From the IMG/VR virus record IMGVR_UViG_3300020442_000013, positions 1 to 64,000 of that record: a DNA stretch of 64,000 bases, one strand, 5' to 3'. Under the pieces are notes generated by a model, which worked only from the letters and a program-made list of their open reading frames with translations, was not told the origin of the DNA and made no database searches. Origin of the DNA: a virus. This document shows, piece by piece, positions 1-64,000 of this stretch. The number at the start of each line of letters is the position of its first letter. Position 1 is the stretch's first letter. The translations under genes and the position numbers were made by a program.

Positions 1-348
1 CACAAATGTACTAGCGAATGCACTTAATACTAAAAAAGAAGTACTAACTGGTACTCCTATCCTTGTAAGTATTAATAATAGTCCTGGCGCCATTGCATGG
101 TACCATTGTATTTCTTGGAAGGGTATCTTGTTTAACCTGCCATAGCTGATGTCACCGCCATTGGTGTACCAACCATACCAAAGTGTATACAGTAGAACAG
201 CCGAAGCAGCTCCCCACATAACTTTCCAATTAAATTTATCGTTATTACTTGCGATCCATGTACCTAAAGTTTGTACGGAATCATTTGCGATAACTGAGTA
301 ACCTGCGAATAGGAAACCTACAGCCATCCATAAGGTGAGTGCGTCCAT
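1..348 (-). CDS. PiT/Pho4-like inorganic phosphate permease, N-terminal part
   Basis: The gene runs off the left edge, so only the first 116 codons are present. The start is the ATG at 348, preceded by AGGAGA. The protein is hydrophobic with several membrane segments. Residues about 19-35 (IANDSVQTLGTWIAS) resemble the GxNDxxNxxGT motif of PiT sodium- or proton-coupled phosphate symporters, and a later VPVSTS resembles their PVSTT motif. If correct, it would import phosphate across the host inner membrane. Family assignment rests on these short motifs only; another multi-pass transporter is possible. Confidence 0.5.
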   Translation of the reverse strand, partial: MDALTLWMAVGFLFAGYSVIANDSVQTLGTWIASNNDKFNWKVMWGAASAVLLYTLWYGWYTNGGDISYGRLNKIPFQEIQWYHAMAPGLLLILTRIGVPVSTSFLVLSAFASTFV

Positions 349-419
349 TTTTTATCTCCTCTGCTTGCCGCTTTTACCACGGCGCTCACAAATTAAGACC
401 AGGCTCGACTACTGCCTGG

Positions 420-437
420 CTGTAACGGAATTGTTAC
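420..437. promoter_or_regulatory. Palindrome or Pho-box-like element before the permease gene
   Basis: CTGTAAC and TTGTTAC stand as 7-mers separated by exactly 4 bases, the geometry of PhoB boxes, and the site is also an inverted repeat (TGTAAC/GTTACA). It lies at the expected transcription start of the minus promoter, so it could act as an operator. A second inverted repeat, CCAGGC/GCCTGG, lies between it and the gene. Confidence 0.35.
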
Positions 438-444
438 AACTTTA

Positions 445-473
445 CTTATAAGATAAATGTTTGATTTTGTCAA
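445..473 (-). promoter_or_regulatory. Sigma70-type promoter for the permease-like gene
   Basis: On the minus strand TTGACA (468-473) and TATAAG (445-450) are separated by 17 bp. The transcript would start about 90 bases before the ATG at 348. Confidence 0.6.
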
Positions 474-497
474 GGAAAAGATTAAAGTTTTGTTACA

Positions 498-827
498 CTA
501 GGGATTATGATGATATTCCCAAGTCACACCTTCTTGTTCATTTAAGGCTTTGCGTAGTTCTTCCATAACTATTGCCCTGTCCTTAGCTTGTTTGTGTTCT
601 TTACATATTTCTTTAGACATTAATATTCTATCCATTCTACAATCCATTTCAGTGACATCACTTAACACTCTATCATTGGTTGTCTTTTCACCTGATAGCA
701 TTAGAAGTCCATCAACGCCTGTCTTGATATTATTCACTGTGCCTACAAATGGAGGAAGTGTACAGCTTGTCATAGTTAGGAGGACAGAGCCAAAAAGAAT
801 AGTTTTATGAATATTAAGAAATCTCAT
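498..827 (-). CDS. Small lipoprotein
   Basis: 109 residues with an N-terminal signal peptide ending in a lipobox (LLTMTSC, cysteine at residue 22), so probably anchored to the host inner or outer membrane after lipidation. The rest is hydrophilic and helical. No family recognised. The promoter at 836-864 would start the mRNA about 2 bases before the ATG, and no ribosome-binding site is visible, so translation may be leaderless. Confidence 0.7.
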   Translation of the reverse strand: MRFLNIHKTILFGSVLLTMTSCTLPPFVGTVNNIKTGVDGLLMLSGEKTTNDRVLSDVTEMDCRMDRILMSKEICKEHKQAKDRAIVMEELRKALNEQEGVTWEYHHNP

Positions 828-835
828 AATTGTCT

Positions 836-864
836 AATATACTACAAAAACTTTATAATGTCAA
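836..864 (-). promoter_or_regulatory. Early-type promoter for the lipoprotein gene
   Basis: Minus strand TTGACA (859-864), 17 bp, TATATT (836-841), preceded by AAAAAGGA as in the early consensus. It overlaps the stop codon of the gene upstream. Confidence 0.6.
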
Positions 865-1016
865 TCCTTTTTGGTATTATGCAACTCAAATAATACTTTA
901 ACCTTTTCTTGCAATGTATGAATACTTGCATGCATTTTGGCGAGCACAATGACTAAGCCTACGAATGCAACTAATATTGGCCAGATAGTATTGACTACCG
1001 GTATTACTGTTTCCAT
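861..1016 (-). CDS. 51-aa single-pass membrane protein
   Basis: METVIPVVNTIWPILVAF starts one membrane helix (about residues 8-26), followed by a charged amphipathic segment with heptad-like spacing (IHTLQEKVKVLFEL). Size and layout fit small phage membrane proteins such as spanin or holin accessory subunits, but nothing identifies it. A GGGAGAAGG stretch about 16 bases upstream of the ATG is a loose ribosome-binding site. Confidence 0.5.
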   Translation of the reverse strand: METVIPVVNTIWPILVAFVGLVIVLAKMHASIHTLQEKVKVLFELHNTKKD

Positions 1017-1169
1017 ATCTAAATTTCACGCCCTTCTCCCTGTGAACATTTTTGGGTATGACTATTTAACTTTTGTAGTCAGCAATTTAACTACACTTTT
1101 TATTCTCAGTGTTGCAAAAATAGCAAGACAGCCTTTACTCAGAAAAACTCCTAGTTTTCTTGTCACTTG

Positions 1170-1177
1170 TATAAATA
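1170..1177 (+). promoter_or_regulatory. T4-type late promoter box TATAAATA
   Basis: Exact TATAAATA on the plus strand, about 185 bases before the small-gene operon that starts at 1361. No -35 element is needed for T4-type late promoters. Confidence 0.45.
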
Positions 1178-1360
1178 TAGGTGATAGACAAAAAAGTTCT
1201 TTTTTGCTTATACACATACAGACACTGGGATAGACCGGGGAGTTGAAAGCACTCCTTAAATAGCAATTGACGGTATCCAAAGGATATTGCACCGCCGGGG
1301 AAGTTCCGGGGTATTGCTTTCCTCAAGCATCCAAAAACATATCAGAAACAGGAGATTCAT
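1178..1360 (+). other. Structured untranslated leader of the 1361-2207 operon
   Basis: No gene found on either strand. It can form several hairpins: AAAAAAG/TTTTTT near 1195, GGAGT/ACTCC near 1240-1255, GGTATCC/GGATATT near 1273-1287, and it contains CCGGGG twice near 1303-1317. It ends in ACAGGAGA before the ATG at 1361. It could be a regulatory leader; no known riboswitch recognised. Confidence 0.35.
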
Positions 1361-1534
1361 ATGAAATATGTGACTAAAGTCCTACGGAAACTTTTTGGAT
1401 CAAGTTCCAATCAAGATCATAGTTTCCTAATATGGGCTAAAACAGAGTACGGTAAAGATTGGCGTTTTGCTTATCAGCACCTAAAAGACTTTGGCACTCC
1501 TCCAGAACATGGAGTACATTATAATGCTAGATAA
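1361..1534 (+). CDS. 57-aa basic protein, first gene of a coupled operon
   Basis: Starts at an ATG with AGGAGA 7 bases upstream. The protein (MKYVTKVLRKLFGSS...) has a basic amphipathic N-terminus and an aromatic middle (WAKTEYGKDWRFAYQHL). No family recognised. Its 3' end overlaps the next gene by 11 bases, which suggests translational coupling. Confidence 0.5.
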   Translation: MKYVTKVLRKLFGSSSNQDHSFLIWAKTEYGKDWRFAYQHLKDFGTPPEHGVHYNAR

Positions 1535-1694
1535 AATTAAACAGTGGTTCAAAGATTTCGGAAAACCACTTGAACAAAAATATCTTGAACAAGCCAAAGA
1601 CCATTACGATCTTGAACAACGTATGAAAAGGATTGAACGCAGACAAGCACCTTTTCAACATAACACTATAACTTACAGCAGAGGATATTATTAA
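1524..1694 (+). CDS. DUF3563-like small protein
   Basis: 56 residues from the ATG at 1524. It resembles small bacterial proteins of the DUF3563 type: an amphipathic start (MLDKIKQWFKDFGKP) and then YLEQAKDHYDLEQRMKRIERR, the AxDxxDLExRxRxIE pattern. Function unknown. GGAG lies upstream inside the preceding gene. A start at 1491 is possible in frame but would overlap more. Confidence 0.5.
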   Translation: MLDKIKQWFKDFGKPLEQKYLEQAKDHYDLEQRMKRIERRQAPFQHNTITYSRGYY

Positions 1695-1695
1695 A

Positions 1696-1869
1696 ATGAC
1701 AGCTTTAACACTAACTTATTGTGCCTTTTGCGATTTTGCATCAAAGGTATTTACAAACATGATCAAATCATTTGAAGCCATCGGAAATGCAAGAGCCGCC
1801 CATGAATTAGCAAGAATGGGATTACATAAAGAAGCCAAAGCATTAATGACTGGGAGAAAAGATGATTAA
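1696..1869 (+). CDS. 57-aa helical protein
   Basis: Follows the previous gene by one base. The C-terminal half (IGNARAAHELARMGLHKEA) looks like small helical proteins common in marine Alphaproteobacteria, which hints at host origin. Function unknown. It overlaps the next gene by 8 bases. Confidence 0.45.
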   Translation: MTALTLTYCAFCDFASKVFTNMIKSFEAIGNARAAHELARMGLHKEAKALMTGRKDD

Positions 1870-1966
1870 AGAAATTGCATATACAGTTTTACCGCTCATT
1901 ATAATGGTATCTATATTAGTAGGAGTATTTGCTCTTAATGCTATGAGATATGGAGGAATGTTTTAA
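1862..1966 (+). CDS. 34-aa membrane peptide
   Basis: One hydrophobic helix (VLPLIIMVSILVGVFAL) with a short charged end. GGGAGAAAAG precedes the ATG. It overlaps both neighbours, typical of this operon. Role unknown. Confidence 0.4.
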   Translation: MIKEIAYTVLPLIIMVSILVGVFALNAMRYGGMF

Positions 1967-2019
1967 TGTGGCCTTACACAGATGATGAAGTTGATTTCAT
2001 AAATGGAAAAAGGAAGTAA
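1966..2019 (+). CDS. 17-aa peptide (MWPYTDDEVDFINGKRK)
   Basis: Start overlaps the previous stop (TAATG) and stop overlaps the next start (TAATG), with GGAGGA upstream. Very short, supported only by the coupled layout. The MWPY start is shared with small alphaproteobacterial proteins as I recall them. Confidence 0.35.
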   Translation: MWPYTDDEVDFINGKRK

Positions 2020-2207
2020 TGAAAGTAAACCCAAACTTGATGGTAAAGGCAATAGTAAAACTAAGAATGTTTTACGCTGATATCAGAGGGCATCATGGGA
2101 AACATTGGAATTACGAACCTTCCAAACATTATTTAGGAATGAGACAATCAAAAAAATATAAGACAGGTAGAGTCCTCCGCCAAGAAGACTCTACCACTTC
2201 TTTCTAA
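2019..2207 (+). CDS. 62-aa basic protein, last gene of the small operon
   Basis: AAAAGGAAG precedes the ATG. The protein is basic with many aromatic residues (MFYADIRGHHGKHWNYEP). No family recognised. It ends 13 bases before a convergent gene. Confidence 0.4.
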   Translation: MKVNPNLMVKAIVKLRMFYADIRGHHGKHWNYEPSKHYLGMRQSKKYKTGRVLRQEDSTTSF

Positions 2208-2219
2208 GTGTTATAAATT

Positions 2220-2453
2220 TTACTTGCGATTGTATATATGATATAACACCCATACAGCAACTAAGCCAACTAATCCTTGTGCTGACAACGCTGTCATCAT
2301 TGCAATAATATTGTCGACTATATTGATGTTAGGCCAGAACGGAATGCCCTGTCCGTTGAAAAGGATTTCTAGAACAATGCCAAGAGCGATAATAGATATT
2401 CCTACTTCGGTAATGGCACTCGCCCAACCTTTTATTTTAGTTAAGATTTCCAT
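2220..2453 (-). CDS. 77-aa two-pass membrane protein (holin-like)
   Basis: Two hydrophobic helices (about residues 15-34 and 48-70) with a short loop and a basic C-terminus, the layout of many phage holins. GGGAG precedes the ATG. Holin function is a guess from topology; the endolysin lies 5 kb away. Confidence 0.45.
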   Translation of the reverse strand: MEILTKIKGWASAITEVGISIIALGIVLEILFNGQGIPFWPNINIVDNIIAMMTALSAQGLVGLVAVWVLYHIYNRK

Positions 2454-2570
2454 GTGGATCTCCCTTCTTATGTTGCTGAGTATTTCTACCCAGTCAATTA
2501 TTTAGAGTGATAGAAATATGAATTAAACTAGCATAAATGGTTTTTGATATCATAAAAGGCGATTTTTTTC

Positions 2571-2599
2571 TTGACAATATATAAATACTTTGTTAAATT
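2571..2599 (+). promoter_or_regulatory. Sigma70-type promoter with a nested late box
   Basis: TTGACA (2571-2576), 17 bp, TAAATT (2594-2599). TATAAATA at 2580-2587 lies inside the spacer, so the gene at 2635 could be transcribed both early and late. Confidence 0.5.
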
Positions 2600-2634
2600 A
2601 ATAACACTACACACATACACACAAGGAGAATAAA

Positions 2635-2955
2635 ATGAGCGTAGATACAAAATACGGCGAAGCTATCTTTAAACAGACCCAAGAGGTTGCAGAAATGTTT
2701 AAGGCGGCAATGCCAAAAATCACAACAAATAAAAATGGATATGAAATCCGTACAAAGGTTCTCGAGATGGCCCAAGGCAATGTCTGGAATGACTATCATG
2801 CTAAATTTGGTGGATGGGAACAATCTGTAAAACGTGATCCTAAAACTAATGAGATTGTAAGCACTATTACAATGCCAGAAGTACCAGGAACAGACGCAGT
2901 ATTAGAGGCGGCTGAAAAGTTTTACGAATTTGTAAGCGGTAAGACTAATAAGTAA
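2635..2955 (+). CDS. Conserved phage protein, 106 aa
   Basis: AAGGAG ends 8 bases before the ATG. The soluble helical protein contains MAQGNVWNDYHAKFGGWEQS, which I recall from marine T4-type phages, but I cannot give it a function. It has its own promoter and a terminator behind it, so it is a monocistronic unit. Confidence 0.6.
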   Translation: MSVDTKYGEAIFKQTQEVAEMFKAAMPKITTNKNGYEIRTKVLEMAQGNVWNDYHAKFGGWEQSVKRDPKTNEIVSTITMPEVPGTDAVLEAAEKFYEFVSGKTNK

Positions 2956-3013
2956 AGTAATCGTAACAAGTATAATGGAGCATAGCTCCTAAGAACAATA
3001 TGAGATACAGAAG

Positions 3014-3045
3014 CCCCTAGTAGCAGAAATGTTGCTAGGGGTTAA
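3014..3045. terminator. Bidirectional terminator
   Basis: Stem CCCCTAGTAGCA / TGTTGCTAGGGG with a 4-base loop between two convergent genes. A weak T run follows on the plus side. Confidence 0.6.
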
Positions 3046-3046
3046 T

Positions 3047-3157
3047 CTATTTACAGTTGTCGCAACGACAACCTGTACAAACATCGTTCGCACATTGCTT
3101 GCATTCTTTATTGCAGTGGCTGTCGCATCCACATTTTTCACATTTACATTCAATCAT
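3047..3157 (-). CDS. 36-aa cysteine-rich, metallothionein-like peptide
   Basis: [20 protein letters not shown] and onward: 11 cysteines in 36 residues, many as CxC and CxxC, plus one histidine. This density fits metal chelation (Zn, Cd or Cu) or a tightly folded zinc knuckle. Its ATG overlaps the stop of the upstream gene (TAAATGA), so it is translationally coupled to it. Function is inferred from composition only. Confidence 0.55.
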   Translation of the reverse strand: MIECKCEKCGCDSHCNKECKQCANDVCTGCRCDNCK

Positions 3158-3624
3158 TTAGTATACCACAAATAACCTAAGAAAATAACGAAAGCACCAA
3201 TACAAATAACTAATCCTATAACGGCAATTATTTCTAGTATTTGTCTCCTACGTTCTTCTTGTGCATAGATCATTTGTTGCCTTTTCTTTCTAATATCCGC
3301 TTCTGTTTTAATTAACTCGTCCCAAGCAGATGGTCCTCTGGTAGCTACAATAATTTGTCTTAGTTGATCACGCATATCTTGTGCTTTTTTCTTAGCCATA
3401 AAGATTTGCATCGCTTCTTCCTCAACACTACCTGCTTGGAAAAGTTTTTTAAAAATAGGAGGCTTCTTATTCATCTCCTCAGATTTTTTTAGATCAGACA
3501 TGTGATTCATCCAACGGCCTAGATCTCCTGCCATTGATTCTATATCACGTCCTACACTAAATCCGGATTTAATTGCATTAAATGCGGCTGTTGCTCCTGC
3601 AATCGCTGTAATTGGATCTATCAA
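3154..3624 (-). CDS. Late phage protein with C-terminal membrane anchor
   Basis: 156 residues: an alanine-rich start ([21 protein letters not shown]), a charged coiled-coil middle, and a C-terminal membrane helix (about residues 128-152). GGAAGG precedes the ATG and a late box (CATAAATA) lies 53 bases upstream, so it is probably made late. The start resembles proteins I recall from marine T4-type phages. Function unknown; a virion or lysis role is possible. Confidence 0.6.
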
Positions 3625-3676
3625 TCATCTTACCTTCCTGGCTATGCCCTTGTCAAGAAGTTACCCTCTGTAGCAG

Positions 3677-3684
3677 TATTTATG
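3677..3684 (-). promoter_or_regulatory. Late promoter box CATAAATA
   Basis: Minus-strand CATAAATAC upstream of the gene starting at 3624, in the divergent spacer shared with 5-aminolevulinate synthase. Confidence 0.55.
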
Positions 3685-3698
3685 TTAAATATAGTATA

Positions 3699-4901
3699 AT
3701 GATTGATCTCACCCCTTTTTCTAACACTATAAGTAATCTAAAAGACTCTGGCAACTATAGAGTGTTTAACGATATACTTAGAGAGCGTGGAGAATTTCCT
3801 AAATCAATATGGTACGGACCTTACAATATTAAAAATATTGTCAATTGGTGTAGCAATGATTATTTAGGCATGGGGCAGAGCAAAATTGTTATTGACGCTA
3901 TGCATACTGCATTGGATCAAACTGGCAGCGGATCTGGCGGTACGCGAAACATAAGTGGTACGTCACATTATCATGTGGCGTTAGAACATGAACTGGCAAG
4001 TTTACATAAGAAGCCAGGTGGATTGTTGTTTACAAGTGCTTATGTTGCAAATGAATGGACACTAATCGCATTAAGCAAAATCATTCCCGACATTGTATTT
4101 TTAAGTGATAGTAATAATCACGCCTCTATCATCGCAGGTATAAAACACAGTGGTGCTGACAAGATGATATGGAAGCACAATGATATAAGCGACTTAGAAG
4201 AGAAATTGAAGGAAAACCGATCATCAGGACGCACTCCTTGTATTGTGTTCGAGTCTGTGTATAGCATGGATGGTGACCACTCCCCAATTTCTCAAGTCTG
4301 TGACCTTGCTGAGCAATACGGTGCGATGACCTACATTGATGAAGTTCATGCTGTTGGTTTGTATGGACAAACGGGTGCAGGATACTGCGAAGCAGTAGGG
4401 GAAGACCGTGTTGATATAATCAACGGAACCCTTGGCAAGGCTTTTGGAGTTCAAGGGGGTTACATTGTGGGAGATAAGGTCGTCATAGACGCAATCCGAA
4501 GTGTAGCTAGTGGATTTATTTTCACCACCTCCATGTCACCCGTTATATGTGCAGGTGCTCTTGCTTCAATTAAATACCTTAAGGATCACAATGAGCTAAG
4601 AGAACGACATCAAGAACGTGCTATAAAACTTAAAAAAGATTTGACAGAAGTTGGCATAGAGGTGTTAGATTGTGCGTCAACTCATATTGTACCTGTGATG
4701 GTACGTGATCCAAAAAAATGCAAACTTATGAGCGACATGTTATTAGATGATTATAATATCTACATACAGCCTATAAACTATCCCACAGTTCAAAGAGGCA
4801 CAGAGAGATTAAGGATAGCACCTACTCCTTTACATACAGATGCAATGATGCATGATCTTGTTGAAGCATTAAGGAAAACATTTAAGCGAACGAAAGGATA
4901 G
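3699..4901 (+). CDS. hemA: 5-aminolevulinate synthase (Shemin pathway)
   Basis: Full-length 400-residue PLP enzyme of the alpha-oxoamine synthase family. It condenses glycine with succinyl-CoA to 5-aminolevulinate, the first step of heme synthesis in Alphaproteobacteria. Residues about 18-60 ([27 protein letters not shown]) match alphaproteobacterial Hem[13 protein letters not shown] (81-92), DEVHAVG (214-220) and the PLP lysine in GTLGKAFG (K247) are all present, so it looks active. The ATG at 3699 matches the family start, although an in-frame start at 3612 exists; no clear ribosome-binding site is visible. The related enzymes KBL and BioF are less likely because the N-terminal motifs are those of HemA. 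Confidence 0.9.
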
Positions 4902-4902
4902 A

Positions 4903-5322
4903 ATGGAAAAAATAAAAAAATATATGTATATGAGTATAGGATTTCTATGTGTAGGATTAGCCTACATAGGATTCGTTACTCCCGGAATACCATTTAGCAT
5001 ATTTCTAGTCATAGCGGCTTGGGCATTTGCTAAAAGTTCTAAAAGAATGGAAGCATGGTTATATAACCATCCATGGTTTGGCAAGTTCTTAACCAACTGG
5101 ACAAAGAAAAGAGTATTTCCAACAAAAGGAAAGTATGCCATGGTATTAGTAATGGCATCTACGTTAGCATTTACATACTACATGACTGCAAATTTAAATG
5201 CGGTATTATGGAGCGGAGGCTTTATGGCAATGGTTGCTGTATGGGCTTGGAGATATCCTGGCTCACTAGAAGAACATGCTCGAAGAATTAAGGAAGGCAG
5301 GCGTATAGCTTGGCTAAAATAA
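4903..5322 (+). CDS. DUF454 (YbaN-like) inner-membrane protein
   Basis: 139 residues, about four membrane helices. GFVTPGIPFSIFLVIAAWAF, then KSSKRMEAWLYNHPWFGKFL, is the DUF454 signature (small, often in gammaproteobacterial and alphaproteobacterial genomes, function unknown). It starts one base after 5-aminolevulinate synthase stops, so the two are co-transcribed. Confidence 0.75.
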   Translation: MEKIKKYMYMSIGFLCVGLAYIGFVTPGIPFSIFLVIAAWAFAKSSKRMEAWLYNHPWFGKFLTNWTKKRVFPTKGKYAMVLVMASTLAFTYYMTANLNAVLWSGGFMAMVAVWAWRYPGSLEEHARRIKEGRRIAWLK

Positions 5323-5323
5323 A

Positions 5324-5506
5324 ATGGAATGGGACGACCCCCAAATTCATACAGTTGAGGAATTCCTCACAGATGAGCGAGATGCTCTTATCGATCTTCT
5401 CGCTCAACTTAACAAAAATCCTGACATCGATAACGCAGAACAAATAACAAAAATACTGCATGTTATTGATTATCTTAACGAACGCCTAGCAGGCAAGTAC
5501 CAATAA
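5324..5506 (+). CDS. 60-aa acidic helical protein
   Basis: Starts one base after the DUF454 gene. Acidic and helical, with no signal peptide. No family recognised; third gene of the hemA operon. Confidence 0.5.
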   Translation: MEWDDPQIHTVEEFLTDERDALIDLLAQLNKNPDIDNAEQITKILHVIDYLNERLAGKYQ

Positions 5507-5512
5507 TAAATA
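5505..5512 (+). promoter_or_regulatory. Late-type promoter box AATAAATA
   Basis: AATAAATA about 35 bases upstream of the VOC gene; one mismatch to the T4 late consensus. Confidence 0.35.
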
Positions 5513-5546
5513 TTGGTATATACAAAAATAAATTACGGAGGACCTC

Positions 5547-5960
5547 ATGAGTAATAGATTTCACTTAGCCATAGAAGGTGGCGATTTATCTATAACTGTG
5601 CCTTGGTACGTAAATGTACTAGGTTGCACACTTGATATGGCAGAAGAAGGTAAATGGCAAGACATTGATTTTTGGGGTAACGAACTTACTCTACATGCTA
5701 CTGAACATAGGATAGCCAAAAGTCCAGAAAGGCAAAGGCATAGTGTAGATATGGGAGAAGTTTGCGTACCACATTTCGGAATTCATCTAGCATATGATGA
5801 CTATATAAAAGTAAAAGAAAGTGTTAAAATGCACACAGGATTTTTAGATAAACCTTACACTAGGTTTGCTGAAAGTGATTATCAACAAGAAACTTTCTTT
5901 GTAGAAGATCCAAATTTTAATGTGCTAGAAATTAAAAGTATGCAAAGAGATAATGAATAA
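5547..5960 (+). CDS. VOC (glyoxalase/bleomycin-resistance fold) protein
   Basis: 137 residues. FHLAIEGGDLSITVPWYVNVLGC followed by DIDFWGNELTLHAT and, near the end, FFVEDPNFNVLEIKS match the paired beta-alpha-beta modules of the vicinal oxygen chelate family. Candidate metal ligands are H6, H50 and the glutamate in LEIKS. Substrate unknown. ACGGAGGACC precedes the ATG. It overlaps the next gene by 8 bases. Confidence 0.75.
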   Translation: MSNRFHLAIEGGDLSITVPWYVNVLGCTLDMAEEGKWQDIDFWGNELTLHATEHRIAKSPERQRHSVDMGEVCVPHFGIHLAYDDYIKVKESVKMHTGFLDKPYTRFAESDYQQETFFVEDPNFNVLEIKSMQRDNE

Positions 5961-6519
5961 AGAAACTATTTTTAGAGTTACATTATTTAATTCAACATAT
6001 GATGGCGACTTAGAACCTATCATTAAAGGTTGTAAATTATTAGCCGAGAAAAACCAAGGTGTCAAAAAAACCAACAACCATGGCTATCAAAGCACAGATG
6101 ATCTGCACACAAAAATTTTTATGGATCCTTTAATGAGATGGATTTGTAATGAAAGTATAGATGCTTTCAACCATTTGAACTGCCCAAAACAACAAGTAGA
6201 AATAGAAGGATGCTGGTTTAATATTAATAAAAATTTAAATGCTCATAATCAAATACATATCCATTCGGGGATACTAAGCGGAGTATTTTATTTACAAGCA
6301 CCTGAAGGGTCTGGTGACATAAAATTTATAAACACCGGTTTCAATCAATTATGGACAGGGACAAAAGAATGTACTGCTCCTAATGTAGATAATGCATTTT
6401 CAATAAATGTCAAACCTACAGCTGGAAAATTGTTTTTATGGCCTAGTTACCTATACCATTGTGTAGACAGCAATTCTAAAGAAGTTGAAAGAATATCTAT
6501 CAGCTTTAATCTTAAATAA
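5953..6519 (+). CDS. 2OG-Fe(II) oxygenase-like protein (TIGR02466 type)
   Basis: 188 residues. HIHSGILSGVFYLQAPEGSG and the later KPTAGKLFLWPSYLYHCVDS match the putative phage-associated 2-oxoglutarate/Fe(II) oxygenase family, with histidines in HIH and YHCV as likely iron ligands and a late arginine (VERIS) for 2-oxoglutarate. Such enzymes hydroxylate proteins or small molecules; the target is unknown. It is coupled to the VOC gene. Confidence 0.7.
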   Translation: MNKETIFRVTLFNSTYDGDLEPIIKGCKLLAEKNQGVKKTNNHGYQSTDDLHTKIFMDPLMRWICNESIDAFNHLNCPKQQVEIEGCWFNINKNLNAHNQIHIHSGILSGVFYLQAPEGSGDIKFINTGFNQLWTGTKECTAPNVDNAFSINVKPTAGKLFLWPSYLYHCVDSNSKEVERISISFNLK

Positions 6520-6948
6520 TTATTTTTGTACAATATATTTTGGTTTAAGATCTATGTTGATCTTTTTAGACTGGCCTGGTGCTGGCGCAAACCCGTTTCC
6601 ACTTAATAGTAAACACGCATTTCTGTTAGGCAACACAGCATTTACAGTATAAGTTGCTGTTTCTGCATTTACTGTCAGAACTAATGTAGCAGGAACTGGT
6701 TGTCCGTTAGCTGATAACACAACCATGCCATTACCGATTGCAAATGGAGTTTCTCCCCATGTTTCACTCAATGCTTTACTAACGTTATCCATTGTATCGC
6801 ACCTTACTAGCAGATGTAATGCCATAGAAGGTTGCCATTCTTCAGTTTTTTTTGTATCGTTGTCTTGGGTGTTTGGTTTACTCTGTTCTGCAAATGCTGT
6901 TGGCACAAATAATGAACAGATAATAACCAACATAGCTATTAATCGCAT
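6520..6948 (-). CDS. Secreted protein of unknown function
   Basis: 142 residues with a clear signal peptide (MRLIAMLVIICSLFVPTAFA), then a Thr/Val-rich beta-type domain with two cysteines (one in LVRCDT, one in RNACLLL) that could pair in the periplasm. A perfect late promoter lies 21 bases upstream, so it is made late; export suggests action on the host envelope. Confidence 0.65.
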   Translation of the reverse strand: MRLIAMLVIICSLFVPTAFAEQSKPNTQDNDTKKTEEWQPSMALHLLVRCDTMDNVSKALSETWGETPFAIGNGMVVLSANGQPVPATLVLTVNAETATYTVNAVLPNRNACLLLSGNGFAPAPGQSKKINIDLKPKYIVQK

Positions 6949-6968
6949 GTGTGTATCTCCTGTAATAT

Positions 6969-6976
6969 TATTTATA
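6969..6976 (-). promoter_or_regulatory. Late promoter TATAAATA
   Basis: Exact TATAAATA on the minus strand, followed by an AGGAGATACACAC leader and the ATG at 6948. Confidence 0.75.
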
Positions 6977-6978
6977 TG

Positions 6979-7551
6979 TTAAATGTATTGATTGAACACT
7001 TGTTGGCCGCACAATTCTAACGCACTTACATATTGCTCTTGTCCTTGCGAACCGAAGATAATATCATCGTTAGGATCTGCTAGTAGCCATGCAAGTTTTT
7101 CTGTGTAAGGACCATGTCCATTGACTTCTGCATGAAGTTGTCCTGGTTGCCATGCAGTGATGCCTGCAAATATTCTATAATACACAGGAATATCACCTTG
7201 CCCTAGTTTTTCAAACATAAGCATATCACTACTCACTGCAAGTTTATGAGCTGACTTTGTAGTGTGTTGTGAACTCCATTCATCACTATGCAACATCATT
7301 AATACACTTGGATTAATTGGTCCGCCTTTGAATAATTTAGGACGTCCGTCTGTAAAAAGTATACCTTTCTCATTGCAGATTTTTTTGACACTTGTGTTAC
7401 TATTTAAATTTAAAATCAAGCCTATTGTTGCATCGTCTGTGTCTTGCGTAACGTAGATAACAGTTTCTTTGAAAGGGTTTCCTACAGGTAACTTAGGATG
7501 AGCGATCAGAAGTTTTCCTTGATAGTTCTCTAGTAAACTTTGATTAGACAT
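6979..7551 (-). CDS. YqgE/AlgH family protein (UPF0301)
   Basis: 190 residues. The start GKLLIAHPKLPVGNPFKETV, then TIGLILNLNS and KLFKGGPINPSVLMMLH, match YqgE/AlgH proteins, which are widespread in bacteria and of uncertain function (reported to affect transcription in Pseudomonas). Full length for the family. Its start overlaps the endolysin stop by one base, so it is in the late operon. Confidence 0.85.
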   Translation of the reverse strand: MSNQSLLENYQGKLLIAHPKLPVGNPFKETVIYVTQDTDDATIGLILNLNSNTSVKKICNEKGILFTDGRPKLFKGGPINPSVLMMLHSDEWSSQHTTKSAHKLAVSSDMLMFEKLGQGDIPVYYRIFAGITAWQPGQLHAEVNGHGPYTEKLAWLLADPNDDIIFGSQGQEQYVSALELCGQQVFNQYI

Positions 7552-8444
7552 TATCCTATTGCCGTTCTTATGTTGCCTAGTGCGGCCATAGCCGTATCGT
7601 AATTAATACCGGCTTTGTTGCCGATTTTATCACCTGCATAATAACTTCTGCCTGACATATCTTTTGGCAAACCTGCCCAAGTTTTAGATAAACGTTTTAA
7701 AAAGTCTTCGTCTGATGTTTTTCCACGCATCCATCTGTCTAATCCATGGTTTAATCTTAAATGATATATAACAATCTTATCTTGTATCTCTGGAGTAAAC
7801 TTTGTTTTACGTGGGTCAAGCCCCATAGATTTTGCAACACCAATTAATGTTTTTCTTATGTATTGGTATCTACCGCTTGCACTGGATCCATGTTTTCTTG
7901 CTCTTTTACGCATGTCAGCATAAAGTTCTGCAAGGGTCATGTCTAGTATTTCTGGTTTGCGTCTGCCAGGATATACACTATCGTATCTACCACCTGATTC
8001 TGGTTTAGCAATTAAATCTAATAAGTCACCTATCTTACCAGGAGTTTCGCTTGGTGGTCCACTGAATGTTGGCATTGGTCCTATTTCTCCTCCGCCAGCG
8101 GCAGTTTTGTCAATCTTTACAGGTTCAACTTTTGGAGTCGTTCCTTTTTGTATTGAATCAATTTTCTCAGCCGCGGTAGTACCGAACTCTAATCCGCTAC
8201 CTGGAACATTATAGTCCTTCTTGAAAGCTCTTACAGCCCTTGTTGTTCTAGGACCATACTTGCCGTCTACGCCTGTAGAACCTACATCGTAACCTAGATC
8301 TTCTAAGGCTTGTTGTAACATTTTAACTTTTGGCACATCTTCCTTAGGATAAGGAGGACCAGCTTGTAACATACCATCTGCTGTGAGGTCGCGAATGGTA
8401 TCAAGTTCATCTGTGCCTACATTAAATATTTCACTGGTTATCAT
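7551..8444 (-). CDS. Endolysin: peptidoglycan-binding domain plus muramidase-like domain
   Basis: 297 residues. Residues about 38-97 form a PG_binding_1 domain (VKMLQQALEDLGYDVG, VDGKYGPRTTRAVRAFKKDY). After a Pro/Thr linker a lysozyme-like domain begins near 138 with the probable catalytic Glu149 in LLDLIAKPESGGRYDSVYP, then SSASGRYQYIRKTL. No signal peptide, so release needs a holin. It would cut host peptidoglycan at lysis. The gene overlaps its neighbours on both sides in the late operon. Confidence 0.8.
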   Translation of the reverse strand: MITSEIFNVGTDELDTIRDLTADGMLQAGPPYPKEDVPKVKMLQQALEDLGYDVGSTGVDGKYGPRTTRAVRAFKKDYNVPGSGLEFGTTAAEKIDSIQKGTTPKVEPVKIDKTAAGGGEIGPMPTFSGPPSETPGKIGDLLDLIAKPESGGRYDSVYPGRRKPEILDMTLAELYADMRKRARKHGSSASGRYQYIRKTLIGVAKSMGLDPRKTKFTPEIQDKIVIYHLRLNHGLDRWMRGKTSDEDFLKRLSKTWAGLPKDMSGRSYYAGDKIGNKAGINYDTAMAALGNIRTAIG

Positions 8445-8580
8445 TGTGTCCTGTCTCTACAAGGTAAAGCATTGCTTTAAGTTCTTTAACTTGTTTTTCC
8501 AATTCCTCTATTCTTTCGTGTGCCTTTTTTAGTTCTTCAAGGCCTCTATAGCCGTATTCTGTTGCACCATCTTCTACCAT
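8431..8580 (-). CDS. 49-aa coiled-coil protein
   Basis: MVEDGATEYGYRGLEELKKA then heptads (HERIEELEKQVKELKAMLYL). Its ATG overlaps the stop of the gene upstream and its end overlaps the endolysin start by 14 bases. No family recognised; could be a small structural or lysis-accessory protein. Confidence 0.55.
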   Translation of the reverse strand: MVEDGATEYGYRGLEELKKAHERIEELEKQVKELKAMLYLVETGHNDNQ

Positions 8581-8984
8581 TTACGACAACTCCAGTATCT
8601 AGCCTTTGTTCTAGGTCCTGGGTTATCACAGTTGTGTCTAGCACGAAAACTTTTACGTCTTTTTGGATTAGACTTTTTAATCTTCATGTTAGGATCACCA
8701 AAGTTTACTTTCTTAATGTTTTTTGTCTTAGGGTCACGCACATATACTTTGAACTTCTTGACATCACCACGCATTGGTTTACCAAGTTTTACTTTACGTC
8801 CCTGATACTCTGCTTCGTCTAAGTCATCATCTTCGTTGAACCACATTACTCCATATGTTTCATAGAAACTATCCATTTCATGTGTCTCTTCGTCTTCGCT
8901 AACACGAATACAATTAATTGTAGGTCTTAGATTATCTTCTAAGTTTGCAATTTCATTTTCATGCATTATATTTTTAAACTTCAT
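8574..8984 (-). CDS. Basic late protein with capsid-targeting-like N-terminus
   Basis: 136 residues. The first nine (MKFKNIMHE) resemble a T4 capsid-targeting peptide. The middle is acidic; the C-terminus is strongly basic and conserved in my memory of marine T4-type phages (KKSNPKRRKSFRARHNC, then GPRTKARYWSCRKW), with two cysteines. It may be packaged in the prohead and processed. Function unknown. Confidence 0.6.
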   Translation of the reverse strand: MKFKNIMHENEIANLEDNLRPTINCIRVSEDEETHEMDSFYETYGVMWFNEDDDLDEAEYQGRKVKLGKPMRGDVKKFKVYVRDPKTKNIKKVNFGDPNMKIKKSNPKRRKSFRARHNCDNPGPRTKARYWSCRKW

Positions 8985-8986
8985 AA

Positions 8987-9388
8987 TTATGTCCTCACGT
9001 TTTTAGCTTTGCCGCTTCTGTTTTTATTTGGGTCTTTTCTACGTTTACGGCTAGCAGATTTTGCTCTTTTCTTTTTGCCCATTGCATAAGCCTTTGATGA
9101 AGGTAAACATTTAGGCTTGCCTTCAGATTTACTTCCTCTTGCACATTGTCCTCTTATTTTTCCATCAGGCCCAAAACGTACCCATTTGTCTTTGAACCAC
9201 TTACGCAAATCCTCATTTACTTCTTCTGAAAATACTAGATCTCCACAGTAAACGCAATAGTCTACATGTTCTTTTTTAACACAGTTAGGCACACGCTTTC
9301 CGAACATTGTTTTCATGCCCTTCTTTTCATAGCCTTTCCAGCAACGAGTACCCTTCTCAACGATGTTAATTAAATCACGCATTCTCAT
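8987..9388 (-). CDS. Basic phage protein with KWFKDKWVRFGPDGKIRG motif
   Basis: 133 residues. N-terminus MRMRDLINIVE fits a short targeting peptide. Two cysteine groups follow: a C/H zinc-binding-like patch (VDYCVYCGD) and CARGSKSEGKPKC. The tail is Lys/Arg-rich (KKKRAKSASRKRRKDP). This motif set recurs in many tailed-phage proteins, of unknown role, possibly DNA-binding inside the capsid. Overlaps the next gene by 4 bases. Confidence 0.6.
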   Translation of the reverse strand: MRMRDLINIVEKGTRCWKGYEKKGMKTMFGKRVPNCVKKEHVDYCVYCGDLVFSEEVNEDLRKWFKDKWVRFGPDGKIRGQCARGSKSEGKPKCLPSSKAYAMGKKKRAKSASRKRRKDPNKNRSGKAKNVRT

Positions 9389-9591
9389 TTTTTACTTTTG
9401 TTCCCCCAGTTTTTGGCACCAACCTTGCGGCATCTTACTAGAGCTCCGCTGGCATAAGCACTAGGCCATACTTTGTATCTTGACTTTACTTTATGATAAC
9501 AAGCATCTTTCTTTTCAGCCAGCTTCTCAAACTCTTCTTCAGTCAAAGGTTCTGTGCTTTCACCTTCTTGTAACATATCTTTTACTTTCAT
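9385..9591 (-). CDS. Small basic protein with targeting-like N-terminus
   Basis: 68 residues. MKVKDMLQE is followed by an acidic stretch and then the conserved block DACYHKVKSRYKVWPSAYAS and VRCRKVGAKNWGNKSKK. The LQE at residues 7-9 fits the LxE cleavage rule of T4 prohead protease. Same late operon as its neighbours. Confidence 0.6.
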   Translation of the reverse strand: MKVKDMLQEGESTEPLTEEEFEKLAEKKDACYHKVKSRYKVWPSAYASGALVRCRKVGAKNWGNKSKK

Positions 9592-9608
9592 AGTATCACC
9601 TTTCTATT

Positions 9609-10301
9609 TTAATCCAACCCTACTTGTTTCAATGCTCTAGCAGTTCTAGCTTTAATTCTTGCTTTATCTGCATCAGGATTTTTCTTGCCTGTGCGTTTAG
9701 CAATTGGATCAACACTAATATGTTTTTCATAATCTCTAAAGTCAGACATACTTCTGCCTCTATCTGCAGGATCATTACTAACTTTAAATCTCTTATAACC
9801 TACTGCATCACCTGGTAAGCCTCCTGCTCCGAATTCCATACTGCCGTAACCTGTGCTAGGATCTTGTGTCATTCTTACATCTCCTGCACTCACACTAACT
9901 TTACCTTTCTTGATATTTTTACCATCCATATTATAGGTCGCTGATTGATCAACAACAACTTCAAAAGGTTTACCGTCTGGACCTATTGATTGAACTCTTG
10001 TGTTTACAGGTAATCTAATTACATTGTTTTTAAGATCGTAAACTTCTTGATAACCTGCTATCTTAGGTGTTGCATATGCAATCAATTTGCCGTCTTTAAA
10101 TGTGTACTTACCTGCACCACTACTTACAGTTCTATTACCATTTTTATCTGTGCCTAAACGTACACCATCATCAGTTGTCTTATCTGGTCCTGTTGGTGCC
10201 TGTGGTATAGGTTTTGCTATACCAATTGGTTTTATAACGTCTGGTAAAGTATTTTTTGCCTTTGACTTTACTACAAATTCTGTTATTTCAGTTATCTTCA
10301 T
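9609..10301 (-). CDS. Late protein with targeting-like N-terminus
   Basis: 230 residues. MKITEITE at the start fits the (I/L)xE cleavage pattern. A Pro-rich linker (PIGIAKPIPQAPTGPD) leads to a Gly/Asp-rich beta domain and a basic C-terminus (RTGKKNPDADKARIKARTAR). No family recognised. The layout suggests an internal virion or prohead core protein. Confidence 0.55.
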   Translation of the reverse strand: MKITEITEFVVKSKAKNTLPDVIKPIGIAKPIPQAPTGPDKTTDDGVRLGTDKNGNRTVSSGAGKYTFKDGKLIAYATPKIAGYQEVYDLKNNVIRLPVNTRVQSIGPDGKPFEVVVDQSATYNMDGKNIKKGKVSVSAGDVRMTQDPSTGYGSMEFGAGGLPGDAVGYKRFKVSNDPADRGRSMSDFRDYEKHISVDPIAKRTGKKNPDADKARIKARTARALKQVGLD

Positions 10302-10550
10302 CTAACTATAATCCGGTAAAGGACCTCCATACTTTTTGCCTTTGATCTTTTTACCACCTACCTCAATACGTTTTTTTCCTACCTTGTGCGACTTTTTACC
10401 ATCACGTGACCTAAAACCTTGTGATTTGCAAGATGCAAGGTTACTTGCCCCTAATTTAGCACTAGGAGTAGAACTTTTGCATAGCTTGCGGCTAGCCTTT
10501 TCATCAACGACTGCTGAGTCGTTTTCATTTACTAAATCTAATATCTTCAT
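10302..10550 (-). CDS. Small very basic protein with targeting-like N-terminus
   Basis: 82 residues. MKILDLVNE, then a Lys/Ser-rich body with two cysteines (KLCKSSTPSAKLGASNLASC) and a Gly-Lys tail (VGGKKIKGKKYGGPLPDYS). It begins one base after the next late gene's end. Likely binds nucleic acid; function unknown. Confidence 0.55.
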   Translation of the reverse strand: MKILDLVNENDSAVVDEKASRKLCKSSTPSAKLGASNLASCKSQGFRSRDGKKSHKVGKKRIEVGGKKIKGKKYGGPLPDYS

Positions 10551-10760
10551 CTATCTGTATTTATCTGCAGGGTTAATGTTTTCCTTATTTTCACATAGTT
10601 TAAATGTTAATGCTTTACGTGGTCCACGTGTTGTATTTAAAGAAACCTCTCCGCTCTTTTCATGAAACTCTATTTTAGTGATTGTTGCTTTATTATTGTT
10701 AGAACCTATCATGATTTCTTGTCCTACTTCAAGGTTGAGTGTTAATGCTTTCAAAGACAT
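10551..10760 (-). CDS. Small beta protein, CsrA-like spacing
   Basis: 69 residues, mostly beta strands. LEVGQEIMIG followed by ATITKI and GEVSLNTTRGPRK has the strand order of CsrA-type RNA-binding proteins, but the match is loose and the family is not assigned. GGGAGGAT precedes the ATG. First gene after the late promoter at 10797. Confidence 0.45.
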   Translation of the reverse strand: MSLKALTLNLEVGQEIMIGSNNNKATITKIEFHEKSGEVSLNTTRGPRKALTFKLCENKENINPADKYR

Positions 10761-10944
10761 GATGAATATCCTCCCATCTGCATCTGACTACATAGATATT
10801 TATGCGACCCCGCTGCTAGGCCACCATTTATCGAAAGGCCCCGCTGCACGGTCTGCGTATATGGAACAGTATTGTGCGTATTTTGTACAAAAGAAAGGCA
10901 CTATGCCTATGATTGAGCAAGTAGAGGTTGACAAACAAGTATAA
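10759..10944 (+). CDS. Uncertain 61-aa reading frame
   Basis: It starts inside the divergent gene's start codon region (ATGATGAATATC) and has no ribosome-binding site. The translation includes YATPLLGHHLSKGPAARSAY, encoded by two copies of the CCCCGCTGC repeat. Its end overlaps the early promoter at 10928, as real genes in this region often do. It may be a remnant. Confidence 0.3.
   Translation: MMNILPSASDYIDIYATPLLGHHLSKGPAARSAYMEQYCAYFVQKKGTMPMIEQVEVDKQV
10797..10804 (-). promoter_or_regulatory. Late promoter box CATAAATA
   Basis: Minus strand, about 37 bases upstream of the ATG at 10760; heads the late operon running down to 6979. Confidence 0.6.
10806..10847. repeat. CCCCGCTGC repeat pair
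   Basis: CGACCCCGCTGCTA at 10805-10818 and GGCCCCGCTGC at 10837-10847. Further copies stand at 23636, 23676 and 26235. Confidence 0.5.
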
Positions 10945-10956
10945 AGGCAGTAATAT
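10928..10956 (+). promoter_or_regulatory. Early promoter, weak -10
   Basis: AGAGGTTGACA, 17 bp, TAATAT. First promoter of the early block; would drive the DUF551 gene. Confidence 0.45.
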
Positions 10957-10994
10957 GTGTACATAACTTAAAATTTGTAAAGAAAGAGAAGAGA

Positions 10995-11225
10995 TTGACT
11001 AGTTGGATAGATGTAAACGAAAGACTACCTAAAGTAGGCGAACCATGTTGGTATTATTTCGAGCCTGTTGGTAGGCATAGAGGCAAGTTCCACGGCTTGT
11101 ATGAAGATGAGAACGGAAAAACTTGGGAAGGTATGCATATATTTGCTACTGACTATGGCTGGTTAACTGGAGATGTCACTCATTGGCATCCTGATCAAGA
11201 GGAGAAACCTAATGTCCCTGAATAG
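10995..11225 (+). CDS. DUF551-like protein
   Basis: 76 residues. MTSWIDVNERLPKVGEPCWYYF at the start and THWHP near the end match DUF551 (WIxVxERLP...HWMP), a small domain of phages and enterobacteria, function unknown. The start is TTG at 10995, chosen because the family begins there; GAAGAG is just upstream. Confidence 0.65.
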   Translation: MTSWIDVNERLPKVGEPCWYYFEPVGRHRGKFHGLYEDENGKTWEGMHIFATDYGWLTGDVTHWHPDQEEKPNVPE

Positions 11226-11574
11226 CTCTAATATATCTAAAACCTCTGAAGCTCGTAACAGCTCTGAAGCTCTACACCCTCTGAAGCTCTGCATTGCTCT
11301 GATTGCTCTGACGGCTCTTAGTGCCTGCGGGTCCTCTTATAGGGTGCCTGATTGGGCGGCCGGCGATCCAAAATGCCGGCAAATTGGTTGTGGCCAAGGT
11401 TTGGTTTTTTATCCAAATGAAAAATTTGGAGCCAAAAGACAAGCCAAAGATTTCTATGGTTGGGAAATGGGAAAAACCTCATCTGCCTATCCTCCTTCTG
11501 ATCCAAAACATTGGGAACTCAAAGCCAAAGAAGCGGCCGCAGGCCAAACTCCATGGCATTGGAACAATCAATAA
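11212..11574 (+). CDS. Lipoprotein with short repeats in its signal region
   Basis: 120 residues. The ATG at 11212 follows AGAGGAG. The signal region IALIALTALSAC ends in a lipobox; the mature part (VPDWAAGDPKCRQIGCGQGL) is Trp/Lys-rich. The DNA for the first 40 codons holds an array of GCTCTGA repeats. Function unknown; probably an envelope lipoprotein. It overlaps the DUF551 gene by 14 bases. Confidence 0.65.
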   Translation: MSLNSSNISKTSEARNSSEALHPLKLCIALIALTALSACGSSYRVPDWAAGDPKCRQIGCGQGLVFYPNEKFGAKRQAKDFYGWEMGKTSSAYPPSDPKHWELKAKEAAAGQTPWHWNNQ

Positions 11575-11641
11575 TTCGAATATAAAACCAAAATAATTTT
11601 TTGTCAACCAAAATATTTTTCCTGTTTTGGCAAAATTCAGG

Positions 11642-11670
11642 TTGACTTCTGAGTCTAATGAGGTTATACT
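11642..11670 (+). promoter_or_regulatory. Early promoter
   Basis: AGGTTGACT, 17 bp, TATACT; preceded by the TTTTGGCAAAA box shared by most early promoters here. Confidence 0.85.
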
Positions 11671-11705
11671 ATTATTATAAAGTTAGAAAACAGAGAGAGG
11701 TAAAC

Positions 11706-12038
11706 ATGGCATTTTATATCTATGAAAAATCATCTACATATATTATAGGCAAGCCTGACCGCAATGGTGTGGCTCGTCCTGATCATAATCAGTCATATAA
11801 AACTATGGCGGCGGCGAAGGCAGGCCTAACAAGAATCGCAAAGGCAGAAGGGCTTTTACCTACTGATCCAAATTATGCAGAAGTTAGATATGCAATCTGC
11901 GAAACAGATAAATTCCACAAAGACATTGAGAAGTCCGTAAAGAAAACTTCTTACATGGATCCAACAAAGAGTTGGATGGAGCCAGTGAACACTCCATATT
12001 ATTGTTCACCATCATCAGAAACTTATTGGAGTATGTAA
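11706..12038 (+). CDS. Early protein, 110 aa
   Basis: AGAGAGG precedes the ATG at 11706. Soluble and basic (MAFYIYEKSSTYIIGKPDRN), with an Ala-rich helix (KTMAAAKAGLTRIAKAEG). No family recognised. It overlaps the next start (TAATG). Confidence 0.6.
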   Translation: MAFYIYEKSSTYIIGKPDRNGVARPDHNQSYKTMAAAKAGLTRIAKAEGLLPTDPNYAEVRYAICETDKFHKDIEKSVKKTSYMDPTKSWMEPVNTPYYCSPSSETYWSM

Positions 12039-12295
12039 TGGGATTAGAAACATTAGCAACGGTTGAGATACGTGAAAGATTTCACAAGTTAGGTCGTCCA
12101 GTGCCTTCCTTTAATTGGGAGTATGGTACGATGTGGATTGATACTGAAGACACAGATGATCTTCGGGTCATCAAAGAAGTCATGGAAGAAGAAGTATTAG
12201 CACCAGGATTAAGGGTGGACTTTAATTTATTAAAAGCCACAGAAACAGAACCATGGGACCAATGGGCCATGGATATAAAAGGAGAGCCAAATTGA
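12038..12295 (+). CDS. Early protein, 85 aa
   Basis: Starts at the TAATG overlap with the gene before. Acidic, with Trp and Asp clusters. No family recognised. Likely translated by coupling. Confidence 0.5.
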   Translation: MGLETLATVEIRERFHKLGRPVPSFNWEYGTMWIDTEDTDDLRVIKEVMEEEVLAPGLRVDFNLLKATETEPWDQWAMDIKGEPN

Positions 12296-12462
12296 GTAGA
12301 GAACAAAGATCAACGGAAGAACAAAAGGCCATAGATGATTGGTTGAAAGCAGGTAATAAAATTACCATTTGTCCAAGAGGACAAACTTCTGATGGAGAAC
12401 TTCCAGGTTATGCTTGGGGTAAGAAGAAGAAAAAACCTGCCAAAAAGAAATTGGCAAAATAA
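12292..12462 (+). CDS. 56-aa Lys-rich early protein, TTG start
   Basis: The TTG at 12292 follows AAAGGAGAG and overlaps the previous stop. The protein ends in a run of lysines (WGKKKKKPAKKKLAK). The stop codon lies inside the conserved promoter box TTGGCAAAATAAAGG. Confidence 0.45.
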   Translation: MSREQRSTEEQKAIDDWLKAGNKITICPRGQTSDGELPGYAWGKKKKKPAKKKLAK

Positions 12463-12465
12463 AGG

Positions 12466-12494
12466 TTGACTTTTATAATTAAAGATCATATACT
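12466..12494 (+). promoter_or_regulatory. Early promoter
   Basis: AGGTTGACT, 17 bp, TATACT; the upstream box overlaps the end of the preceding gene. Confidence 0.85.
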
Positions 12495-12535
12495 ATTTTT
12501 ATAGTTAGAAACAAGGCAACAGAAAGAGGGATAAA

Positions 12536-12922
12536 ATGGCTTATGTATCACAGGCAGACAAGGCAAAATTAGCACCAGCGATTAAGGCGGTGTTGAAAAA
12601 ATATAATATGAAGGGCACTATTGCTGTCAGACATCATTCAACATTGGTTGTGAATATCAAATGCGGAGCAATTGACTTCGCTGGTAGTTATACCCACGGT
12701 GACAAATATATCCAAGTTAATACATATTGGATTCACGATCATTATGATGGTGTGGCAAAAGACTTCCTGCTTGAATTGAAAGATGCAATGGAAGGACCAG
12801 ACTTTTTTAACAACGATGATGCAATGACAGATTATTTTCATCGTTCACATTACATCGATATCAACATTGGTAGTTGGAATAAACCATATATCTGCTATGA
12901 TCAAGAAAAGGTAGCGGCTTGA
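12536..12922 (+). CDS. Early phage protein, 128 aa
   Basis: AGAGGGATAAA precedes the ATG. The pattern LKKYNMKGTIAVRHHSTLVV, then KYIQVNTYWIHDHYDGVAKDF, recurs in phage proteins I recall, of unknown function. Soluble, mixed alpha/beta, His-rich. It overlaps the next start by one base. Confidence 0.6.
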   Translation: MAYVSQADKAKLAPAIKAVLKKYNMKGTIAVRHHSTLVVNIKCGAIDFAGSYTHGDKYIQVNTYWIHDHYDGVAKDFLLELKDAMEGPDFFNNDDAMTDYFHRSHYIDINIGSWNKPYICYDQEKVAA

Positions 12923-13119
12923 TGGTAGACCTGTTGCATGATATCGAAGTATTGGAGAAGTCATTAGAACTCGATGACTTTGGTCGACAGATGCTTATCT
13001 GGGACCTAATCCAGAAGAAAAAGAAAGAGTTCACTGACTTTGAAGCAGAGATGTGTCCTAAAGGATATGAACCTGTGGAGGAATATTCAACAATATATAA
13101 ACAAAAGGAGACAGCATAA
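12922..13119 (+). CDS. Early protein, 65 aa
   Basis: ATG at 12922 overlaps the previous stop (TGATG). Acidic, helical, with a Lys-rich segment (IQKKKKEFTDFEAE). No family recognised. Confidence 0.5.
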   Translation: MVDLLHDIEVLEKSLELDDFGRQMLIWDLIQKKKKEFTDFEAEMCPKGYEPVEEYSTIYKQKETA

Positions 13120-13385
13120 TGGCTGAGGTAACAAGAGTTGGTCATTCAGACGCAGGTCATGGATGGTTGGCAGTGAAACTTGCAGACTTGAAAATGTTAG
13201 GTATCGAATCTGATATTACAGACTTTTCATATGTGAAAGGCAAGACAGCATATCTTGAAGAAGACAAAGATGCAACGACCTACATCAATGCAATGAAGGC
13301 GAAAGGTATCAATGTCGTGGTTAGACATGGTCCACCAAGAGACCGTAGTCCTATCAGATCTTTCAAAAGATATGAGCCTGCATAA
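13119..13385 (+). CDS. Early protein, 88 aa
   Basis: Starts at TAATG after AAAGGAG. MAEVTRVGHSDAGHGWLAVK suggests a soluble alpha/beta fold. No family recognised. Confidence 0.55.
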   Translation: MAEVTRVGHSDAGHGWLAVKLADLKMLGIESDITDFSYVKGKTAYLEEDKDATTYINAMKAKGINVVVRHGPPRDRSPIRSFKRYEPA

Positions 13386-13400
13386 TTTAGGAGGTAGCCT

Positions 13401-13604
13401 ATGATAATGGAACTTTGGATTTTGATAGCCTATGTTTTAGGATCAGCGGCTACCTATTTCCTTATGCGAAAACAAATCGCATTCAACATCACAGAATCAA
13501 TTATTGATCAGTTGATAGCCCAAGGATTTCTCCGTTCTAAAAAAGACAAGAACGGTGAGGTAGAAATTGTCAAATGGTATGCACCAGATGAAATTGGCAA
13601 ATAA
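13401..13604 (+). CDS. 67-aa single-pass membrane protein
   Basis: TTAGGAGG precedes the ATG. One N-terminal membrane helix (LWILIAYVLGSAATYFLM), then a soluble tail. The C-terminal IGK and stop lie in the promoter box. Function unknown. Confidence 0.5.
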   Translation: MIMELWILIAYVLGSAATYFLMRKQIAFNITESIIDQLIAQGFLRSKKDKNGEVEIVKWYAPDEIGK

Positions 13605-13608
13605 GAGG

Positions 13609-13637
13609 TTGACTTTATTGTATTTAGATCATATACT
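13609..13637 (+). promoter_or_regulatory. Early promoter
   Basis: AGAGGTTGACT, 17 bp, TATACT; upstream box GGCAAATAA overlaps the preceding stop codon. Confidence 0.85.
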
Positions 13638-13673
13638 ATAAAGACAATTAAGATAAACCACTAGGAGTAAAGG

Positions 13674-13973
13674 ATGACAATGAGCAATTTAGTAACCAAA
13701 GCGGTAGAGAACATTTACCAAATGGATAGCGATCAACTCGAGCAAGTAATCGAGGCAATCAAACTGAAACGCCAGCATTTGGCTAGGCAGGCTACCCGTA
13801 ATATTATGAAGGGTGACATTGTATCTTTCACAGGGCGACGTGGACAAACGGTACAGGGCAAAGTAGAAAAGGTCAATCAAAAGACTATCGTTGTCCGTGA
13901 CTCAAAGTCTAATATCGTGTGGAGGGTGACGGCTTCAATGGTAACCAAATTAGGTATCGGTGAGGCGGCATAA
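13674..13973 (+). CDS. Early protein with SH3/KOW-like C-terminal half
   Basis: 99 residues: helices in the first half, then KGDIVSFTGRRGQTVQGKVE and QKTIVVRDSKSNIVWRV, the look of a small beta-barrel of the KOW/SH3 type that often binds nucleic acid. GGAGTAAAGG precedes the ATG. Assignment is by pattern only. The start of the next gene overlaps its stop. Confidence 0.5.
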   Translation: MTMSNLVTKAVENIYQMDSDQLEQVIEAIKLKRQHLARQATRNIMKGDIVSFTGRRGQTVQGKVEKVNQKTIVVRDSKSNIVWRVTASMVTKLGIGEAA

Positions 13974-14161
13974 TGTCAGTTCACATAAAATACAGATTCC
14001 TCAATGAGACTGAGGACTATCAGAAAAATCCTGAGAGGACCAGAGGATATACATTGGTAGAAACCAACTATGAATATCCATTCGACAAAGTATTGAAAGA
14101 TTTCTATCAGGATATTCAAGGTAAGGCTGTTCAAATATTCAACATCTGGAGGGAGGCATAA
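13973..14161 (+). CDS. Early protein, 62 aa
   Basis: TAATG overlap with the gene before. Charged and aromatic (NYEYPFDKVLKDFYQDIQGK). No family recognised. Confidence 0.45.
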   Translation: MSVHIKYRFLNETEDYQKNPERTRGYTLVETNYEYPFDKVLKDFYQDIQGKAVQIFNIWREA

Positions 14162-14373
14162 TGGGCCCCTATTCAGAGGACAGGCAATTTCAAAGGGCGA
14201 CCGCTATAAAGCGGTTGCTCGAAAACAATCCTGATTTAGATCCACTTTATCAAGCGATGTGGAAAAAACATCTTAACAATTTGGCTTTGAATGAAACCAC
14301 TTATAATTATAGAGTGAAACACGTCTATTCATGTTTGAAGCCGAGACATAAAAATTGGATTTCCTATGAGTGA
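14161..14373 (+). CDS. Early protein, 70 aa
   Basis: Follows GGAGGCATAATG, again a TAATG overlap. Helical, basic. No family recognised. Confidence 0.45.
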   Translation: MGPYSEDRQFQRATAIKRLLENNPDLDPLYQAMWKKHLNNLALNETTYNYRVKHVYSCLKPRHKNWISYE

Positions 14374-14788
14374 AATGCTTAAAGAAGGAGCCAATGTCAC
14401 TATCAAGGTAGAAAATGTAATGTGGCCCTACCGAGATAGATATGCACCAGGTGTCATAAGAGACGAATTCAATTATTACACGGGCAAGGTTGTATATGAG
14501 AAATGGTACAAGGCCAACGAAGTAGGGTTGACTACTGACCAGGATTGGTTTCCTGTCCGTGTAGTTCAAAGGGAAAGAATTGTAGAAGTAAATGACCTTC
14601 CAGTTGATTATTCGGAACCAGAAAGCGATAGAATAGAAGTCAAAGTGACTGGTTCGAAAGGGAACGAATATACGATAGTGAAAGAGCATGGCAAGACCAC
14701 TTGCACCTGTCCGGGATTTCAATTTAGAGGCAGATGCAGACATATTAAAGAATTTGAGCAAAAAGAGTTTGACAAAGTCGATGCTTGA
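14366..14788 (+). CDS. SWIM zinc-finger-like early protein
   Basis: 140 residues. The C-terminus has CTCPGFQFRGRCRH (C113, C115, C124, H126), the CxCx8CxH pattern of SWIM zinc fingers, which bind DNA or proteins. The N-terminal part has an RNA/DNA-binding-like beta start (EGANVTIKVENVMW). It overlaps the previous gene by 8 bases. Confidence 0.65.
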   Translation: MSEMLKEGANVTIKVENVMWPYRDRYAPGVIRDEFNYYTGKVVYEKWYKANEVGLTTDQDWFPVRVVQRERIVEVNDLPVDYSEPESDRIEVKVTGSKGNEYTIVKEHGKTTCTCPGFQFRGRCRHIKEFEQKEFDKVDA

Positions 14789-14819
14789 TGTTATTGTTAA
14801 TAAACTGAAGGAGGCATAA

Positions 14820-14966
14820 ATGATTAAGGCAATTCTATTTTTTGTAATTGGAGCCGGTGCGGCATACCTATATATGAACCCAGGTGATGTTGATGGAATG
14901 CTTGAAATGGGTAAGCAAGGTATTCATAACGGTGCTCTAGTCATTCAAGAAGCAACCAAGGAGTAG
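14820..14966 (+). CDS. 48-aa membrane peptide
   Basis: MIKAILFFVIGAGAAYLYMN is one membrane helix, then a soluble tail. AAGGAGG precedes the ATG. A 12-codon frame at 14781-14819 (MLDVIVNKLKEA) lies just upstream and may only couple translation. Confidence 0.45.
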   Translation: MIKAILFFVIGAGAAYLYMNPGDVDGMLEMGKQGIHNGALVIQEATKE

Positions 14967-14970
14967 GATA

Positions 14971-15249
14971 ATGGATATCCGAGATATTGAACCAGGCAAG
15001 TCTTATGCCTGTAAATTTAAGACAGAACAAGTTTTAGACATCTATGGTCGAATTCCAGGACTTTCTGATACACCTCTAAGAGGTTTGGGTATGTATGAAA
15101 GTTGGGGTCCTATCACGGTTCGTGATATGGCAAGTGAGCACGTTGAGGTTTTAGACCAGAAGAGTAAGAAGAAATTCGTTGTTCCATTTAAGAATATTTG
15201 GGACGTGGATACCGTTATATGGGAGGATAATGAGGATTTGGCAAAATAA
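14971..15249 (+). CDS. Early protein, 92 aa
   Basis: AAGGAGTAGGATA precedes the ATG. Beta-rich start (IRDIEPGKSYACKFKTEQV). No family recognised. Its LAK-stop end lies in the promoter box. Confidence 0.5.
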   Translation: MDIRDIEPGKSYACKFKTEQVLDIYGRIPGLSDTPLRGLGMYESWGPITVRDMASEHVEVLDQKSKKKFVVPFKNIWDVDTVIWEDNEDLAK

Positions 15250-15253
15250 GCCA

Positions 15254-15281
15254 TTGACTTTATTATGTATTCCTGTATAAT
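15254..15281 (+). promoter_or_regulatory. Early promoter, divergent version
   Basis: CCATTGACT, 16 bp, TATAAT; lacks the AGG before TTGAC but keeps the GGCAAAATAA box. Confidence 0.7.
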
Positions 15282-15342
15282 GTTGAAGTTGATTAGGCAA
15301 AACCTAGTTAATATTTTTAATAAATCAGATAAGGATAATAAT

Positions 15343-15588
15343 ATGCCATTTACTACTATTAAAACTAACCAAAAGGCTTTCCTAGAGAACTACCTAAGAG
15401 GTACAGGAAAATCTTTAACAGCCGCTGACGCGAATGCTCGTTTTGGTATTCAAAAATTACCTGCGAGAATGAGTGAATTCAGAAGTGCTGGGTTGAATGT
15501 GAAAGTCACAAAGAGCTCAAAAGGTACTGCAAGATATTCAGTATCTGCTCGTGATGTCACAGGCAGTCGTGCAAAGATGTTTGCCTAA
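15343..15588 (+). CDS. Helix-turn-helix-like DNA-binding protein
   Basis: 81 residues. SLTAADANARFGIQKLPARM followed by SEFRSAGLNVKVT matches the winged-helix layout of small phage HTH proteins (recognition helix then wing). Likely a regulator. The ATG at 15343 follows AAGGATAAT; an in-frame start at 15265 falls inside the promoter. Followed by a strong terminator, so monocistronic. Confidence 0.65.
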   Translation: MPFTTIKTNQKAFLENYLRGTGKSLTAADANARFGIQKLPARMSEFRSAGLNVKVTKSSKGTARYSVSARDVTGSRAKMFA

Positions 15589-15614
15589 GAGCATCATCTA
15601 AACGAATTAAAAGA

Positions 15615-15641
15615 GGCTATGGAGACATAGCCTTTTTTTTT
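15615..15641 (+). terminator. Intrinsic terminator
   Basis: GGCTAT / ATAGCC stem with a 6-base loop and nine T residues; the T run merges into the next promoter's TTTGGCAAAA box. Confidence 0.85.
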
Positions 15642-15654
15642 GGCAAAATTTAGG

Positions 15655-15683
15655 TTGACATTCTCTCTAATAGATCATATACT
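15655..15683 (+). promoter_or_regulatory. Early promoter
   Basis: AGGTTGACA, 17 bp, TATACT. Confidence 0.85.
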
Positions 15684-15708
15684 ATAAGAACAATAAGGGA
15701 GAAGGCTT

Positions 15709-15924
15709 ATGCTATTAAAATTGAAAGGCAAGACCAGACACGGTAAGAATAGGATACACCAACATGGTGATACTTGGGTTATCGAAAGTCATGGTAAGTT
15801 TCAAGGACAGCCTGCATGGTCACTTCGTTCATTGGAAAAGACAGAAGGGCCAAAAGGCAACAAAGGATTCGACGGTCGTTGGGTGTTAAAAGATAACGAC
15901 CCTAATTTTGAAGTGGTATGGTAA
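15709..15924 (+). CDS. Early protein, 71 aa
   Basis: Basic, Trp/Gly-rich (HQHGDTWVIESHGKFQGQPA). GGGAGAAGGC precedes the ATG. No family recognised. Confidence 0.5.
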   Translation: MLLKLKGKTRHGKNRIHQHGDTWVIESHGKFQGQPAWSLRSLEKTEGPKGNKGFDGRWVLKDNDPNFEVVW

Positions 15925-15925
15925 G

Positions 15926-16111
15926 ATGTCTAAAAAATACAGAAAGCCACAGGCACCGAAGGTAAGAAACTTCGTAGCCAAAGAGATGCTAGATCCGGAT
16001 AGTCCTTTTCATGAAAAGACTTTCCGCGATGTTTCAAAAGACGAACAATCGTTTCGCAAGGCGAAACATAAAAAGAAATTTTGGGAGATGCAAGATGATA
16101 GATATAATTGA
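15926..16111 (+). CDS. 61-aa basic early protein
   Basis: ATG at 15926, one base after the previous stop. Lys-rich (MSKKYRKPQAPKVRNF, FRKAKHKKKFWEM). Overlaps the HD-protein gene by 17 bases. Function unknown. Confidence 0.45.
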   Translation: MSKKYRKPQAPKVRNFVAKEMLDPDSPFHEKTFRDVSKDEQSFRKAKHKKKFWEMQDDRYN

Positions 16112-16598
16112 GAAAGCAGAAAAATTTGCCGTTCAGGCACATGGGCCACAGAAAAGGAAGTATTCTGATCAGCCATATATTGTTCACCCATTAGAGGTTG
16201 CAAAGATTGTTCAGAGTGTACCTCATACCAATGCAATGGTTGCCGCGGCTATCTTGCATGATGTAATCGAAGACACTGAGGCTTCTTACGAAGATGTGGC
16301 TGTGAACTTCGGTACTTTGGTAGCAGACTTGGTTGATGAGTTGACTGATGTGTCTAAGCCAGAAGATGGTAATAGGGCAGTAAGGAAGGCCTTAGATAGG
16401 GCTCACTTGGCAAAGGCAAGTGCTGATGCTCAAACTATCAAATTGGCTGACGTCATTAGCAATACCAAAGACATCAAAGAGAACGATCCTAAGTTCGCAA
16501 AGGTTTACATTCCTGAAATGAAAGCCTTGTTAGAAGTTTTAGACAAGGGTGATAAGACTTTGATGGCAGAGGCAGAAAAACAAGTTTTCGGCAAATAA
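16095..16598 (+). CDS. HD-domain protein, (p)ppGpp hydrolase-like (MESH1/SpoT type)
   Basis: 167 residues. YIVHPLEVAKIV (H31), AAILHDVIEDT (H55, D56, E59, D60) and KLADVISN (D119) form the HD site of RelA/SpoT and MESH1 hydrolases, which bind Mn2+ and cut the 3' pyrophosphate of ppGpp. There is no synthetase domain, as in stand-alone small alarmone hydrolases. It may lower the host stringent response; other nucleotide targets are possible. The start at 16095 matches the family; GGGAGATGC is upstream. Confidence 0.8.
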   Translation: MIDIIEKAEKFAVQAHGPQKRKYSDQPYIVHPLEVAKIVQSVPHTNAMVAAAILHDVIEDTEASYEDVAVNFGTLVADLVDELTDVSKPEDGNRAVRKALDRAHLAKASADAQTIKLADVISNTKDIKENDPKFAKVYIPEMKALLEVLDKGDKTLMAEAEKQVFGK

Positions 16599-16602
16599 AA
16601 GG

Positions 16603-16631
16603 TTGACACCTCCTTCGGGAGGTGTTATACT
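16603..16631 (+). promoter_or_regulatory. Early promoter
   Basis: AGGTTGACA, 17 bp, TATACT. The spacer contains ACCTCC/GGAGGT inverted repeat. Confidence 0.85.
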
Positions 16632-16668
16632 ATAAGAACAATAAGAGATTAACTAGAAGAGGGCTTAT

Positions 16669-17031
16669 ATGGAAAAACAATTAGAATTATTCACAAGCGA
16701 ATGGGGTGTAAGAAACGATGTGAAACACCTTGTAGATCCGCTCAATGATTTATTACCGCCAATGGGCATGGTAAAGAATGCGAACAAGAACAAATGGCTT
16801 GAAAAATTTCGTAAGGCACAGAATGTTTCCTATGACATTTTCAATAATGGTCTTTGTAATAGAGGCAAAGAACTTAAGGTGTTAGGCCTTAAAAAATATG
16901 ATTTGCCATTACCAGAATACTATGGTAGAGATAGTTATTTTCCAGGGAACTGGGATAGGATTGAATTTATGGTAAGTGAGGCGATGGCGCCTATCATTCA
17001 AAAAGCGGCAACAGAACAGGGAGTATTATAA
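16669..17031 (+). CDS. Early protein, 120 aa
   Basis: Soluble, with DPLNDLLPPMGMVKNANKNK and a conserved-looking YGRDSYFPGNWDRIEFMV. No family recognised. TAATG overlap with the next gene. Confidence 0.5.
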   Translation: MEKQLELFTSEWGVRNDVKHLVDPLNDLLPPMGMVKNANKNKWLEKFRKAQNVSYDIFNNGLCNRGKELKVLGLKKYDLPLPEYYGRDSYFPGNWDRIEFMVSEAMAPIIQKAATEQGVL

Positions 17032-17264
17032 TGGCAACAGAATTGAAATCCAAAGCACAGAACGTCTTTATTACAAGGTTCTGGGGTGGTAAGAACAAAG
17101 GATCCTGCGTTCAGGTGACACAACCTCGCAAGGACACAAATATGATAGAATTAGATGTGACTGACAAGTTCTTCACATCATTGCAATTAACCAGAGAGCA
17201 GGCCGCAGACTTGGCAACAGATTTGATGGCCTTTGCTATGAAGAGGGAGAAAGAATCGATATGA
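17031..17264 (+). CDS. Early protein, 77 aa
   Basis: Preceded by GGGAGTATTATAATG. Beta-then-alpha layout ending in LTREQAADLATDLMAFAMKR. No family recognised. Overlaps the next gene by 4 bases. Confidence 0.5.
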   Translation: MATELKSKAQNVFITRFWGGKNKGSCVQVTQPRKDTNMIELDVTDKFFTSLQLTREQAADLATDLMAFAMKREKESI

Positions 17265-17461
17265 GAAAATATATTAAAATTGGTACCAAGTGTGAGACCA
17301 AGTATGGCCAAGCCAAGGTGACCGGTATAGAATTCTGCGAAGCAGAAGGAATGAAAGAAGGAATTAATATGGACAAGGTGTTCGTAGGAGATAAAAACAG
17401 ATGCGTCTTTGACTTCGATAACGGTCATTGGCAGTATGGATATCAAGTGGAGGCAATATGA
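17261..17461 (+). CDS. Early protein, 66 aa
   Basis: ATGA overlap with the gene before, GGGAG upstream. Beta-rich (YIKIGTKCETKYGQAKVTGI). No family recognised. Confidence 0.5.
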   Translation: MRKYIKIGTKCETKYGQAKVTGIEFCEAEGMKEGINMDKVFVGDKNRCVFDFDNGHWQYGYQVEAI

Positions 17462-17718
17462 AATTTCAAGATATAAAATTTAATCACACACCACATAACA
17501 ACGGCGTTCAGGCATTGCTCAACTTTGGCAAATATCAAATGAGCATTGTTCAGCATGATTACTCATATGGAGGTAGCAAAGGTCTATATGAGATTGGAAT
17601 GTTTGAAGGCAAAACAATGGTAGAGATACCTGGTGTCACTGAAGAGGGCGATACGGTAAAAGGTTTTATGACAGAAGAAGATGTCGAAAATGCAATTAAA
17701 AAGATGGAGGATATCTGA
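17458..17718 (+). CDS. Early protein, 86 aa
   Basis: ATG at 17458 overlaps the previous stop and follows GGAGGCAAT. Beta-rich, Gly-rich middle. No family recognised. Confidence 0.5.
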   Translation: MKFQDIKFNHTPHNNGVQALLNFGKYQMSIVQHDYSYGGSKGLYEIGMFEGKTMVEIPGVTEEGDTVKGFMTEEDVENAIKKMEDI

Positions 17719-17954
17719 AAGGACTATTAATCATTCTATTGTTTTCAGGTCAGGTTGAATTTAGAGAATTTGACTTCCAGCCCAAAGACTTTGATGGAAC
17801 AAAAGGTTTCACCGATACAGAAATTGTTCTATCATGTTCTGAAGAAGCAGAAAGACAATATGAAAAATTAGGTGCCCATAGTTGGGATGATCCTAGAGGT
17901 CAGTCTTGGTACCTATTTGATGGCACTGGAACGATACAAGGTCATATTTGCTAA
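17715..17954 (+). CDS. Probable exported protein, CTG start
   Basis: With a CTG start at 17715 (overlapping the previous stop as CTGA, GGAGG 4 bases upstream) the protein begins MKGLLIILLFSGQVEF, a signal-peptide-like sequence. The first standard start in frame is TTG at 17739, which would cut the hydrophobic part in half. Mature part acidic. Function unknown. Confidence 0.4.
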   Translation: MKGLLIILLFSGQVEFREFDFQPKDFDGTKGFTDTEIVLSCSEEAERQYEKLGAHSWDDPRGQSWYLFDGTGTIQGHIC

Positions 17955-17971
17955 TTTTGGCAAATAAGAGG

Positions 17972-18000
17972 TTGACATTATATCTAGAAGGTGTTATAGT
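17972..18000 (+). promoter_or_regulatory. Early promoter
   Basis: AGAGGTTGACA, 17 bp, TATAGT, with the TTTTGGCAAATAA box. Confidence 0.85.
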
Positions 18001-18038
18001 ATAAACATAATTAGAGCTTACATATAGGAGGGCCGCTC

Positions 18039-18413
18039 ATGCAAAATTTAGAAACACACAAAATGATTGACAATGAATATCCAGAGATTGCATTCTATGA
18101 CAAACTCAAAGCAGAACTTGGATACGACACGGTTTGGTCAATGAGCGGTTGTTTACCTTTGGATAAGGCTATTTTTACTGACAAGCCTAGAAAGGTCACT
18201 TATACAATAATTGACAGAATGGGAGACTCCTTTGACGATGTTGATTGGGTCACTTTCAAATCTGTTGCGGAGAATGGTACCGTAGGTGCTCTTTGGAAGG
18301 CGGCAGAAGATTGTTTTCAACAAGCCAAAGAGAACAACGGCGACTGGCATTACTTCATAGAAGACTTTGATATGCAAGAAGACGGTTCACTCAAACTTAT
18401 CACAGGATCTTAA
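18039..18413 (+). CDS. Early protein, 124 aa
   Basis: GGAGGGC precedes the ATG. Acidic, many Asp and Trp (DSFDDVDWVTFKS, NNGDWHYFIEDFDM). No family recognised. Confidence 0.55.
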   Translation: MQNLETHKMIDNEYPEIAFYDKLKAELGYDTVWSMSGCLPLDKAIFTDKPRKVTYTIIDRMGDSFDDVDWVTFKSVAENGTVGALWKAAEDCFQQAKENNGDWHYFIEDFDMQEDGSLKLITGS

Positions 18414-18414
18414 T

Positions 18415-18723
18415 ATGGCATTCGCTCCGACTTCAACTTATTTTGACAAAGGTGACGGCTCCATTATTGGAAGTTTCGTTGAAAAGGACAATGGTCACCT
18501 TTTTGAGTATTCATCTAACAAAGGTGGCTTCGGTGCACTAGACGGTTGGCCACACAGAGTTTGGGTCACTACCCCGATTGAAAATATTGATAGTGGCTTT
18601 CGTTATGCAAGGGTCCTAAAGACCGTTGCCTACATTGTAGTAGACGAAGATGAATACGGCGATGCGATCGTCGAAAAATGGAACATTAAAAAACAAAGAA
18701 CCTATGAAAGGCGGTTAGCATAA
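18415..18723 (+). CDS. Early protein, 102 aa
   Basis: Starts one base after the previous stop. Contains VWVTTPIENIDSGFRYARVLKTVAYIVV, split by the family-like Gly/Phe pattern; no family recognised. Soluble alpha/beta. Confidence 0.5.
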   Translation: MAFAPTSTYFDKGDGSIIGSFVEKDNGHLFEYSSNKGGFGALDGWPHRVWVTTPIENIDSGFRYARVLKTVAYIVVDEDEYGDAIVEKWNIKKQRTYERRLA

Positions 18724-18929
18724 TGAAAAAGGTATTAGCTCTTTTAATTGTCTGTATCTCTGTTTCAGGATGTAATCTTCATATCCAAGGACACGAGTTT
18801 CAGAAGATGGGATCAACCTACAAATATCTATCTGGTCCAAGCACCAGCAGAGCAGGGTTGAGCGAATCTTTTGTAAATTGTTTGACAGATGCATTTGATC
18901 CAATGAACAGAGGTAGTGGATGCAATTAA
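18723..18929 (+). CDS. Small lipoprotein
   Basis: 68 residues. MKKVLALLIVCISVSGC is a signal peptide with lipobox (cysteine 17). TAATG overlap with the gene before. The third lipoprotein of the window; role unknown. Confidence 0.65.
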   Translation: MKKVLALLIVCISVSGCNLHIQGHEFQKMGSTYKYLSGPSTSRAGLSESFVNCLTDAFDPMNRGSGCN

Positions 18930-18934
18930 AACAC

Positions 18935-19011
18935 GGTCCCCTAGCTCAGCTGGATAGAGCATCGGTTTGCGGAACCGAAGGTCAGGAGTTCGAATCTCTT
19001 GGGGACCGCCA
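18935..19011 (+). tRNA. tRNA-Arg (anticodon GCG)
   Basis: 77 bases, full cloverleaf: acceptor GGTCCCC/GGGGACC, D-arm GCTC/GAGC, anticodon stem TCGGT/ACCGA with loop TTGCGGA, T-arm with TTCGAAT and an encoded CCA. Reads CGC (and CGU). Anticodon GCG is rare for bacterial tRNA-Arg, which normally has ACG. Confidence 0.9.
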
Positions 19012-19025
19012 AAAAGAAAGGACAT

Positions 19026-19148
19026 ATGAGAAGAAATAAGTTAGAAAGAAAACTTGATGAATATAATCATACGATGGAATTGATTAGAACTATTTTGCCT
19101 GTGATTATTATCGTTCTTCAAGTTATAATATTGATGAAAATTTTATGA
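19026..19148 (+). CDS. 40-aa membrane peptide
   Basis: Basic start then one helix (RTILPVIIIVLQVIILMKIL). AAAGGACAT precedes the ATG. Overlaps the next gene by 4 bases. Confidence 0.45.
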   Translation: MRRNKLERKLDEYNHTMELIRTILPVIIIVLQVIILMKIL

Positions 19149-19264
19149 TAGGTTTATTCTTTTTAGGAATGATAGTCACTATCATATTTTTTATGATATT
19201 ATTTAGAGTAATGGAATGGGAAAAGAAACAAATGGAGGAAAATGAAGAAGACCAAAGATACTGA
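19145..19264 (+). CDS. 39-aa membrane peptide
   Basis: One helix (IGLFFLGMIVTIIFFMILF) and an acidic tail. Starts by ATGA overlap and overlaps the next gene by 23 bases. Confidence 0.45.
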   Translation: MIGLFFLGMIVTIIFFMILFRVMEWEKKQMEENEEDQRY

Positions 19265-19430
19265 ATACCATTTGTGTGATGATGGCACTATGGTAGAAAA
19301 GTCAGACTGGGAATGGTTACAGGACCACATGAAGAGAAGAAGACCAAAGAAAAAGAAAAAGAAAAAGATCGCTGGATATTATTATCCAGGCTATGGTAAA
19401 CTTAAAACCCTATATGAGGAGGACAAATAA
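19242..19430 (+). CDS. 62-aa Lys-rich early protein
   Basis: GGAGG precedes the ATG. Contains KRRRPKKKKKKKIAGYYYPG, probably nucleic-acid binding. No family recognised. Confidence 0.5.
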   Translation: MKKTKDTEYHLCDDGTMVEKSDWEWLQDHMKRRRPKKKKKKKIAGYYYPGYGKLKTLYEEDK

Positions 19431-19639
19431 TGGCAGACATTTATAGTGTCAGAAGTATGGCTACTAATAAGGTAGTCCAGTCCGGCTTCGATAAGAAGCA
19501 AGATGCCAAGGCAGTTCGAAACGAACTTTGCAAAGAGGCATGGGACAAATGGTCTCAAAAGGCAGAAGAAAAGAGAGGGCCTAAGCCTTTTCCTTTCACT
19601 GTCACTAGAGGCACTGAACATCCTTATTGGTTAAGTTGA
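19430..19639 (+). CDS. Early protein, 69 aa
   Basis: TAATG overlap, GAGGAGG upstream. MADIYSVRSMATNKVVQSGF followed by KKQDAKAVRNELC resembles small phage proteins that modify residue-wise repeats; no family assigned. Confidence 0.5.
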   Translation: MADIYSVRSMATNKVVQSGFDKKQDAKAVRNELCKEAWDKWSQKAEEKRGPKPFPFTVTRGTEHPYWLS

Positions 19640-19641
19640 GG

Positions 19642-19670
19642 TTGACTTTTACCGATAAAGGTGCTATTAT
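19642..19670 (+). promoter_or_regulatory. Early promoter
   Basis: TGAGGTTGACT, 17 bp, TATTAT. It is followed by an unusually long leader. Confidence 0.85.
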
Positions 19671-19677
19671 ATAAAGA

Positions 19678-19836
19678 TAATGCAGAGGGCATTCGCGTCC
19701 TGGGAACGAGATCATAGATCGGCATTCAAAACTGAGGTTTCCGAATTGATGCAGTCCACATTTTACGGGGTGGGAGTTTTCGACTATAAAAATAAAACTC
19801 CCCCAACATAAAAATAATAATAAGCTGGAGGGCAAA
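19678..19836 (+). other. Long structured leader RNA
   Basis: About 160 untranslated bases between the promoter and the ATG at 19837, against about 30-40 for other cassettes. It contains AACGAGATCATAGATC and a stem GGGAGTTTT / AAAACTCCC (about 19770-19805) shortly before the ribosome-binding site GGAGGGC. Could be an attenuator, a riboswitch or a small RNA. No known family recognised. Confidence 0.4.
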
Positions 19837-20439
19837 ATGACTATTTCAAGAGAACAAATTAAAAAAGCATTCGTCAGTGACGTAAAGAACATTGGTGAAT
19901 ATGTCTATAATAATCAGGATTGGTATCAAGAAGACACTCAAAGAATGAGATACATCTTGGCTACCATAGAACTGTCACCAGGAGATAATTATTCAGAAAA
20001 GCCTAAGCAATATGAACTTGGACAAGAGGACAATAGGTTTTATAATTGCATAGAGTTTCTGGATCAGGGAATGTATAAGATCAATGACGAAAAGAGACTG
20101 CTCGAGCTTATGAACATGAAGCCTAGCCAAGTGGCAGACTATATTGCTGTCAATGAATATGATTGGATAGGCGATGACTACGATCATGCAAATGAATACC
20201 TATTCCAAATAATGAATAACTGGCAGGAAGAAGTTGAGTTCGATACAGAAGATTATGAAAACCCAGATCAGATGACAATAACTCGTAGGGCTAGACAATG
20301 GAATGTAGACCTTGAGACAGGATACAAGAGCGAAAATAAGCATGAAGTGGCCTACCATATCCTAATGGAGTATTGGGATAGTCTTCCAGATGATCACAAA
20401 GAATCAATCCACAAAAGGCTTGAGGCTATAGGTGTATAG
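19837..20439 (+). CDS. Early protein, 200 aa
   Basis: GGAGGGCAAA precedes the ATG. Very acidic and Tyr/Asn-rich (QDWYQEDTQRMRYILAT, EYDWIGDDYDHANEYL). No family recognised. Acidity suggests a DNA-mimic or protein-binding role, which is a guess. Confidence 0.55.
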   Translation: MTISREQIKKAFVSDVKNIGEYVYNNQDWYQEDTQRMRYILATIELSPGDNYSEKPKQYELGQEDNRFYNCIEFLDQGMYKINDEKRLLELMNMKPSQVADYIAVNEYDWIGDDYDHANEYLFQIMNNWQEEVEFDTEDYENPDQMTITRRARQWNVDLETGYKSENKHEVAYHILMEYWDSLPDDHKESIHKRLEAIGV

Positions 20440-20456
20440 TTTTGGTAAAATAGAGG

Positions 20457-20484
20457 TTGACATTTCCACAAAAGGTTATATTAT
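20457..20484 (+). promoter_or_regulatory. Early promoter
   Basis: AGAGGTTGACA, 16 bp, TATTAT; upstream box TTTTGGTAAAATA. Confidence 0.8.
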
Positions 20485-20508
20485 ATAGATATAACAAAAA
20501 GGAGGAAT

Positions 20509-20970
20509 ATGTTAAAACCTGCAAGCCAAGAAATAAGAAATAAGATAATTGAACAATGCCCTTGGGCAAAAGGCAACAAGATAGAAAAGATTGTATCGCC
20601 TGTTGATTACATAGAGATCTATGCTGTCAGAAGGAAAGATGGTGACAATACCTACTTCTTGAAAGAAGACAAATATCTTAACACCTGTTTCGCAAGTGTC
20701 TATTGGAGACTAGACGACTTTAGATCATCATTAGATTATATGTCGAGATGTCCTGATAGTGTTCTCAGAGCAATGAACAAGGACAATGGTGGCGGCTACT
20801 GGACAAAGAGACAGGTCATAGACAAATTGCTAGAAATCAAAGCAGGATCTAAAACGGCACTGGACGAAGTGATGGATAGATTAAACTGGGAAGATGAAAA
20901 CGAAAAGAAATACAAGGTGTCTAAAGAAATCGCCGAACACGAAATCGGTAGAAAACTTTCGGCATATTAG
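20509..20970 (+). CDS. Early protein, 153 aa
   Basis: AAGGAGGAAT precedes the ATG. Soluble, basic. VDYIEIYAVRRKDGDNTYFL and NGGGYWTKRQVIDKLLEI stand out; no family recognised. Confidence 0.55.
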   Translation: MLKPASQEIRNKIIEQCPWAKGNKIEKIVSPVDYIEIYAVRRKDGDNTYFLKEDKYLNTCFASVYWRLDDFRSSLDYMSRCPDSVLRAMNKDNGGGYWTKRQVIDKLLEIKAGSKTALDEVMDRLNWEDENEKKYKVSKEIAEHEIGRKLSAY

Positions 20971-20973
20971 AGG

Positions 20974-21002
20974 TTGCAATTATCTCTAATAGGTGTTATT
21001 AT
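20974..21002 (+). promoter_or_regulatory. Early promoter with TTGCAA -35
   Basis: AGAGGTTGCAA, 17 bp, TATTAT. The change from GACA to GCAA should weaken it. Confidence 0.7.
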
Positions 21003-21036
21003 ATAAGAGTAAGTTAAAAAACAAAAGGAGGGCAAT

Positions 21037-21696
21037 ATGCCAAATTGGTGTAATAATCATATTAATATTCAAGGATCCACAGATACAATTAAAACCCTAT
21101 GGGAACAGGCACAGGCCAACTGGAAGAACGAAGACTACGGTTTGCTGAATGCAATGGTGCCTATGCCAGATGCATTAAAAGGCACTAGGTCACCATCACC
21201 GGACGACGGAAGTCAACCTTCGGTCGACGGCTATACGAACTGGTATGATTGGTGTGTGGCAAACTGGGGTACCAAATGGGATATCTCAGATGAGGGTTTA
21301 GAATTCACAGACAATGGCGATGGTACCGCACAGATATCAGGATGGTTTGAGAGTGCATGGGCACCACCTATCCATGCTTATGATACTTTTCTAGATGACA
21401 TGGATGGTTGTTCGCTTTATGCTACCTACGAAGAGGGTGGTATGGACTTTGCAGGCATCTATGACAATGGTGAAGATGAATACATGGAGAACCTATCAGA
21501 GGCTTGCGAAGAAGTGGTAAAAGGTGAAGTGCCACTAGAAGAGCAGAGTGAATTGTTTCGACGCCTAGATGATGAGTTTGAGCTCGTAGAGAACAGGCGT
21601 GAATACATCGAAGAGCAAATGGAAGAAGAAGCAGAACAGGCTCGTAAGGATGAGAAGCGAGGTGTTTATGCTGAACACGAAGACGTGGCTAACTAG
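21037..21696 (+). CDS. YubB/DUF1281 (Api92-like) ferredoxin-fold protein
   Basis: 219 residues. MPNWCNNHINIQGSTDTIKT and later SAWAPPIHAYDTFLDDMDG match the Api92/YubB domain found on plasmids and phages, function unknown. The C-terminal 60 residues are a long acidic coiled coil. GGAGGGCAAT precedes the ATG. Confidence 0.75.
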   Translation: MPNWCNNHINIQGSTDTIKTLWEQAQANWKNEDYGLLNAMVPMPDALKGTRSPSPDDGSQPSVDGYTNWYDWCVANWGTKWDISDEGLEFTDNGDGTAQISGWFESAWAPPIHAYDTFLDDMDGCSLYATYEEGGMDFAGIYDNGEDEYMENLSEACEEVVKGEVPLEEQSELFRRLDDEFELVENRREYIEEQMEEEAEQARKDEKRGVYAEHEDVAN

Positions 21697-21705
21697 GAGG
21701 TGGCA

Positions 21706-21912
21706 ATGGATAATCTAGCAAGAGCAAAGAAGGTAAAAAAACTTCTAGGCCTACGTGGCAATGACACCGACAGTGAATATTATAGGGTAGCAGACGCAGT
21801 CACCGACCTCATGCACTTCTGTGATAGCAAGGGCATTGATTTTGATCAGGAGATGCGAATGGCTGATACCTATTATGTGAGTGAACTAGAAGAACAAAAG
21901 GAGATAGCCTAA
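21706..21912 (+). CDS. Early protein, 68 aa
   Basis: TAGGAGG places the start at the ATG at 21706 rather than the in-frame GTG at 21700. Helical (LARAKKVKKLLGLRG). No family recognised. Confidence 0.5.
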   Translation: MDNLARAKKVKKLLGLRGNDTDSEYYRVADAVTDLMHFCDSKGIDFDQEMRMADTYYVSELEEQKEIA

Positions 21913-22265
21913 TGGCAACCGCGATAGACGATAAAATCATAGAAGATTCAGAAATAGTTATAGGAACTGACACCCGTGGTGACAGTCTTACACAGAGCAT
22001 CATTGCAGAACGATTGGTAGCATATGATCTCACAGACATGATGAGATGTGCCGCCCATGGTGACTTTGAATACATAGCAGACAAATTATCAGATGGCTGG
22101 AGAGGCTATCATCGAATGAGTCCAGGAGAATTATGGACCGAATACAAGGAAATAGAAGAAAGTTTCCTAGATGCAGTAGAAACAGGCAGTTTGGTTGTGG
22201 GTCTCAAGGAAGAAGATCCTTTGACCAAGCCAATCCACAATGGCAAGCCATTTAGGCAGGTATAG
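21912..22265 (+). CDS. Early protein, 117 aa
   Basis: Preceded by GGAGATAGCCTAATG. Acidic, helical. No family recognised. Confidence 0.5.
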   Translation: MATAIDDKIIEDSEIVIGTDTRGDSLTQSIIAERLVAYDLTDMMRCAAHGDFEYIADKLSDGWRGYHRMSPGELWTEYKEIEESFLDAVETGSLVVGLKEEDPLTKPIHNGKPFRQV

Positions 22266-22282
22266 TTAAGTATTAGCAGAGA

Positions 22283-22720
22283 GTGACTCGTAAATTCAAA
22301 AAAAGGTATATGATAGTGACAGATAGTGATAATACCCTACCACCCGAACCACCGGAGAGATACGTCTTGGACAAGCTCACCCTGGAGCAGTTGGCAGGGA
22401 TATTTACCTGGGCCCAGATTACCATTGACGCACAGATGGATGACGAAAGTGCTGATGATATGCAAGACGTCATGAGCGAAGTAGCAGAAAGACTGGGTCT
22501 GGAATACTACGACACAAAGACACGGATAGAAGAACTAGAGCCAGAACAAGAAGGCAGTAGAACCTTTAAGATCAGGGTAGATGTGGAAAAAACGCCACCC
22601 AAGCCCGCTCTTGTGTGGACCAACGATCAACCCGACAAAAAGGGGCTTAAAATTGTTGACAAGGACTATCAAGAACCTTCCAATGACGATAACGAGCCAG
22701 ATCCACCCAAGAAAGCATAA
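22283..22720 (+). CDS. Acidic early protein, 145 aa
   Basis: Start probably GTG at 22283 after AGCAGAGA; an ATG at 22310 is the alternative. Acidic N-terminal helix region, Pro-rich C-terminal tail (EPSNDDNEPDPPKKA). No family recognised. Confidence 0.5.
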   Translation: MTRKFKKRYMIVTDSDNTLPPEPPERYVLDKLTLEQLAGIFTWAQITIDAQMDDESADDMQDVMSEVAERLGLEYYDTKTRIEELEPEQEGSRTFKIRVDVEKTPPKPALVWTNDQPDKKGLKIVDKDYQEPSNDDNEPDPPKKA

Positions 22721-22731
22721 AGGAGCAGTCT

Positions 22732-23154
22732 ATGATATCACCCAAAACCCTATCAGCCCTAGTCATAGTTGGTGCGATGGCCAGTTGTGCCCCAGCAGTG
22801 GCATTTACCTGTGACGACCCCCTGGCTACCAAAGAACAGATACAGAAATGCAATGACCTAGAAGAATTCCTACGTGTAGACCCCAAGATATTCCACGTGC
22901 CCATACCCAAGAGCCTAGGCACCACCCTTGGTGAAGCATGGACCAACAGACCTAGATGCTCAGACTCAGTAACCCCAGGAACGGTAATCCAAACAGACCC
23001 ACCCACTTATAATTGCGGAGATCTAGAAGTAAAAACACCCGAACAACAGGCCATAGACGAACTCGAACGCAGAATACAAGAACTAGAACGCCATGTGAAC
23101 AACCTTAGACGTGCAAGGATAAAAGCCGCGGGTAAATGTGGAGTTTTGGAATAA
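22732..23154 (+). CDS. Exported protein with C-terminal coiled coil
   Basis: 140 residues. AAGGAG precedes the ATG. Signal peptide MISPKTLSALVIVGAMASC with either a lipobox or signal-peptidase I cleavage at APAVA. Several cysteines, then a coiled coil (IDELERRIQELERHVNNL). Likely periplasmic; function unknown. Confidence 0.6.
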   Translation: MISPKTLSALVIVGAMASCAPAVAFTCDDPLATKEQIQKCNDLEEFLRVDPKIFHVPIPKSLGTTLGEAWTNRPRCSDSVTPGTVIQTDPPTYNCGDLEVKTPEQQAIDELERRIQELERHVNNLRRARIKAAGKCGVLE

Positions 23155-23232
23155 AAGAGGGGTGCGAAGAGCCTCTTGAGCCGCGAAGCGGTTGCGGCAG
23201 CAAAAATTTTTTCGCATAACGAAGGAGATTTT

Positions 23233-23424
23233 ATGAATAGAATAGGAAACCTTGGAATACTACTAGCGGGAATTGGCTTTTTACTTTGGGGCCTGGGAAG
23301 TGCAGTAGATTCCTATATTATACTGGAAGACTATCGTTGGGAACAGGAAATGATGCAGAACGAGACTAGTATATACAGAGAAGACTGGTTAGGTACTCAA
23401 GAACTATTCAAAATGGGTGCTTAG
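23233..23424 (+). CDS. 63-aa single-pass membrane protein
   Basis: ATG at 23233 after AAGGAGAT. One helix (IGNLGILLAGIGFLLWGLG) and an acidic tail. An in-frame start at 23176 lacks a ribosome-binding site. Function unknown. Confidence 0.5.
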   Translation: MNRIGNLGILLAGIGFLLWGLGSAVDSYIILEDYRWEQEMMQNETSIYREDWLGTQELFKMGA

Positions 23425-23425
23425 A

Positions 23426-23518
23426 ATGACAGCATTGGAATGGTTCTGTATAGCATTCGTAATCCAGGCAATCCATGTTGCTGTCACTGGTGATGTGGTA
23501 ATGATACCACTTAATTAG
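23426..23518 (+). CDS. 30-aa membrane peptide
   Basis: MTALEWFCIAFVIQAIHVAV, one helix, one base after the previous gene. Weak support beyond layout. Confidence 0.35.
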   Translation: MTALEWFCIAFVIQAIHVAVTGDVVMIPLN

Positions 23519-23521
23519 ACT

Positions 23522-23623
23522 ATGACTTGCTTTTTGATGTGTGATTCCTACTATACTGCCATTGGCTTGTACGGTGTAGGCATCATCCTATTTGCTCTGT
23601 TCGTAATGTGGCTGAGTAGGTAA
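23522..23623 (+). CDS. 33-aa membrane peptide
   Basis: MTCFLMCDSYYTAIGLYGVG then a hydrophobic helix. Three bases after the previous gene. Weak support beyond layout. Confidence 0.35.
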   Translation: MTCFLMCDSYYTAIGLYGVGIILFALFVMWLSR

Positions 23624-23635
23624 GATAGACTAGAT

Positions 23636-23686
23636 GGCCCCGCTGCTGGATCTGAGGTTGAACAGATTGGGTGCAGGCCCCGCTGC
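23636..23686. repeat. CCCCGCTGC repeat pair
   Basis: GGCCCCGCTGC at 23636-23646 and 23676-23686, 40 bp apart; same sequence as the pair at 10806-10847. Confidence 0.5.
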
Positions 23687-23710
23687 GGTCTCCATGGTTC
23701 TAGAGGGGTC

Positions 23711-23718
23711 GATAAATA
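23711..23718 (+). promoter_or_regulatory. Late promoter GATAAATA next to a start codon
   Basis: GATAAATA, five bases, then ATG at 23724. The mRNA should begin at or near the start codon. Confidence 0.5.
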
Positions 23719-23723
23719 TTGAT

Positions 23724-23897
23724 ATGGATAGAAGAGAACAGATAACACAGATGCTGAAGGATCGTATAGCACGGTTCAAGAGGGAGAATGCCCACATATG
23801 GGAGAAACCTAGTAGGCTGTTTAAGGATGAACCCAAAGAGCCTGAGAAGAGGGAACTCACACCCGCAGAGAAAATGAAACGTGATCTAGGGTTCTAA
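23724..23897 (+). CDS. 57-aa basic helical protein, possibly leaderless
   Basis: From the ATG at 23724: MDRREQITQMLKDRIARFKR, then a charged tail ending KMKRDLGF. The frame stays open upstream to an ATG at 23634 through the CCCCGCTGC repeats, but that start has no ribosome-binding site and the late promoter fits 23724 better. Function unknown. Confidence 0.5.
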   Translation: MDRREQITQMLKDRIARFKRENAHIWEKPSRLFKDEPKEPEKRELTPAEKMKRDLGF

Positions 23898-24347
23898 AAG
23901 TATTTGAACTATGCCTCTCGTCACCTCAGACGAACCAAAATTTTCTATAGTTGAAACCGTGGGAAAATGTGAATCTCACCGTGATTTCCATACGAGAGGG
24001 GCCTCTTAACCCTGATCTAAGGGCCCTGTACGGTGCCTTAAAACCCCCCTTATCCTGAACCACCCTGATCGGCCTGAAGGCCTCTATACGCTTCTCTTAC
24101 ACGCTCTAAGAAGGGGTCTGAACGGTCTGAACTCTTTACTATGTTCTTAACACGCTCTTAACGCTCTGAATCAACTCTGTGCCCTAACCTTTTGAAATTG
24201 TTGGATTTTTTGGCCTCGGGAGCTGTCTTTTCGCTCGCCCTCGCCTCTACTATGTATTATCCAATAAAATCAATGTGTTAGCAGTCAAAGTTAATGTAAT
24301 GGATGAGGAGGGGTGTCACTAATATCGTTCTTTCACCTAAGTCATTG
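23898..24347. other. Noncoding region with hairpins and GTCTGAA/CGCTCT repeats
   Basis: No convincing gene on either strand over 450 bases. CCTCTCGT (about 23912) pairs with ACGAGAGG (about 23991) and encloses ACCGTG/CACCGTG motifs. Around 24040-24185 short words recur: CCTGA, GGTCTGAAC, ACACGCTCT. The minus-strand early promoter at 24550 reads into it after a short gene. Could hold an origin or a structured RNA. Confidence 0.45.
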
Positions 24348-24503
24348 TTATTGTTGGCTTTTTCGGGGTCTACCTCGTTCTTTCCGTTCTTCTACGTAAC
24401 CTCTTGATTTTGTTGGATTTTTTTTGGAGACACACAAGTCAGAATTCGGCCAGCCTGTAGCCCTTTGCTTTTTTTCTGCCCCTTGCTGTTTTGCTTTATC
24501 CAT
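24348..24503 (-). CDS. 51-aa basic protein with AT-hook-like motif
   Basis: MDKAKQQGAEKKQRATGWPN and later KERGRPRKSQQ. RGRPRK is the core of AT-hook minor-groove DNA-binding motifs. It is the first frame after a perfect minus-strand early promoter, but no ribosome-binding site is visible. Probably a small DNA-binding early protein. Confidence 0.45.
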   Translation of the reverse strand: MDKAKQQGAEKKQRATGWPNSDLCVSKKNPTKSRGYVEERKERGRPRKSQQ

Positions 24504-24549
24504 TTTTTTGCGGACGGGGTCGCTTAAAGCAGTTTCTTATTATGTTTAT

Positions 24550-24578
24550 ACTATAGCACAAACAACCCACATTGTCAA
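24550..24578 (-). promoter_or_regulatory. Minus-strand early promoter
   Basis: Minus-strand AGAGGTTGACA, 17 bp, TATAGT, followed by ATAAACATAATAAG, the full early consensus. Divergent from the promoter at 24613. Confidence 0.85.
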
Positions 24579-24612
24579 CCTCTTTTTCGCCAAAAAAAAA
24601 ATAAATTAGGGG

Positions 24613-24641
24613 TTGACTTTTGGACAAAATGAGACTACTAT
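24613..24641 (+). promoter_or_regulatory. Early promoter
   Basis: GGGGTTGACT, 17 bp, TACTAT; divergent from the minus promoter at 24550-24578. Confidence 0.75.
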
Positions 24642-24672
24642 GTATATAACAATTAAGCAATAGGAGGGCACA

Positions 24673-24810
24673 TTGCAAAACTTACTAAACAAAATTACAC
24701 TTTGGTTTTTGAACAGAGCATACGAGCAGATGGAGGCTAGTGGCGACTTGCAGAACGCAGACGATGTGGCTGAGCATATAGAAGATTATTTTACTAATTT
24801 TGTAAAATAA
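24673..24810 (+). CDS. 45-aa proline-free early protein, TTG start
   Basis: TTG stands exactly where ATG stands in sister cassettes (GAGGGCACA then TTG). MQNLLNKITLWFLNRAYEQM then an acidic helix. No proline; serine only by AGY. Function unknown. Confidence 0.5.
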   Translation: MQNLLNKITLWFLNRAYEQMEASGDLQNADDVAEHIEDYFTNFVK

Positions 24811-24813
24811 CGG

Positions 24814-24842
24814 TTGACTTTTGAGCAAAATGAGGTTATTAT
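24814..24842 (+). promoter_or_regulatory. Early promoter
   Basis: CGGTTGACT, 17 bp, TATTAT. Confidence 0.85.
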
Positions 24843-24875
24843 AATATTAACAATTAACAATAAATGAGGGCAAAT

Positions 24876-25379
24876 ATGATAAACACAAAAAACTTAACAG
24901 CAGATTTTAACGTAGATTTACACGTAAACGATTGGACAAAAAACATAGTAAACACAATTAGGGTTGTTGAAGACAGAGATGTGTTTACACAAGTTGAAAA
25001 AGATTTTGTGATACAGTTTTTGGTAAACACGCTAGACGGCTTAACACACATTAACATTGAAAGCAGACAAGAAGGTGCAGGCTTTTACAGAATGTGTGAT
25101 GCACAGGAAGTTATGACGCACTTAACAACATTGTATGATAACAACAATGCTAATGAAAGCATAGATGATAGCAAAATAGGCTGGCAGTTTACACTTGCAG
25201 ATGCTGCAGATGCATTGTTAGGCTACGATACAGAATACAGGGATTGTATTACAGAAAATTTTGATGATGCTTGTAATGATGCTTGTGAGGACAAGTTTTG
25301 GCAACAACACGCAGACGCAGATTTTACTACACTTGCTGCAAGAATATTTGCTAAAAACGGTTACAGCTGCTACGAATAA
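24876..25379 (+). CDS. 167-aa proline-free acidic early protein
   Basis: GAGGGCAAAT precedes the ATG at 24876. Asp/Asn-rich, helical (LADAADALLGYDTEYRDC, NFDDACNDACEDKFW), four or more cysteines, no proline. The gene has no TC or CC. Function unknown; strong acidity could fit a DNA mimic. Confidence 0.6.
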   Translation: MINTKNLTADFNVDLHVNDWTKNIVNTIRVVEDRDVFTQVEKDFVIQFLVNTLDGLTHINIESRQEGAGFYRMCDAQEVMTHLTTLYDNNNANESIDDSKIGWQFTLADAADALLGYDTEYRDCITENFDDACNDACEDKFWQQHADADFTTLAARIFAKNGYSCYE

Positions 25380-25395
25380 AACGGTAAAAAAAAGG

Positions 25396-25424
25396 TTGAC
25401 ACTATAGCATTTGTGTGCTATAGT
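25396..25424 (+). promoter_or_regulatory. Early promoter
   Basis: AAGGTTGACA, 17 bp, TATAGT; GCTATAG also occurs in the spacer as an inverted copy (CTATAGC). Confidence 0.85.
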
Positions 25425-25459
25425 GTTACTATAATTACAAAAGCATACGGAGGGCAACT

Positions 25460-25885
25460 ATGCAAAACACACGTTATGAACTACTAAACAAACTACAAGC
25501 TAAACTTGGGGACGCGATTACTATTTACGACGAGTATGAAGGCGAGCACAGACTGAATTTTTATAGTGTAAGCATAAACTTGGGAACAGGTTTTGCTGGG
25601 AACTACAAAGGTGGTTACTGGGGCGATTGTAATATTAAGAATGACGAGCTTAAACTTGCATTTGTATATGGGGACGTATACGATGAAGGTGAAGAGTGTT
25701 TTGGTGAGGGTACGGTACAATTAGAATATGCTGACGGTAGCGGACTTGCATACACAGGCGAGTTAGATAAACTTGTAGAGCGTAAGGTTGAAGAGCTTAC
25801 AGGCGGACTTATAACTTGTAGCGGTAGCGAACAGGGAATGCAGGGAGACGATTACTTGAGTGTAGACGTAGACGAGGCTGCATAA
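25460..25885 (+). CDS. 141-aa proline-free early protein
   Basis: GGAGGGCAACT precedes the ATG. Gly/Tyr/Asp-rich beta-type middle (NLGTGFAGNYKGGYWGDC), acidic tail. No proline, no TC or CC in the gene. No family recognised. Confidence 0.6.
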   Translation: MQNTRYELLNKLQAKLGDAITIYDEYEGEHRLNFYSVSINLGTGFAGNYKGGYWGDCNIKNDELKLAFVYGDVYDEGEECFGEGTVQLEYADGSGLAYTGELDKLVERKVEELTGGLITCSGSEQGMQGDDYLSVDVDEAA

Positions 25886-25890
25886 AACGG

Positions 25891-25919
25891 TTGACATATT
25901 GGATGTTGTGTGCTATATT
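25891..25919 (+). promoter_or_regulatory. Early promoter
   Basis: CGGTTGACA, 17 bp, TATATT. Confidence 0.85.
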
Positions 25920-25949
25920 AAAGCATAATAAAAATTAAGAGGGCAATAC

Positions 25950-26219
25950 ATGACACACTTAACAATTTATGCACTAGCACATGACAGCAATAGCACTGAG
26001 GACGTTTATATAAGTTTACATGACAAAGTAAAACTTTACATAAAACTAGCAGACAGCACAGGCAAAGCACTTGTGCAGCGTAGCGTCTCAAATTTTAAGC
26101 AGGCAATAACTGCATTGCAATGTTATAACATAACACACGTAGACATAAGCTACAACGTGGACGTAACAGACAGCATAAACAAACTAGCACACAAAATATA
26201 TTTGCACTATTTAAAATAG
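25950..26219 (+). CDS. 89-aa proline-free early protein
   Basis: GAGGGCAATAC precedes the ATG. Alpha/beta with repeated SLHDKVKLYIKLAD-like strands. The only two TC dinucleotides of the tract fall in one GTC TCA pair. No family recognised. Confidence 0.55.
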   Translation: MTHLTIYALAHDSNSTEDVYISLHDKVKLYIKLADSTGKALVQRSVSNFKQAITALQCYNITHVDISYNVDVTDSINKLAHKIYLHYLK

Positions 26220-26232
26220 TGCTTATATAGTA

Positions 26233-26246
26233 CGACCCCGCTGCTA
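26233..26246. repeat. Single CCCCGCTGC repeat
   Basis: CGACCCCGCTGCTA, identical over 14 bases to the copy at 10805. It ends the TC/CC-poor tract. Confidence 0.5.
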
Positions 26247-26282
26247 AGACACAGAATAAATGAGAAATTGGCAAATAAGAGG

Positions 26283-26311
26283 TTGACATTGTAAATAGAC
26301 TATGCTATAGT
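26283..26311 (+). promoter_or_regulatory. Early promoter
   Basis: AGAGGTTGACA, 17 bp, TATAGT, then ATAAACATAATAAGG; full consensus with the TTGGCAAATAA box. Confidence 0.9.
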
Positions 26312-26335
26312 ATAAACATAATAAGGAGATGGCAC

Positions 26336-26524
26336 ATGAAATGTTCGATTTGTAAGACGACTATTAAGAAGGATCCCCTAAGCGGTTGGGATGGTGGACA
26401 CAATGCAGAACCGGCAAGTCCGGGAAGATGTTGTGATGATTGTAATACGCACATTGTTATCCCTCTGCGTATTAACAATTTGTTTGCGGCTTCGAAGCCG
26501 ATTCCTAAAGAGGCACAATGCTAG
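26336..26524 (+). CDS. Small zinc-ribbon-like protein
   Basis: 62 residues. CSICKTTI and CCDDCNTH give two CxxC-type knuckles (treble-clef or zinc-ribbon look), with GGHNAEPASPGRCC between them. This layout recurs in phage proteins. Normal TC/CC use, unlike its left neighbours. Confidence 0.65.
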   Translation: MKCSICKTTIKKDPLSGWDGGHNAEPASPGRCCDDCNTHIVIPLRINNLFAASKPIPKEAQC

Positions 26525-26823
26525 ACAACTGGAGAACCGACTTTGACTGGACCGATCCTGAAGACGCTCCGGTCAGTTGGTCCGAGTTGGACGCTGAGTT
26601 AGAGAAGCAGAAAGCTCCTTGGGACCGGCCTGAAGCCCAGCAGACCCTGAAGGTCCGATTCGTCAATGGCGGCTCTGTAGGATGCCTTAGGACGGCCTCT
26701 GTAGTCAGACAGGAGCTCTGCGAACAGACTCTTATGCCGCTCTTAATAATCCAAGACCCTTGGAACCCACAGGAGACCCTAACCTGTCGTTGGTATGACA
26801 ACGAATGGGTCCATGAATCATAG
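26518..26823 (+). CDS. Early protein, 101 aa
   Basis: Overlaps the previous gene by 7 bases; AAGAGG upstream. Trp/Asp-rich start (DNWRTDFDWTDPEDAPVSW). GC-richer than its neighbours, with many CCTGA and GGTCC words. No family recognised. Confidence 0.5.
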   Translation: MLDNWRTDFDWTDPEDAPVSWSELDAELEKQKAPWDRPEAQQTLKVRFVNGGSVGCLRTASVVRQELCEQTLMPLLIIQDPWNPQETLTCRWYDNEWVHES

Positions 26824-26887
26824 AATAACCTGGCGTCTTATTAGGTCGGGAGATGTTCGAAGTTCTTTCGAGGCCGAAAGGCGAGAG

Positions 26888-26928
26888 GCATTATAGCACA
26901 TTTTATGCTATAATGCAAGTATTTTTTT
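26888..26928. terminator. Bidirectional terminator
   Basis: Stem GCATTATAGCA / TGCTATAATGC, 7-base loop, then ATTTTTTT. Lies between convergent genes. Confidence 0.8.
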
Positions 26929-27271
26929 AATTACTTAAATAAACGTAATTTTCTAAATTAATATTTTGCATTGCTGTATTTTCTACAACTTTATAAAATA
27001 AGCTGCTTTCATCGTAGTATGTAATGTTGTTAGCAAAAATTTCCATAATACTTTGTAAGCTAACATAATCGTTAGTTTCGTTTTGCACATATAAACATTG
27101 TAGTTGTGCAAAAATGTTAGCACTATTTAAAAAATAACTTGCACAAGTACAATCCATTTCCACAATTTGTAAATTATTGTAGCAATTTTCAATTACTTTG
27201 TACAATGTTTCCATGTGTACACTTTTAGTTTTAGTTGTAGTTGTTTTAGTTATTGTTTTTAATTGTTGCAT
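26927..27271 (-). CDS. 114-aa proline-free early protein on the minus strand
   Basis: MQQLKTITKTTTTKTKSVHM, then Asn/Tyr/Leu-rich helices with three cysteines near the middle. No proline. The start at 27271 fits the promoter at 27311-27339 and an AAGGCAG leader; a longer frame from 27322 would begin before the transcript. No family recognised. Confidence 0.55.
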   Translation of the reverse strand: MQQLKTITKTTTTKTKSVHMETLYKVIENCYNNLQIVEMDCTCASYFLNSANIFAQLQCLYVQNETNDYVSLQSIMEIFANNITYYDESSLFYKVVENTAMQNINLENYVYLSN

Positions 27272-27310
27272 ATAATACTGCCTTTTTTTAGTTAATGTTT
27301 TATTGTGTTT

Positions 27311-27339
27311 AATGTAGCACATAATTTTCCAAAATGCAA
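27311..27339 (-). promoter_or_regulatory. Minus-strand early promoter, variant
   Basis: Minus-strand CGGTTGCAT, 17 bp, TACATT in the context GTGCTACATTAAACACAATAA. Divergent from the promoter at 27385. Confidence 0.7.
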
Positions 27340-27384
27340 CCGTTTTTTTCCAAAATATTAAATTAAAAAATGGTAAAAAAAAGG

Positions 27385-27413
27385 TTGACAGTAGCAGAAA
27401 ATTGTGCTATTGT
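27385..27413 (+). promoter_or_regulatory. Early promoter
   Basis: AAGGTTGACA, 17 bp, TATTGT. Confidence 0.8.
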
Positions 27414-27446
27414 TAACTATAAAATAAAAAAGCGAAAGGGCAAAAG

Positions 27447-27647
27447 ATGGGAATGAGCAGTTATATTTTAGATTTAGAAGAGCAGTTTGACACAAAGGTG
27501 GTTGAAGCTATTAAAGAGAGCGAGCACGTGAGTGAGGCTATTGCTGGGGCTATGAAGCACAGAGACTTGGTTGCTAATTGGACAGACGACGAGATTGAAG
27601 ACTATGTGCATGACGGCTGGAACGAGGTTTGGAGAGATTATTTATAA
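27447..27647 (+). CDS. 66-aa proline-free acidic early protein
   Basis: AAAGGGCAAAAG precedes the ATG. Acidic, helical, ends in WTDDEIEDYVHDGWNEVWRD. No proline. No family recognised. Confidence 0.55.
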   Translation: MGMSSYILDLEEQFDTKVVEAIKESEHVSEAIAGAMKHRDLVANWTDDEIEDYVHDGWNEVWRDYL

Positions 27648-27663
27648 TTTGGTAAAAAAAAGG

Positions 27664-27692
27664 TTGACAATTGAATTTGTTTGTGCTATAGT
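27664..27692 (+). promoter_or_regulatory. Early promoter
   Basis: AAGGTTGACA, 17 bp, TATAGT, then ATAAGCACAATAAG. Confidence 0.9.
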
Positions 27693-27720
27693 ATAAGCAC
27701 AATAAGAGAACGAGGGCAAA

Positions 27721-27903
27721 ATGCAAATCATCAGATCAAAGAAATCATTGGCTACCCTAAACAACCGGAGGTTCTTCACCCCACCTACCTTGGCAGAGAT
27801 ATGCGAGAACCCAGAGTGGAAGCCGATCACCCTGCCAGACGAGCTAGACGAGCAATTTAACTTTTTTGACATTTTGGATAAAAAAAGGTTGACATCCGAA
27901 TAA
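27721..27903 (+). CDS. 60-aa early protein with a promoter in its 3' end
   Basis: GAGGGCAAA precedes the ATG. Contains prolines (FFTPPTLAEICENPEWKPIT), so unlike the neighbour to the left. The last five codons contain the -35 of the next promoter. No family recognised. Confidence 0.5.
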   Translation: MQIIRSKKSLATLNNRRFFTPPTLAEICENPEWKPITLPDELDEQFNFFDILDKKRLTSE

Positions 27904-27917
27904 CGGTGTGCTATAGT
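27889..27917 (+). promoter_or_regulatory. Early promoter inside a gene end
   Basis: AAGGTTGACA, 17 bp, TATAGT, then ATAAACATAATAAG. Confidence 0.9.
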
Positions 27918-27945
27918 ATAAACATAATAAGAAAGCGAGGGCAAG

Positions 27946-28167
27946 ATGGCTAGACAAGAAACAAACAGACTTTTAGAAATGATCGACGAGGGGTTGCTAG
28001 ACCCTAAAGAGGTCGTCACCATGTGCGTGAAGTACATGAGCGAGGACGAGGTTGCGGACATGATGGACGCTAACGAATTGTCCGAAAGGTTCGAGGAGGA
28101 CTATGAGGACGATGGGCAGCCGGACTGGCACCAAGAGTGGGAAGACTTTGGGGAGTGCTACGAATGA
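27946..28167 (+). CDS. Acidic early protein, 73 aa
   Basis: GAGGGCAAG precedes the ATG. Helical and acidic (LSERFEEDYEDDGQPDWHQE). No family recognised. Overlaps the next gene by 4 bases. Confidence 0.55.
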   Translation: MARQETNRLLEMIDEGLLDPKEVVTMCVKYMSEDEVADMMDANELSERFEEDYEDDGQPDWHQEWEDFGECYE

Positions 28168-28346
28168 GAGCACTCTGCATAGGATTGGCATTCTTCTGCG
28201 CCTTTGTAGGCGTAGGGGTGCTTGAGGATTGTGGCGGCGACTGTATTCCAGAAGACTACAATGCGGCCTGGAGATGGGTGGTCGCGATAGTGGCTGTGAT
28301 GGGTACGGCGTTCTTCGGCTTTGCCGGGGCTGTGATAAAAAGGTAA
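28164..28346 (+). CDS. 60-aa two-pass membrane protein
   Basis: ATG at 28164 by ATGA overlap. Helices at about 3-20 and 38-57 with CGGDC between them. Function unknown. Confidence 0.5.
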   Translation: MRALCIGLAFFCAFVGVGVLEDCGGDCIPEDYNAAWRWVVAIVAVMGTAFFGFAGAVIKR

Positions 28347-28354
28347 AAAAGAGG

Positions 28355-28383
28355 TTGACAAACGGTTTGAGAGACTGTATTAT
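28355..28383 (+). promoter_or_regulatory. Early promoter
   Basis: AGAGGTTGACA, 17 bp, TATTAT. Confidence 0.85.
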
Positions 28384-28413
28384 ATAGGTAACAATTTAGA
28401 AAGAGAGGGCCAA

Positions 28414-28878
28414 ATGGGAACAAGATCAACGATAGCAATGAAGAAGCCAGAAGGTGGCGTGGTTGCGATATACTGTCACTGGGATGGATACCCTGCCCAC
28501 AATGGGGTGATCCTGAATAAGCATTGGACAGACACAGACAAGATAGCTCAACTGATTGGGCTAGGAGACTTGTCAAGCCTAGGTACAGAGCTAGGCGAGA
28601 AGCAGGACTTTGACAATAGGGAGACCCAATCGGATGGTTGGTGCTTGGCCTATGGCAGAGACCGTGGTGAGACGGATGTAGAAGCCCGTCACTATCCAGA
28701 CGTTGAGTCCTGGATTAAGTCTAAGGCAGAGAGCTGGTGCGAATGGGCGTACCTGTGGGATGGAGAAAATTGGCTAGTCCACCAAATCAAGGACGAGAGC
28801 ACGGAGTATCCTGTGTTCGACTTTGCTGATGTTGTATTATTGCAACACCAAAAAGAAATCGCAGAAATGGCAAAATAA
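28414..28878 (+). CDS. Conserved phage/plasmid protein (MGTRSTI type)
   Basis: 154 residues. MGTRSTIAMKKPEGGVVAIY then CHWDGYPAHNGVIL is a pattern common in phage and plasmid proteins; function unknown. GAGGGCCAA precedes the ATG. The MAK-stop end lies in the next promoter's box. Confidence 0.7.
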   Translation: MGTRSTIAMKKPEGGVVAIYCHWDGYPAHNGVILNKHWTDTDKIAQLIGLGDLSSLGTELGEKQDFDNRETQSDGWCLAYGRDRGETDVEARHYPDVESWIKSKAESWCEWAYLWDGENWLVHQIKDESTEYPVFDFADVVLLQHQKEIAEMAK

Positions 28879-28881
28879 TGG

Positions 28882-28910
28882 TTGACATTCGAGTCAACCG
28901 ATGCTATTAT
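28882..28910 (+). promoter_or_regulatory. Early promoter
   Basis: TGGTTGACA, 17 bp, TATTAT; box ATGGCAAAATAA. Confidence 0.85.
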
Positions 28911-28960
28911 GTGTATAGTTAAGTTAAACAAACCAATCAGCCTAAGGAGGGCTAAACGAT

Positions 28961-29296
28961 ATGGCTACAAATAAAACTTTTACCGTTGCTGGTGTATCAA
29001 CTCTTAAAGGAGTGACGAAGGTTCGATTCGCGAACGACTTCGTAAGCAGAATCAAGGTTCTGGATAAGAACGGTCACACTGATGTGAACTTGAAGGAGTT
29101 CGATAAGGCGATGACCAAGGCAGAGATTTGCCAGACTTTGATCAACGATCCGGACTTCCAAGGTGAAGCCGCCCAAGGTGCCATCAGTGAGTTTGTGGTG
29201 AGAAACTGCAAAGACATGGCTCCTAAAAAGGCCACACCTGTGAGCGATACTGCTGACATGGAGACACAGGTTGACGTAGAGCTAGAGACAGCCTAA
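28961..29296 (+). CDS. Early protein, 111 aa
   Basis: AAGGAGGGC precedes the ATG. Starts with a beta hairpin (TFTVAGVSTLKGVTKVRFAN), then helices and a Thr/Val/Glu-rich tail. No family recognised. Confidence 0.55.
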   Translation: MATNKTFTVAGVSTLKGVTKVRFANDFVSRIKVLDKNGHTDVNLKEFDKAMTKAEICQTLINDPDFQGEAAQGAISEFVVRNCKDMAPKKATPVSDTADMETQVDVELETA

Positions 29297-29381
29297 ACAA
29301 CGTCAGGGGTGATGCCCAAATACATCCGACGGTGGCCAAGGTCAGCCACCACCCCCTTTAACAATATTCAATAGTGAGATA

Positions 29382-29468
29382 GCCGCCATGGTGGAATTGG
29401 TAGACACAACAGACTTAAAATCTGTCGGCCCTCGAGCTGTCCCGGTTCGAGTCCGGGTGGCGGCACCA
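29382..29468 (+). tRNA. tRNA-Leu (anticodon UAA)
   Basis: 87 bases with the long variable arm of class II tRNAs. Acceptor GCCGCCA/TGGCGGC, anticodon stem ACAGA/TCTGT with loop CTTAAAA, T-loop TTCGAGT, encoded CCA. Confidence 0.95.
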
Positions 29469-29472
29469 CTCA

Positions 29473-29549
29473 CTGCCCTTAGCTCAGCTGGACAGAGCAA
29501 CGGCCTTCTAAGCCGTGGGTCCCGGGTTCGAATCCTGGAGGGCAGGCCA
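29473..29549 (+). tRNA. tRNA-Arg (anticodon UCU)
   Basis: 77 bases, acceptor CTGCCCT/AGGGCAG, anticodon stem ACGGC/GCCGT with loop CTTCTAA, T-loop TTCGAAT, encoded CCA. Four bases after tRNA-Leu. Reads AGA/AGG, frequent in this AT-rich genome. Confidence 0.95.
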
Positions 29550-29560
29550 ATGCAAAAAAA

Positions 29561-29620
29561 GATCCCCAATGGTATCAGCCAATTACCGGTAAACAACAGA
29601 TATCGTAGGGGATCTTTTTT
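29561..29620 (+). terminator. Terminator after the tRNA pair
   Basis: GATCCCC (29561-29567) pairs with GGGGATC (29608-29614), then TTTTTT. The 40-base loop holds a smaller ACCGGT palindrome. Confidence 0.7.
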
Positions 29621-29621
29621 C

Positions 29622-29649
29622 TTGTGTTCCCTAGGGTAGATGCTATTAT
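29622..29649 (+). promoter_or_regulatory. Early promoter with degenerate -35
   Basis: TGCTATTATATAAACATGATAA fits the early -10 region; the -35 is only TTGTGT at 16 bp. Confidence 0.5.
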
Positions 29650-29679
29650 ATAAACATGATAAACAACACAGGAGACGAT

Positions 29680-29844
29680 ATGCAGACAGAGACCATTCAA
29701 GAGTTTTTGGCACGTGGCGGGAAGATCACCAGGCAACCGGAGACCAGGATACCTACCTGGAGCGAAGCATACGACGAGCTGGTGAAGTTGGCCTGGCATA
29801 CTTATGTCCCTCCACAACCTGAGGTAGTAGAGGAGGCCGAGTGA
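29680..29844 (+). CDS. 54-aa early protein with FLARGGKIT motif
   Basis: ATG at 29680 after CAGGAGACG. MQTETIQEFLARGGKITRQP is a pattern repeated in phage proteins, function unknown. Overlaps the next gene by 4 bases. Confidence 0.55.
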   Translation: MQTETIQEFLARGGKITRQPETRIPTWSEAYDELVKLAWHTYVPPQPEVVEEAE

Positions 29845-29906
29845 TAGAGCTCGTGTTCATCAGTCAGGCCATCATGCTGGTGGCCTTAATCATCTTATCT
29901 CCATAA
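29841..29906 (+). CDS. 21-aa hydrophobic peptide, GTG start
   Basis: GTGA overlap with the previous stop, GAGGAGG upstream. MIELVFISQAIMLVALIILS is one membrane helix. Confidence 0.35.
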   Translation: MIELVFISQAIMLVALIILSP

Positions 29907-29921
29907 TTGGCAAAAAAGAGG

Positions 29922-29950
29922 TTGACATCGACCGTAGGTTGTGCTACATT
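29922..29950 (+). promoter_or_regulatory. Early promoter
   Basis: AGAGGTTGACA, 17 bp, TACATT, with TTGGCAAAAAAGAGG upstream. No gene follows it directly. Confidence 0.75.
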
Positions 29951-30042
29951 ATAATTGAGGACCGGGGTGCTGGAACGGGAGGGCACGGAGCTCTGACTTT
30001 TTTAAGCCCAAAAAAAAAGATGACTTTTTGGCAAAATAAAGG
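29951..30042 (+). other. Empty cassette
   Basis: About 90 bases between two early promoters. The leader word GGGAGGGCA is present, but no ATG follows and no frame stays open. Probably a decayed cassette or a short RNA. Confidence 0.5.
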
Positions 30043-30071
30043 TTGACCTTTAGATAAACTGGTGCTATAGT
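30043..30071 (+). promoter_or_regulatory. Early promoter
   Basis: AAGGTTGACC, 17 bp, TATAGT, then ATAAACATAATAAGG. Confidence 0.85.
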
Positions 30072-30104
30072 ATAAACATAATAAGGAAACAGAAAGAGGG
30101 CAAA

Positions 30105-30455
30105 ATGACAAAATTCGCAATCCACACACAGGTTTTAGAGAACTATGGCGCACACGCAGAGGACGGCAAGTTTGCTTCCGGCAATGCGTATTGGAAGTTC
30201 AAGCCGGGTACCACTTACATTGTATCCGACTGTGAGCGGTTGCAGGATGCCGTTGCCTTTGTGATGGCGGCGTTTTCCGAGAACAGTATTGGCTGGAAAG
30301 AGTATCCATGCCATTACGAGACTGAGGGGGAGTGGTTAGCTGGCATGGCTGGCGACGACGAGGAGTACCAGCAGTTTCAGCAGGAGACTGCGATGAGGGT
30401 AAGTCCCAATTATGGGAAGAGTACCGTGAGGTACAAAGAGAAGGAGGCAGCGTGA
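30105..30455 (+). CDS. Conserved phage protein, 116 aa
   Basis: GAGGGCAAA precedes the ATG. MTKFAIHTQVLENYGAHAED, with WKFKPGTTYIV after it, is a start I recall from phage proteins of unknown function. Soluble, acidic tail. Confidence 0.6.
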   Translation: MTKFAIHTQVLENYGAHAEDGKFASGNAYWKFKPGTTYIVSDCERLQDAVAFVMAAFSENSIGWKEYPCHYETEGEWLAGMAGDDEEYQQFQQETAMRVSPNYGKSTVRYKEKEAA

Positions 30456-30535
30456 AGGGATTGATCATAGGGATCACTCTCGCGGTGGCGATGTATTGGA
30501 TATTGAGTATGTTCGCCACTTCGGTAGGATTATAA
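30452..30535 (+). CDS. 27-aa membrane peptide, GTG start
   Basis: GTGA overlap with the previous stop, AAGGAGG upstream. MKGLIIGITLAVAMYWILSM is one helix. Confidence 0.35.
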   Translation: MKGLIIGITLAVAMYWILSMFATSVGL

Positions 30536-30546
30536 TAAATTAGGGG

Positions 30547-30575
30547 TTGACATTGAGATCAACTGAGGCTATACT
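30547..30575 (+). promoter_or_regulatory. Early promoter
   Basis: GGGGTTGACA, 17 bp, TATACT. Confidence 0.85.
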
Positions 30576-30623
30576 ATAAAGACAATAAGGCATTAATTAA
30601 CACTTCAAATGAAAGAGGGCAAT

Positions 30624-31628
30624 ATGGAAAAGATTAGAATACTCGAAGGCACGTACAAGATCAGAGGGAACGACGTGGACCTCGCAGGCATGGTGTTCCC
30701 ACTAGTGGATCACTTCAAGGTAGGCGCCAAGGGCGGCTACGTTACGGTCGATGGTGCGGCTGTAGCTGGGTTCCCACAGAGGAACATCAAGATCGCTTGT
30801 GCTGGCGCTGACTCATATGAGGACGCAGGTTCAGCAAAGACAACCAAGCGAGAGGAGACGGACGAAGAGACGATCGAACGTTTACGTGAGCGATTCGAAA
30901 TGCTCGAGGACATGACCCGAGCAACCAAGAAGGGCGATGTGCGAGCAATGATCGTAAGTGGCCCTCCAGGAGTTGGCAAGAGCTTTGGTGTAGAGAAGGT
31001 GCTTGGCAAGCATGACTTGATCGCTACACTGGGTGACAAGCCTCCCAAGTATCAGGTTGTCAAGGGTGCTATGTCAGCAATAGGCCTCTACTGTAAATTG
31101 TACAACTATGCCGACAAGGACAATGTGTTGGTCTTTGATGACTGTGATTCGGTCTTCAGTGACGAACTCAGCCTTAACATATTGAAGGCGGCTCTTGATA
31201 GTAAGAAGAGCAGAACTATCCATTGGAACACAGATTCGTTCAAGTTGAGAAACGAAGGTGTGCCGGACAGTTTCGAATTCAAGGGTGGTGCGATATTCAT
31301 CACCAACATCAAGTTCGATAACGTTAAGTCGAAGAAGATGAGAGATCACCTAGAAGCTTTAGAGTCCAGGTGTCACTACATTGACTTGACTATCGATACT
31401 GATAGAGAGAAGATGCTGCGTATCAAGCAGATCACCAAAGACGGTATGCTTGATGAGTATCAATTGGGCAACGACGTGGTTGATGAGATCGTAGAGTTCT
31501 GCGAATCCAACAAGGCACGTCTAAGAGAATTGAGTTTGAGAACCGTGCTCAAGGTTGCTGACTTAGCTAAGGCATTCCCGGACAAGTGGGAAGCAATGGC
31601 TGAGAACACAGTGATGAAGCATGCATAG
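30624..31628 (+). CDS. AAA-type ATPase
   Basis: 334 residues. Walker A GPPGVGKS (113-120), Walker B VLVFDDCD, sensor-like IFITN (AIFITNIKFD) and an arginine-rich C-terminal helical region. No target domain is recognisable; phage AAA proteins of this size often remodel DNA or protein complexes. GAGGGCAAT puts the start at 30624; an in-frame start at 30609 is unlikely. Single gene between a promoter and a terminator. Confidence 0.8.
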   Translation: MEKIRILEGTYKIRGNDVDLAGMVFPLVDHFKVGAKGGYVTVDGAAVAGFPQRNIKIACAGADSYEDAGSAKTTKREETDEETIERLRERFEMLEDMTRATKKGDVRAMIVSGPPGVGKSFGVEKVLGKHDLIATLGDKPPKYQVVKGAMSAIGLYCKLYNYADKDNVLVFDDCDSVFSDELSLNILKAALDSKKSRTIHWNTDSFKLRNEGVPDSFEFKGGAIFITNIKFDNVKSKKMRDHLEALESRCHYIDLTIDTDREKMLRIKQITKDGMLDEYQLGNDVVDEIVEFCESNKARLRELSLRTVLKVADLAKAFPDKWEAMAENTVMKHA

Positions 31629-31690
31629 TTCGAACCGAATGTGCTAGAGCCCAAGACTACGTGATTGCCCTCCGTAGCTGGCTCGCACAA

Positions 31691-31738
31691 GGTAGGGCGG
31701 AGCAGATGCCCTTAAGACTCCGCCCTACCATCCTTTTT
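31691..31738 (+). terminator. Strong intrinsic terminator
   Basis: 12-bp stem GGTAGGGCGGAG / CTCCGCCCTACC, then TCCTTTTTA. Confidence 0.85.
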
Positions 31739-31768
31739 ATCCCCGCATAGATATTGGTAAAATAAAGG

Positions 31769-31797
31769 TTGACCTTTAGGATTTTTGACTGTATACT
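31769..31797 (+). promoter_or_regulatory. Early promoter, last of the plus array
   Basis: AAGGTTGACC, 17 bp, TATACT; box TTGGTAAAATAAAGG. Confidence 0.85.
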
Positions 31798-31827
31798 CTT
31801 AGTATAACAATTAGGAAAGAGGGCAAT

Positions 31828-32154
31828 ATGAAGATAGAAGTAATCCACGCAGCGTTTGAAGACCAAGCAGAGACCGTAGCCACTGTAGAGTATGTGGGCA
31901 AGATCGATGCAGGACTTGAGTATGCATACAGATGGACGCAGAACATCATGGACAGCTGGAGCATGAAGATGCCACAAGACGGCAATGATGCTGTAACTGT
32001 AGTGAAGCCCCTGCATACAGATGAAGCTGGTAAACAGTGGGGACACAGATCAACATCAGTAGGAGACTATATGCGAGTAGGCGGAGAGCTGTTCCGTGTA
32101 GCTGGCATGGGCTTTGAGAACGCTGATGCAATCCAAACACGTCAAACTATATAA
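31828..32154 (+). CDS. Early protein, 108 aa
   Basis: GAGGGCAAT precedes the ATG. Soluble alpha/beta (KIEVIHAAFEDQAETVATVE; SVGDYMRVGGELFRVAGMGF). No family recognised. Similar small early proteins are usual in T4-type phages. Confidence 0.6.
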   Translation: MKIEVIHAAFEDQAETVATVEYVGKIDAGLEYAYRWTQNIMDSWSMKMPQDGNDAVTVVKPLHTDEAGKQWGHRSTSVGDYMRVGGELFRVAGMGFENADAIQTRQTI

Positions 32155-32166
32155 GGAGGACTTGAC

Positions 32167-32514
32167 ATGAATATAGAGCAATTACACATCGAAGCAACAC
32201 AGAACGCCAAGAATGCTGTGGGCAAGTTCCTAGCAGATTGGAACGCTAAGACAGGAGGCAACGAGTATGGTGAGCCTATGTACTGTGGCTTTGCTTGGGT
32301 AGATGTTAACGTGGGTAGAACTAACTCACAGTTGGCCAAACAACTAGCGGCGGTGGGCTTCCGTAAGAGCCATAGACCAAAGACTATGACACTATGGGAT
32401 CCAGCACAGCACAGAGGGCAGAGCATGGACTGCAAAGAGCAGGGTGCTTATGCATACGCTGACACACTAAGGGCCGCAGGCATTGATGCAAGTGCCGGCA
32501 GTCGAGCAGACTAG
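32167..32514 (+). CDS. Early protein, 115 aa
   Basis: AAGGAGGACTTGAC precedes the ATG. Contains YCGFAWVDVNVGRTNSQLAK and a Gly-free helical tail. No family recognised; same transcript as the gene before. Confidence 0.6.
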   Translation: MNIEQLHIEATQNAKNAVGKFLADWNAKTGGNEYGEPMYCGFAWVDVNVGRTNSQLAKQLAAVGFRKSHRPKTMTLWDPAQHRGQSMDCKEQGAYAYADTLRAAGIDASAGSRAD

Positions 32515-32537
32515 AAAATAAAAAAAATCAAACGAGA

Positions 32538-32564
32538 AAAAGGTCCTTCGGGGCCTTTTTTTAT
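32538..32564 (+). terminator. Terminator closing the early block
   Basis: AAAGG-CC stem around TTCG, then TTTTTTTA; flanking GAGAAA / TTTCTC extends the stem. 32565-32742 shows no gene. Confidence 0.75.
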
Positions 32565-32742
32565 TTCTCACGGCTCGGGGGCACTCGGGGCTATATACGC
32601 AAAAATCAATTTGGGCTTAGTGGTCCTTAAGCCAAAAAAATGGGGTGAGTTAGAATCACCACCCAGAATCTGTAAGTACTTCCCTAGAAAAAAATACGCG
32701 GCAATTTTTTTGGGCTAAAAACCCATTTCGGATAAGTACTGT

Positions 32743-33045
32743 GTGAAGCACTTATCACTCAACCGTTTGATACGGGAAGTAGAACTCAACAACGATCGCA
32801 GACTTACAATAGCACAGAAGCTTGACCTCATGCGTTGCATACAGATAATCAAACGTTGTCGTAGGCTACGCAGACAGCAGTATGAAGCTCTAGTTGATTA
32901 TTTCACAAGACCTCCCGACTCAAGAGATCTCACTGTGCATGAACAGTGGCAAAAGACCATGACCATACTAGCACAAGGCTTGCATGATCGTCATGGCACG
33001 GTTGCTCGTCTTATGAACGCTCGTGTACTTACAGTTAAAAGTTGA
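32743..33045 (+). CDS. 100-aa basic helical protein, GTG start
   Basis: Arg-rich (IQIIKRCRRLRRQQYEAL), helical; probably binds nucleic acid. No early promoter or clear ribosome-binding site is visible upstream, so the start is uncertain. Its end overlaps the convergent gene. Confidence 0.5.
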   Translation: MKHLSLNRLIREVELNNDRRLTIAQKLDLMRCIQIIKRCRRLRRQQYEALVDYFTRPPDSRDLTVHEQWQKTMTILAQGLHDRHGTVARLMNARVLTVKS

Positions 33046-33166
33046 TGTGCCAGTATTCAATAACAGGATCGCATGTACAGCTTTTGCTTTCACGTTCGTA
33101 TATGTAAACACCTACAACGATCAATAGCACAAAGCTGATAACCAATAAACCACGTTCTGTAAACAT
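33035..33166 (-). CDS. 43-aa membrane peptide
   Basis: MFTERGLLVISFVLLIVVGV, one helix, then a short tail with CTC. Three bases after the upstream gene. Confidence 0.45.
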   Translation of the reverse strand: MFTERGLLVISFVLLIVVGVYIYERESKSCTCDPVIEYWHINF

Positions 33167-33169
33167 AGC

Positions 33170-33367
33170 CTAAGTTTCTAGTGCGTTAAACATTCTACAC
33201 TTGTACTCAACAGAGTCCCATCGACTGTTCCTATCTCTAGGCATTTTTTGATATTCTGCTAGTACTGTTAAACATGTGCTTTGCTTGTCGTATAAATCTA
33301 TACGTTGGCTTACACACTCTCCTGAATTACATACTGTTAGGGTCAGTGCCCATAGTATCTGTAACAT
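33170..33367 (-). CDS. 65-aa exported protein, possibly leaderless
   Basis: MLQILWALTLTVCNSGEC is a short signal or lipoprotein-like start; two more cysteines follow. The late box CATAAATA ends five bases before the ATG at 33367, which is why I prefer it to the ATG two codons upstream. Confidence 0.45.
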   Translation of the reverse strand: MLQILWALTLTVCNSGECVSQRIDLYDKQSTCLTVLAEYQKMPRDRNSRWDSVEYKCRMFNALET

Positions 33368-33372
33368 ACGCA

Positions 33373-33380
33373 TATTTATG
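33373..33380 (-). promoter_or_regulatory. Late promoter CATAAATA next to a start codon
   Basis: CATAAATA, five bases, then ATG on the minus strand. Farther upstream GTGCTATTGTATA resembles an early -10, but no -35 fits. Confidence 0.45.
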
Positions 33381-33534
33381 CTATTTTAGGGTGGTTATGT
33401 GCTAGTATGGATAATTATATACAATAGCACTGACTAAATCATTATCGTGCTAGTAGTGTGTACAGACCTTGAGCAGTTCTAACAAATTTGCGATCATGAT
33501 ACTGTATAACAGTTAAATATATAAGAGAGAAACT

Positions 33535-33789
33535 ATGTATCAACTGTACACACTACGCCTTAACTTTGATGAGCCAGCTGTCTATATAGAAAAGTTTGAC
33601 AGGCTGGTATACACCAACGAACAGTACCAAGATGACATAACGTATGCATGTTGCATAGAGTTAGCCGCACGTGGTATATACTGCACACAGAGCAAACACA
33701 ATACTATTACGTTTGAGAACTCAAGGGACTACACATATGCTACGTTGTATCTAAGTGGCAGCACGGAATACACCGTAGAACACATCTAA
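33535..33789 (+). CDS. Phage protein, 84 aa
   Basis: AAGAGAG precedes the ATG. Tyr-rich (MYQLYTLRLNFDEPAVYIEK), alpha/beta. No family recognised. No clear promoter. The following 33790-34003 shows no gene; it holds two TTTTTCTGCG words and a CCGC/GCGG hairpin. Confidence 0.5.
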   Translation: MYQLYTLRLNFDEPAVYIEKFDRLVYTNEQYQDDITYACCIELAARGIYCTQSKHNTITFENSRDYTYATLYLSGSTEYTVEHI

Positions 33790-34003
33790 AACCTTTTCTA
33801 AAGAGCCACGAAAACGGAATCCGCTATTTAAGACTATTTGCAGGGCTATGCTAGGGGTGTTGCGTACAGGTTGTCGCGAAACAGAATTTATATGTGTGAA
33901 TAGTAGTTGTGTACTGTAAAATTTTTGCTACCGCTTTTTTCTGCGAAAACACTTCGTGCTTTTTCTGCGTTAACCGCTTCGCGGCTGTTGCACACCCGCC
34001 CCG

Positions 34004-34011
34004 TGTAAATA
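34004..34011 (+). promoter_or_regulatory. Late-like box TGTAAATA next to a start codon
   Basis: TGTAAATA, four bases, then ATG. One mismatch to the late consensus. Confidence 0.35.
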
Positions 34012-34015
34012 CAGT

Positions 34016-35026
34016 ATGAGATGTGGTTGGGCCGACAACATACTGGTAGTTGAAACAGATGGGTACACCAGAGCCTGTTGTACAGAACCAAGAGAAAGTG
34101 CAAGAATTGCACCCGTCAAAAATGGTATGTTGCAAGCATGGCAATCCATCAAACTACAACAACTTAGAAAAAATCTTGAAACAGGTTACAGTGATCAAAC
34201 TGAACCATACTGTTCACGTTGTAGGGAACTAGAAAATGCAGGTCAAGCAAGTCTGCGTACTGGGCAACCCATACTAGGTGATCCAGGAGAACTAAAAGCA
34301 ATACAGTTCAAACTTTCAAACGTATGTCAACTAGCATGTGCCCATTGTGGACCTGCCCTTAGCAGTCAACACAACAAATGGCGCAACGGTGGCTCAGGTG
34401 TTATTCGTTCAGTAGAAGACATACAACCAATCATACGAGATCTCAGAGAAGTATTACCACAACTTGAATGGATCAAGTTCACAGGTGGCGAACCTTGGCA
34501 TGACACGCAACATTGGCGTATACTAGAAGGTATCAAAGATTTAGATCGCAGTCATTTAGAATTACGTTACATTTCAAATGGTCTTGGCAAACCCTGGGAA
34601 CATCTTTGGGAAGGTTATAAAAACATTCGCATTGATATTAGTGTAGATGGACTTAGAAGTCGTTACGATTGGTTTCGTAGGAACAGTGATTATGAACGAG
34701 TGGTTCGTAAATTTGAATACTACAACATGAACTATGATGTTAAGATTGCTTGGTCTATGACACCGTGGACCGTAGAAGACTATGCGGAAGCAAGAGAAAT
34801 ATTTGACAACATGTATACCACGCCAGTTGTGTTTCCTATGTGGGCAAATCTAAAAATGGTACCCCAAGGACTTCTTGCACTACCAGCAGATACTCCAGGG
34901 CTAAACACAATGAAGGGTGATGCAACCAGTTTAGCAGTACTAAGAAATTGGAGTGAACGTTGGGATAAACGTTGGGGAACACTGGGTTGGGGTAAACAGT
35001 TGTATCCGTGGTTATATCATGTATAG
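34016..35026 (+). CDS. Twitch-domain-type radical SAM protein
   Basis: 336 residues. CQLACAHC (C104, C108, C111) is the CxxxCxxC radical SAM motif, followed by KFTGGEPW (SAM-binding GGE) and a TIM-barrel-like pattern. The N-terminus has an extra cysteine set (CGW, CC at 21-22, CSRC near 66-69) that fits an auxiliary cluster as in twitch/SPASM proteins. It would use a 5'-deoxyadenosyl radical on an unknown, possibly peptide, substrate. No companion peptide gene is evident. Confidence 0.85.
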   Translation: MRCGWADNILVVETDGYTRACCTEPRESARIAPVKNGMLQAWQSIKLQQLRKNLETGYSDQTEPYCSRCRELENAGQASLRTGQPILGDPGELKAIQFKLSNVCQLACAHCGPALSSQHNKWRNGGSGVIRSVEDIQPIIRDLREVLPQLEWIKFTGGEPWHDTQHWRILEGIKDLDRSHLELRYISNGLGKPWEHLWEGYKNIRIDISVDGLRSRYDWFRRNSDYERVVRKFEYYNMNYDVKIAWSMTPWTVEDYAEAREIFDNMYTTPVVFPMWANLKMVPQGLLALPADTPGLNTMKGDATSLAVLRNWSERWDKRWGTLGWGKQLYPWLYHV

Positions 35027-35034
35027 AGTAAATA
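35027..35034 (+). promoter_or_regulatory. Late-like box AGTAAATA
   Basis: Shares GTAAATACAGT with the box at 34005. About 22 bases before the DUF3307 gene, with AAGGAT between them. Confidence 0.35.
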
Positions 35035-35056
35035 CAGTTATTAAGGATCAGCTACA

Positions 35057-35437
35057 ATGACAGCACTTGCAATATTCCTGTTGCTCACAGTAAAACACGC
35101 ACTATGCGATCTATTCCTGCAGAGTTATCTGCGTCTCAACAAAGGCCTATACACGGGTGGTTGGCCACACTATGCACAGCACGGAGTTGCCACACTTGCG
35201 GTACTGCTGCTGTTTGCTGATGTACAACTAGCAGTGGCTCTAGCTGTTGCAGACTTCCTAGCACATTGGCACATTGATTTTGCCAAGCACAGAATCATAC
35301 AAGCATATGAACGACACACTGGTGTTGACATGCAACGTTGGAATCGCAGTCTATATTGGTTTATACAAGCCGCAGATCAAATACTGCATTTTGTTACCTA
35401 CTATATATTGGCTGTAATTGTGCTTGGTGCTAGTTGA
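35057..35437 (+). CDS. DUF3307-like membrane protein
   Basis: 126 residues with about four membrane helices. KHALCDLFLQSYLRLNKGLY and then HYAQHGVATLA fit DUF3307 (HxxxDFxLQ ... K ... H). Family function unknown. Its end overlaps the convergent SGNH gene. Confidence 0.6.
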   Translation: MTALAIFLLLTVKHALCDLFLQSYLRLNKGLYTGGWPHYAQHGVATLAVLLLFADVQLAVALAVADFLAHWHIDFAKHRIIQAYERHTGVDMQRWNRSLYWFIQAADQILHFVTYYILAVIVLGAS

Positions 35438-36174
35438 TCGGCCTGTTGTGTTTCAATGCTGAGGAACTCTCGTCGCCAACCCTGTAGAAAGTCAAGGCTT
35501 TCACCGTCCATGTGTTTGATGAACTTGTCCACGAATATGTCGTGGTTGTCACGACACATGTGATTCAGTCTTTGGTCTGGTAGGCTGTCCTGTGCGTACC
35601 ATGCTTCTCCGTGATCATGAGATATAAACTCATCCTTGCTTACATGTTGCATACAACCTATGATATCTCCACCAGGTACTGCTATAGGAAACTGCGATGG
35701 CTGATCAAAGCCTGGCAGTATGTACATGGTTATTTGATTGTGTCCCAGTACCCATCTCATAGTATTAAGATAGGCATAGTATGACTGTTGTCTAAGATTG
35801 TCTTTGGTGTCTGAGTGTATGTGTTTGATATAGGATTGCATGGCTTCTGATTCTTTGGCAGTTAGTATGCCTCTTTCAACCATGTTATCACGCATACCAA
35901 ACGGATTGCTTACAAAGGGTTTCTTTTCAAAGTACCAATAGCGATTGGCCTGTGTGGTCTGTACAATTACCACATCACCTGCTTGATAGTCCTGCATGTG
36001 CATGTTGAATTGGGTTAGTATCCAATCATTGCTTACACCAAACTCTCCTTTGCATTTCAGCGTGAGGTTCATGGCTTCGCTCAACTGCACACACCATTGC
36101 CAGTCTACCCAATTTTTGAAAATAGCTTCACTGGGTACACTAAAGCTATCTCCAAAGATCCATAAATTTTTCAT
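35401..36174 (-). CDS. SGNH/GDSL-type hydrolase
   Basis: 257 residues. IFGDSFSVP (block I, Ser10) and DQRLNHMCRDNHDIF near residue 205 (DxxxNH block V) suggest an SGNH esterase/acetyltransferase fold. No signal peptide. May trim acyl groups from surface sugars; substrate unknown. Confidence 0.65.
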   Translation of the reverse strand: MKNLWIFGDSFSVPSEAIFKNWVDWQWCVQLSEAMNLTLKCKGEFGVSNDWILTQFNMHMQDYQAGDVVIVQTTQANRYWYFEKKPFVSNPFGMRDNMVERGILTAKESEAMQSYIKHIHSDTKDNLRQQSYYAYLNTMRWVLGHNQITMYILPGFDQPSQFPIAVPGGDIIGCMQHVSKDEFISHDHGEAWYAQDSLPDQRLNHMCRDNHDIFVDKFIKHMDGESLDFLQGWRREFLSIETQQADQLAPSTITANI

Positions 36175-36455
36175 TGTTGATACATAACCTTTTGTCCTAT
36201 TACTCTGGGTTGAGTTAGACTAGGACTTACTTCTACCATTGCACAGCTTAGGTATTCAACACCCACTGGCTCGCCAAACTTCTTTGTGCCATGATCAACA
36301 ACACCGTTTAGCAGTTTATCTCCATAGCCATCAAAAAACTGTTCGCATCTTTGATAGCTGTCAAAAGTTATTTGCCAACTGTATAGATTTTCTTTGTTGG
36401 CTGGTTCCGAAATGTAAAATAAGGTTGCTAAAAAAATAAATGTAATGTTTGTCAT
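36171..36455 (-). CDS. 94-aa protein with N-terminal hydrophobic segment
   Basis: MTNITFIFLATLFYISEP may be a signal peptide or anchor. Two cysteines (RCEQFF, LSCAMVEV). ATGA overlap with the SGNH gene downstream. Function unknown. Confidence 0.5.
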   Translation of the reverse strand: MTNITFIFLATLFYISEPANKENLYSWQITFDSYQRCEQFFDGYGDKLLNGVVDHGTKKFGEPVGVEYLSCAMVEVSPSLTQPRVIGQKVMYQQ

Positions 36456-36456
36456 A

Positions 36457-38106
36457 TCAATATTTATTTTGGCCTCTGTTACTCCAACTTGAAAAAGAAT
36501 GTACCTTGTGTGATCTGCTTTCTATGTAGTCTGAATTGTTCTGATGTTTTACCACACCCTGACCTGCAACTATGTCACCATCTCGATACCCTAGAGGTTT
36601 CTGTACAGTAACGTCTATGTATTCTCCATAGTTTGTACCAAGGGTCAAGAATGTAACCCATTTACCGTTCTTGCCTCTAAACACCCTACCATTGGCTATT
36701 ACTCCGGCGTAGCTTACATGATCCAACCACTGTTGCTTGACCCCCATGCCTTTGGGGAAACCCTGTGTCCACCAACCTGATTTTACCGTTAGACCCTTGC
36801 GATGACCTTCGCATTGATACACCCAGGGTCTGTATGACCCTTGGCAATGTTTGAGGTTAGCCCTCCAGAAGTCTTCGGGGTTGTGTGCTTTTTGATATGC
36901 CAAGGCCCATATAAGCCTACCTAAGTTTACTGCATGGGCTCTACATAAGCCAAACCCTGACAGTTCTTGTAGTGCGGCCATTGCTTCTGCTTTGCGAGGG
37001 TTGTTTCCTAAACGCTCTACAAACTCAAGTATTTTCTCATCATTCTTTTTTGCAAAAGCTCTTCGATACATGTCAGCTTCATACATGTCTACGCCTATGA
37101 TATTTGATATAATGTCAATAGCATCATCTTCGAATACAATCGAATCCTGTACTACTTCTTTTGACCAGTCTTGGAACATGGCCGCTTTTTGTCTGCCACT
37201 CATTGCAACCGGACGTATCATAGCAGTAGCGAACACACAGTCATATACTGACTTAGGTTTGATTGCTCTAAACAATCTACGCATTGCTGGTGATTCACCT
37301 TGTGTTACTCCTAGCACGTCTCCGCGACTCAACAAGTCGCTGGTGGCTTTGTCTTCTTTGGGATAGTGTCTCAGTTGTGTTACACCATCTATTTCTAGCA
37401 GTTGGCTCAGTCCTCTATTGGCTAGTATATCAACCTTTAGATGTTCTAAGTCTTCTACTTCATATTTGTCTAATAATATTTGATTGTCTTGTGATATTAG
37501 TGATTTTGGTAATTGCCTTGTAAACATTACTATGCCTCCACAATGTTTTGATATTGCTCTTTTCTTACCCATCAGTTTGCCTTCTATACGTTTGGCTTCT
37601 TTAGGGTCTACGCCTACTGAATCGTAGGTAAAGTTACGAGGAAGATTACCTGTGGCTCCAAGTCGCTTGGCAGCTTCTCGGCGGGCTGACTTTTCCTTAT
37701 AGGTCACATAGTTGCTTAACCTTGCCGTCATGCCTGGCCACTTTTTGAATATGCGTTCCATTACTTCTGTTTGACGCCAATGTTCAAAGTCTATATCAAC
37801 ATCGGGCAGGTCGTCCCTCAAAGGGTTCATAAACCGTGCCACAGGTATACTCCACTCTATAGGGTCTACATCTGTAATACCCAATAGGTAGCATACAAGA
37901 CTACTACCAGCAGAGCCTCTAGTCATATGAGTAAGGTCTGTAGTTAAGTCTATGATGTCGCAGATTTGTATGAAGTAATCAGTGAAACGCTGGTTAAGAA
38001 TTAATTCAAATTCTTCTGCCAACCGAGTTTGATATATGTTTCCGGGTGGGATAGGCCTTTTAAATCTATCTAATAGCCTTTGTATGTTTTCTAAATCTGT
38101 TGCCAT
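36457..38106 (-). CDS. DnaE-like (family C polymerase) protein without PHP domain
   Basis: 549 residues. RGSAGSSLVCYLLGITDVDP and LPDVDIDFEHWRQTEVMERI match the palm of DNA polymerase III alpha; the two Asp of DVDIDF and D in LKVDILANR match its catalytic triad. SKHCGGIVMF matches the conserved AGGVV region. A helix-hairpin-helix-like part (ELSGFGLCRAHAVNLGRLIW) and an OB-like end (GVIANGRVFRGKNGKWVTFL) follow. The PHP domain that starts bacterial DnaE (about 280 residues) is absent. Role in replication is open. Confidence 0.75.
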   Translation of the reverse strand: MATDLENIQRLLDRFKRPIPPGNIYQTRLAEEFELILNQRFTDYFIQICDIIDLTTDLTHMTRGSAGSSLVCYLLGITDVDPIEWSIPVARFMNPLRDDLPDVDIDFEHWRQTEVMERIFKKWPGMTARLSNYVTYKEKSARREAAKRLGATGNLPRNFTYDSVGVDPKEAKRIEGKLMGKKRAISKHCGGIVMFTRQLPKSLISQDNQILLDKYEVEDLEHLKVDILANRGLSQLLEIDGVTQLRHYPKEDKATSDLLSRGDVLGVTQGESPAMRRLFRAIKPKSVYDCVFATAMIRPVAMSGRQKAAMFQDWSKEVVQDSIVFEDDAIDIISNIIGVDMYEADMYRRAFAKKNDEKILEFVERLGNNPRKAEAMAALQELSGFGLCRAHAVNLGRLIWALAYQKAHNPEDFWRANLKHCQGSYRPWVYQCEGHRKGLTVKSGWWTQGFPKGMGVKQQWLDHVSYAGVIANGRVFRGKNGKWVTFLTLGTNYGEYIDVTVQKPLGYRDGDIVAGQGVVKHQNNSDYIESRSHKVHSFSSWSNRGQNKY

Positions 38107-38140
38107 TTTAGCCTCTTGCGTGTCTTGTTATGCCTAATGC

Positions 38141-38163
38141 ACTCTTGTGCAAGAGTATTTATA
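38141..38163 (-). promoter_or_regulatory. Late promoter TATAAATA with adjoining palindrome
   Basis: TATAAATA (38156-38163, minus strand) followed by the 7-bp-arm palindrome ACTCTTGTGCAAGAGT at 38141-38156, which would lie in the start region of the mRNA for the DnaE-like gene. Confidence 0.55.
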
Positions 38164-38193
38164 TTTTGGAAAACACCGACAACAGAAAAAAGA

Positions 38194-38724
38194 TTATAGA
38201 TAATTGACTACTAAGGTTATCCTTCTACCTGATGTTGGTGTTAAATGACAATGTTCTAGGTTGCCATCGAATATAATTGCATCATTGGGTTTAGGTTCAA
38301 AACTTTTCTGATCATCTTTGTACCTAACCATAGTTGCACCGCCTTCAAACATACTCATGTAAACCAGTAGATTAAAGTGAGGAAAACTTAAATCTTTATG
38401 CCAACTTGATTGCTTTAGTTCTCCGTCAAAGGTTGAATTTAAATTTATTCTGTATATTGTGTTTAGTTGGATATTGTTTGCTTGTAGTATTTCTTCTATT
38501 ACTTTGTAACTTAAATCAAACAAAGGACTAGTCACTGAACTATATGATTTCCCAGGCATAGGTCTACTCATAATCATATGACTGTAGTATGGTAATTCTT
38601 TCTCTCTATTTTCTCCTGGAAAGCTCATAGGATCATGATAGTTCCAAGTCATATCAGATTCAAATATTATATTTTGTAGTTGTTGATAATTTTGTGTACA
38701 AGGATTCTTTAATTGTTGTATCAA
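38194..38724 (-). CDS. 2OG-Fe(II) oxygenase-like protein
   Basis: 176 residues. SSWHKDLSFPHFNLLVYMS (HxD), then DGNLEHCHLTPTSGRRITLV (distal His and 2OG-binding Arg), the full HxD...H...R set. It follows the gp41 gene at once. Target unknown; other examples modify nucleic acids or proteins. Confidence 0.75.
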   Translation of the reverse strand: MIQQLKNPCTQNYQQLQNIIFESDMTWNYHDPMSFPGENREKELPYYSHMIMSRPMPGKSYSSVTSPLFDLSYKVIEEILQANNIQLNTIYRINLNSTFDGELKQSSWHKDLSFPHFNLLVYMSMFEGGATMVRYKDDQKSFEPKPNDAIIFDGNLEHCHLTPTSGRRITLVVNYL

Positions 38725-40152
38725 CTATTCATCTCCTAGATTATTTAAAAATTGTCTTAGTTTTGTAGAATCTGTTTCAGCCCTTATTTTTCCTACAGTA
38801 TCTCCTTTGCTTGGATCAACATCTTCTTCGTTGGCAGGTTCTGCTGTAGATGATCTTTTCAAGCTATCATAAATTGTTGACTTGCGTTTGTTAAATTCTT
38901 GATAATCATCATCTTCTGCTAAATCTCTAATACGCAAACTGTCTACATCAAATTCAAGATCAACTTTTGCACCTACACCACTAGAACTTCTAGTTTTCAT
39001 TAACTGTATTTGATATCTACCACGTTCACGCATAGCTCTACTTGTAAAGATACCAATCACGTTATCAGCAGTTTGAATCTTACTAAGGCCACCACTAATA
39101 TGCGAATGATCAAATTCTATTTCTTCTACTGCACCTCTATTCAATTGTGCCGCAGTAACAAAGACTGTATTCAACTCCATTGCTAGATTACGTAGTTCTT
39201 CTGATACAAACTTATCTTTAATAAACAAGTTTTCTGCACTTACCCTTGCACCATTAGGCATAAGCAAATCAAGATAATCAATCAATAACACATCAATCTT
39301 GCGTCCTGTTTTAATTTCATATTCTTTGATATAACTTCTTACATCATTAGGAGTCTTACCACTAGGCATATACTTGACTTGGAATGCCCCAGACTTCTTA
39401 CCTATCATTTTTACTTTCATCTCAACATCATCTATTGATTTGAAAATATCACGAGTTGGAATATCTGTAACCATACTATCAACACGCATACTAACCAAGT
39501 TCTCAGAAAGTTCAAGAGTTAAGTATAAAACGTTCATACCTGCTAGTGCCCAGTTAACTCCTAAGTTTGCTAAGAACAAACTCTTACCTGCACCAGAACC
39601 ACCTGCAAATATATTCAGTTCTCCTCTATTGAAACCACCGAATAGTTTTTTATCTAAACTTGCCCAGCCAGTTGTAACCTGTCCGTTATTATCTTTAATT
39701 GCTGTTAGTCTAGCCTTAGGATCTTTCCAATAGTCTGTGCCTAAGTCTTTTTGCAATCCAATTTGTACTGCCTTCTTTACCAAGTCTTCTACTGGACCAT
39801 ACTCTCCCTTTTCAAGCAAGTCTGCACCTTTCAGTATCGCCGATTCTAGTGCTTTGTGTCTACTAAAAGTTTCAAACTCTGCTAGTAGCCAATCATAATG
39901 ATTTTCTGCTAACTCACCAGGATGTTTTAGATCTGCTTTGGTTGCGGCATTGATTATATCAAAAGTAGGAAGTGCGTTATGTTCACTTACGTAGTCATTT
40001 AAAAATTTTGCTGTTTCTTGTAGACGTCTATCAAACGCTCTATGATCAAATACACTTTGACATCTTACAAATGTTTCAGCATCAGTAAGCATCATTTCTA
40101 GATATACTTTTTGTATATCATATCCATAATCTGTATTTTGTCTAGTTGCCAT
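38725..40152 (-). CDS. 41: DnaB-family replicative helicase (T4 gp41 type)
   Basis: 475 residues. RecA-type core: TTGWASLDKKLFGGFNRGEL, Walker A GGSGAGKS (184-191), LTLELSE, Walker B VLLIDYLDLL, and AAQLNRGA. The helical N-terminal part fits gp41. It would unwind DNA 5' to 3' ahead of the fork with the gp61 primase encoded at 42300. An early-type promoter lies upstream at 40281. Confidence 0.9.
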   Translation of the reverse strand: MATRQNTDYGYDIQKVYLEMMLTDAETFVRCQSVFDHRAFDRRLQETAKFLNDYVSEHNALPTFDIINAATKADLKHPGELAENHYDWLLAEFETFSRHKALESAILKGADLLEKGEYGPVEDLVKKAVQIGLQKDLGTDYWKDPKARLTAIKDNNGQVTTGWASLDKKLFGGFNRGELNIFAGGSGAGKSLFLANLGVNWALAGMNVLYLTLELSENLVSMRVDSMVTDIPTRDIFKSIDDVEMKVKMIGKKSGAFQVKYMPSGKTPNDVRSYIKEYEIKTGRKIDVLLIDYLDLLMPNGARVSAENLFIKDKFVSEELRNLAMELNTVFVTAAQLNRGAVEEIEFDHSHISGGLSKIQTADNVIGIFTSRAMRERGRYQIQLMKTRSSSGVGAKVDLEFDVDSLRIRDLAEDDDYQEFNKRKSTIYDSLKRSSTAEPANEEDVDPSKGDTVGKIRAETDSTKLRQFLNNLGDE

Positions 40153-40300
40153 TAAGTACCTTTTCTAATTCTTTTAATATATCTATATATTGATATACCA
40201 CCCTCTTCTTCTCCTCATCTGAAACATTGCTATAAACAACTTCCATCATTTTAGGAAATTCTTCTGTAAGTCTTTTGTTTATTATAGCTTCTGATACCAT
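40142..40300 (-). CDS. 52-aa acidic protein upstream of helicase
   Basis: MVSEAIINKRLTEEFPKMME and onward, helical. It overlaps the helicase start by 11 bases and the carbamoyltransferase end by 19. An early promoter lies inside its 5' end; from that transcript the start would be the ATG at 40249 (35 residues). Confidence 0.5.
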   Translation of the reverse strand: MVSEAIINKRLTEEFPKMMEVVYSNVSDEEKKRVVYQYIDILKELEKVLNGN

Positions 40301-40310
40301 CGTTTGTCAA
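40281..40310 (-). promoter_or_regulatory. Early-type promoter for helicase
   Basis: Minus-strand TTGACA, 18 bp, GCTATAATAAACA. The -10 context matches the early set. Confidence 0.55.
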
Positions 40311-41253
40311 GTTCTATTTTGGTTTTTGTTTGTGCTAGTACAGCACCTATACAGCTACCAGGATCGCCTGGATTTGGTGGTACCCAACAGTTTTCCCATT
40401 CTTTTGCCACTAGCCCTATTGCTTCTTTGTTTAAGGCGCCGCCTCCTGCGAAAGCCACAGCCTTACCATGATTTGTTTTCCAGTGGGCATAGTTGCTTAA
40501 TATCTTTACACAATAATTAAATACTGCTTGTGTAGCGGCAGCAATATCATACATGTCTTGTTTTGAAGTAAGTTCAGGTCTCCACCACATGCAACCTCTA
40601 TGTAAGTTTTCACGCATGCGTATAGAGGGTTTATGTGCATCTTGATTTACCTTTATAATTTCTTGTAGCATGGTATGCATAAGTTTAATACCATCACCTT
40701 TCTTTGCCCATTCAGAGACAAGATACTCATCTCGTTGTGGCACTAATCCTATACGTTGTGTCATAGCACTATAAAAAAGTCCTAGGCTATGTGGATATCC
40801 TTGACTGTGAATCTTTTTTAATTTATTATCTTTTCCATGCCATATTGTAAGAGTTTCAAATTCACCTATACTATCTAAACATATTACTGCACAGTCATCA
40901 TGTGGCTGTGTGTAGTATGCATATGCGGCATGACTTAGATGATGTTTTGTATAGCTTACAGGCACATCTAAATCCCAACGTTTCAAGTAATTAGGAATAT
41001 TATTTTCTTTCAACAACCATCCTTGTCCGGCTCTCCATTGGCGAAGTGTTTTTAAGAAAGGCTTTTCATACCATTGTATAGACCAAGGCGGACCAAAACT
41101 TTGTTTTGCAACTTCTATCTGTGTCCAGTTAAAGTCTGGATCATTTGGAACTTTTGAAAAGTCTTTTGCTAGACTTGCCCATAAAAGTTTATCATCATCA
41201 AATACAGCAAGACTTGCATCATGGCTATTACCAACCATTCCCCATTGTATCAT
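40282..41253 (-). CDS. Carbamoyltransferase, N-terminal (Kae1-like) domain only
   Basis: 323 residues. NSHDASLAVFDDDKLLWASL, HHLSHAAYAYY, DSIGEFETLTIW, AVAFAGGGALNKEA and PPNPGDPGSCIGA match NodU/CmcH/TobZ carbamoyltransferases, which move a carbamoyl group via carbamoyl-adenylate. The family is usually 550-600 residues; the C-terminal YrdC-like domain is missing. GGAGGAAGTAGT places the ATG at 41253, overlapping the QueC-like gene (ATGA). Substrate unknown: a sugar or a modified base. Confidence 0.8.
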   Translation of the reverse strand: MIQWGMVGNSHDASLAVFDDDKLLWASLAKDFSKVPNDPDFNWTQIEVAKQSFGPPWSIQWYEKPFLKTLRQWRAGQGWLLKENNIPNYLKRWDLDVPVSYTKHHLSHAAYAYYTQPHDDCAVICLDSIGEFETLTIWHGKDNKLKKIHSQGYPHSLGLFYSAMTQRIGLVPQRDEYLVSEWAKKGDGIKLMHTMLQEIIKVNQDAHKPSIRMRENLHRGCMWWRPELTSKQDMYDIAAATQAVFNYCVKILSNYAHWKTNHGKAVAFAGGGALNKEAIGLVAKEWENCWVPPNPGDPGSCIGAVLAQTKTKIELDKRWYQKL

Positions 41254-41909
41254 ACTACTTCCTCCATAGCCCATTGTCTTTCTTTACACCACCAACATTC
41301 ACCACAAGGTACAGTAAAGTTTTGTGTTGATTCTATGGTGCCCTCACAACTCCAAGTCTTTTCAAACAAAGACATAATATCTAATTTTTTATACTGCTTC
41401 ATTATTGTTCTTTTGTCGTTTTGTGCAAACGGTCTGAATACTGGTACTAGTAACCATTCGTCTTCAATTTTTAAAGGCATAGGCTTATCTCTACGTTTGT
41501 CTCTGCCTTCATCTAATATTCCTTTTGGTGGATTCATCGTAACACCATTAAGCATAAGATCTAAATTATATTTCTTAGCAACATTGTGTAACATACTTTT
41601 TCTATATATTACATTTGGATCAGTACCAGCTTGTTCACCCCTCTTACGCTGACGTTTAAAAATATGATCTTTAATACTTTTTGTGCCTGTAAGTCTTATT
41701 ACCTCTTGCACTACATCTTTTGCATATTGTTCATTAAAATTATTTTCTGTGTTTAATGATCCGGTTATAACATATATGTCAGCTTCATTTATACACTTGA
41801 CTAAATTATAAAGCAATAGAGCACTATCTGCTCCACCACTAACTTGTACACCAACACGTTTTACGTTTGGAAAAATTGTCCATAAGTCTGCGTCTAGATA
41901 ATTTTCCAT
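41250..41909 (-). CDS. QueC-like PP-loop ATPase
   Basis: 219 residues. VQVSGGADSALLLYNL (PP-loop, 24-29), and near the end KTWSCEG, then VPCGECWWCKERQWAM, the zinc cysteine set of QueC (7-cyano-7-deazaguanine synthase). QueC makes preQ0 from CDG; no other queuosine or deazaguanine gene is seen in the window, so this may be a paralog acting on another carboxylate. Translationally coupled to the carbamoyltransferase. Confidence 0.7.
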   Translation of the reverse strand: MENYLDADLWTIFPNVKRVGVQVSGGADSALLLYNLVKCINEADIYVITGSLNTENNFNEQYAKDVVQEVIRLTGTKSIKDHIFKRQRKRGEQAGTDPNVIYRKSMLHNVAKKYNLDLMLNGVTMNPPKGILDEGRDKRRDKPMPLKIEDEWLLVPVFRPFAQNDKRTIMKQYKKLDIMSLFEKTWSCEGTIESTQNFTVPCGECWWCKERQWAMEEVV

Positions 41910-41917
41910 AGCATAAT

Positions 41918-42148
41918 CTAAGATTTAAATTTTTTCCATAATTTATGCAACACATAAAACCATACTGAGTTTATTGCAGGCTCTACGATTGCTACTGCCC
42001 CTGCTTCCCAAATACTTGCACCTGTAATAGCACTTACAACACACATAGCAATTAGTATGTGTCCTATAAAAAATATAATTGCTAGTGCTAGACTTTCATC
42101 CATTTTGTGTTTTACAGCATTAACTATACCTTTTGTAAATTCAGTCAT
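41918..42148 (-). CDS. DUF2061-like membrane protein
   Basis: 76 residues, two helices. ITGASIWEAGAVAIVEPAIN and then WFYVLHKLWKKF fit DUF2061 (TGS...AxxigxxExxxKxxxYYxHE). AAGGAGA upstream favours the ATG at 42148; GTG at 42160 is the alternative. Function unknown. Confidence 0.6.
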   Translation of the reverse strand: MTEFTKGIVNAVKHKMDESLALAIIFFIGHILIAMCVVSAITGASIWEAGAVAIVEPAINSVWFYVLHKLWKKFKS

Positions 42149-42168
42149 CAATTGAACCACTCTCCTTT

Positions 42169-42312
42169 CTATTTGTAGATATAAGGATCTTTTTTCTTCA
42201 TAGCCTTAATCTTTTTTTGATATTCTCTTTCTTCCTTCCAGTCATCATATCTTGCGATCCAATACTTGATAGGAAAGGTTACCATATCTATTATAGCTTT
42301 TAACCAAACCAT
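42169..42312 (-). CDS. 47-aa basic protein
   Basis: MVWLKAIIDMVTFPIKYWIA amphipathic start, then a Lys/Glu-rich helix. Its start overlaps the end of the primase gene by 13 bases. A GGAG in that end serves as ribosome-binding site. Confidence 0.5.
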   Translation of the reverse strand: MVWLKAIIDMVTFPIKYWIARYDDWKEEREYQKKIKAMKKKDPYIYK

Positions 42313-43280
42313 TTTTTCTCCTTTAGTCTTATTTTTAAAGGACTTGTTTCTACAGCACTAACAATTTTATGTAGTGCATATAGACGTCCGTGTTTGTTAA
42401 CTGCTTCACCTATGTCGTTTATATTTTCACCCCAGTCGGGCATAGAAACTCCCCAACCTAAATCAATTGCTTCTTGAATTAATTTAGATCCTGCCTCATC
42501 TCTATCAGGTACGACAATAACATCTTTATTTAATCTGTTTATAAGCATCGCTTGTTGATCTTTGATTTCGCTTCCTAACAACGCAACTCCTTCTATGTGT
42601 ATTGCATCTAATGGACCTTCGCATACAATAGTAAAAACTTTGTTAGGACTTTGTTCATCTAAATTGAATACGTAACCTGGTTGTTGTTCTGACAAGTACT
42701 TAGGTTTCTTATCATTTAATACTGTTCTCGCAGTCCACCCAACAATACGTTTTTCAAAATAAAATGGAATAATCAATCTATCTCTATAGCCTAAGTTAGA
42801 TGACCAAAAATATTTTGTATCATCTAAGTTTAGATTTCTTGTAGCCATATAATTTAATACAGCCATACTATGTTTGTCAAAATCTTTTATACTTGAAATT
42901 TCAATAGAGTTATCAGGTAAGTCTACAGTATTAAACTTCGGTAGATCAACAATTTGTTTTTTAATCTGTACACCTTCATTTTCTTGCATGACTTGTAGTG
43001 CAAGTTTATTAATTACATCATCTGGTGCATTTAACCATTTCAACAAGTTTCTAAATTTGTAAGATATATTACGTCCTGGCTGCCAGCTGGCCTTGAATCC
43101 GCAATTGAAACAATGATAACTTAGAGCATCACCTTCTTGTATGATGCCGCCTCGTTGTCTTGTATCAACGGATTGGCCATTATGCTGACAACACGGAGCA
43201 TTGAAGGAGATCCAACCGCTAGGCGTTTTTTTACGCTTAGGCGGAAGATATGTCAGAACTGTCTCGGCTACAATACTCAT
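42300..43280 (-). CDS. 61: DNA primase (T4 gp61 type)
   Basis: 326 residues. N-terminal zinc finger (C30, C31 or H33, C57, C60), then a Toprim core: VCEGPLDAI and VVPDRDEAG carry the acidic catalytic residues. It makes RNA primers with the gp41 helicase. A strong early promoter lies directly upstream with its start about 7 bases from the ATG. Confidence 0.9.
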   Translation of the reverse strand: MSIVAETVLTYLPPKRKKTPSGWISFNAPCCQHNGQSVDTRQRGGIIQEGDALSYHCFNCGFKASWQPGRNISYKFRNLLKWLNAPDDVINKLALQVMQENEGVQIKKQIVDLPKFNTVDLPDNSIEISSIKDFDKHSMAVLNYMATRNLNLDDTKYFWSSNLGYRDRLIIPFYFEKRIVGWTARTVLNDKKPKYLSEQQPGYVFNLDEQSPNKVFTIVCEGPLDAIHIEGVALLGSEIKDQQAMLINRLNKDVIVVPDRDEAGSKLIQEAIDLGWGVSMPDWGENINDIGEAVNKHGRLYALHKIVSAVETSPLKIRLKEKKWFG

Positions 43281-43286
43281 AGTGTT

Positions 43287-43315
43287 ATTATAGCGCCTTA
43301 AATGGCAAAAGTCAA
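43287..43315 (-). promoter_or_regulatory. Early promoter for primase
   Basis: Minus-strand AGTTGACT, 17 bp, TATAAT; the start site falls about 1-3 bases before the ATG at 43280. Confidence 0.8.
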
Positions 43316-44107
43316 CTAGTTTCTAACAAGTATTTTTGAAATTTTATTGGTTGGTGACGCTGTAGTTTTAAATCTAATATAACTGTATACACCATTAAAG
43401 TTTACAGGAATTGGTGTAGTTTCTGTACCTGTGAATGTTACAGTAGCAATGTCTCCCCAATGTGTAGATTCTGTTACTACCGAATCCAAAGTAGCTTGAA
43501 CTACAACATCTCCAATATATGTATCTGTATATATAGCGGCTGTATGTAGTGCTTCATTTCCGTTTATTGCCGGCTCAGCTGATCTTGATTCACTGAAAAA
43601 TATTTCACTCTCTTCATCGTTTTGTTGAAATTGTGTAAAACTATATGAATCTCTTGGTCCAGGCATAGCATCAGATATTACTTTAATAGTACCAGAATTT
43701 CCAAAGAAGCTATCTGAGTATGTTATTGTTTTATCACTATTAGAATCTACTAGGTGTATGTTATATCTTAGATACTGATCTTTTACATTAAGTAAATCGT
43801 TTTCTGTAATGGTGACTGTACATAGTCCTCTTGTAGCGGCACTATCATCTCCTGTTACAGCAGTAGCATCGTGTTCAATTATTAAACTTTTGTTCTCATC
43901 AAATGCTGTAAATTTTACAGTATAACCACTTATTGATAATGGTTTTTGATCTGCATTTAAAATTCTAAATTGTAATTTGTTATCTATATTCTTATATATT
44001 TTTATTTGTCTTTGGTACACTGGTCTATACTCCGTTATGAATCCTGAGTCATTAGCGACAATTTGGATTCTGTTATTGACTAAATATCTAGGTATTAGCT
44101 GCGACAT
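43316..44107 (-). CDS. Virion structural protein, tail or fibre-like
   Basis: 263 residues, beta-rich, Thr/Ser-rich. The start IPRYLVNNRIQIVANDSGFI followed by EYRPVYQRQIKIYK is one I recall from structural proteins of marine T4-type phages. Ig-like strands (ISGYTVKFTAFDENK) fit a tail decoration or fibre-attachment protein. Its late promoter sits five bases before the ATG. Confidence 0.65.
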   Translation of the reverse strand: MSQLIPRYLVNNRIQIVANDSGFITEYRPVYQRQIKIYKNIDNKLQFRILNADQKPLSISGYTVKFTAFDENKSLIIEHDATAVTGDDSAATRGLCTVTITENDLLNVKDQYLRYNIHLVDSNSDKTITYSDSFFGNSGTIKVISDAMPGPRDSYSFTQFQQNDEESEIFFSESRSAEPAINGNEALHTAAIYTDTYIGDVVVQATLDSVVTESTHWGDIATVTFTGTETTPIPVNFNGVYSYIRFKTTASPTNKISKILVRN

Positions 44108-44112
44108 GCTAG

Positions 44113-44120
44113 TATTTATC
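44113..44120 (-). promoter_or_regulatory. Late promoter GATAAATA next to a start codon
   Basis: Minus strand GATAAATA, five bases, ATG; no room for a ribosome-binding site. Confidence 0.65.
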
Positions 44121-44136
44121 GGATAAAAAATTAATA

Positions 44137-44508
44137 ATGCTACTAAAAAATATAGAGAATGACTTCCCGTTTATAAGTGTAGCTACATATGGTGGTATAG
44201 AATATGTAGGTATAATTGTAAATCAAGATCAATACGTCACTACAATGTACGTATATAATGATCTTATAGATGACAAACACAAAAAACAATTTTTAGAATT
44301 AGGAGATATATGGTGGTGGGAATCAAACAGAATGATTCCGATCAATATATTCCTTAGAGCTGAGATGGAAAAGTTTCAGTACGCTTTGATGTCAATGAAT
44401 TCTAAAGATGTTAAAATTACTATAGGACCTGTTGTAAACTTAGGTAATTTATCTGTGAAGAGAATTAAGCGTAAATCTGTGCAATTAGTTAGGCGCCAGA
44501 AGAAGTAA
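44137..44508 (+). CDS. Conserved phage protein, 123 aa
   Basis: Beta-rich first half (GIEYVGIIVNQDQYVTTMYV) and a basic tail (SVKRIKRKSVQLVRRQKK). Only plus-strand gene in a long minus-strand stretch, divergent from the structural gene. No family recognised. Confidence 0.6.
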   Translation: MLLKNIENDFPFISVATYGGIEYVGIIVNQDQYVTTMYVYNDLIDDKHKKQFLELGDIWWWESNRMIPINIFLRAEMEKFQYALMSMNSKDVKITIGPVVNLGNLSVKRIKRKSVQLVRRQKK

Positions 44509-44728
44509 CGTATTTTATATACCTGTAGTATATATAATCAAATAAAATAGTATTAAAAAGCAAACCAATTGCTGTAATCTGAAAACCGATCAAAAACGGT
44601 AAAAGCCAAAGCCAAAGAAACATTTTCACCAAATAATCTGTAACAAAGATTTTGGGCACTATATATGTTCGCCAAGGTCCTAGTTCTGGTTTTTTATTTG
44701 GTCTATAATCTTCAAATTCCCAATTCAT
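44489..44728 (-). CDS. 79-aa membrane protein
   Basis: Two helices (about 34-52 and 54-70) after a hydrophilic start. ATGA overlap with the methyltransferase gene. Function unknown. Confidence 0.5.
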   Translation of the reverse strand: MNWEFEDYRPNKKPELGPWRTYIVPKIFVTDYLVKMFLWLWLLPFLIGFQITAIGLLFNTILFDYIYYRYIKYVTSSGA

Positions 44729-45408
44729 CTATTCTCCCACTCTTGTTTATCTAATATAATATACCAAGCTCGATACGGCTTGGCCATTGAGTTATTTCTT
44801 AATCTATCTTTGCCGGATCTATTTTTTTCAGGCCACCACAAAAAAGGTTGAACACTCTCTGGAAATACTTTTTTATTTGCTATACTACCCCAATTTGTTT
44901 TCCAAAATAGTCTACTTGTATATTTAAAAATCTCATTTATAAAATATTCATAGTCAAATAATTCGTCTGGATATTTGTTCTCGTAACCACCTGGTAGTTC
45001 TTCTCTATCAAAAACTGATCTTGTAATTGTAATCATATCATAATTTTTTGGTAATACAATAGGTTTTTTATTTTTTATTTCTAACAAGTGTCGAGGTGTT
45101 TTCATTTTTGCAAACATTTGTTGGTACAAACCACCGTCGAATGTTGATTTTACATCAGTTGCTTCTACTTCTATATCGTACCAATAATTTAAAAGCACAC
45201 CTAATAATCCTACACCTGCACCTATATCACATACAGTTTTAACATTCTCTATATCCATATGTTGTATGCAAAATTGTTTTTCATTATAGTAGTTCCAAAA
45301 GTTTTTGGAATACTTATAACCTTCTTCGTAGATAGTTTTGCCTGTTTCGTCTCTTTCTGATTTTACTTCAAGCTCGTCTAAAAATTTTCTAAACTTTTCT
45401 ATGTTCAT
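44725..45408 (-). CDS. SAM-dependent methyltransferase
   Basis: 227 residues. Motif I VCDIGAGVGLLGVLL binds SAM; VEATDV follows as the acidic loop. Target not evident; the Trp-rich C-terminus (FWKTNWGSI) is unusual. Overlaps the DnaE-like gene by 20 bases. Confidence 0.7.
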   Translation of the reverse strand: MNIEKFRKFLDELEVKSERDETGKTIYEEGYKYSKNFWNYYNEKQFCIQHMDIENVKTVCDIGAGVGLLGVLLNYWYDIEVEATDVKSTFDGGLYQQMFAKMKTPRHLLEIKNKKPIVLPKNYDMITITRSVFDREELPGGYENKYPDELFDYEYFINEIFKYTSRLFWKTNWGSIANKKVFPESVQPFLWWPEKNRSGKDRLRNNSMAKPYRAWYIILDKQEWENR

Positions 45409-45961
45409 CTAATTGCTCGCATAGTAAATTCATATGAACAACACATGACATGGCGTAGGCTACTGCATGTGCTTTCTTAAAATAATATTCACCGTCTTTT
45501 GGTTTTGTCCAAACAGTTTTCATTATCGTTGGCCACGGCTGACTTGCTAGATGTCTCTTTGCTGGTCTTATTATTGCTAGTGTCGCCGCCAATTGTTCTA
45601 CCGAGGTAGGTTTCAAGCGTTTCAAGAGATCGCTGTGACCGCTTAGATGAAATACTTGATCTACGAAGTCTTTGTGCTCCAAAAGTTCCCATATTGGTTT
45701 CCTTTCCATTAATGTCTGTAAGTGGGCTTCGTCTTTAATGTCTTTGTATATGCTGACATTAAGAAAGTCTAACTTAAAGTATCCGCGATCTTCTGCGTCT
45801 TTATAGTCAATTGTCGATAAATTATCTACGGGATTGTGTGGAATTTCTGTTACATAAACACCCGTATTGTGTTTTTTGTTTGTATCTAATTTTGCTATTC
45901 TATGATCTATCAAAGAAAGAATTTGTTCTCTATCTGCAAAGTCTATATCTATATCAGGCAT
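45389..45961 (-). CDS. Small DnaE-like protein
   Basis: 190 residues. MPDIDIDFADREQILSLI and GYFKLDFLNVSIYKD match the catalytic aspartate regions of DNA polymerase III alpha; LAATLAIIRPAKRHL and YYFKKAHAVAYAMS match later conserved parts. It looks like a skeleton of the palm, much shortened. Similar proteins occur in marine T4-type phages as far as I recall. It starts inside the zinc-finger-like gene upstream. Confidence 0.65.
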   Translation of the reverse strand: MPDIDIDFADREQILSLIDHRIAKLDTNKKHNTGVYVTEIPHNPVDNLSTIDYKDAEDRGYFKLDFLNVSIYKDIKDEAHLQTLMERKPIWELLEHKDFVDQVFHLSGHSDLLKRLKPTSVEQLAATLAIIRPAKRHLASQPWPTIMKTVWTKPKDGEYYFKKAHAVAYAMSCVVHMNLLCEQLDEHRKV

Positions 45962-46112
45962 TTATTTTTTCCTTGCATTTCTTTCCGTGTTCTTTATTAT
46001 AATCATATTCACTAACTTGTTTTTTGCATATTTCACAGGTATGATCTTTCCATTCCTTGCGTCTTCTTTTTAATTCAGCCCAATATTTAGGATGTCTAAA
46101 TTCATGCGCCAT
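45954..46112 (-). CDS. 52-aa zinc-finger-like basic protein
   Basis: MAHEFRHPKYWAELKRRRKE, then CEICKKQ and EHGKKCKEK, a CxxC...HxxxC zinc pattern. TAATG overlap with the deformylase gene upstream. Confidence 0.55.
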   Translation of the reverse strand: MAHEFRHPKYWAELKRRRKEWKDHTCEICKKQVSEYDYNKEHGKKCKEKINA

Positions 46113-46603
46113 TATTTTCTTTCAAGTTTTTTTGCTTTCTTCTTAGCCATATCCCATTTTAATTTTGATACTCTATCTTTAAATGTTATGCCTTGCAAAT
46201 GATCCCACTCGTGTAAAAAACATTTTGCTGAGTATCCTGATATCTTAGTACTTACCTCTTTCAAATTTTCATCGTACCATTTTGCGAGTATTTCTTTTGG
46301 TCTAGTTACTTTTACAAATACATTAGGAAAACTTAGACAGCCTTCAATGTCTTGTGTTGTTTCTTCGGTGTGTTGTAATACAACTGGATTAATTACAAGT
46401 ATAGCATTTTCTTTTGTGTCACCCATTACAAATACTTGTGCATCCATACCTATCTGACTTGCACTTAAACCTATGCCGTGATTTTCAAGCATAAAGTTTG
46501 TCATATTTTCTTTTAATTCTTTAGGATCAAAAGATGGATTCTTGATATCTACATCTTTTAATTTTTTTTCTAAAAACTCATCCGGGTGATATATTAGTTT
46601 CAT
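46112..46603 (-). CDS. def: Peptide deformylase
   Basis: 163 residues. GIGLSASQIG (43-52), EGCLSFP (87-93) and HEWDH (131-135) are the three motifs, with the Cys, two His and Glu of the metal site. It removes the N-formyl group from new proteins. Such genes are frequent in marine phages. ATGA overlap with the gene upstream. Confidence 0.9.
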   Translation of the reverse strand: MKLIYHPDEFLEKKLKDVDIKNPSFDPKELKENMTNFMLENHGIGLSASQIGMDAQVFVMGDTKENAILVINPVVLQHTEETTQDIEGCLSFPNVFVKVTRPKEILAKWYDENLKEVSTKISGYSAKCFLHEWDHLQGITFKDRVSKLKWDMAKKKAKKLERK

Positions 46604-47289
46604 AAATTACTTTCCCTTACTACTTCTTTAACAGTTTCAACATCGCTAATTTGGCGTTTGAATCTTCTAGCCCAATGCTGAGGATCCATAACATTGTAAA
46701 TAATACTTAATTGTTCATCATTAAACTTACTCATCATTTGCTTACCAGATTTACAATTAAGTATTAGCCAAGGACTTACCTTTCCATCTTTGATATGATA
46801 GATAGCCCGATTTAAACTTACATAATGGAAATAATGATTCCATACACTATTGTTTTCGTCAGCCCAGTCCATCATTGTAATGACCGAACGTTCTAATGCT
46901 GTTTGTACACCTTCCTTTTTAATTAGCTCTAAAGCATACTTTTCGTACATTTCCTCTCTGCACCAATGGTCTAATTTTACACCACTAGTAACAACATAGT
47001 CAACATATTTTTCTGGATACAAAGGACGCACATTGTTTACAAAACTTCCAAATTTTACAAATGCATTATAATAAGGACTCTTACAAAAATCATCATATGT
47101 TTTATCTTTTTTTGATCCTGCACTTAATTTATAAAATTGATTGAATGCATATAAACCCAATTGAACACGCTTTTCATTTTTTTGTAACGCTCTTCTTTTT
47201 TGTTCACACATATGTACTGCGAGAGTTTTTTCTCGTGTAAAGCCCGCTCCACAATATTGGCATACATATGGTTTTTCAGAACTTGGCAT
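46600..47289 (-). CDS. C2H2 zinc-finger phage protein
   Basis: 229 residues from the ATG at 47289. The N-terminus has YVCQYCGAGFTREKTLAVHM, one C2H2-type finger (third and fourth ligands H and C); the rest is helical and of unknown function. Similar proteins lie near replication genes of marine T4-type phages. A longer start at 47358 would overlap the next gene further. Confidence 0.6.
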   Translation of the reverse strand: MPSSEKPYVCQYCGAGFTREKTLAVHMCEQKRRALQKNEKRVQLGLYAFNQFYKLSAGSKKDKTYDDFCKSPYYNAFVKFGSFVNNVRPLYPEKYVDYVVTSGVKLDHWCREEMYEKYALELIKKEGVQTALERSVITMMDWADENNSVWNHYFHYVSLNRAIYHIKDGKVSPWLILNCKSGKQMMSKFNDEQLSIIYNVMDPQHWARRFKRQISDVETVKEVVRESNL

Positions 47290-47746
47290 TCTCAATCCCG
47301 TGTTCTTCTGCAAGTTCTTTAAGTTCTTTTTTTGTAGATATTGTAGCAAGTAATTCAACCTCTTTTTGTTTCATGTTAGGGTAAATTTGTTCTAAAAATT
47401 TTATTACAGCATTATTATTGGCGCCTTTTTTCTTAAAGCCTATATACGGATGGAATTTTATTTTACCCCAAGCACCGCTCATACATAACAGTTGCCACAT
47501 AAGTTCTTGATGTCCATTTTCTCTACCTACACCTATTGTATTAAAGTGCTTATTGTAGTATTCATTTGTTTTGAATACTGCGAGCTCCATTTCTTCTCTA
47601 GACCCTTGTACGGCGCTTATATAGCGATTAAGAAGCCAAAAAGACACCTGTTTACGTTCTTCAATAGAAAGTTCTTTCCATACATTTTTGGCATTCATAT
47701 CAATTGCCGCTAGTATATCTTTTATTGGGAGTTTCTGCGATGCCAT
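47276..47746 (-). CDS. Conserved T4-type protein, 156 aa
   Basis: MASQKLPIKDILAAIDMNAK, WLLNRYISAVQGSREEMEL and EIYPNMKQKEVELLA-like segments resemble a helical family common in marine T4-type phages; function unknown. An annotation as clamp-loader small subunit (gp62) would fit the neighbourhood but I cannot support it. Confidence 0.6.
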   Translation of the reverse strand: MASQKLPIKDILAAIDMNAKNVWKELSIEERKQVSFWLLNRYISAVQGSREEMELAVFKTNEYYNKHFNTIGVGRENGHQELMWQLLCMSGAWGKIKFHPYIGFKKKGANNNAVIKFLEQIYPNMKQKEVELLATISTKKELKELAEEHGIENAKF

Positions 47747-48414
47747 TCTTCAAGTTCCTCAGGAGTGTTTATTTCCATGCCATTAAAATCAACTTCAAAC
47801 ACAGACATACTGTATCCATTCTGTAACCATCTCAGTTGTTCTAATTTTTCAATTTGCTCTTCTGTATATTGCATCAAATTTTTGTAATTTGTTAGTGCTT
47901 CTTTTGTATATCCGTATACACCAAGATGATGTGAACCATACTCAAGACTAGATCTACAAAACCAATGTGCTTTGTTATCTGTATGTATAAGTTTAACACT
48001 ATTAGGATCTTTTTGCAAGTCCTTATTCATCTTTGTATACACGGTCACAACGTCCTCGCTCAAAGCAAGTCCATTTGCAATACTTTTAATTATTTCAACT
48101 GTTATGTCTGGCATGTCACCTTGAACATTGATAATACCATCGTAAGAATCTAGCATAGGAAAAGCAGAGCATCTTTCTGTGCCGTTATCATAATATTTCT
48201 CCATATAAAAGCAGTCGCCTTCAGGAAATAAACTATGCACACGTTTGCTATCTGTTAAAACATATACGGGAAATCCTGATTCCTTACATCTGTCATAAAC
48301 TCTTTTTACCATTGGTTTTCCGTTAAGTAAAGCAATAGGTTTTTCAGGAAATCTAGTACTACCCATTCTTGCAGGAATACAAATTGCATAATTTAAATTT
48401 TTATGTTTCATCAT
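47722..48414 (-). CDS. kdsB: CMP-Kdo synthetase (3-deoxy-manno-octulosonate cytidylyltransferase)
   Basis: 230 residues, close to the usual 245-250. IPARMGSTRFPEKPIALLNG, RVYDR, DNGTERCSAF, IINVQGDMP, HLGVYGYTKEALTNY and EKLEQLRWLQNGY are the KdsB motifs. It activates Kdo with CTP for lipopolysaccharide or capsule. Likely works with the glycosyltransferases at 54-58 kb. Confidence 0.85.
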   Translation of the reverse strand: MMKHKNLNYAICIPARMGSTRFPEKPIALLNGKPMVKRVYDRCKESGFPVYVLTDSKRVHSLFPEGDCFYMEKYYDNGTERCSAFPMLDSYDGIINVQGDMPDITVEIIKSIANGLALSEDVVTVYTKMNKDLQKDPNSVKLIHTDNKAHWFCRSSLEYGSHHLGVYGYTKEALTNYKNLMQYTEEQIEKLEQLRWLQNGYSMSVFEVDFNGMEINTPEELEEWHRRNSQ

Positions 48415-48728
48415 ACTGCTCCGAAATAATATTTAAATAAGCCCATTAATAAAATTGTTGCAAGTGTGCCGTTAAGCATTGTTAAAGCTCTATCATGCCA
48501 AAGCATTCCTACCCATAACCAGCCAAGTGTTCCTGCAAAACTAAACCATAAATCAATTAAAGGTATGCCAGCACTTCTTGCGGCTACGGCAATTAATATT
48601 AAAGCACTAGAGGCCCATTTAACATACCAACTTAAATCTCCTTTAGGTGTCACTTTTTTAAACACCCTTGTAGAATTAAGAGCTTTTATTTTATCATCTA
48701 ATTTTTCTTTTATAGGCTCTATCGTCAT
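48411..48728 (-). CDS. 105-aa membrane protein
   Basis: Three hydrophobic helices (about 35-52, 56-74 and 80-100). The ATG at 48728 overlaps the lipoprotein stop (ATGA), with GGAG upstream; an in-frame start at 48746 is possible. Function unknown. Confidence 0.55.
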   Translation of the reverse strand: MTIEPIKEKLDDKIKALNSTRVFKKVTPKGDLSWYVKWASSALILIAVAARSAGIPLIDLWFSFAGTLGWLWVGMLWHDRALTMLNGTLATILLMGLFKYYFGAV

Positions 48729-48949
48729 TTCTCCAATTCGTCCCATTCTTCATCATCCTTATAAAAATCTGGACATCCGTCATCTGTACAATAATTAGGA
48801 TCTACCTTTTCTATTTCCGATGTATCGCCCGATCCTAATGCTTCAAAAAATTTGGATAATGTAGAAGTTTGTTCTTTTACAGATTGGCAAGCGGTTAACA
48901 TTGCCAAACACATTAATATTAAAATTTTATTCTTTAAGCTCTTCTGCAT
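48725..48949 (-). CDS. Small lipoprotein, possibly leaderless
   Basis: 74 residues. MQKSLKNKILILMCLAMLTAC ends in a lipobox; the rest is acidic (DDEEWDELEK). The early promoter at 48957 would start the mRNA within about two bases of the ATG. Confidence 0.6.
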   Translation of the reverse strand: MQKSLKNKILILMCLAMLTACQSVKEQTSTLSKFFEALGSGDTSEIEKVDPNYCTDDGCPDFYKDDEEWDELEK

Positions 48950-49202
48950 CTTTTATAGTATAATACATTAACAGTATTCTGTCAAGTTGTTTTTTTAATA
49001 CTTTATGATTTTGAGCAAGTTTTAACATATGCCTCCATTCAGCATGGGAAAATAAATCACCAGTTTCTCTAGATATCGCGTTTGGATCTCCTCCAACTAT
49101 CCATCTAGGAATTGTATTGTGTGGGGGGTCTCGATAACGAGCGAACACAACACCGTTGGCCCGCTCGTATATCAAAGGTTGATTTGGAATCAATCTCGAC
49201 AA
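48927..49202 (-). CDS. Conserved T4-type phage protein, 91 aa
   Basis: IYERANGVVFARYRDPPHNT and WIVGGDPNAISRET resemble a small protein found near replication genes in marine T4-type phages as I recall; function unknown. Overlaps the lipoprotein start. Confidence 0.55.
   Translation of the reverse strand: MSRLIPNQPLIYERANGVVFARYRDPPHNTIPRWIVGGDPNAISRETGDLFSHAEWRHMLKLAQNHKVLKKQLDRILLMYYTIKDAEELKE
48957..48985 (-). promoter_or_regulatory. Early promoter inside a gene
   Basis: Minus-strand CTTGACA, 17 bp, TATACT, seven bases, ATG of the lipoprotein gene. Confidence 0.65.
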
Positions 49203-49213
49203 CCATGTTCTCC

Positions 49214-50506
49214 TTACACGGCTACGAAATAAACTACACTTATTGCTGCTATAGCTAGGCTACCTGCATTAAGTTCATCATGCTTACCACTAAGTGCTTT
49301 GATAACTGCATAAGCAATAAAGCCTAATGCAATACCATGAGCAATACTAAAAGTCAACGGCATAAGCACAGCCGCTAATACTGCTGGTGCATACTCAGTA
49401 ACATCATCCCAATCAATGTCTGCAATGTTACGTAAAAAGTATGTGGCAATAAAGATTAATGCTGGTGCTGTTGCAAATGCTGGAATACTTTGTGCTAGTG
49501 GAGCAAAGAATAAGCAAGCCGCAAACAATACTGCTACTGTTACAGCCGTTAATCCTGTTTTACCACCTTCTTTGATTCCTGCACCGCTTTCAATATACGA
49601 TGTGGTATTCGATGTACCAACTAAGGCTCCTGCTGAAGTAGCTACAGAGTCTGCTAGTAAGGCTCTATCGATACCTTCTACTTCTCCATCATCATTAACT
49701 TTTCCTGTCAGATTAGCAACACTAGTAAGTGTTCCTGCCGTATCAAAAAAGTCAACAAACAAAAATGCAAAAGCAGTACCAATAAATCCTGCGGTAGCAA
49801 TCATACTAAAGTCTAAACTAAAAGCATGTTCTGGACTAGGAATAGCACCTGCAAATCCGTTTAGATCAGCAATACCAAAAATCCAAGCAATAATACTTAC
49901 TGCAAGAATACCAATAATAATTGCACCTGGTACTTTACGTTTGTCAAGCATTGCCATAATAACAAAACCAAGTCCTGTTAGTAACACAGGCCAACTTGCA
50001 ACATCGCCTAACCCTACAAGTGTTGCTGGATTGTCAACTACTACGCCTGCATTTTTCAAACCAATAATGGCTAGAAAAAGCCCAATACCTGCACCTACAC
50101 CCAATTTCATTGATTTGGGAATACTATTAATAATGTATTTACGAGCTGGTGTTACACTCAGTCCGATAAACACAATACCGGCTACAAATACTGCTGCCAA
50201 TGCTTGTTGGAATGTATAACCCATTCCAAAGATTACACCAAACGTAAAGAACGCATTAAGTCCCATACCTGGTGCTAGTGCTACAGGCCAATTAGCCCAT
50301 AACCCCATTATCAGGGTACCGATCACTGCGGCAATGATAGTTGCCGTAAAGACAGCGCCAAAGCCCATACCTGTTCCTTCTGTTGAAAGAATAGCTGGGT
50401 TGACTACAGTAATATAAGCCATCGTAAGAAAAGTTGCGATACCTGCCATTACTTCTGTCCTAACGGTAGTTTTGGCTTTTTCAAGCCCAAAGAGTTTTTC
50501 TAACAT
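49214..50506 (-). CDS. NCS2/AzgA-type purine permease, full length
   Basis: 430 residues with 12-14 membrane helices. LGLEKA-type start (MLEKLFGLEKAKTTVRTEVM), TFLTMAYITVVNPAIL, LAPGMGLNAFFTF, FVDFFDTAGTLTSVA and GTSNTTSYIESGAGIKEGG are AzgA/PbuG signatures for hypoxanthine, guanine or adenine uptake. No damage is visible and the family length is complete. CGGAGAA precedes the ATG. It lies between T4-type genes in the same orientation, so it is not an assembly artefact at a contig end. Confidence 0.9.
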   Translation of the reverse strand: MLEKLFGLEKAKTTVRTEVMAGIATFLTMAYITVVNPAILSTEGTGMGFGAVFTATIIAAVIGTLIMGLWANWPVALAPGMGLNAFFTFGVIFGMGYTFQQALAAVFVAGIVFIGLSVTPARKYIINSIPKSMKLGVGAGIGLFLAIIGLKNAGVVVDNPATLVGLGDVASWPVLLTGLGFVIMAMLDKRKVPGAIIIGILAVSIIAWIFGIADLNGFAGAIPSPEHAFSLDFSMIATAGFIGTAFAFLFVDFFDTAGTLTSVANLTGKVNDDGEVEGIDRALLADSVATSAGALVGTSNTTSYIESGAGIKEGGKTGLTAVTVAVLFAACLFFAPLAQSIPAFATAPALIFIATYFLRNIADIDWDDVTEYAPAVLAAVLMPLTFSIAHGIALGFIAYAVIKALSGKHDELNAGSLAIAAISVVYFVAV

Positions 50507-50517
50507 TTTTTTCTCCG

Positions 50518-50865
50518 TTATATTTTAGTGCCAACTGTTCGACGAACAATGTCGTCATGATTAAACTCAGCCCAATAAAGTTCAAAAGCGACACCGTCTT
50601 CTAAACCTTCAAATTGATGGACTTTGCCCGGCTTCACTTGAGTGAAGTCACCTGGACCAAGAATTGTTTCATCAACTAATCCTTCTTGGTCATCTTGCCA
50701 AACACGGACAATCATTTTGCCCGATTCAACAAAGAATCCGTTCCATTTAAATTTATGCTCATGTTCTGAACATTTAAAGCCAGCATTAAATTCAATACGG
50801 TGAAATTCTAGTACACCATTTGCATGAATTAATTCTGTCTGACCCCATATCTTTCCTGCTTTCAT
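50518..50865 (-). CDS. Cupin-domain protein
   Basis: 115 residues. CSEHEHKFKWNGFFVESGKM and GPGDFTQVKPGKVHQFEGLE are the two cupin motifs with metal-binding His and Glu. Resembles sugar-isomerase-type cupins. AAAGGAGACG places the start at 50865. Confidence 0.75.
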   Translation of the reverse strand: MKAGKIWGQTELIHANGVLEFHRIEFNAGFKCSEHEHKFKWNGFFVESGKMIVRVWQDDQEGLVDETILGPGDFTQVKPGKVHQFEGLEDGVAFELYWAEFNHDDIVRRTVGTKI

Positions 50866-50876
50866 CTTCGTCTCCT

Positions 50877-51383
50877 TTACAATATTAAACCATAATCTAT
50901 TATTTCTGATTGGCGTGATATTTCTTTGATAAAATATGCACAAAGCGGGTTGTCTCCTTCAGTAATAGGAACTGCTAATAATTGTCCGTTTTTTACTTTA
51001 GGAAAATACCATTTTACATCATTGTAAAAATTGGTAATTTTTATTTCTCCATAATCGATCTTGTAACTAGATATAGGATTGAATAAGAAAGCTTCGAATC
51101 CCCTATTGTTAATACTAGTTAAGGGAAGAACTTCTATATCATTTCCACTAGTACTATCGCCAACTGCAATAGACCAATCTAATGGCATCATTATTTCTTT
51201 ACCAGCTATTTCTAAAACCATTGCTGGTGCATTAAAACTTTCAAGAAAAATTAGCGGTATAAAAAAGAAATCAGGATCTTTTGGATCACTATTATCTAAT
51301 ACTGCAAATCTTATATCTTCTTCAAGTTCATCAGGTAAGTTGGTTAATGGAAAACACTTATCCTCTAATGTTAATATTCTCAT
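50877..51383 (-). CDS. Conserved T4-type phage protein, 168 aa
   Basis: MRILTLEDKCFPLTNLPDEL, IPLIFLESFNAPAMVLEIAG and MMPLDWSIAVGD belong to a protein family widespread in T4-type phages next to uvsW in my recollection; function unknown. Confidence 0.65.
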   Translation of the reverse strand: MRILTLEDKCFPLTNLPDELEEDIRFAVLDNSDPKDPDFFFIPLIFLESFNAPAMVLEIAGKEIMMPLDWSIAVGDSTSGNDIEVLPLTSINNRGFEAFLFNPISSYKIDYGEIKITNFYNDVKWYFPKVKNGQLLAVPITEGDNPLCAYFIKEISRQSEIIDYGLIL

Positions 51384-51394
51384 ATATTATTCCT

Positions 51395-52852
51395 TTAATT
51401 CCATTCAACCTTTTCAATGCTGAAGGGATATTCTGCTTCTTTGTAAAATTTTTTACGTTGAGTTAAATGTCTTTTTGCAAATTTGCATGTAGATGTAAGA
51501 TCCCATATTTGCACAAAATCTTTGTCTTTAGCTTTTCTCACACCACGACCGATACTTTGGATTACACGAACGAATGACTTACCAGGCTCAATAAGCACGA
51601 GATTAAAAATACGTGGAATATTAATTCCCACCGACGCAACTCCATAGGTCGCGATAACCACGTGATTACTTCCTTCGTTAATTTCGTCATATGCCTCCTT
51701 TCGATCTTTTAGTTTGACATCGCCTTTAACAAAAACGCTATTAGGGATTAACTGCTGAAGTAATTCTCCAGCAGATATTCTGTCCACTAATATAAGGGTA
51801 TTGCCTGTTTGTGATATTGTATTTAACAGTTTGCCTAAATAATTTATCCTGTCTTTATTAGTGACAAGATATTTTAATTCTTCTTGATAATTTTTGTGTG
51901 CTACTGTATCTATAAGTTGCACAACATTTACATGACAGTTAGAAAGCACTCCTTTGTCTTGTAATTCTTTTGCTGTAACTTGACCTATCACAGGACCTAA
52001 ACTTGCATGTATGCTTTCAAATTCAAATTTTTCTTTTGGAATAGTGCCAGTTAGTCCCCATCGTATAGGTGCATTGCGTAAGTTTTGTGTTAATAATTTT
52101 TTCAGTACTTCAGCTTTTGCTTGATGTACTTCGTCAATAATTATTGTACTTACACCTTCAAGAAACTCTGCAAGACTCAATAATGCTTCGCCGTCTTTAG
52201 ATTTTTTGTCTAATATATTTAAAGACTGCCAAGTACATATTGTATGAGTTTTGCCTAGTTCTTTTCTGTCGCCAAAGTAAACACCTACGTCCAACCCACA
52301 GTTAATATAATCTTCCTCAGTCTGCGTGACTAGACTTTTATTAGGAACAATTACCAGACTACGTCCGTACGTGTCTGTGATGTTGCTTAAGGTGGCAGTA
52401 ATAATAGTTTTACCGGCTCCGGTTGCGACTTCTTGTAATGATTGAGGATTTTCTAAAAAGTTATTGATTACCTCTACTTGATAATCACGCAAACGAATTT
52501 TTTCACCCTCAGCAGGATGTCCCTTTGGCCATGTTTTATCACCCCAGTAGTCTGAAGCAATTGGATCAAACTTTAAGTCTACAGTTTCTCGTCTATCTTC
52601 AATATCTACAATTTCAACGTTAGACTTGTGTAACACATCTGTAATAACATCAAGATGATTAACATATCCTGTACCGCCGATACCAAAAAAAGCAACCTTT
52701 CCGTCCCATCTGCCTAGTTTATATTGTGGCATATAACGAGCATACGGAACTTCAAACTTTAAAGAATTTGCAATTCTTCTTCGGACATCGACTTCAAGTC
52801 CGACAAGTTTAATGTTTACTTCATCTTCAATTATTAATTTACATGTAGCCAT
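51395..52852 (-). CDS. uvsW: UvsW-type superfamily 2 helicase
   Basis: 485 residues. The N-terminal domain recognises DNA; EVATGAGKTI (Walker A, 143-149), IIIDEVHQ (motif II), LTGTIPKEK and QSIGRGVRKAKDK (motif VI) are present. In T4, UvsW unwinds branched DNA and R-loops and helps end origin-dependent replication. Full length for the family. Confidence 0.9.
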   Translation of the reverse strand: MATCKLIIEDEVNIKLVGLEVDVRRRIANSLKFEVPYARYMPQYKLGRWDGKVAFFGIGGTGYVNHLDVITDVLHKSNVEIVDIEDRRETVDLKFDPIASDYWGDKTWPKGHPAEGEKIRLRDYQVEVINNFLENPQSLQEVATGAGKTIITATLSNITDTYGRSLVIVPNKSLVTQTEEDYINCGLDVGVYFGDRKELGKTHTICTWQSLNILDKKSKDGEALLSLAEFLEGVSTIIIDEVHQAKAEVLKKLLTQNLRNAPIRWGLTGTIPKEKFEFESIHASLGPVIGQVTAKELQDKGVLSNCHVNVVQLIDTVAHKNYQEELKYLVTNKDRINYLGKLLNTISQTGNTLILVDRISAGELLQQLIPNSVFVKGDVKLKDRKEAYDEINEGSNHVVIATYGVASVGINIPRIFNLVLIEPGKSFVRVIQSIGRGVRKAKDKDFVQIWDLTSTCKFAKRHLTQRKKFYKEAEYPFSIEKVEWN

Positions 52853-52853
52853 A

Positions 52854-54065
52854 TTATAAAGTTTGTACCTTTACACGGTTAAATGGACTAATATCAGTAT
52901 CATAATGTATTATCAAATCCAAAGGATTTACATAATCAGATACTTTGGCATGCATTCTTACACTACCAAAAGTTAAAACTGTATTAGGTCTCCATTCGCT
53001 CTTAAGTAACGGTTTAGGAAACTTATTGCTATTAATATACACTACTTTTGTGTTTGTGTCAAGTGGATTATTTAATTTGTTCAATTTAACATATTCATTA
53101 AATTCTCGATTTATTCCTTTGTCATTGTCTACCCTAAATAAAACACTCATATCTTGTTTAAAAATTATATTATTCAGACCTTTGTTAATTTTTACTAATC
53201 CTTCTAAGGGCGATTCTATTGGTAAAATTACTAATAAAGGAAATCTATTCAATTCTAATAAACTTTCTAAAACACGTTCTATAGGATATACATTTGGTGG
53301 TACTACTACATTGTATTCTTGCCGTGTTACAATTTTCTTACTCAAAACAGTTAAAGCATTTAAACTATCTTCTAGCTCTTGTTGGTCGAAATGATAAAGG
53401 CCAAGTTGATCTTTGCGGTCATTATATATTGCTAGATTATCTTTTGTAGGCTCGCCAATTGACGAGATCATAAAATTAATTGCTTTGTCAGAAAGATTTT
53501 TTAGTTTGAAAGAATAAATGCCTGGTATATAATCGTCTTCGTTATTACTCATTGCTTCTACCTTTTCATAAAAAGTTAACAACTCAGGTTGTATATCAAA
53601 GTTGCTATTTTTAAAATTTTGTATTACTTTAAATACATTCTGTTCATTAAAAGGAAAATAATGTATTTTATTTTTGCTATCATATATATGGCCCTGGGTG
53701 CCTGACTTTGCCTTTTCAATCGCGTTAATTAGTTTTTTGTTGAATATAAATTTTACTGCAATAACAAGTTCTTCAGCGTTGTTATATTGTAATGTTATGG
53801 ATTTTTCTCTGTCTAATTTTCTTAAAGGAATGCGTAGATTGTCTAACGAATCGTGTATGTTATGGTCATACATATCATTATAACAAACAAGTTTTGTCTT
53901 TAACAATGCATGTTGTCTATCAGTAAGACCTATACCTCTTACAGTTTGTCTACCTATGCTTGTAAGTATAGTATAATCTTCTTTCTTCATTGTAAATTTT
54001 CCAGGTTCTGCGTTCTGAAATCCTACAAGAAGTTCAAGACAATCCTCTATAGTTTTTGTATTCAT
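52854..54065 (-). CDS. T4-type protein upstream of uvsW, possibly leaderless
   Basis: 403 residues, no motif recognised. Leu/Asn/Lys-rich alpha/beta protein. The ATG at 54065 coincides with the expected start of transcription from the promoter at 54072; an upstream in-frame ATG at 54080 lies inside that promoter. Function unknown, coupled to uvsW by position. Confidence 0.6.
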   Translation of the reverse strand: MNTKTIEDCLELLVGFQNAEPGKFTMKKEDYTILTSIGRQTVRGIGLTDRQHALLKTKLVCYNDMYDHNIHDSLDNLRIPLRKLDREKSITLQYNNAEELVIAVKFIFNKKLINAIEKAKSGTQGHIYDSKNKIHYFPFNEQNVFKVIQNFKNSNFDIQPELLTFYEKVEAMSNNEDDYIPGIYSFKLKNLSDKAINFMISSIGEPTKDNLAIYNDRKDQLGLYHFDQQELEDSLNALTVLSKKIVTRQEYNVVVPPNVYPIERVLESLLELNRFPLLVILPIESPLEGLVKINKGLNNIIFKQDMSVLFRVDNDKGINREFNEYVKLNKLNNPLDTNTKVVYINSNKFPKPLLKSEWRPNTVLTFGSVRMHAKVSDYVNPLDLIIHYDTDISPFNRVKVQTL

Positions 54066-54071
54066 GTATAC

Positions 54072-54100
54072 ATTATACAAGATTATAACTTAAAAGTCAA
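54072..54100 (-). promoter_or_regulatory. Early promoter at a start codon
   Basis: Minus-strand ACTTGACT, 17 bp, TATAAT, six bases, ATG. Confidence 0.7.
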
Positions 54101-54916
54101 GTGTTTATGCGGTATTCCTGCAGATATTTCTTCGATAGTGTATTCTGTATGTGCGTAATCATTAAGCCATTGTTGTCTATCAGTAAGGTTAGGAGAATTA
54201 ATATCTTTCAAATCTTTGTTTGCAACTTCATATGCTAAACTACTAGGTCCTGTAAATGCAGGTACGCCTGCAAGTATACTATGTATGCCTGGATTGCTAG
54301 ACCAACTTACAGTTGCCCATGCACCTTTGAATGACATATCAAAATCATCATATGTGTTAGGAATTTTTTTTGGTTCTTGCCTGCGTACATTTTTCCATTC
54401 TCGCTCTATGTCTGGTAACCAACATCTTGGGTGTGGCCTAAATATTATTGGCAAATTACAATGAAGTTTAATTGTATCAATTGTCTTGATTACCCAATTT
54501 GCCATTGACCCCATATTTTTCCATTGTAGACTTTTGTCATGTTGACCACAAATTAAAATATGTTCTCCGCTAGTTCTCCAAGGTTGTAATTTAAGTCCTA
54601 GTTTTTCGGCTCTACTGCTATCATTTCCTTTAGGGCCAAAATACGCATCTCTGTTTATTCCGTTAAGTCCAACTTTCCAGGTTGTACCTCTTTTTATTCC
54701 ACCAACTTCTAATACAATCGTTGGTTTACCTTGCTCCCAGACTTCTTTGTTTCTCGCCATTCGACCATGAAACAATACGCTCCAAATAACATTAACATCG
54801 GCACTAGGATCATTATACACAACATCAATCCCGTGATGTACACAGCCGTCAGCAAAAGCACTGAAAACAGGCTGACTATTAAGTGCGCCATAGTCTGTCC
54901 ATAAACTAACTTTCAT
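54083..54916 (-). CDS. Capsule-type glycosyltransferase-like protein (GT-B C-terminal half)
   Basis: 277 residues. IIFRPHPRCWLPDIE, then GAWATVSWSSNPGIHSILAG and PAFTGPSSLAYEVAN follow the RxHP...SSxxxxEAxxxGxPv pattern of capsule biosynthesis proteins (KpsC/KpsS type). Probably transfers a nucleotide-activated sugar; KdsB in this window suggests Kdo. The start at 54916 overlaps the gene upstream. Confidence 0.6.
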   Translation of the reverse strand: MKVSLWTDYGALNSQPVFSAFADGCVHHGIDVVYNDPSADVNVIWSVLFHGRMARNKEVWEQGKPTIVLEVGGIKRGTTWKVGLNGINRDAYFGPKGNDSSRAEKLGLKLQPWRTSGEHILICGQHDKSLQWKNMGSMANWVIKTIDTIKLHCNLPIIFRPHPRCWLPDIEREWKNVRRQEPKKIPNTYDDFDMSFKGAWATVSWSSNPGIHSILAGVPAFTGPSSLAYEVANKDLKDINSPNLTDRQQWLNDYAHTEYTIEEISAGIPHKHLTFKL

Positions 54917-55745
54917 TCCAGTATGATTCATTTCTTTGGTTAATTAAATCTTTTGTTAAACTTTTTCCAGTGTCTTTACGAGCACCTTTGAGATGGTCCA
55001 TCCATCTACCCAATTCACAGTTAATAAGTGGATGACCACCTCCACCTGTAATTGCGCCTTTCATTATCATATCTTCTGTATAATCTAAAACGTTAGAATA
55101 TTCTATTTTCATTTTATTTAGAATATGTCCAAAAACAAAACTATCATGCCATTCTTCTAATAAAAAAATTCCGTTTTCTGCATCTTCATATACTCTTTCA
55201 AATTCTGCCATAAATTTTTTACATATTTCATTCTTAACATTTAAACCGTAAAATCCACATTCTGGCCATGTTTGAGAACCTTTGCCTCTACCAACATATG
55301 TTATCCATTTATCATTTGGCAATAGTTCAGCAAACTGTTCATAAGTCCAAGCACTATGAATAAACGTATCTGCATCCATCCATATACACCAGTCCTTAGA
55401 GCGTCTTACAGCGTCATACACAGCATATGTTTTGTTAGCGAACCGTATGGCATCCCATTTAAATTCTTTATGATGATCCCTTGGTCTGCGTTCTGGCCAC
55501 GGGCATTTACCATTTGCCTTAGGAACATTTTTCCATTTGTTTTTAAAATTATTTAATTTTGGTAATGCTTCAAAAGAATCTAATATAGTTATTTGTTCAG
55601 GATCAGGATTTACTGGGTTACAAGATTCTGCATATACTAGTAGTTTGATACGTTTGTCAACCTGTTCTGCAAAACTATTTAAAAAACGCTGTCCATATTT
55701 GTCCAATCCTGGTTGGTGAAAAGTTGTCAGCACTAATATTTCCAT
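54906..55745 (-). CDS. Glycosyltransferase-like protein (GT-A)
   Basis: 279 residues from the ATG at 55745, after AAGGATT. MEILVLTTFHQPGLDKYGQR and WCIWMDADTFIHSAW (DxD motif for metal and nucleotide sugar), then PECGFYGLNV. Donor and acceptor unknown. Part of the sugar cluster. Confidence 0.7.
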   Translation of the reverse strand: MEILVLTTFHQPGLDKYGQRFLNSFAEQVDKRIKLLVYAESCNPVNPDPEQITILDSFEALPKLNNFKNKWKNVPKANGKCPWPERRPRDHHKEFKWDAIRFANKTYAVYDAVRRSKDWCIWMDADTFIHSAWTYEQFAELLPNDKWITYVGRGKGSQTWPECGFYGLNVKNEICKKFMAEFERVYEDAENGIFLLEEWHDSFVFGHILNKMKIEYSNVLDYTEDMIMKGAITGGGGHPLINCELGRWMDHLKGARKDTGKSLTKDLINQRNESYWNES

Positions 55746-55783
55746 TTCATTAAATCCTTGTGTTAATTGCCATGCATTAAATG

Positions 55784-56713
55784 TCAAATAAATTCTCTCA
55801 TATGTCGCCAGCATGAGCCATTTCTAAGTTCTTCAAAATTCCAATGGAACATACTAATTCTTTGCAACCATTTCAATCTATCAAAGTGATCAGGTCTTTC
55901 TATTTTACTAAAATCTGTATTTGCAACTTCTCTGCATTGACTGTCTATAGGATCTGTTAAGAATGCATGAAAACCTTTTGCAATTGGACCAACTGCTGCA
56001 CTACTATTATGATTTACTACAGCCCAAGCTCCTTGTAGATCTTGATCAAGAGTTCTTCCAGGCAAACTTAATTCAACATTAGAAAAATGCTCTAATGGAT
56101 GTCCTGGTCTTTTGGCAAGGTAATCAACTGCAAGTTTATCTCCAGGATGACTGCGGATAATTATTTTTCTATCTGTATATCTTTGTATTAATTGGATAGT
56201 ATCCTGCATCCATTGCACTACATCATAACCTTTCATACTCCAGCCACCTTGTCTTTGGCACATTAACACTATATGATTTCCTGTACGTGTATATTCAGAT
56301 ATTGGTAAACCTAAAGTTTTAGAAATAATACGCCAGCGTTTTTCGTTGATTGTTGTATCACAATACTTTCCTGTTGTTGGAAATATACCATCAAAGCTAT
56401 ATCTTAAATAGCCTTTAGTATTATTTGGATCATGAAATAAAAATAAATTTGCATCAGCTGTTATTGTATGTCGTCCGTATTCTTTTTGTGTTCTAATAAC
56501 ATTATGTCTTAAACGTAAATGTGGTGTAGTAATTTTATCATACACCCATCCTTGTATCATACCAGCATCACATTCGATCAAATTATCATGTGTATGAACA
56601 ATTCCTGTATCTCCGGCCTGACGAACACCCTCAGCAAAATCAAATAAAAGTTGCTCTTTTTGAGGGTTTATGTTCTTACCTGGAACAGTTTTTAAGTAAC
56701 TAACTACCTTCAT
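55784..56713 (-). CDS. Capsule-type glycosyltransferase-like protein
   Basis: 309 residues. IIIRSHPGDKLAVDYL and GAWAVVNHNSSAAVGPIAKG, FHAFLTDPIDSQCREVAN: same pattern as the gene at 54083, so the two are likely paralogs. ATG at 56713 overlaps the previous gene by 14 bases. A frame open to 56800 lies inside that gene. Confidence 0.65.
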   Translation of the reverse strand: MKVVSYLKTVPGKNINPQKEQLLFDFAEGVRQAGDTGIVHTHDNLIECDAGMIQGWVYDKITTPHLRLRHNVIRTQKEYGRHTITADANLFLFHDPNNTKGYLRYSFDGIFPTTGKYCDTTINEKRWRIISKTLGLPISEYTRTGNHIVLMCQRQGGWSMKGYDVVQWMQDTIQLIQRYTDRKIIIRSHPGDKLAVDYLAKRPGHPLEHFSNVELSLPGRTLDQDLQGAWAVVNHNSSAAVGPIAKGFHAFLTDPIDSQCREVANTDFSKIERPDHFDRLKWLQRISMFHWNFEELRNGSCWRHMREFI

Positions 56714-58403
56714 TGAGGATATCCCATGCGTAACCAGAACGAAGTTCATTTGCAGTAAATTGACAATATGATAAATGTCTTGCAAAAGCATGTACTTCAT
56801 CTATGCTTGGACGGTTCAAATTTTCAACCTCATTAAGATTTTTGTTACATAATACACTTGCCGCATTAGGAGCTAAAGCTATAGCTGGAGTGCCAACTAA
56901 TAATGCCTCTGTGGCTGCAATACTGTTAAATGTAACTAAACAATGTGCATCTTTCAGAGCGTCCCATATTGTATTTTGGGTTACTCTTTCTCGCCTTGAT
57001 GGTTTTAGCCTTACAACTAGTTTTCTATCTGTATGTTTTTTAAGTTCACTAAGTGTAGTTTCCATCCATTCGTCTACGTTTTGTCCATAGAACTTCATTA
57101 CTTTTGCACTAGGTGGACATATTAAAACATAGTCGCCTCTTTTAAATTTACTAGGTCTCCATCCTAATCGATGTAACCTATCGTCTGGTCGTTCTACTAT
57201 AGGCCCTAAGTTTTGTAAATTATTTTTTGTTACACGATGATAGTCTTTCCTTGTAGTCCATATAGGTTGCATATATCCTGTATCAATTGCATAAAAATCT
57301 CTTCCAGTTTCCCTACAAAATTTTATAGCTTTTTGTCCTCCGCCGCCTAAGCCTCTAATAACTAAGGCGTTTTTGGTTTTTGATTCTCTATCAAAATCAC
57401 TAATTACTCCTCCGCTACCAAGTATAAAGTCTTCGCAAAAAGGATCGTAGGCAAGTCCTTTAGACTTTTCGCTTAATGGGCTGAATTCAGGTTTGTTAAT
57501 AGCCGCAACTTTTATCCCCATTGTTTCCTCCTTTATTCTTTTTATTTCATCTTTTGTCTTATAAACGACTTCGTCTGGATCGGAGAGTTCATGCAAACAT
57601 AGTGTTAAGTATTTCTTTGCATTCCAATTTAATGTCAAGTCATCAATGTTTACTCTTTCCTGTTGTCTCCTCTCTTCTTTCTTCTCCATCTTTACAATTT
57701 TTTTTTGGTAGTAATCAGCTTGTACACTTATCCAATCTAATGCATATTCACATTCTTTACATTCCTCAAACCAAGGACCGCCTTCAGTATAATGTAATGC
57801 TTTGGGCTTTCCGTCTTTTGGTTCTTTGTACCATCCTACTAACCAATTCCATTCGTGTGTTATTTTACCAACAAACTTATCTGGTAACCAGCTAAATCTA
57901 TGCAAGTATGCTCCTGTAGTATCAGCATGATTAATCAAATCTAATGTTACTGCTTTATTCGATGCATGACCGCAGTTCCATAAAACCATACTTGACCAAT
58001 TTTTTCTTGGATAGGGTAATTGTGCTTTACCATCCATCTTTTCACCTTCTTTAGGAGTGTAGTCATGATGGGCACACATTACTGCATACTTGTCGTCAGC
58101 AAGAGCAAATAAATCTGCTACATCTTGCTTAAATATAAAATCACAATCAATGAACAATGCCCAACCTGAATAGTCAGTTAGGAAAGGCACAAGAAATCTT
58201 GTAAATGTAAACTCTGTAGAACCTAGCTTATCTTCATCACGCCAATACCAATTTTGACTGCGTAATTTGTCTTGTCTTAAAGGAATGACTTCAACAGGTA
58301 CTGATGCAGTATTGTAAATGCTTTGTTTACATACTTCAAAAGCAATATCTTCTCTACTGTCATATCCTACAAATATTTTTAATGGTTTAATCTCTTCGCT
58401 CAA
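56700..58403 (-). CDS. Two-domain glycosyltransferase (GT-A plus capsule-type GT-B half)
   Basis: 567 residues. N-terminal half: IFVGYDSREDIAFEVCKQSI, WALFIDCDFIF (DxD) and NWSSMVLWNCGHA, as in GT8-like enzymes. A charged linker follows. C-terminal half: YVLICPPSAKVMKFYG, LVVRLKPSRRERV, and LVTFNSIAATEALLVGTPAI, the capsule-type pattern. The start is TTG at 58403 after GGAGGAAGATA, since the ATG at 58430 has no ribosome-binding site. A single protein may add two sugars. Confidence 0.7.
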   Translation of the reverse strand: MSEEIKPLKIFVGYDSREDIAFEVCKQSIYNTASVPVEVIPLRQDKLRSQNWYWRDEDKLGSTEFTFTRFLVPFLTDYSGWALFIDCDFIFKQDVADLFALADDKYAVMCAHHDYTPKEGEKMDGKAQLPYPRKNWSSMVLWNCGHASNKAVTLDLINHADTTGAYLHRFSWLPDKFVGKITHEWNWLVGWYKEPKDGKPKALHYTEGGPWFEECKECEYALDWISVQADYYQKKIVKMEKKEERRQQERVNIDDLTLNWNAKKYLTLCLHELSDPDEVVYKTKDEIKRIKEETMGIKVAAINKPEFSPLSEKSKGLAYDPFCEDFILGSGGVISDFDRESKTKNALVIRGLGGGGQKAIKFCRETGRDFYAIDTGYMQPIWTTRKDYHRVTKNNLQNLGPIVERPDDRLHRLGWRPSKFKRGDYVLICPPSAKVMKFYGQNVDEWMETTLSELKKHTDRKLVVRLKPSRRERVTQNTIWDALKDAHCLVTFNSIAATEALLVGTPAIALAPNAASVLCNKNLNEVENLNRPSIDEVHAFARHLSYCQFTANELRSGYAWDILNEGS

Positions 58404-59160
58404 TATCTTCCTCCACACACTTCTCCCCATACTGTACTTCTAGTATATGACAATGCTCGTCAAAGGGGTTACTTGCCTTATGCCATACTTCACATCCTAT
58501 AGAATAACCATTTGTACATTCTGATAAAGTTACTGTATCTTTGTTAGAATTATATTCTGTATCTAAAACACATTTTCCTTTAAGTACATACCAGTGTTCT
58601 GATCTAAAATAATGTTTTTGATCAGATAATGATCGTCCAGGTGTTATTACTAATTCTTTAACTTTATATTTTATTTTATCATCTAAAACTCTGTACCATC
58701 CCCAATTACGGACAGTTTTTGGGTTTTTCCATTCTTCTAAAATCCAACTACTGCTGTTCTTTTTAGTTTTTCCTCCTACGCCATAAACAAAACTTACATT
58801 TGGGTAATCTCCATATGTAGCTTCTTCAGGCACATTACCTTGATTTCTGTCGCCACCGTTGGCAAATATTATATGTGTTTTACTACTATTTGTTGACAAT
58901 AATTTAAAAATAGCTCCACCCGCATCATCAAATTTGTCATCGTTCATTACTTCAATTACTTGATCAACCATTGAAAGATTTTCTATAATAGCACAACGTT
59001 CTTTGAAAGGCATAAAAGGTCTACCTTTTTTACGTGTTAGCCAATCATCACTGTTAACCCCTACTACTAACTTGTCACCTAATTTTTTTGCTTCACGGAA
59101 ATAATCAATGTGTCCAGAATGTAAAGGATCAAAGCCGCCAGTGACCAAAACTAATTTCAT
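58387..59160 (-). CDS. Fusion: cytidylyltransferase-like domain plus mannose-6-P isomerase-type cupin
   Basis: 257 residues. Residues 1-130: LVTGGFDPLHSGHIDYF (HxGH-type nucleotidyltransferase) and VGVNSDDWLTRKKGRPFMPF as in HldE/TagD. Residues about 165-250: WGWYRVLDDKIKYKVKELVI, PGRSLSDQKHYFRSEHWYVL, the cupin at the end of GDP-mannose pyrophosphorylases/phosphomannose isomerases. It may make a CDP- or ADP-activated sugar and reshape it. The fusion is unusual. Confidence 0.75.
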   Translation of the reverse strand: MKLVLVTGGFDPLHSGHIDYFREAKKLGDKLVVGVNSDDWLTRKKGRPFMPFKERCAIIENLSMVDQVIEVMNDDKFDDAGGAIFKLLSTNSSKTHIIFANGGDRNQGNVPEEATYGDYPNVSFVYGVGGKTKKNSSSWILEEWKNPKTVRNWGWYRVLDDKIKYKVKELVITPGRSLSDQKHYFRSEHWYVLKGKCVLDTEYNSNKDTVTLSECTNGYSIGCEVWHKASNPFDEHCHILEVQYGEKCVEEDIERRD

Positions 59161-59339
59161 CTACCTAACCATCTCCTTGCCGCGTCAATTGGATTGCGTA
59201 AGCCTTCATAAGTTTTATCAATAAAGTCTATATGTCTACTTAATTTTTCGTCTAATTTTTCTTGATTCTTTTCAATCTTATCAAGTTGTTTTTTTAACTT
59301 GTCTATTTTATCTAATATTAAAATTTCATGAGGTTGCAT
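59157..59339 (-). CDS. 60-aa coiled-coil protein
   Basis: ATG at 59339, two bases after the previous stop. Heptads (ILDKIDKLKKQLDKIEKNQE). Overlaps the next gene by 4 bases. Could tether the sugar enzymes; no direct evidence. Confidence 0.5.
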   Translation of the reverse strand: MQPHEILILDKIDKLKKQLDKIEKNQEKLDEKLSRHIDFIDKTYEGLRNPIDAARRWLGR

Positions 59340-59340
59340 T

Positions 59341-59967
59341 TTACCATCCAAATATATAATCACGTCTTACATTAGTAATTTCTTTTGCACCGTGACGTTT
59401 TAAAAATTCTCCTGCACAATATTCTGTATCAGAATGTTGTTCTACTATTACTATAGGTTTGTATTTTAGAATTGTTTGTATACTGCCTTCTAGAATCGGA
59501 AGTTCATGTCTTTCGCAATCTATTTTAATTAAGCCAAATTTAGGCAAATCTAAATCATCTAACTTTTTAACTTCGAATGCACCTACACCAAATGTATTTT
59601 CATTTACATGACTGTTACCTGTGTTTATACTGTCATAAATCATATCAACAGTTGTAGCAGTTTTACCTAGTGCATATTTGTTTATAATCACTGGTAAATC
59701 TTTTACATTTAATTCTAAACATTCTAAAACTTGTGGCATTGGTTCGTATGCTATTACTTGTTTGAATTTTTCCGTTAATGGTTTTGCCCAAAATCCTACA
59801 TTTGCACCAACGTCAATAGCAAGGTCAAAATCAGTTATATATTTGTATGCTTCATCTCTAACATCATCTTGATATTCAGCAGGGCCGCCTTGGCTGATTC
59901 TTTTTGTAATCATTCTGTAAAAGTGATTGTCAGTATCAGGCATCCAATAATTATATACTTGCTTCAT
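59341..59967 (-). CDS. FkbM-family methyltransferase
   Basis: 208 residues. LAIDVGANVGFWAKPL (SAM-binding), VIAYEPMPQVLECLELNV, FGLIKIDCERHELPILEG: FkbM pattern. Such enzymes O-methylate sugars, in line with the neighbouring glycan genes. Confidence 0.8.
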   Translation of the reverse strand: MKQVYNYWMPDTDNHFYRMITKRISQGGPAEYQDDVRDEAYKYITDFDLAIDVGANVGFWAKPLTEKFKQVIAYEPMPQVLECLELNVKDLPVIINKYALGKTATTVDMIYDSINTGNSHVNENTFGVGAFEVKKLDDLDLPKFGLIKIDCERHELPILEGSIQTILKYKPIVIVEQHSDTEYCAGEFLKRHGAKEITNVRRDYIFGW

Positions 59968-59968
59968 G

Positions 59969-60520
59969 TTAAACTTTCTTTAAATATACAATATATTTTA
60001 CTACAAATATTTCAGGAGCCTTTTTCAACTTTACCCAACGTTCTGTTATATCTTCACTAATAAGTTCCCAACCATGTTCTTTATTTTTAGTTTCAATTAA
60101 AGATTTCCACCATTTAGGTTTTTCAATTATTAAATGTGCATTTCTACCATCACTTAGTTTTTTCTTTGCAGGATGGCAAGCAATAAGGTGATATTGATAC
60201 TTGTCTGCAATGCTATATAAATTGTTTAAAACACTTTCTAATTGATCTGGCTCGATATGTTCTAACACATCACTGCTATAAACTAAGTCTGCTTTTTTTG
60301 GTAAATCAATAGGAGATGTTACAGGGTCATAATTGTATACTTGATTTGATTCTTCTAATTGCTTAAAAGGCATGCCTTTACCGCAACCAAAATCTAATAT
60401 AGATTGCAGTTTTTCTTCAGAAATTAATTTTTGTACGCCTTGGGGAATATTTTTTGCAACTCCAAAACCTTTTCTACTGTGCAGTCTTTGAAGTTCTTTT
60501 AAGTATTTTTCTGAATGCAT
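59969..60520 (-). CDS. SAM-dependent methyltransferase (type 11)
   Basis: 183 residues. ILDFGCGKGMPFKQLEE (motif I), then VYSSDVLEHIEPDQL, the post-motif SDVLEH of class I methyltransferases. Substrate unknown, probably part of the sugar cluster. AAAGAGG precedes the ATG. Confidence 0.8.
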   Translation of the reverse strand: MHSEKYLKELQRLHSRKGFGVAKNIPQGVQKLISEEKLQSILDFGCGKGMPFKQLEESNQVYNYDPVTSPIDLPKKADLVYSSDVLEHIEPDQLESVLNNLYSIADKYQYHLIACHPAKKKLSDGRNAHLIIEKPKWWKSLIETKNKEHGWELISEDITERWVKLKKAPEIFVVKYIVYLKKV

Positions 60521-60577
60521 AAGACCTCTTTCATATAATTATATATTACTTATCTCACGCATTTGAAGGAGGGTTAT

Positions 60578-61033
60578 TTATAGGCTTGCGTCTTCCATGC
60601 CAGCAACTCTTAATTTAACTACGTTTGTAATTTGCCACTGTTTCTGATCTAATCCTTTAAGTAGACCAAGCCATTTATTACGTAATAATGCAAATTCGTT
60701 TATGATTTTTTCATAGTCTACTACATCTGCTTCGCCATCTACGTACTTTTCAACGTCTCTGCTAGACAAAGCTCTTTGATAGTTTTCAAGATATTTTTTA
60801 AAGAATGAACTACGTAATCTTCTCAATTCAATATTTAAATAATTTAGGATTGCTTCGATTTCTTGTAGTTGATTAAATCTATGTTCAACTATTCCTGGCA
60901 TTTGTGATGCTTGTTTTTCAACACTACCTTTAAGTTTTACTTCTAATCTTGCATCTTGTAATTCACTTTCAAAAAACTTTATTGCTTCAGGAATTTTTGA
61001 AACATCTCTTGCTACTTCTGAATACCAACCCAT
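60578..61033 (-). CDS. Conserved helical T4-type protein next to uvsX
   Basis: 151 residues, all-helical with long charged helices; YLENYQRALSSRDVEKYVDG and LRNKWLGLLKGLDQKQWQIT look strongly conserved. It resembles proteins found beside recombination genes in marine T4-type phages. A UvsY-like mediator role is possible from position, but T4 UvsY has no visible similarity. Confidence 0.6.
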   Translation of the reverse strand: MGWYSEVARDVSKIPEAIKFFESELQDARLEVKLKGSVEKQASQMPGIVEHRFNQLQEIEAILNYLNIELRRLRSSFFKKYLENYQRALSSRDVEKYVDGEADVVDYEKIINEFALLRNKWLGLLKGLDQKQWQITNVVKLRVAGMEDASL

Positions 61034-61533
61034 TAATGTTTCTCCATAAATAATAGTTCTCGTTTTTGCACAATATCAACTTTATATCCAAACATACCTT
61101 TTAAACGGTTGTTTATTGTTCTCTGAACTTGAGTGATGGATCGTTCTCCAACAGTATCCCAATCGATTAAAGTCCATTTGCCTTTATGCTCAAGCACATT
61201 TGCCAATGTCCAATCACCATGCGAATAAGGAAAAGTTTCTTTTACATTGTCTATGCAGAATTTACGAAACTTTTCTATAAATTGCGGAGTATGACTGTAT
61301 TTCATTATAGACGTACCTGGTAAAAATTTATAATCAATAAAGTAACTGTGTTTGTTAAAATTGCCATAATCTAAAAGATATCCTGGAAAAATTTTGTGCA
61401 TAATATCAATGTGTTCTTGCACACTTGATGCGTATAAATGTTGTTCCCAATCAGCCCCAACCCAAATTTTTCTAATACGATCATTTAATTTGTAAGTATA
61501 TCTTCCTTTTGAAAGTTTTTTCCTTAGTAACAT
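61033..61533 (-). CDS. APH/choline-kinase-like protein
   Basis: 166 residues. FPYSHGDWTLANVLEHKGKW (catalytic HGDxxxxN) and LIDWDTVGE (metal-binding DWD) are the core of aminoglycoside phosphotransferase-like kinases. The N-lobe is reduced. May phosphorylate a sugar or lipid head group for the glycan genes. Starts and ends overlap its neighbours by one base. Confidence 0.7.
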   Translation of the reverse strand: MLLRKKLSKGRYTYKLNDRIRKIWVGADWEQHLYASSVQEHIDIMHKIFPGYLLDYGNFNKHSYFIDYKFLPGTSIMKYSHTPQFIEKFRKFCIDNVKETFPYSHGDWTLANVLEHKGKWTLIDWDTVGERSITQVQRTINNRLKGMFGYKVDIVQKRELLFMEKH

Positions 61534-61772
61534 TATTCATCATACATTTCGTCTTCGTCTTCTTCGTCAGCCTTATCCAAGTCTAAATAGTAATAAATTG
61601 CATCATCCAATTCATTATCAGCACCTAACATTTCGTTAAAAGTATGATCATCTACTCCCATGTCTGCAAGTAAATCAACATATCTTTCAGCGGCCGCATG
61701 TATAGATTTTTTATCTAAGTACTCCTTAAACATTGTCCAAACTTCGACAATATGAGTTTCATCCATTTCCAT
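61533..61772 (-). CDS. 79-aa acidic T4-type protein
   Basis: Very acidic tail (DLDKADEEDEDEMYDE). VWTMFKEYLDKKSIHAAAER recurs in marine T4-type phages directly downstream of uvsX in my recollection. Overlaps uvsX by 14 bases. Function unknown. Confidence 0.6.
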   Translation of the reverse strand: MEMDETHIVEVWTMFKEYLDKKSIHAAAERYVDLLADMGVDDHTFNEMLGADNELDDAIYYYLDLDKADEEDEDEMYDE

Positions 61773-62841
61773 TTGCCTCCTCGGTTACAGTTTCAGTATC
61801 GTCTACTTCTGCGATATTTACCTCCGAGGACGTCTTTTCATTGAATTCTGACATAACTAAATCTAACTTTTCGCCTGTCCAATTCTTTCTATACTCAAGA
61901 TGTTCTTCGCCTTTTATATCAACGTACTTTAGTCGATTGCCTGACTTTTCTATCAAGCCTTTCTTTTCAAAAAGTTCAACTAGACCACTATATGGATTCA
62001 TACCAGTTTCGTATGGAATCTTTACTTGTACACCTTCAAAAGGTTTACTGTATCTAGTTTTCATAACTTTACAGCCAGCACGTATACCACGTACTTCAGA
62101 AATCTTGTTACCTGCTTCATCTTCTTTCAGTTTTAGTTTTTTCATTGCAACAACAATACTTGATGCATAGATAAAACCTTGTCCACCTGATATCTTGTCA
62201 TCTGGATCAAACATATCTTGAGATGCATATGTATGGTTAGTACATACAAGACCTACGTTATGTGTACCAATCATGTTTACTGTATTTCTTACTAGAGCAG
62301 TAAGTTGTTTAGGCTTACGACCCATGTCGCCTTTCATATCACCTTTATCAAACTGATCAACATCTGTGGGTGTTAATAGCATACCTAAACTGTCAATTAC
62401 AAATAAAACTTTAGGGCGATCTTCTTCAGCCATTGCTTTGTAGTCTGCCATAAAAGTTGATACTGTTTTTGCAACATCATCAATCATGGACATATTTAAT
62501 TTTAATAACTTATCTTCACCAGTGTCAACACCTAGTGCCTGTAACCATGACTCGTCTAGAGCATTTTCTGAATCTATCAATACAACAAAGATTCCTTGTT
62601 CTTGTGCATGTTTTACAATATTACCACTACAAAAATAAGATTTTCCTGCGCCTGATTCTCCTGCAAACACAGTAACTTTTCCGAGTGGTACACCTTTTTT
62701 AAAGTCTCCACTTATAAGATAATTTAGTGCATAAGAGCCTGTACTGATCCAATCTGTAGGATCATTGAAGCCAGCACTCATGCCTGAGATGCTTTTTGTC
62801 AAGTCTTTACGAAACTTGCTTACGTCAAATGATTTAGCCAT
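61759..62841 (-). CDS. uvsX: UvsX RecA-like recombinase
   Basis: 360 residues. Walker A GESGAGKS (61-68), FVVLIDSENALDESW, VLFVIDSLGML (Walker B) and TNHTYASQDMF with GGQGFIY are typical of T4 UvsX. It forms filaments on ssDNA and drives strand exchange and recombination-dependent replication. Acidic C-terminus. AAGGAGA precedes the ATG. Confidence 0.95.
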   Translation of the reverse strand: MAKSFDVSKFRKDLTKSISGMSAGFNDPTDWISTGSYALNYLISGDFKKGVPLGKVTVFAGESGAGKSYFCSGNIVKHAQEQGIFVVLIDSENALDESWLQALGVDTGEDKLLKLNMSMIDDVAKTVSTFMADYKAMAEEDRPKVLFVIDSLGMLLTPTDVDQFDKGDMKGDMGRKPKQLTALVRNTVNMIGTHNVGLVCTNHTYASQDMFDPDDKISGGQGFIYASSIVVAMKKLKLKEDEAGNKISEVRGIRAGCKVMKTRYSKPFEGVQVKIPYETGMNPYSGLVELFEKKGLIEKSGNRLKYVDIKGEEHLEYRKNWTGEKLDLVMSEFNEKTSSEVNIAEVDDTETVTEEANGNG

Positions 62842-62860
62842 AATTTCTCCTTATCAATTT

Positions 62861-62884
62861 GGGGGTAGCATTACTACTACCCCC
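62861..62884 (-). terminator. Hairpin between gp32 and uvsX
   Basis: GGGGGTAG / CTACCCCC stem, 8-base loop, no long T run on the minus strand. Could attenuate read-through or stabilise the gp32 mRNA. Confidence 0.5.
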
Positions 62885-62890
62885 GATATA

Positions 62891-63889
62891 TTATTTTGCT
62901 TGTCGCTGTCTGATCATTGCAAGAATGTCAGCCGCATCACCTGTTGATGCTTCTGCTTCGGCTTTTTCAGCTTTAGGCTCTTCTACCTTTGGAGCCTCTT
63001 CTTGCTTTGGGGCAGTAGCCACCTGCTCTTCAGGAGCACTTTGACTTACTGCTGTCGCTTTCGGCGATGCCGCTACAGTTGGATCACCAGTACGTGCCGC
63101 CATACCTGCTGGACGGAAATAGTTACCCCAACGTTCTGAATCATATGCTTCACCGTCAACTGACGCTTCAAACATTTCTTTCATAACCTTTACTGCAACT
63201 TCGTCTGGTTTCTTCGGAAGGAAGTCACTAAAATTAAACAAGCCATGTGTATTGATTGCTTGCATTTCAGCATCTGCAAGTGGACGTTCTCTACGAGCCC
63301 AGTTAGATGTTGAATAGTCTGCATATCCGCCTTTACTTGTTTTGTTAAGACGAAAGTCTACACCAGCAGTATAATCTGTTGGTAATTCTTCCATATCTGG
63401 ATCCATAAGAGCCGCTTTGATAATTTGAAAAATTTGTGGACCAATAATAAACCTGCGAATTGGATTCTCAGGAGTACTATCTTCTTGTAGTGGATTGTCA
63501 GTAACAAATCCTTGGAAGATATATGAACGCTTCTTCCAATACTTACGACCCATGTCTTCTAGACTTGGATCTTTGAACCAACCACGTACCTCGTTCAAGA
63601 TATCACAAGTATCACCATACATTTCCATACATGGTACTTGAACTTGAACTGGACGAGAATCAGTTTCACCTTTTACACCGTTAAAAGGTAATTTAATCAT
63701 CAAACGTTCTTTCCAAAAGAAAGTGTTTGAATCGTCACCATCAGGAAGGAAACGGAGTGTTGCACTCTCGCCTTCTTTAATATTCCAAAATGGGTAAATT
63801 GCGTTGTCGCCGCCGCCACTTGATGAACCGCCGCCTGTGCGTGATTCTTGTTCTTTGAGCTTTGCTCGGATTTCTGCTAATGTTGCCAT
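62891..63889 (-). CDS. 32: Single-stranded DNA-binding protein gp32
   Basis: 332 residues. N-terminal basic start (MATLAEIRAKLKEQESRTGG), core with YPFWNIKEGESATLRFLPDG and the CMEMYGDTCDILN zinc-site region, a Pro/Glu/Ala-rich linker and an end DILAMIRQRQAK. It coats ssDNA during replication. AAGGAGG precedes the ATG. It has an early promoter with a nested late box. Confidence 0.95.
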   Translation of the reverse strand: MATLAEIRAKLKEQESRTGGGSSSGGGDNAIYPFWNIKEGESATLRFLPDGDDSNTFFWKERLMIKLPFNGVKGETDSRPVQVQVPCMEMYGDTCDILNEVRGWFKDPSLEDMGRKYWKKRSYIFQGFVTDNPLQEDSTPENPIRRFIIGPQIFQIIKAALMDPDMEELPTDYTAGVDFRLNKTSKGGYADYSTSNWARRERPLADAEMQAINTHGLFNFSDFLPKKPDEVAVKVMKEMFEASVDGEAYDSERWGNYFRPAGMAARTGDPTVAASPKATAVSQSAPEEQVATAPKQEEAPKVEEPKAEKAEAEASTGDAADILAMIRQRQAK

Positions 63890-63947
63890 AGTTAAGCCTC
63901 CTTTAGTTGCCTATGTTTTGTGCCTGTTTGTATAGCACATAATGTAC

Positions 63948-63976
63948 ACTATACAGTCTTATTTATCAGAAGTCAA
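63948..63976 (-). promoter_or_regulatory. Early promoter of gp32 with nested late box
   Basis: Minus-strand AGGTTGACT, 17 bp, TATAGT; GATAAATA (63960-63967) lies in the spacer. Confidence 0.8.
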
Positions 63977-64000
63977 CCTGAAAATGCTTATTTTTGGAAA

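Follow-up and report, generated by a model that had tools for sequence, protein, structure and literature searches.

A virus record of 101,244 bp, whose first 64,000 bases are hereafter the window, raises the question of why about 25 near-identical promoters should be packed between positions 10928 and 31797, as had been claimed from the sequence, and what keeps them alike. If a single mismatch is allowed, the window contains 59 matches to AGGTTGACW, where 30.6 ± 6 would be expected, and they cluster on the plus strand between 10.7 and 31.8 kb. A window-derived matrix for the whole element, covering the upstream block, the −35, the spacer ends, the −10 and the downstream positions, gave 27 sites (24 plus, 3 minus), 26 of them within 10.9-31.8 kb, and none in shuffled sequence. 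The matrix and whole-record scan that had been proposed as a check were extended with a second matrix, trained on 203 sites of other contigs. It found 29 sites (26 plus, 3 minus) at 10.9-31.9 kb and 8 weaker ones in the remainder of the record, whereas order-2 shuffles gave 0-1 sites per shuffled genome; this test is nearly, although not fully, independent, since the training sites were first found through the window-derived matrix. The objection that random A/T-rich DNA would be hit at equal density therefore fails. With 37 sites in the record, 29 of them in the array, against the 0-1 of the shuffles, chance sigma70-like matches are refuted as an explanation, their probability being practically nil. 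About 28 copies of one promoter type are present in the array (Table 1).

The consensus reads TTGGCAAAATAAAGG TTGACA N17 (ending GGTGC) TATAGT ATAAACATAATAAG, where TTGGCAAAATAAAGG is an A-tract/UP block and ATAAACATAATAAG, which is weaker, spans −6 to +8; a GAGGGCA-type leader follows and then the start codon, ~60-70 bp past the −35. An A-rich UP-type tract occupies about −45 to −38, the position of a proximal UP element, with A at −44/−43 in nearly all copies, and the block from −57 to −38 totals 12.5 bits. GG TTGAC, with its conserved G 5′ of a TTGAC-type −35, is almost invariant. The predicted shared block AGGTTGAC(A/T) is exact in 16 plus-strand sites; the others deviate, with GGG, TGG or CGG preceding TTGAC, or with TTGACC. 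The −10 hexamer is TA...T in 27/27 sites, TATAAT-like at 17-bp spacing, and it is extended (TGn), with T at −15 in 19/27 and G at −14 in 18/27. A spacing of 16-18 bp, mostly 17, had been expected; it is 17 nearly everywhere, the exceptions being the 16 bp of sites 20457 and 15254. Beyond the −10 the copies are indeed alike, though less so than claimed, with 6.2 bits for −6 to +8 compared with 13.7 bits for the GG and −35 block. Judged from its sequence, each site is a sigma70-type promoter with an extended −10.

Most sites lie ~60-70 bp 5′ of a gene start, as they do in T4, ahead of putative early genes and ORFans, and the array gene products mostly lack a function in Pfam or PHROG. At 9 sites the upstream gene has its stop codon 2-5 bases before the −35, and at others ~16-18 bases before it, so that this gene often ends in the element's own codons (KLAK-stop, EIGK-stop, DLAK-stop). 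By the other-contig matrix the array sites score mostly 25-57, the weakest or most doubtful plus members being 10928, 14769 and 15254. The same-type sites that had been placed upstream of gp32 (63976, minus), of the primase (43315, minus) and near uvsW (54100, minus) do exist, but with scores of only 15-23. A structured RNA family search found only tRNAs. An 11-mer without explanation and a noncoding repeat region were by-findings of the analysis.

Table 1. Predicted promoter elements of the array, an adjoining terminator and same-type sites elsewhere in the window. Both: found with the window matrix and the other-contig matrix; scores are those of the other-contig matrix.
Positions	Strand	Feature	Basis	Score (bits)
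10911..10970	+	Weak member, TTGACA-17-TAATAT, near array start	both	26.1
11565..11624	-	Weak divergent promoter-like site, TTGACA-17-TATATT	other-contig matrix	16.0
11625..11684	+	Early promoter, −35 at 11642	both	35.8
12449..12508	+	Early promoter, −35 at 12466; KLAK-stop gene end inside element	both	45.6
13592..13651	+	Early promoter, −35 at 13609; EIGK-stop gene end inside element	both	53.2
14752..14811	+	Weaker member, overlaps 3′ end of gene 14366-14788	both	24.6
15237..15296	+	Poor match, TTGACT-16-TATAAT, 5′ of 15344-15588	other-contig matrix	8.6
15610..15646	+	Hairpin and T-run terminator adjoining promoter 15655 on its 5′ side	sequence inspection	
15638..15697	+	Early promoter, −35 at 15655	both	47.4
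16586..16645	+	Early promoter, −35 at 16603; spacer hairpin ACACCTCC-TTCG-GGAGGTGT, RB49-type architecture	both	50.3
17955..18014	+	Early promoter, −35 at 17972	both	56.1
19625..19684	+	Early promoter, −35 at 19642	both	36.0
20440..20498	+	Early promoter, −35 at 20457, 16-bp spacer	both	42.8
20957..21016	+	Early promoter, TTGCAA at 20974	both	30.0
24536..24595	-	Strong minus copy, −35 at 24578, facing ORF-free 1.1-kb region	both	51.2
24596..24655	+	Early promoter, −35 at 24613, divergent from 24578 (minus)	both	31.9
24797..24856	+	Early promoter, −35 at 24814	both	31.3
25379..25438	+	Early promoter, −35 at 25396; 11-bp inverted repeat ACACTATAGCA..TGCTATAGTGT, spacer and −10	both	40.3
25874..25933	+	Early promoter, −35 at 25891	other-contig matrix	18.8
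26266..26325	+	Early promoter, −35 at 26283	both	56.2
27297..27356	-	Minus copy, TTGCAT at 27339, heads gene 26927-27322 (minus)	both	22.7
27368..27427	+	Early promoter, −35 at 27385	both	31.3
27647..27706	+	Early promoter, −35 at 27664	both	53.9
27872..27931	+	Early promoter, −35 at 27889	both	51.2
28338..28397	+	Early promoter, −35 at 28355	both	34.6
28865..28924	+	Early promoter, −35 at 28882; GGTTGAC-N6-GTCAACC inverted repeat, KVP40-type	other-contig matrix	33.0
29905..29964	+	Early promoter, −35 at 29922	both	29.3
30026..30085	+	Early promoter, −35 at 30043, closest to consensus	both	57.2
30530..30589	+	Early promoter, −35 at 30547, heads gene 30609-31628 (phrog_1250)	both	52.0
31752..31811	+	Early promoter, −35 at 31769	both	42.2
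40268..40327	-	Weaker same-type promoter, −35 at 40310, just 5′ of DnaB-like helicase region	other-contig matrix	21.6
43273..43332	-	Weaker same-type promoter 5′ of primase 42300-43280	other-contig matrix	22.8
54058..54117	-	Weaker promoter 5′ of 52854-54080, gene ahead of uvsW 51395-52852	other-contig matrix	15.2
63934..63993	-	Weaker promoter 5′ of gp32-like 62891-63889	other-contig matrix	17.3

The promoter type is not confined to this record. A strict pattern matched 35 stretches in IMG/VR viral contigs and only 4 in 84,980 genomes of bacteria and archaea, each on a short marine MAG contig; host assignment from these four (labelled Flavobacteriales, Porticoccaceae and Euryarchaeota) was rejected, as the short contigs are probably misbinned phage. 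Promoters of this type head small-gene arrays in at least 10 other marine contigs, with 7-20 sites in several of them, and there the orthologs of the array genes, ~40-80% identical, lie in shuffled order on the same strand as the array. Orthologs of promoter-headed window genes are themselves promoter-headed in 58 of 76 cases, against 19 of 60 for internal genes (Fisher p 3e-7, an optimistic value since genes recur across contigs and the cases are not independent). At the level of sequence comparison, it is thus shown that the promoters stay with their genes despite the shuffled order. The record also encodes T4-like replication genes, a terminase and a sheath protein. Among sequenced phages, close DNA relatives were absent beyond short matches at tRNA genes; the nearest cultured terminases, 54.7% identical, are those of Pseudomonas phages of the PA5oct group, to which the nearest cultured homolog of gene 30609-31628 also belongs. 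In PA5oct as well, a TTGAC-17-TATACT site precedes the start of this gene by 67 bp. Scanning PA5oct, the closest cultured relative checked, for the consensus gave only scattered, weaker sites and no dense array, which counts against the reading preferred below.

The likeness of the copies could come from recent copying, as the original prediction offered, with a mobile element or promoter cassette duplicated inside the genome, or from selection. Block-wise pairwise identity over 24 copies was at or near expectation far upstream (flank 5′ of −58; 0.26, expected 0.26), in the 9-nt spacer interior (0.30, expected 0.28) and beyond +9 (0.31, expected 0.31), whereas it exceeded expectation in the UP block (0.53 against 0.34), GG and −35 (0.89 against 0.28), the spacer end (0.47 against 0.29), the −10 (0.76 against 0.42) and −6 to +8 (0.49 against 0.39). 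Only positions that the polymerase can contact are alike, at 0.5-0.9, which argues for selection for polymerase recognition and against recent copying. A few pairs of spacers are unusually similar (e.g. 20974/17972, 14/17), but orthologous promoter cassettes are already found in phages only ~50-75% identical in protein; recent duplication was rejected on block-wise identity, and recent copying is very improbable. What the polymerase contacts do not fully account for is the conservation at GG −48/−47 (2.8 bits) and at −6 to +8, which somewhat exceeds minimal sigma70 contacts and might mean that a phage-encoded or virion-injected factor, or a modified polymerase, reads GG and ATAAACATAATAAG, making the array a dedicated regulon. 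In T4, Alt indeed stimulates some early promoters (PMC2988021). However, −6 to +8 is A/T-rich, so that much of its identity is composition; profile search of the record, possibly an incomplete one, found no AsiA or MotA domain; and the early promoters of other T4-like phages also have extra consensus and use the host polymerase, as do the 'uber' UP/−35/TGn/−10 promoters of T4 (PMC2988021). Hence the conserved positions that had suggested a shared phage regulator stand, but the regulator is not needed: a special factor is unlikely, and a little less likely still is its extension to a private immediate-early regulon, group-wide in marine T4-like phages, in which a phage-delivered factor would read GG and the initial transcribed region. 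Recognition by host sigma70 is in turn an assumption.

A further reading concerns recombination. PeSL cassettes consist of a strong sigma70 promoter and a stem-loop terminator in an ORFan region, where recombination leads to indels and shuffling. If the array were of this kind, the promoters would chiefly provide shared homology and stem-loop terminators for gene swapping between phages. The hyperplastic ORFan region of the window does have strong sigma70-like promoters. A promoter lies within 80 bp of the end of a homology block in 43% of cases, compared with 19% for displaced positions, and spacer stems of at least 7 bp occur in 24 of 248 unique sites across relatives against 3.4 expected, although a spacer-swap control was weaker (10 against 5.4). 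In addition, one small gene of ~257 bp, orthologous to window 10995-11225, separates the 93% identical contigs G001 and G015; it is inserted precisely where a stop codon gives way to a promoter bearing the hairpin AAAGTCAAC..GTTGACTTT, whose 3′ arm contains the −35 and is followed by a T-rich stretch. On the other side, stems of at least 7 bp are confined to 3 of 28 window sites, two of spacer/−10 design (16603, 25396) and one of −35/spacer design (28882), and a universal hairpin spacer was rejected in favour of a minority, though enriched, feature. As to terminators directly 5′ of a promoter, sequence inspection gave one, before 15655, and the array scans a weak second candidate; simple scans miss the former, as the plus-strand stem rule absorbs its T-run. 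Scans and sequence thus reject a terminator before every promoter, and promoters joined to stem-loop terminators are not the rule in the window. Promoter-less gene boundaries also break often (24/39 versus 51/61), the contigs being too diverged for a clean contrast with promoters, and the adjacency test gave p = 0.11, so that promoter-driven recombination is suggested and not more. The PeSL label fits only partly, since most sites have no stem-loop, and as the main explanation it is a possible but minor contender.

On the strength of its sequence, the array is very probably the set of promoters from which a marine T4-like phage starts its immediate-early transcription with the sigma70-type polymerase of its host; the polymerase used, activity, timing, strength, host and recombination role are what we infer. 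We propose that the host housekeeping RNA polymerase reads each ~60-bp element as an over-specified promoter, composed of a proximal UP A-tract, GG and TTGACA, a 17-bp spacer, a TGn −10 (TATAGT/TATACT), an A/T-rich discriminator, A at +1 and an A/T-rich initial transcribed region. In the model, the unmodified host polymerase would fire from all elements simultaneously at injection, giving short early transcripts that overlap and span 1-4 small genes each, with read-through expected since few intrinsic terminators separate the promoters. The likeness of the copies would be maintained by selection at the polymerase contacts and not by recent copying. The promoter would be the stable front end of a cassette in which genes arrive, leave and reorder, while the same promoter is kept or acquired ~60-70 bp 5′ of the gene start; its homology may also aid cassette shuffling, as a minority have spacer inverted repeats comparable to the RB49/KVP40 PeSLs. 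The consensus could then serve as a tag for immediate-early genes across a large uncultured marine phage group, nearly all of them encoding small, fast-evolving proteins without assigned function. In archaeal viruses, shared early regulatory sequences were used to find anti-defence genes (PMC11065993), and such a search by early-promoter tag could work in marine phages too. The arrays are also a dataset for asking whether promoters serve as gene-swapping joints beyond RB49 and KVP40.

The array uses the usual T4-type early-promoter strategy with its own sequence signature, which recurs in many uncultured ocean phages; it is ordinary in kind, and what is new is a well-defined marine consensus. 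With T4 early promoters it shares the upstream A-tract, conserved base(s) beside the −35, the 17-bp spacer, TGn and the position before small early genes (PMC2988021), but where T4 has GTTTACA/T the array has GGTTGACA/T and an extra GG at −48/−47, and its sites form one ~21-kb block whereas those of T4 are spread over the genome. RB49, RB69, RB43, 44RR and Aeh1 have early promoters before novel ORFs, each a phage-specific variant of one consensus, as in the array; many sites precede ORFans and tRNAs in both, and RB49, RB43 and Aeh1 share with the array a G at −33 (PMC1524935). The array phage belongs to a different group than those five, being marine and PA5oct-like in its terminase. Like the PeSL cassettes of RB49 and KVP40 (Arbiol 2010 and Comeau 2014, as cited in PMC4503421), the array places strong sigma70 promoters between swappable ORFans. 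Inspection of RB49 showed that GGGGATC-N3-GATCCCC is frequent in the spacers of its strong early promoters, with 10 TTGAC-type promoters having stems of at least 7 bp in this control, while KVP40 copies carry AAAGGGTTGAC..GTCAACCCTTT through the −35. Unlike PeSLs, most array copies have neither stem-loop nor terminator; the stems in the spacer (16603, 25396) or in −35 and spacer (28882) match those of some RB49 and KVP40 copies.

Behind one strong, minus-strand copy of the early promoter lies a stretch poor in ORFs, which is a candidate for a replication origin or a noncoding RNA. In three related contigs its counterparts have the same layout and a few short blocks in common with it, and an Rfam search matched nothing except tRNAs.

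Features within and beyond the early promoter array (sites named by −35 position and strand)
Feature	Position	Strand	Remark
ORF-poor region, ~1.1 kb	23430-24550	-	promoter copy 24578- at its head
Its counterparts	G029 ~15000-16970; G011 1-1133; G014 1-449
Divergent pairs, back to back	11607-/11642+; 24578-/24613+; 27339-/27385+		same promoter type
11-mer GRCCCCGCTGY, noncoding	10806, 10837, 23636, 23676, 26234	+
tRNA-Arg(gcg), tRNA-Leu(taa), tRNA-Arg(tct)	18935-19011, 29382-29549		within array
HD-domain gene	16095-16598	+	within array; HD_4, E 3e-17
DNA polymerase ORF	36457-38106	-	family profile match
Anion-transporter-like permease gene	49214-50506	-

The divergent promoters, whose −35 elements start only ~35-46 bp apart, form long imperfect inverted repeats. 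Iteron-like repeats, TAACCTCTTGATTTTGTTGGATTTTTT, occur in the ORF-poor region at 24185, 24338 and 24397.

Few of the array genes checked, the HD_4 gene among them, carry recognisable domains. Outside the array, the match between the polymerase ORF and its family profile is confined to positions 362-826 out of 1190, and from this partial coverage the enzyme may be split or shortened in this phage. The permease, 54% identical to an Acinetobacter-derived sequence, is common in marine viral contigs (79-97% identity); its PHROG label, 'tail protein', is apparently a misannotation.

The 11-mer, found five times in the window against 0.02 copies expected and always on the array strand, has a similar layout in G029 (5 copies), G006, G028, G021 and further contigs, and is absent from 1.14 Mb of permease-neighbourhood contigs. 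A T4-late-type TAAATA or TATTTA lies within 60 bp of 16 of 30 copies, where random positions would give 2.2.

Follow-up and report, generated by a model that had tools for sequence, protein, structure and literature searches.

Why does a stretch of viral DNA that holds several genes and abundant cytosine contain no cytosine preceded by a pyrimidine on the sense strand? The window analysed here is the first 64 kb of a virus record of 101,244 bases; YC denotes TC or CC, and RC, GR, GY and so on denote the analogous dinucleotide classes. An earlier note on this DNA had reported a tract without TC or CC, and our recount agrees, with TC = 0 and CC = 0 in 24592-26085 (1494 nt), where about 140 YC are expected from the window's own rate (6005 YC in 64 kb). 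All 217 C of the tract follow A (136) or G (81), and the sole YCs between 26085 and 26236 are the TCs at 26086 and 26088 (TCTC, 26086-26089). The depletion is confined to one strand, as the note had held, GA (110) and GG (77) being frequent on the same strand. When all sets of one or two dinucleotides were tested, the {CC,TC} gap (1496 nt) was the top deviation in the 64 kb. Two adjoining YC-free stretches were found besides the main tract, 27351-27727 on the plus strand and 26888-27371 on the minus strand; the latter has no GA or GG on plus and therefore no YC on minus, where ORF E sits (Table 1). Leaders and all codon phases obey the rule, which confirms that the nucleic acid, and not protein alone, is under constraint; the tract proteins almost lack proline and take their serine from AGY codons. 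An Rfam search over 24000-28500 gave no match.

Table 1. Features of the YC-free module in the window, coding sequences (CDS) without GR in related records, and stretches of Pseudomonas phage Paride free of both YC and GR (for Paride, record positions are those given plus 100000).
Feature	Record	Positions	Strand	Counts or basis
Main YC-free tract	window	24592..26085	+	0 YC in 1494 nt
Predicted sigma70-like promoter 1, TTGACT-17-TACTAT	window	24613..24641	+	read in sequence
ORF A, 45 aa, TTG start, AGGAGGG leader	window	24673..24810	+	YC 0 / RC 20
Predicted promoter 2, TTGACT-17-TATTAT	window	24814..24842	+	read in sequence and promoter scan
ORF B, acidic, 167 aa (171 aa from ATG 24864)	window	24876..25379	+	YC 0 / RC 77
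Predicted promoter 3, TTGACA-17-TATAGT	window	25396..25424	+	consensus and promoter scan
ORF C, 141 aa, EQGMQGDD family (many phages)	window	25460..25885	+	YC 0 / RC 61
Predicted promoter 4, TTGACA-17-TATATT	window	25891..25919	+	consensus and promoter scan
ORF D, 89 aa	window	25950..26219	+	YC 2 (TCTC at 26086-26089) / RC 52
CCCC terminating tract, 17 nt 3' of ORF D stop codon	window	26236..26239	+	
Second YC-free tract	window	26888..27371	-	0 GA/GG on plus
ORF E, 131 aa (114 aa from ATG 27271)	window	26927..27322	-	YC 0
Third YC-free tract	window	27351..27727	+	0 YC
Predicted promoter of ORF F, TTGACA-17-TATTGT	window	27385..27413	+	promoter scan
ORF F, acidic, 66 aa	window	27447..27647	+	YC 0 / RC 23
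Zero-GR CDS	L009	7509-7751	-	YC 0, GY 27
Zero-GR CDS	L009	8006-8257	+	YC 0, GY 26
Zero-GR CDS	L165	3685-3930	+	YC 3, GY 37
Paride dual-free stretch	L168	10597-10745		
Paride dual-free stretch	L168	36249-36408		
Paride dual-free stretch	L168	38614-38831		
Paride dual-free stretch	L168	48339-48481		

Each of ORFs A-D has its own predicted TTGAC(A/T)-17-TANNNT promoter and a leader that contains a ribosome site of the GAGG type, and each side tract holds one ORF (ORF E in 26888-27371, ORF F in 27351-27727). Four of the six proteins of the module in the window are acidic. Palindromes overlap module promoters in the window at 25396-25424, where ACTATAGCA..TGCTATAGT covers the spacer and -10 of promoter 3, and in the related contig L009 at 7470-7495 and 8275-8305 (CACTTGCAA..TTGCAAGTG); they look as if they were repressor binding sites. 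Rare YCs beside or inside the tracts lie in similar CCCCGCTG/GGCCCCG elements (window 26230-26250; L009 6450-6490 and 6880-6900), those of L009 being located 3' of an extra predicted promoter, and such an element is possibly a small RNA or a terminator. Elsewhere in the window, the genes at 6979-7551, 47722-48414 and 34016-35026 are AlgH-like, a cytidylyltransferase (CTP_transf_3) and a radical-SAM/SPASM gene, respectively, which together with the Pseudomonas relatives is a hint that the host is Gram-negative.

Homologs of ORFs B, C and E were found in many viral contigs. The YC-free tracts recur in independently assembled contigs and are therefore not an assembly error, one of the objections by which the earlier note would have been refuted. 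In the related contigs (49-331 kb) there is one compact YC-free module per phage amid normal genes; YC tracts were seen in records of 49 kb (G001, which has a minus-strand tract as well), 116 kb, 191 kb, 237 kb and 331 kb and elsewhere. The largest module spans 3.57 kb with 13 YC (G017, 79856-83422, minus strand) and the cleanest 2.25 kb with one YC (L163, 3489-5739). The ORF A homologs in L009 and L163 have no YC either, and the same holds for the L009 homolog of ORF B (59% identical). More than 20 unrelated families of small ORFs are affected. Per gene, YC/(YC+RC) is bimodal, 2-10 genes lying near 0 and nearly all others at 0.2-0.6. Whole-record scans gave no long tracts for RC, GY, CR or YG and no more than occasional weak segments for RG and CY; with a stricter tract threshold, 24 YC tracts were obtained versus none for GR, RC, GY, CR, YG, RG or CY. 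The phages have a T4-like core in common, and their structural and replication genes have normal YC. In some related phages the same genes as in the module have normal YC, and in the ORF C family tree YC-low and normal states alternate with at least 11 changes, most forks of the tree being weak. Among the bacterial genomes searched, a match was found in one MAG contig only.

The position of the boundary was determined on 22 first-in-tract genes with low YC and promoters predicted by consensus. Sequence 5' of the -35 box has YC at the ordinary density (0.079-0.096 per nt); this falls to 0.029 in the spacer, to 0 of 132 from the -10 box to the start, and the leaders hold 2 YC in 597 nt. Inner genes of the tracts have almost no YC anywhere, upstream included. 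The claim that the rule covers promoters, leaders and genes therefore stands for leaders and genes but not for the promoter of the first gene, the ban beginning approximately at the predicted transcription start. As the tract at 24592 starts some 20 nt before the first -35 box, the transcribed tract begins near 24648. In the ORF E family nature has done an inversion experiment. The gene is co-oriented with its neighbours in L163 and points against them in the window and in L009, and in either orientation its sense strand has 0 YC, in four of four homologs. The ban tracks the sense strand. The YC tract and its transcript-level nature are firm, and a ban on the RNA strand from the predicted 5' end of the transcript is what avoidance of an effector acting on single-stranded RNA predicts.

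We then compared homologs, as the earlier note had proposed. When L022/L092, two nearly identical sequences, are left out, 19-41% of the aligned bases and 29-60% of the third positions differ between divergent YC-free homologs, which still have 0 YC, so the rule is actively maintained. The note had suggested that the cassettes come from a replicon with this constraint; they would be newly acquired from a wholly YC-free replicon and would be decaying to normal composition. The YC fraction of ORF C homologs is continuous, from 0 to 0.53 (RC stays about the same at low and middle values), as such decay would have it, but the highly diverged YC-free homologs stay at zero, no YC-free genome was seen and each phage has a single module among normal genes. 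We regard this origin as the least probable of all the explanations considered.

The note had also suggested a deaminase, that is, a YC-specific cytosine deaminase that attacks the non-template strand while transcription exposes it and turns YC into YT. The choice between YC and RC is the classic one for deaminases, and the depleted strand is indeed the non-template strand. At fourfold sites after Y, the tracts have A.54, T.36 and G.10, and ordinary plus-strand genes A.38, C.16, G.18 and T.27; the lost C has gone to A or G at least as often as to T, with no T surplus. The YC sites of YC-richer homologs align in YC-free homologs to YT.29, RC.18, RG.15 and YA.13, which is the same mix as among the YC-richer homologs themselves. 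Since the replacements are A or G as much as T, the mixed changes argue for selection and not for deamination. The C-to-T replacement at YC expected of APOBEC-like hypermutation was thus absent and, with the residual YCs in predicted structure (see below), a deaminase is largely refuted and is a highly improbable cause. NYC codons are depleted about tenfold, the same as TCN and CCN, although C to U is silent at NYC, so the pressure does not come from what C-to-U editing would do to the encoded protein. These comparisons show that purifying selection strips 5'-YC-3' from sense RNA, from the predicted start through the CDS and in all codon phases. Of the causes named in the earlier note, the best fit is selection against a reader of YC in RNA; the deaminase and the constrained replicon do not hold.

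The 156 residual YCs of 46 depleted genes were examined in predicted RNA structure and compared with dinucleotide shuffles of the same genes. The C of a residual YC had a predicted unpaired probability of 0.255 versus 0.361 (s.d. 0.023) in the shuffles; the values for RC in the same genes were 0.365 and 0.376. The same test on YC-rich genes gave no YC-specific pairing excess. With gene ends removed, the values were 0.240 versus 0.335 (30 of 41 genes; gene-level Wilcoxon p = 3e-4), and the excess survives a model of context and composition. That scarce YCs might pair well simply due to the abundance of GR partners is controlled by the dinucleotide-preserving shuffles. Avoidance of RNA structure as the cause of the depletion was rejected, as the leftover YCs are more paired than expected and structure avoidance predicts the reverse; paired residual YCs also argue against a reader of double-stranded DNA. 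The remaining YCs thus appear, from the folding predictions, to be tolerated mainly where the RNA is base-paired, as would targets hidden from an effector acting on single-stranded RNA, and we conclude that it is probably the unpaired YC in sense RNA that is selected against.

We also considered whether TC/GA and CC/GG are banned in double-stranded DNA, through restriction, modification or avoidance of a CRISPR PAM. Most tract genes have plenty of GR on the sense strand, the depleted strand follows gene orientation and the boundary lies at the predicted transcription start. Depletion on both strands was not observed in the window tract, for which such a ban is refuted, and as a general explanation it is very improbable. 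What speaks for it is that three genes, two of them without any YC, lack GR altogether (Table 1) and that Paride has four stretches of 143-218 nt without both YC and GR; for dual-free stretches of this kind a ban on double-stranded DNA could hold. The proteins of the three zero-GR genes are basic, with no Asp or Glu, and the leader of L009 8006-8257 is also without GA and GG and so has no Shine-Dalgarno sequence. In other genes GR depletion is graded. Residual GR in GR-poor genes showed no pairing signal in predicted structure, and we therefore do not claim the same mechanism as for YC. Between the two divergent YC/GR-free genes of L009 lies a YC-rich spacer (7836-7910 plus flanks) bordered by TTAACATGTTAA-type palindromes, which looks like an operator or an insertion boundary. 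Pseudomonas phage Paride is a cultured relative by its terminase (54.5% identity). Its dual-free stretches have ordinary GC content, and several appear non-coding; one lies upstream of a tRNA array and has repeated promoter-like TTGCAA..TATAAT units. Paride also has a few low-YC small ORFs and no strong strand-specific YC tract.

The tract proteins gave nothing convincing against domain libraries, and no known family was matched. DNA and protein searches of a phage collection with ORFs B and C gave no named relatives besides one 36% match of the ORF C family to Xanthomonas phage X1, whose locus is without a YC tract. The fold of the ORF C family (L016, 5968-6330) was predicted with confidence (mean pLDDT 92); it had no match to solved structures in the PDB and three matches among predicted viral proteins, none annotated with a function.

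Taken with the folding predictions, the data define an agent that would recognise unpaired 5'-YC-3' in mRNA, tolerate RC and make single sites costly. We put at about even the chance that this is a host defence effector that acts on single-stranded RNA with dinucleotide specificity, reads unpaired YC in mRNA and is escaped by the module. The host factor would recognise unpaired YC and then destroy or inactivate the mRNA, an endoribonuclease or an mRNA-modifying enzyme of such specificity being the most likely type. The module proteins, often acidic, would be needed while the factor is active, for example in counter-defence, a role that is a guess since they match no known family and no fold in the PDB. 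Judged from the predicted promoters and the small, often acidic products, the module genes are probably early. The remaining phage genes would be expressed before the factor acts or after it has been neutralised; among close relatives, phages that carry the ban would be adapted to hosts that have the factor and the others to hosts that lack it, and the genes lacking both YC and GR would be written against two readers, one of YC and one of GA/GG. The more specific proposal, that an immune effector of the host reads unpaired UC/CC and that phages answer with a counter-defence module whose dinucleotide alphabet is reduced, is tentative. Against a defence effector stands at least one operon, that of L016, which continues into a gene with normal YC on the same transcript.

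The main rival, and a serious one, is evasion of Rho, in which transcripts without unpaired YC would not load Rho, so that the module is transcribed even if translation is delayed or fails, for example in hosts that are starved or shut down. At the primary binding site of Rho, 5'-YC repeats are the initial contact points, in unstructured C-rich RNA (PMC9160355). The sense strand, the leaders, the coding sequences and the predicted single-strand dependence all fit, and by counts and predicted pairing the module offers no unpaired YC for primary sites; residual YC pairs 3-13 nt apart are also slightly rare (39 observed versus about 53 expected), although this signal is weak. Rho requires several YCs, however, whereas here even single YCs are gone over 1.5 kb. 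Evasion of Rho would also lead one to expect few C>G stretches, few YC pairs spaced 9-13 nt and leaders more depleted than translated sequence. Genes with C>G occur, so that C>G bubbles appear not to be avoided, and in an informal comparison the CDS are about as depleted as the leaders despite the expected shielding by ribosomes. Rho leaves the genes that also lack GR unexplained, and only part of the promoter-bearing small genes are affected. We consider evasion of Rho unlikely, and a defence effector is ranked above it because single YCs are removed, C>G appears to be tolerated, the depletion extends to the CDS and a second ban is seen in some genes.

RegB of T4 cuts GGAG and clears mRNA in the role that a further rival would assign to a YC-reading endoribonuclease of the phage itself, which would clear host and early phage mRNA, the module being the genes that have to remain expressed afterwards. 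The same transcript-level and single-strand evidence applies here, and the T4-like core of these phages suits it. Structural and replication genes that are needed late nevertheless have normal YC, as do the module's own genes in some related phages. Profiles of RegB (PF10715) and PemK/MazF gave no match in eight phage records, although the RegB profile matched no control genome either, and searches for a Rho RNA-binding domain, Rof, RegB and PemK encoded by the phages were negative. We consider a phage nuclease improbable.

Escape through loss of target sequence is itself old, and phages evade restriction by losing target sites. Restriction-site avoidance involves both DNA strands and longer words, whereas here it is one strand and one dinucleotide class, bounded by transcription. 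In animal RNA viruses CpG and UpA are suppressed in connection with ZAP and RNase L, and there too viral RNA avoids a dinucleotide read by an attacking factor; that suppression is statistical and genome-wide, while here YC is banned almost absolutely, and in only one module of a double-stranded DNA phage. To our knowledge, known viral dinucleotide avoidance is partial and genome-wide, and no YC ban in phages was found in the literature searched, a search that was not exhaustive. The part of the CmdTAC paper drawn on here describes the right type of agent for such a ban, a defence factor reading one dinucleotide in single-stranded mRNA: CmdT ADP-ribosylates GA in single-stranded RNA of mRNA and not in double-stranded RNA, and no GA-avoiding phage gene set is mentioned in that part (PMC11618068). 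CmdT reads GA, and the module bans YC (in a few genes also GR); avoidance of the CmdTAC target was rejected, the window tract having 110 GA and only three genes elsewhere zero GR. Csx1/Csm6, the ancillary RNases of type III CRISPR, are likewise single-strand-specific with a specificity of one or two bases, SyCsx1 cutting single-stranded RNA at C and SisCsx1 preferring CC (PMC9676260), but none is named with strict UC and CC specificity, and SisCsx1 is reported to prefer CC, not UC. Rho, which nearly all bacteria have, makes its contacts with YC where RNA is unstructured (PMC9160355); it needs YC clusters and RNA with C>G, while the module lacks even single YCs and appears to tolerate C>G. If Rho is the reader, the modules are a clean natural set of Rho-proof transcripts. 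What is new with respect to all of these systems is that a module of phage genes is under a dinucleotide ban which is nearly absolute and has the bounds of the transcript. As the ban is near absolute, module-confined, strand-specific and sensitive to predicted folding, the forbidden step would be a fingerprint of the attacker's specificity, and this could offer a route to finding, from phage sequence alone, defences that attack mRNA and the genes that phages most need protected.
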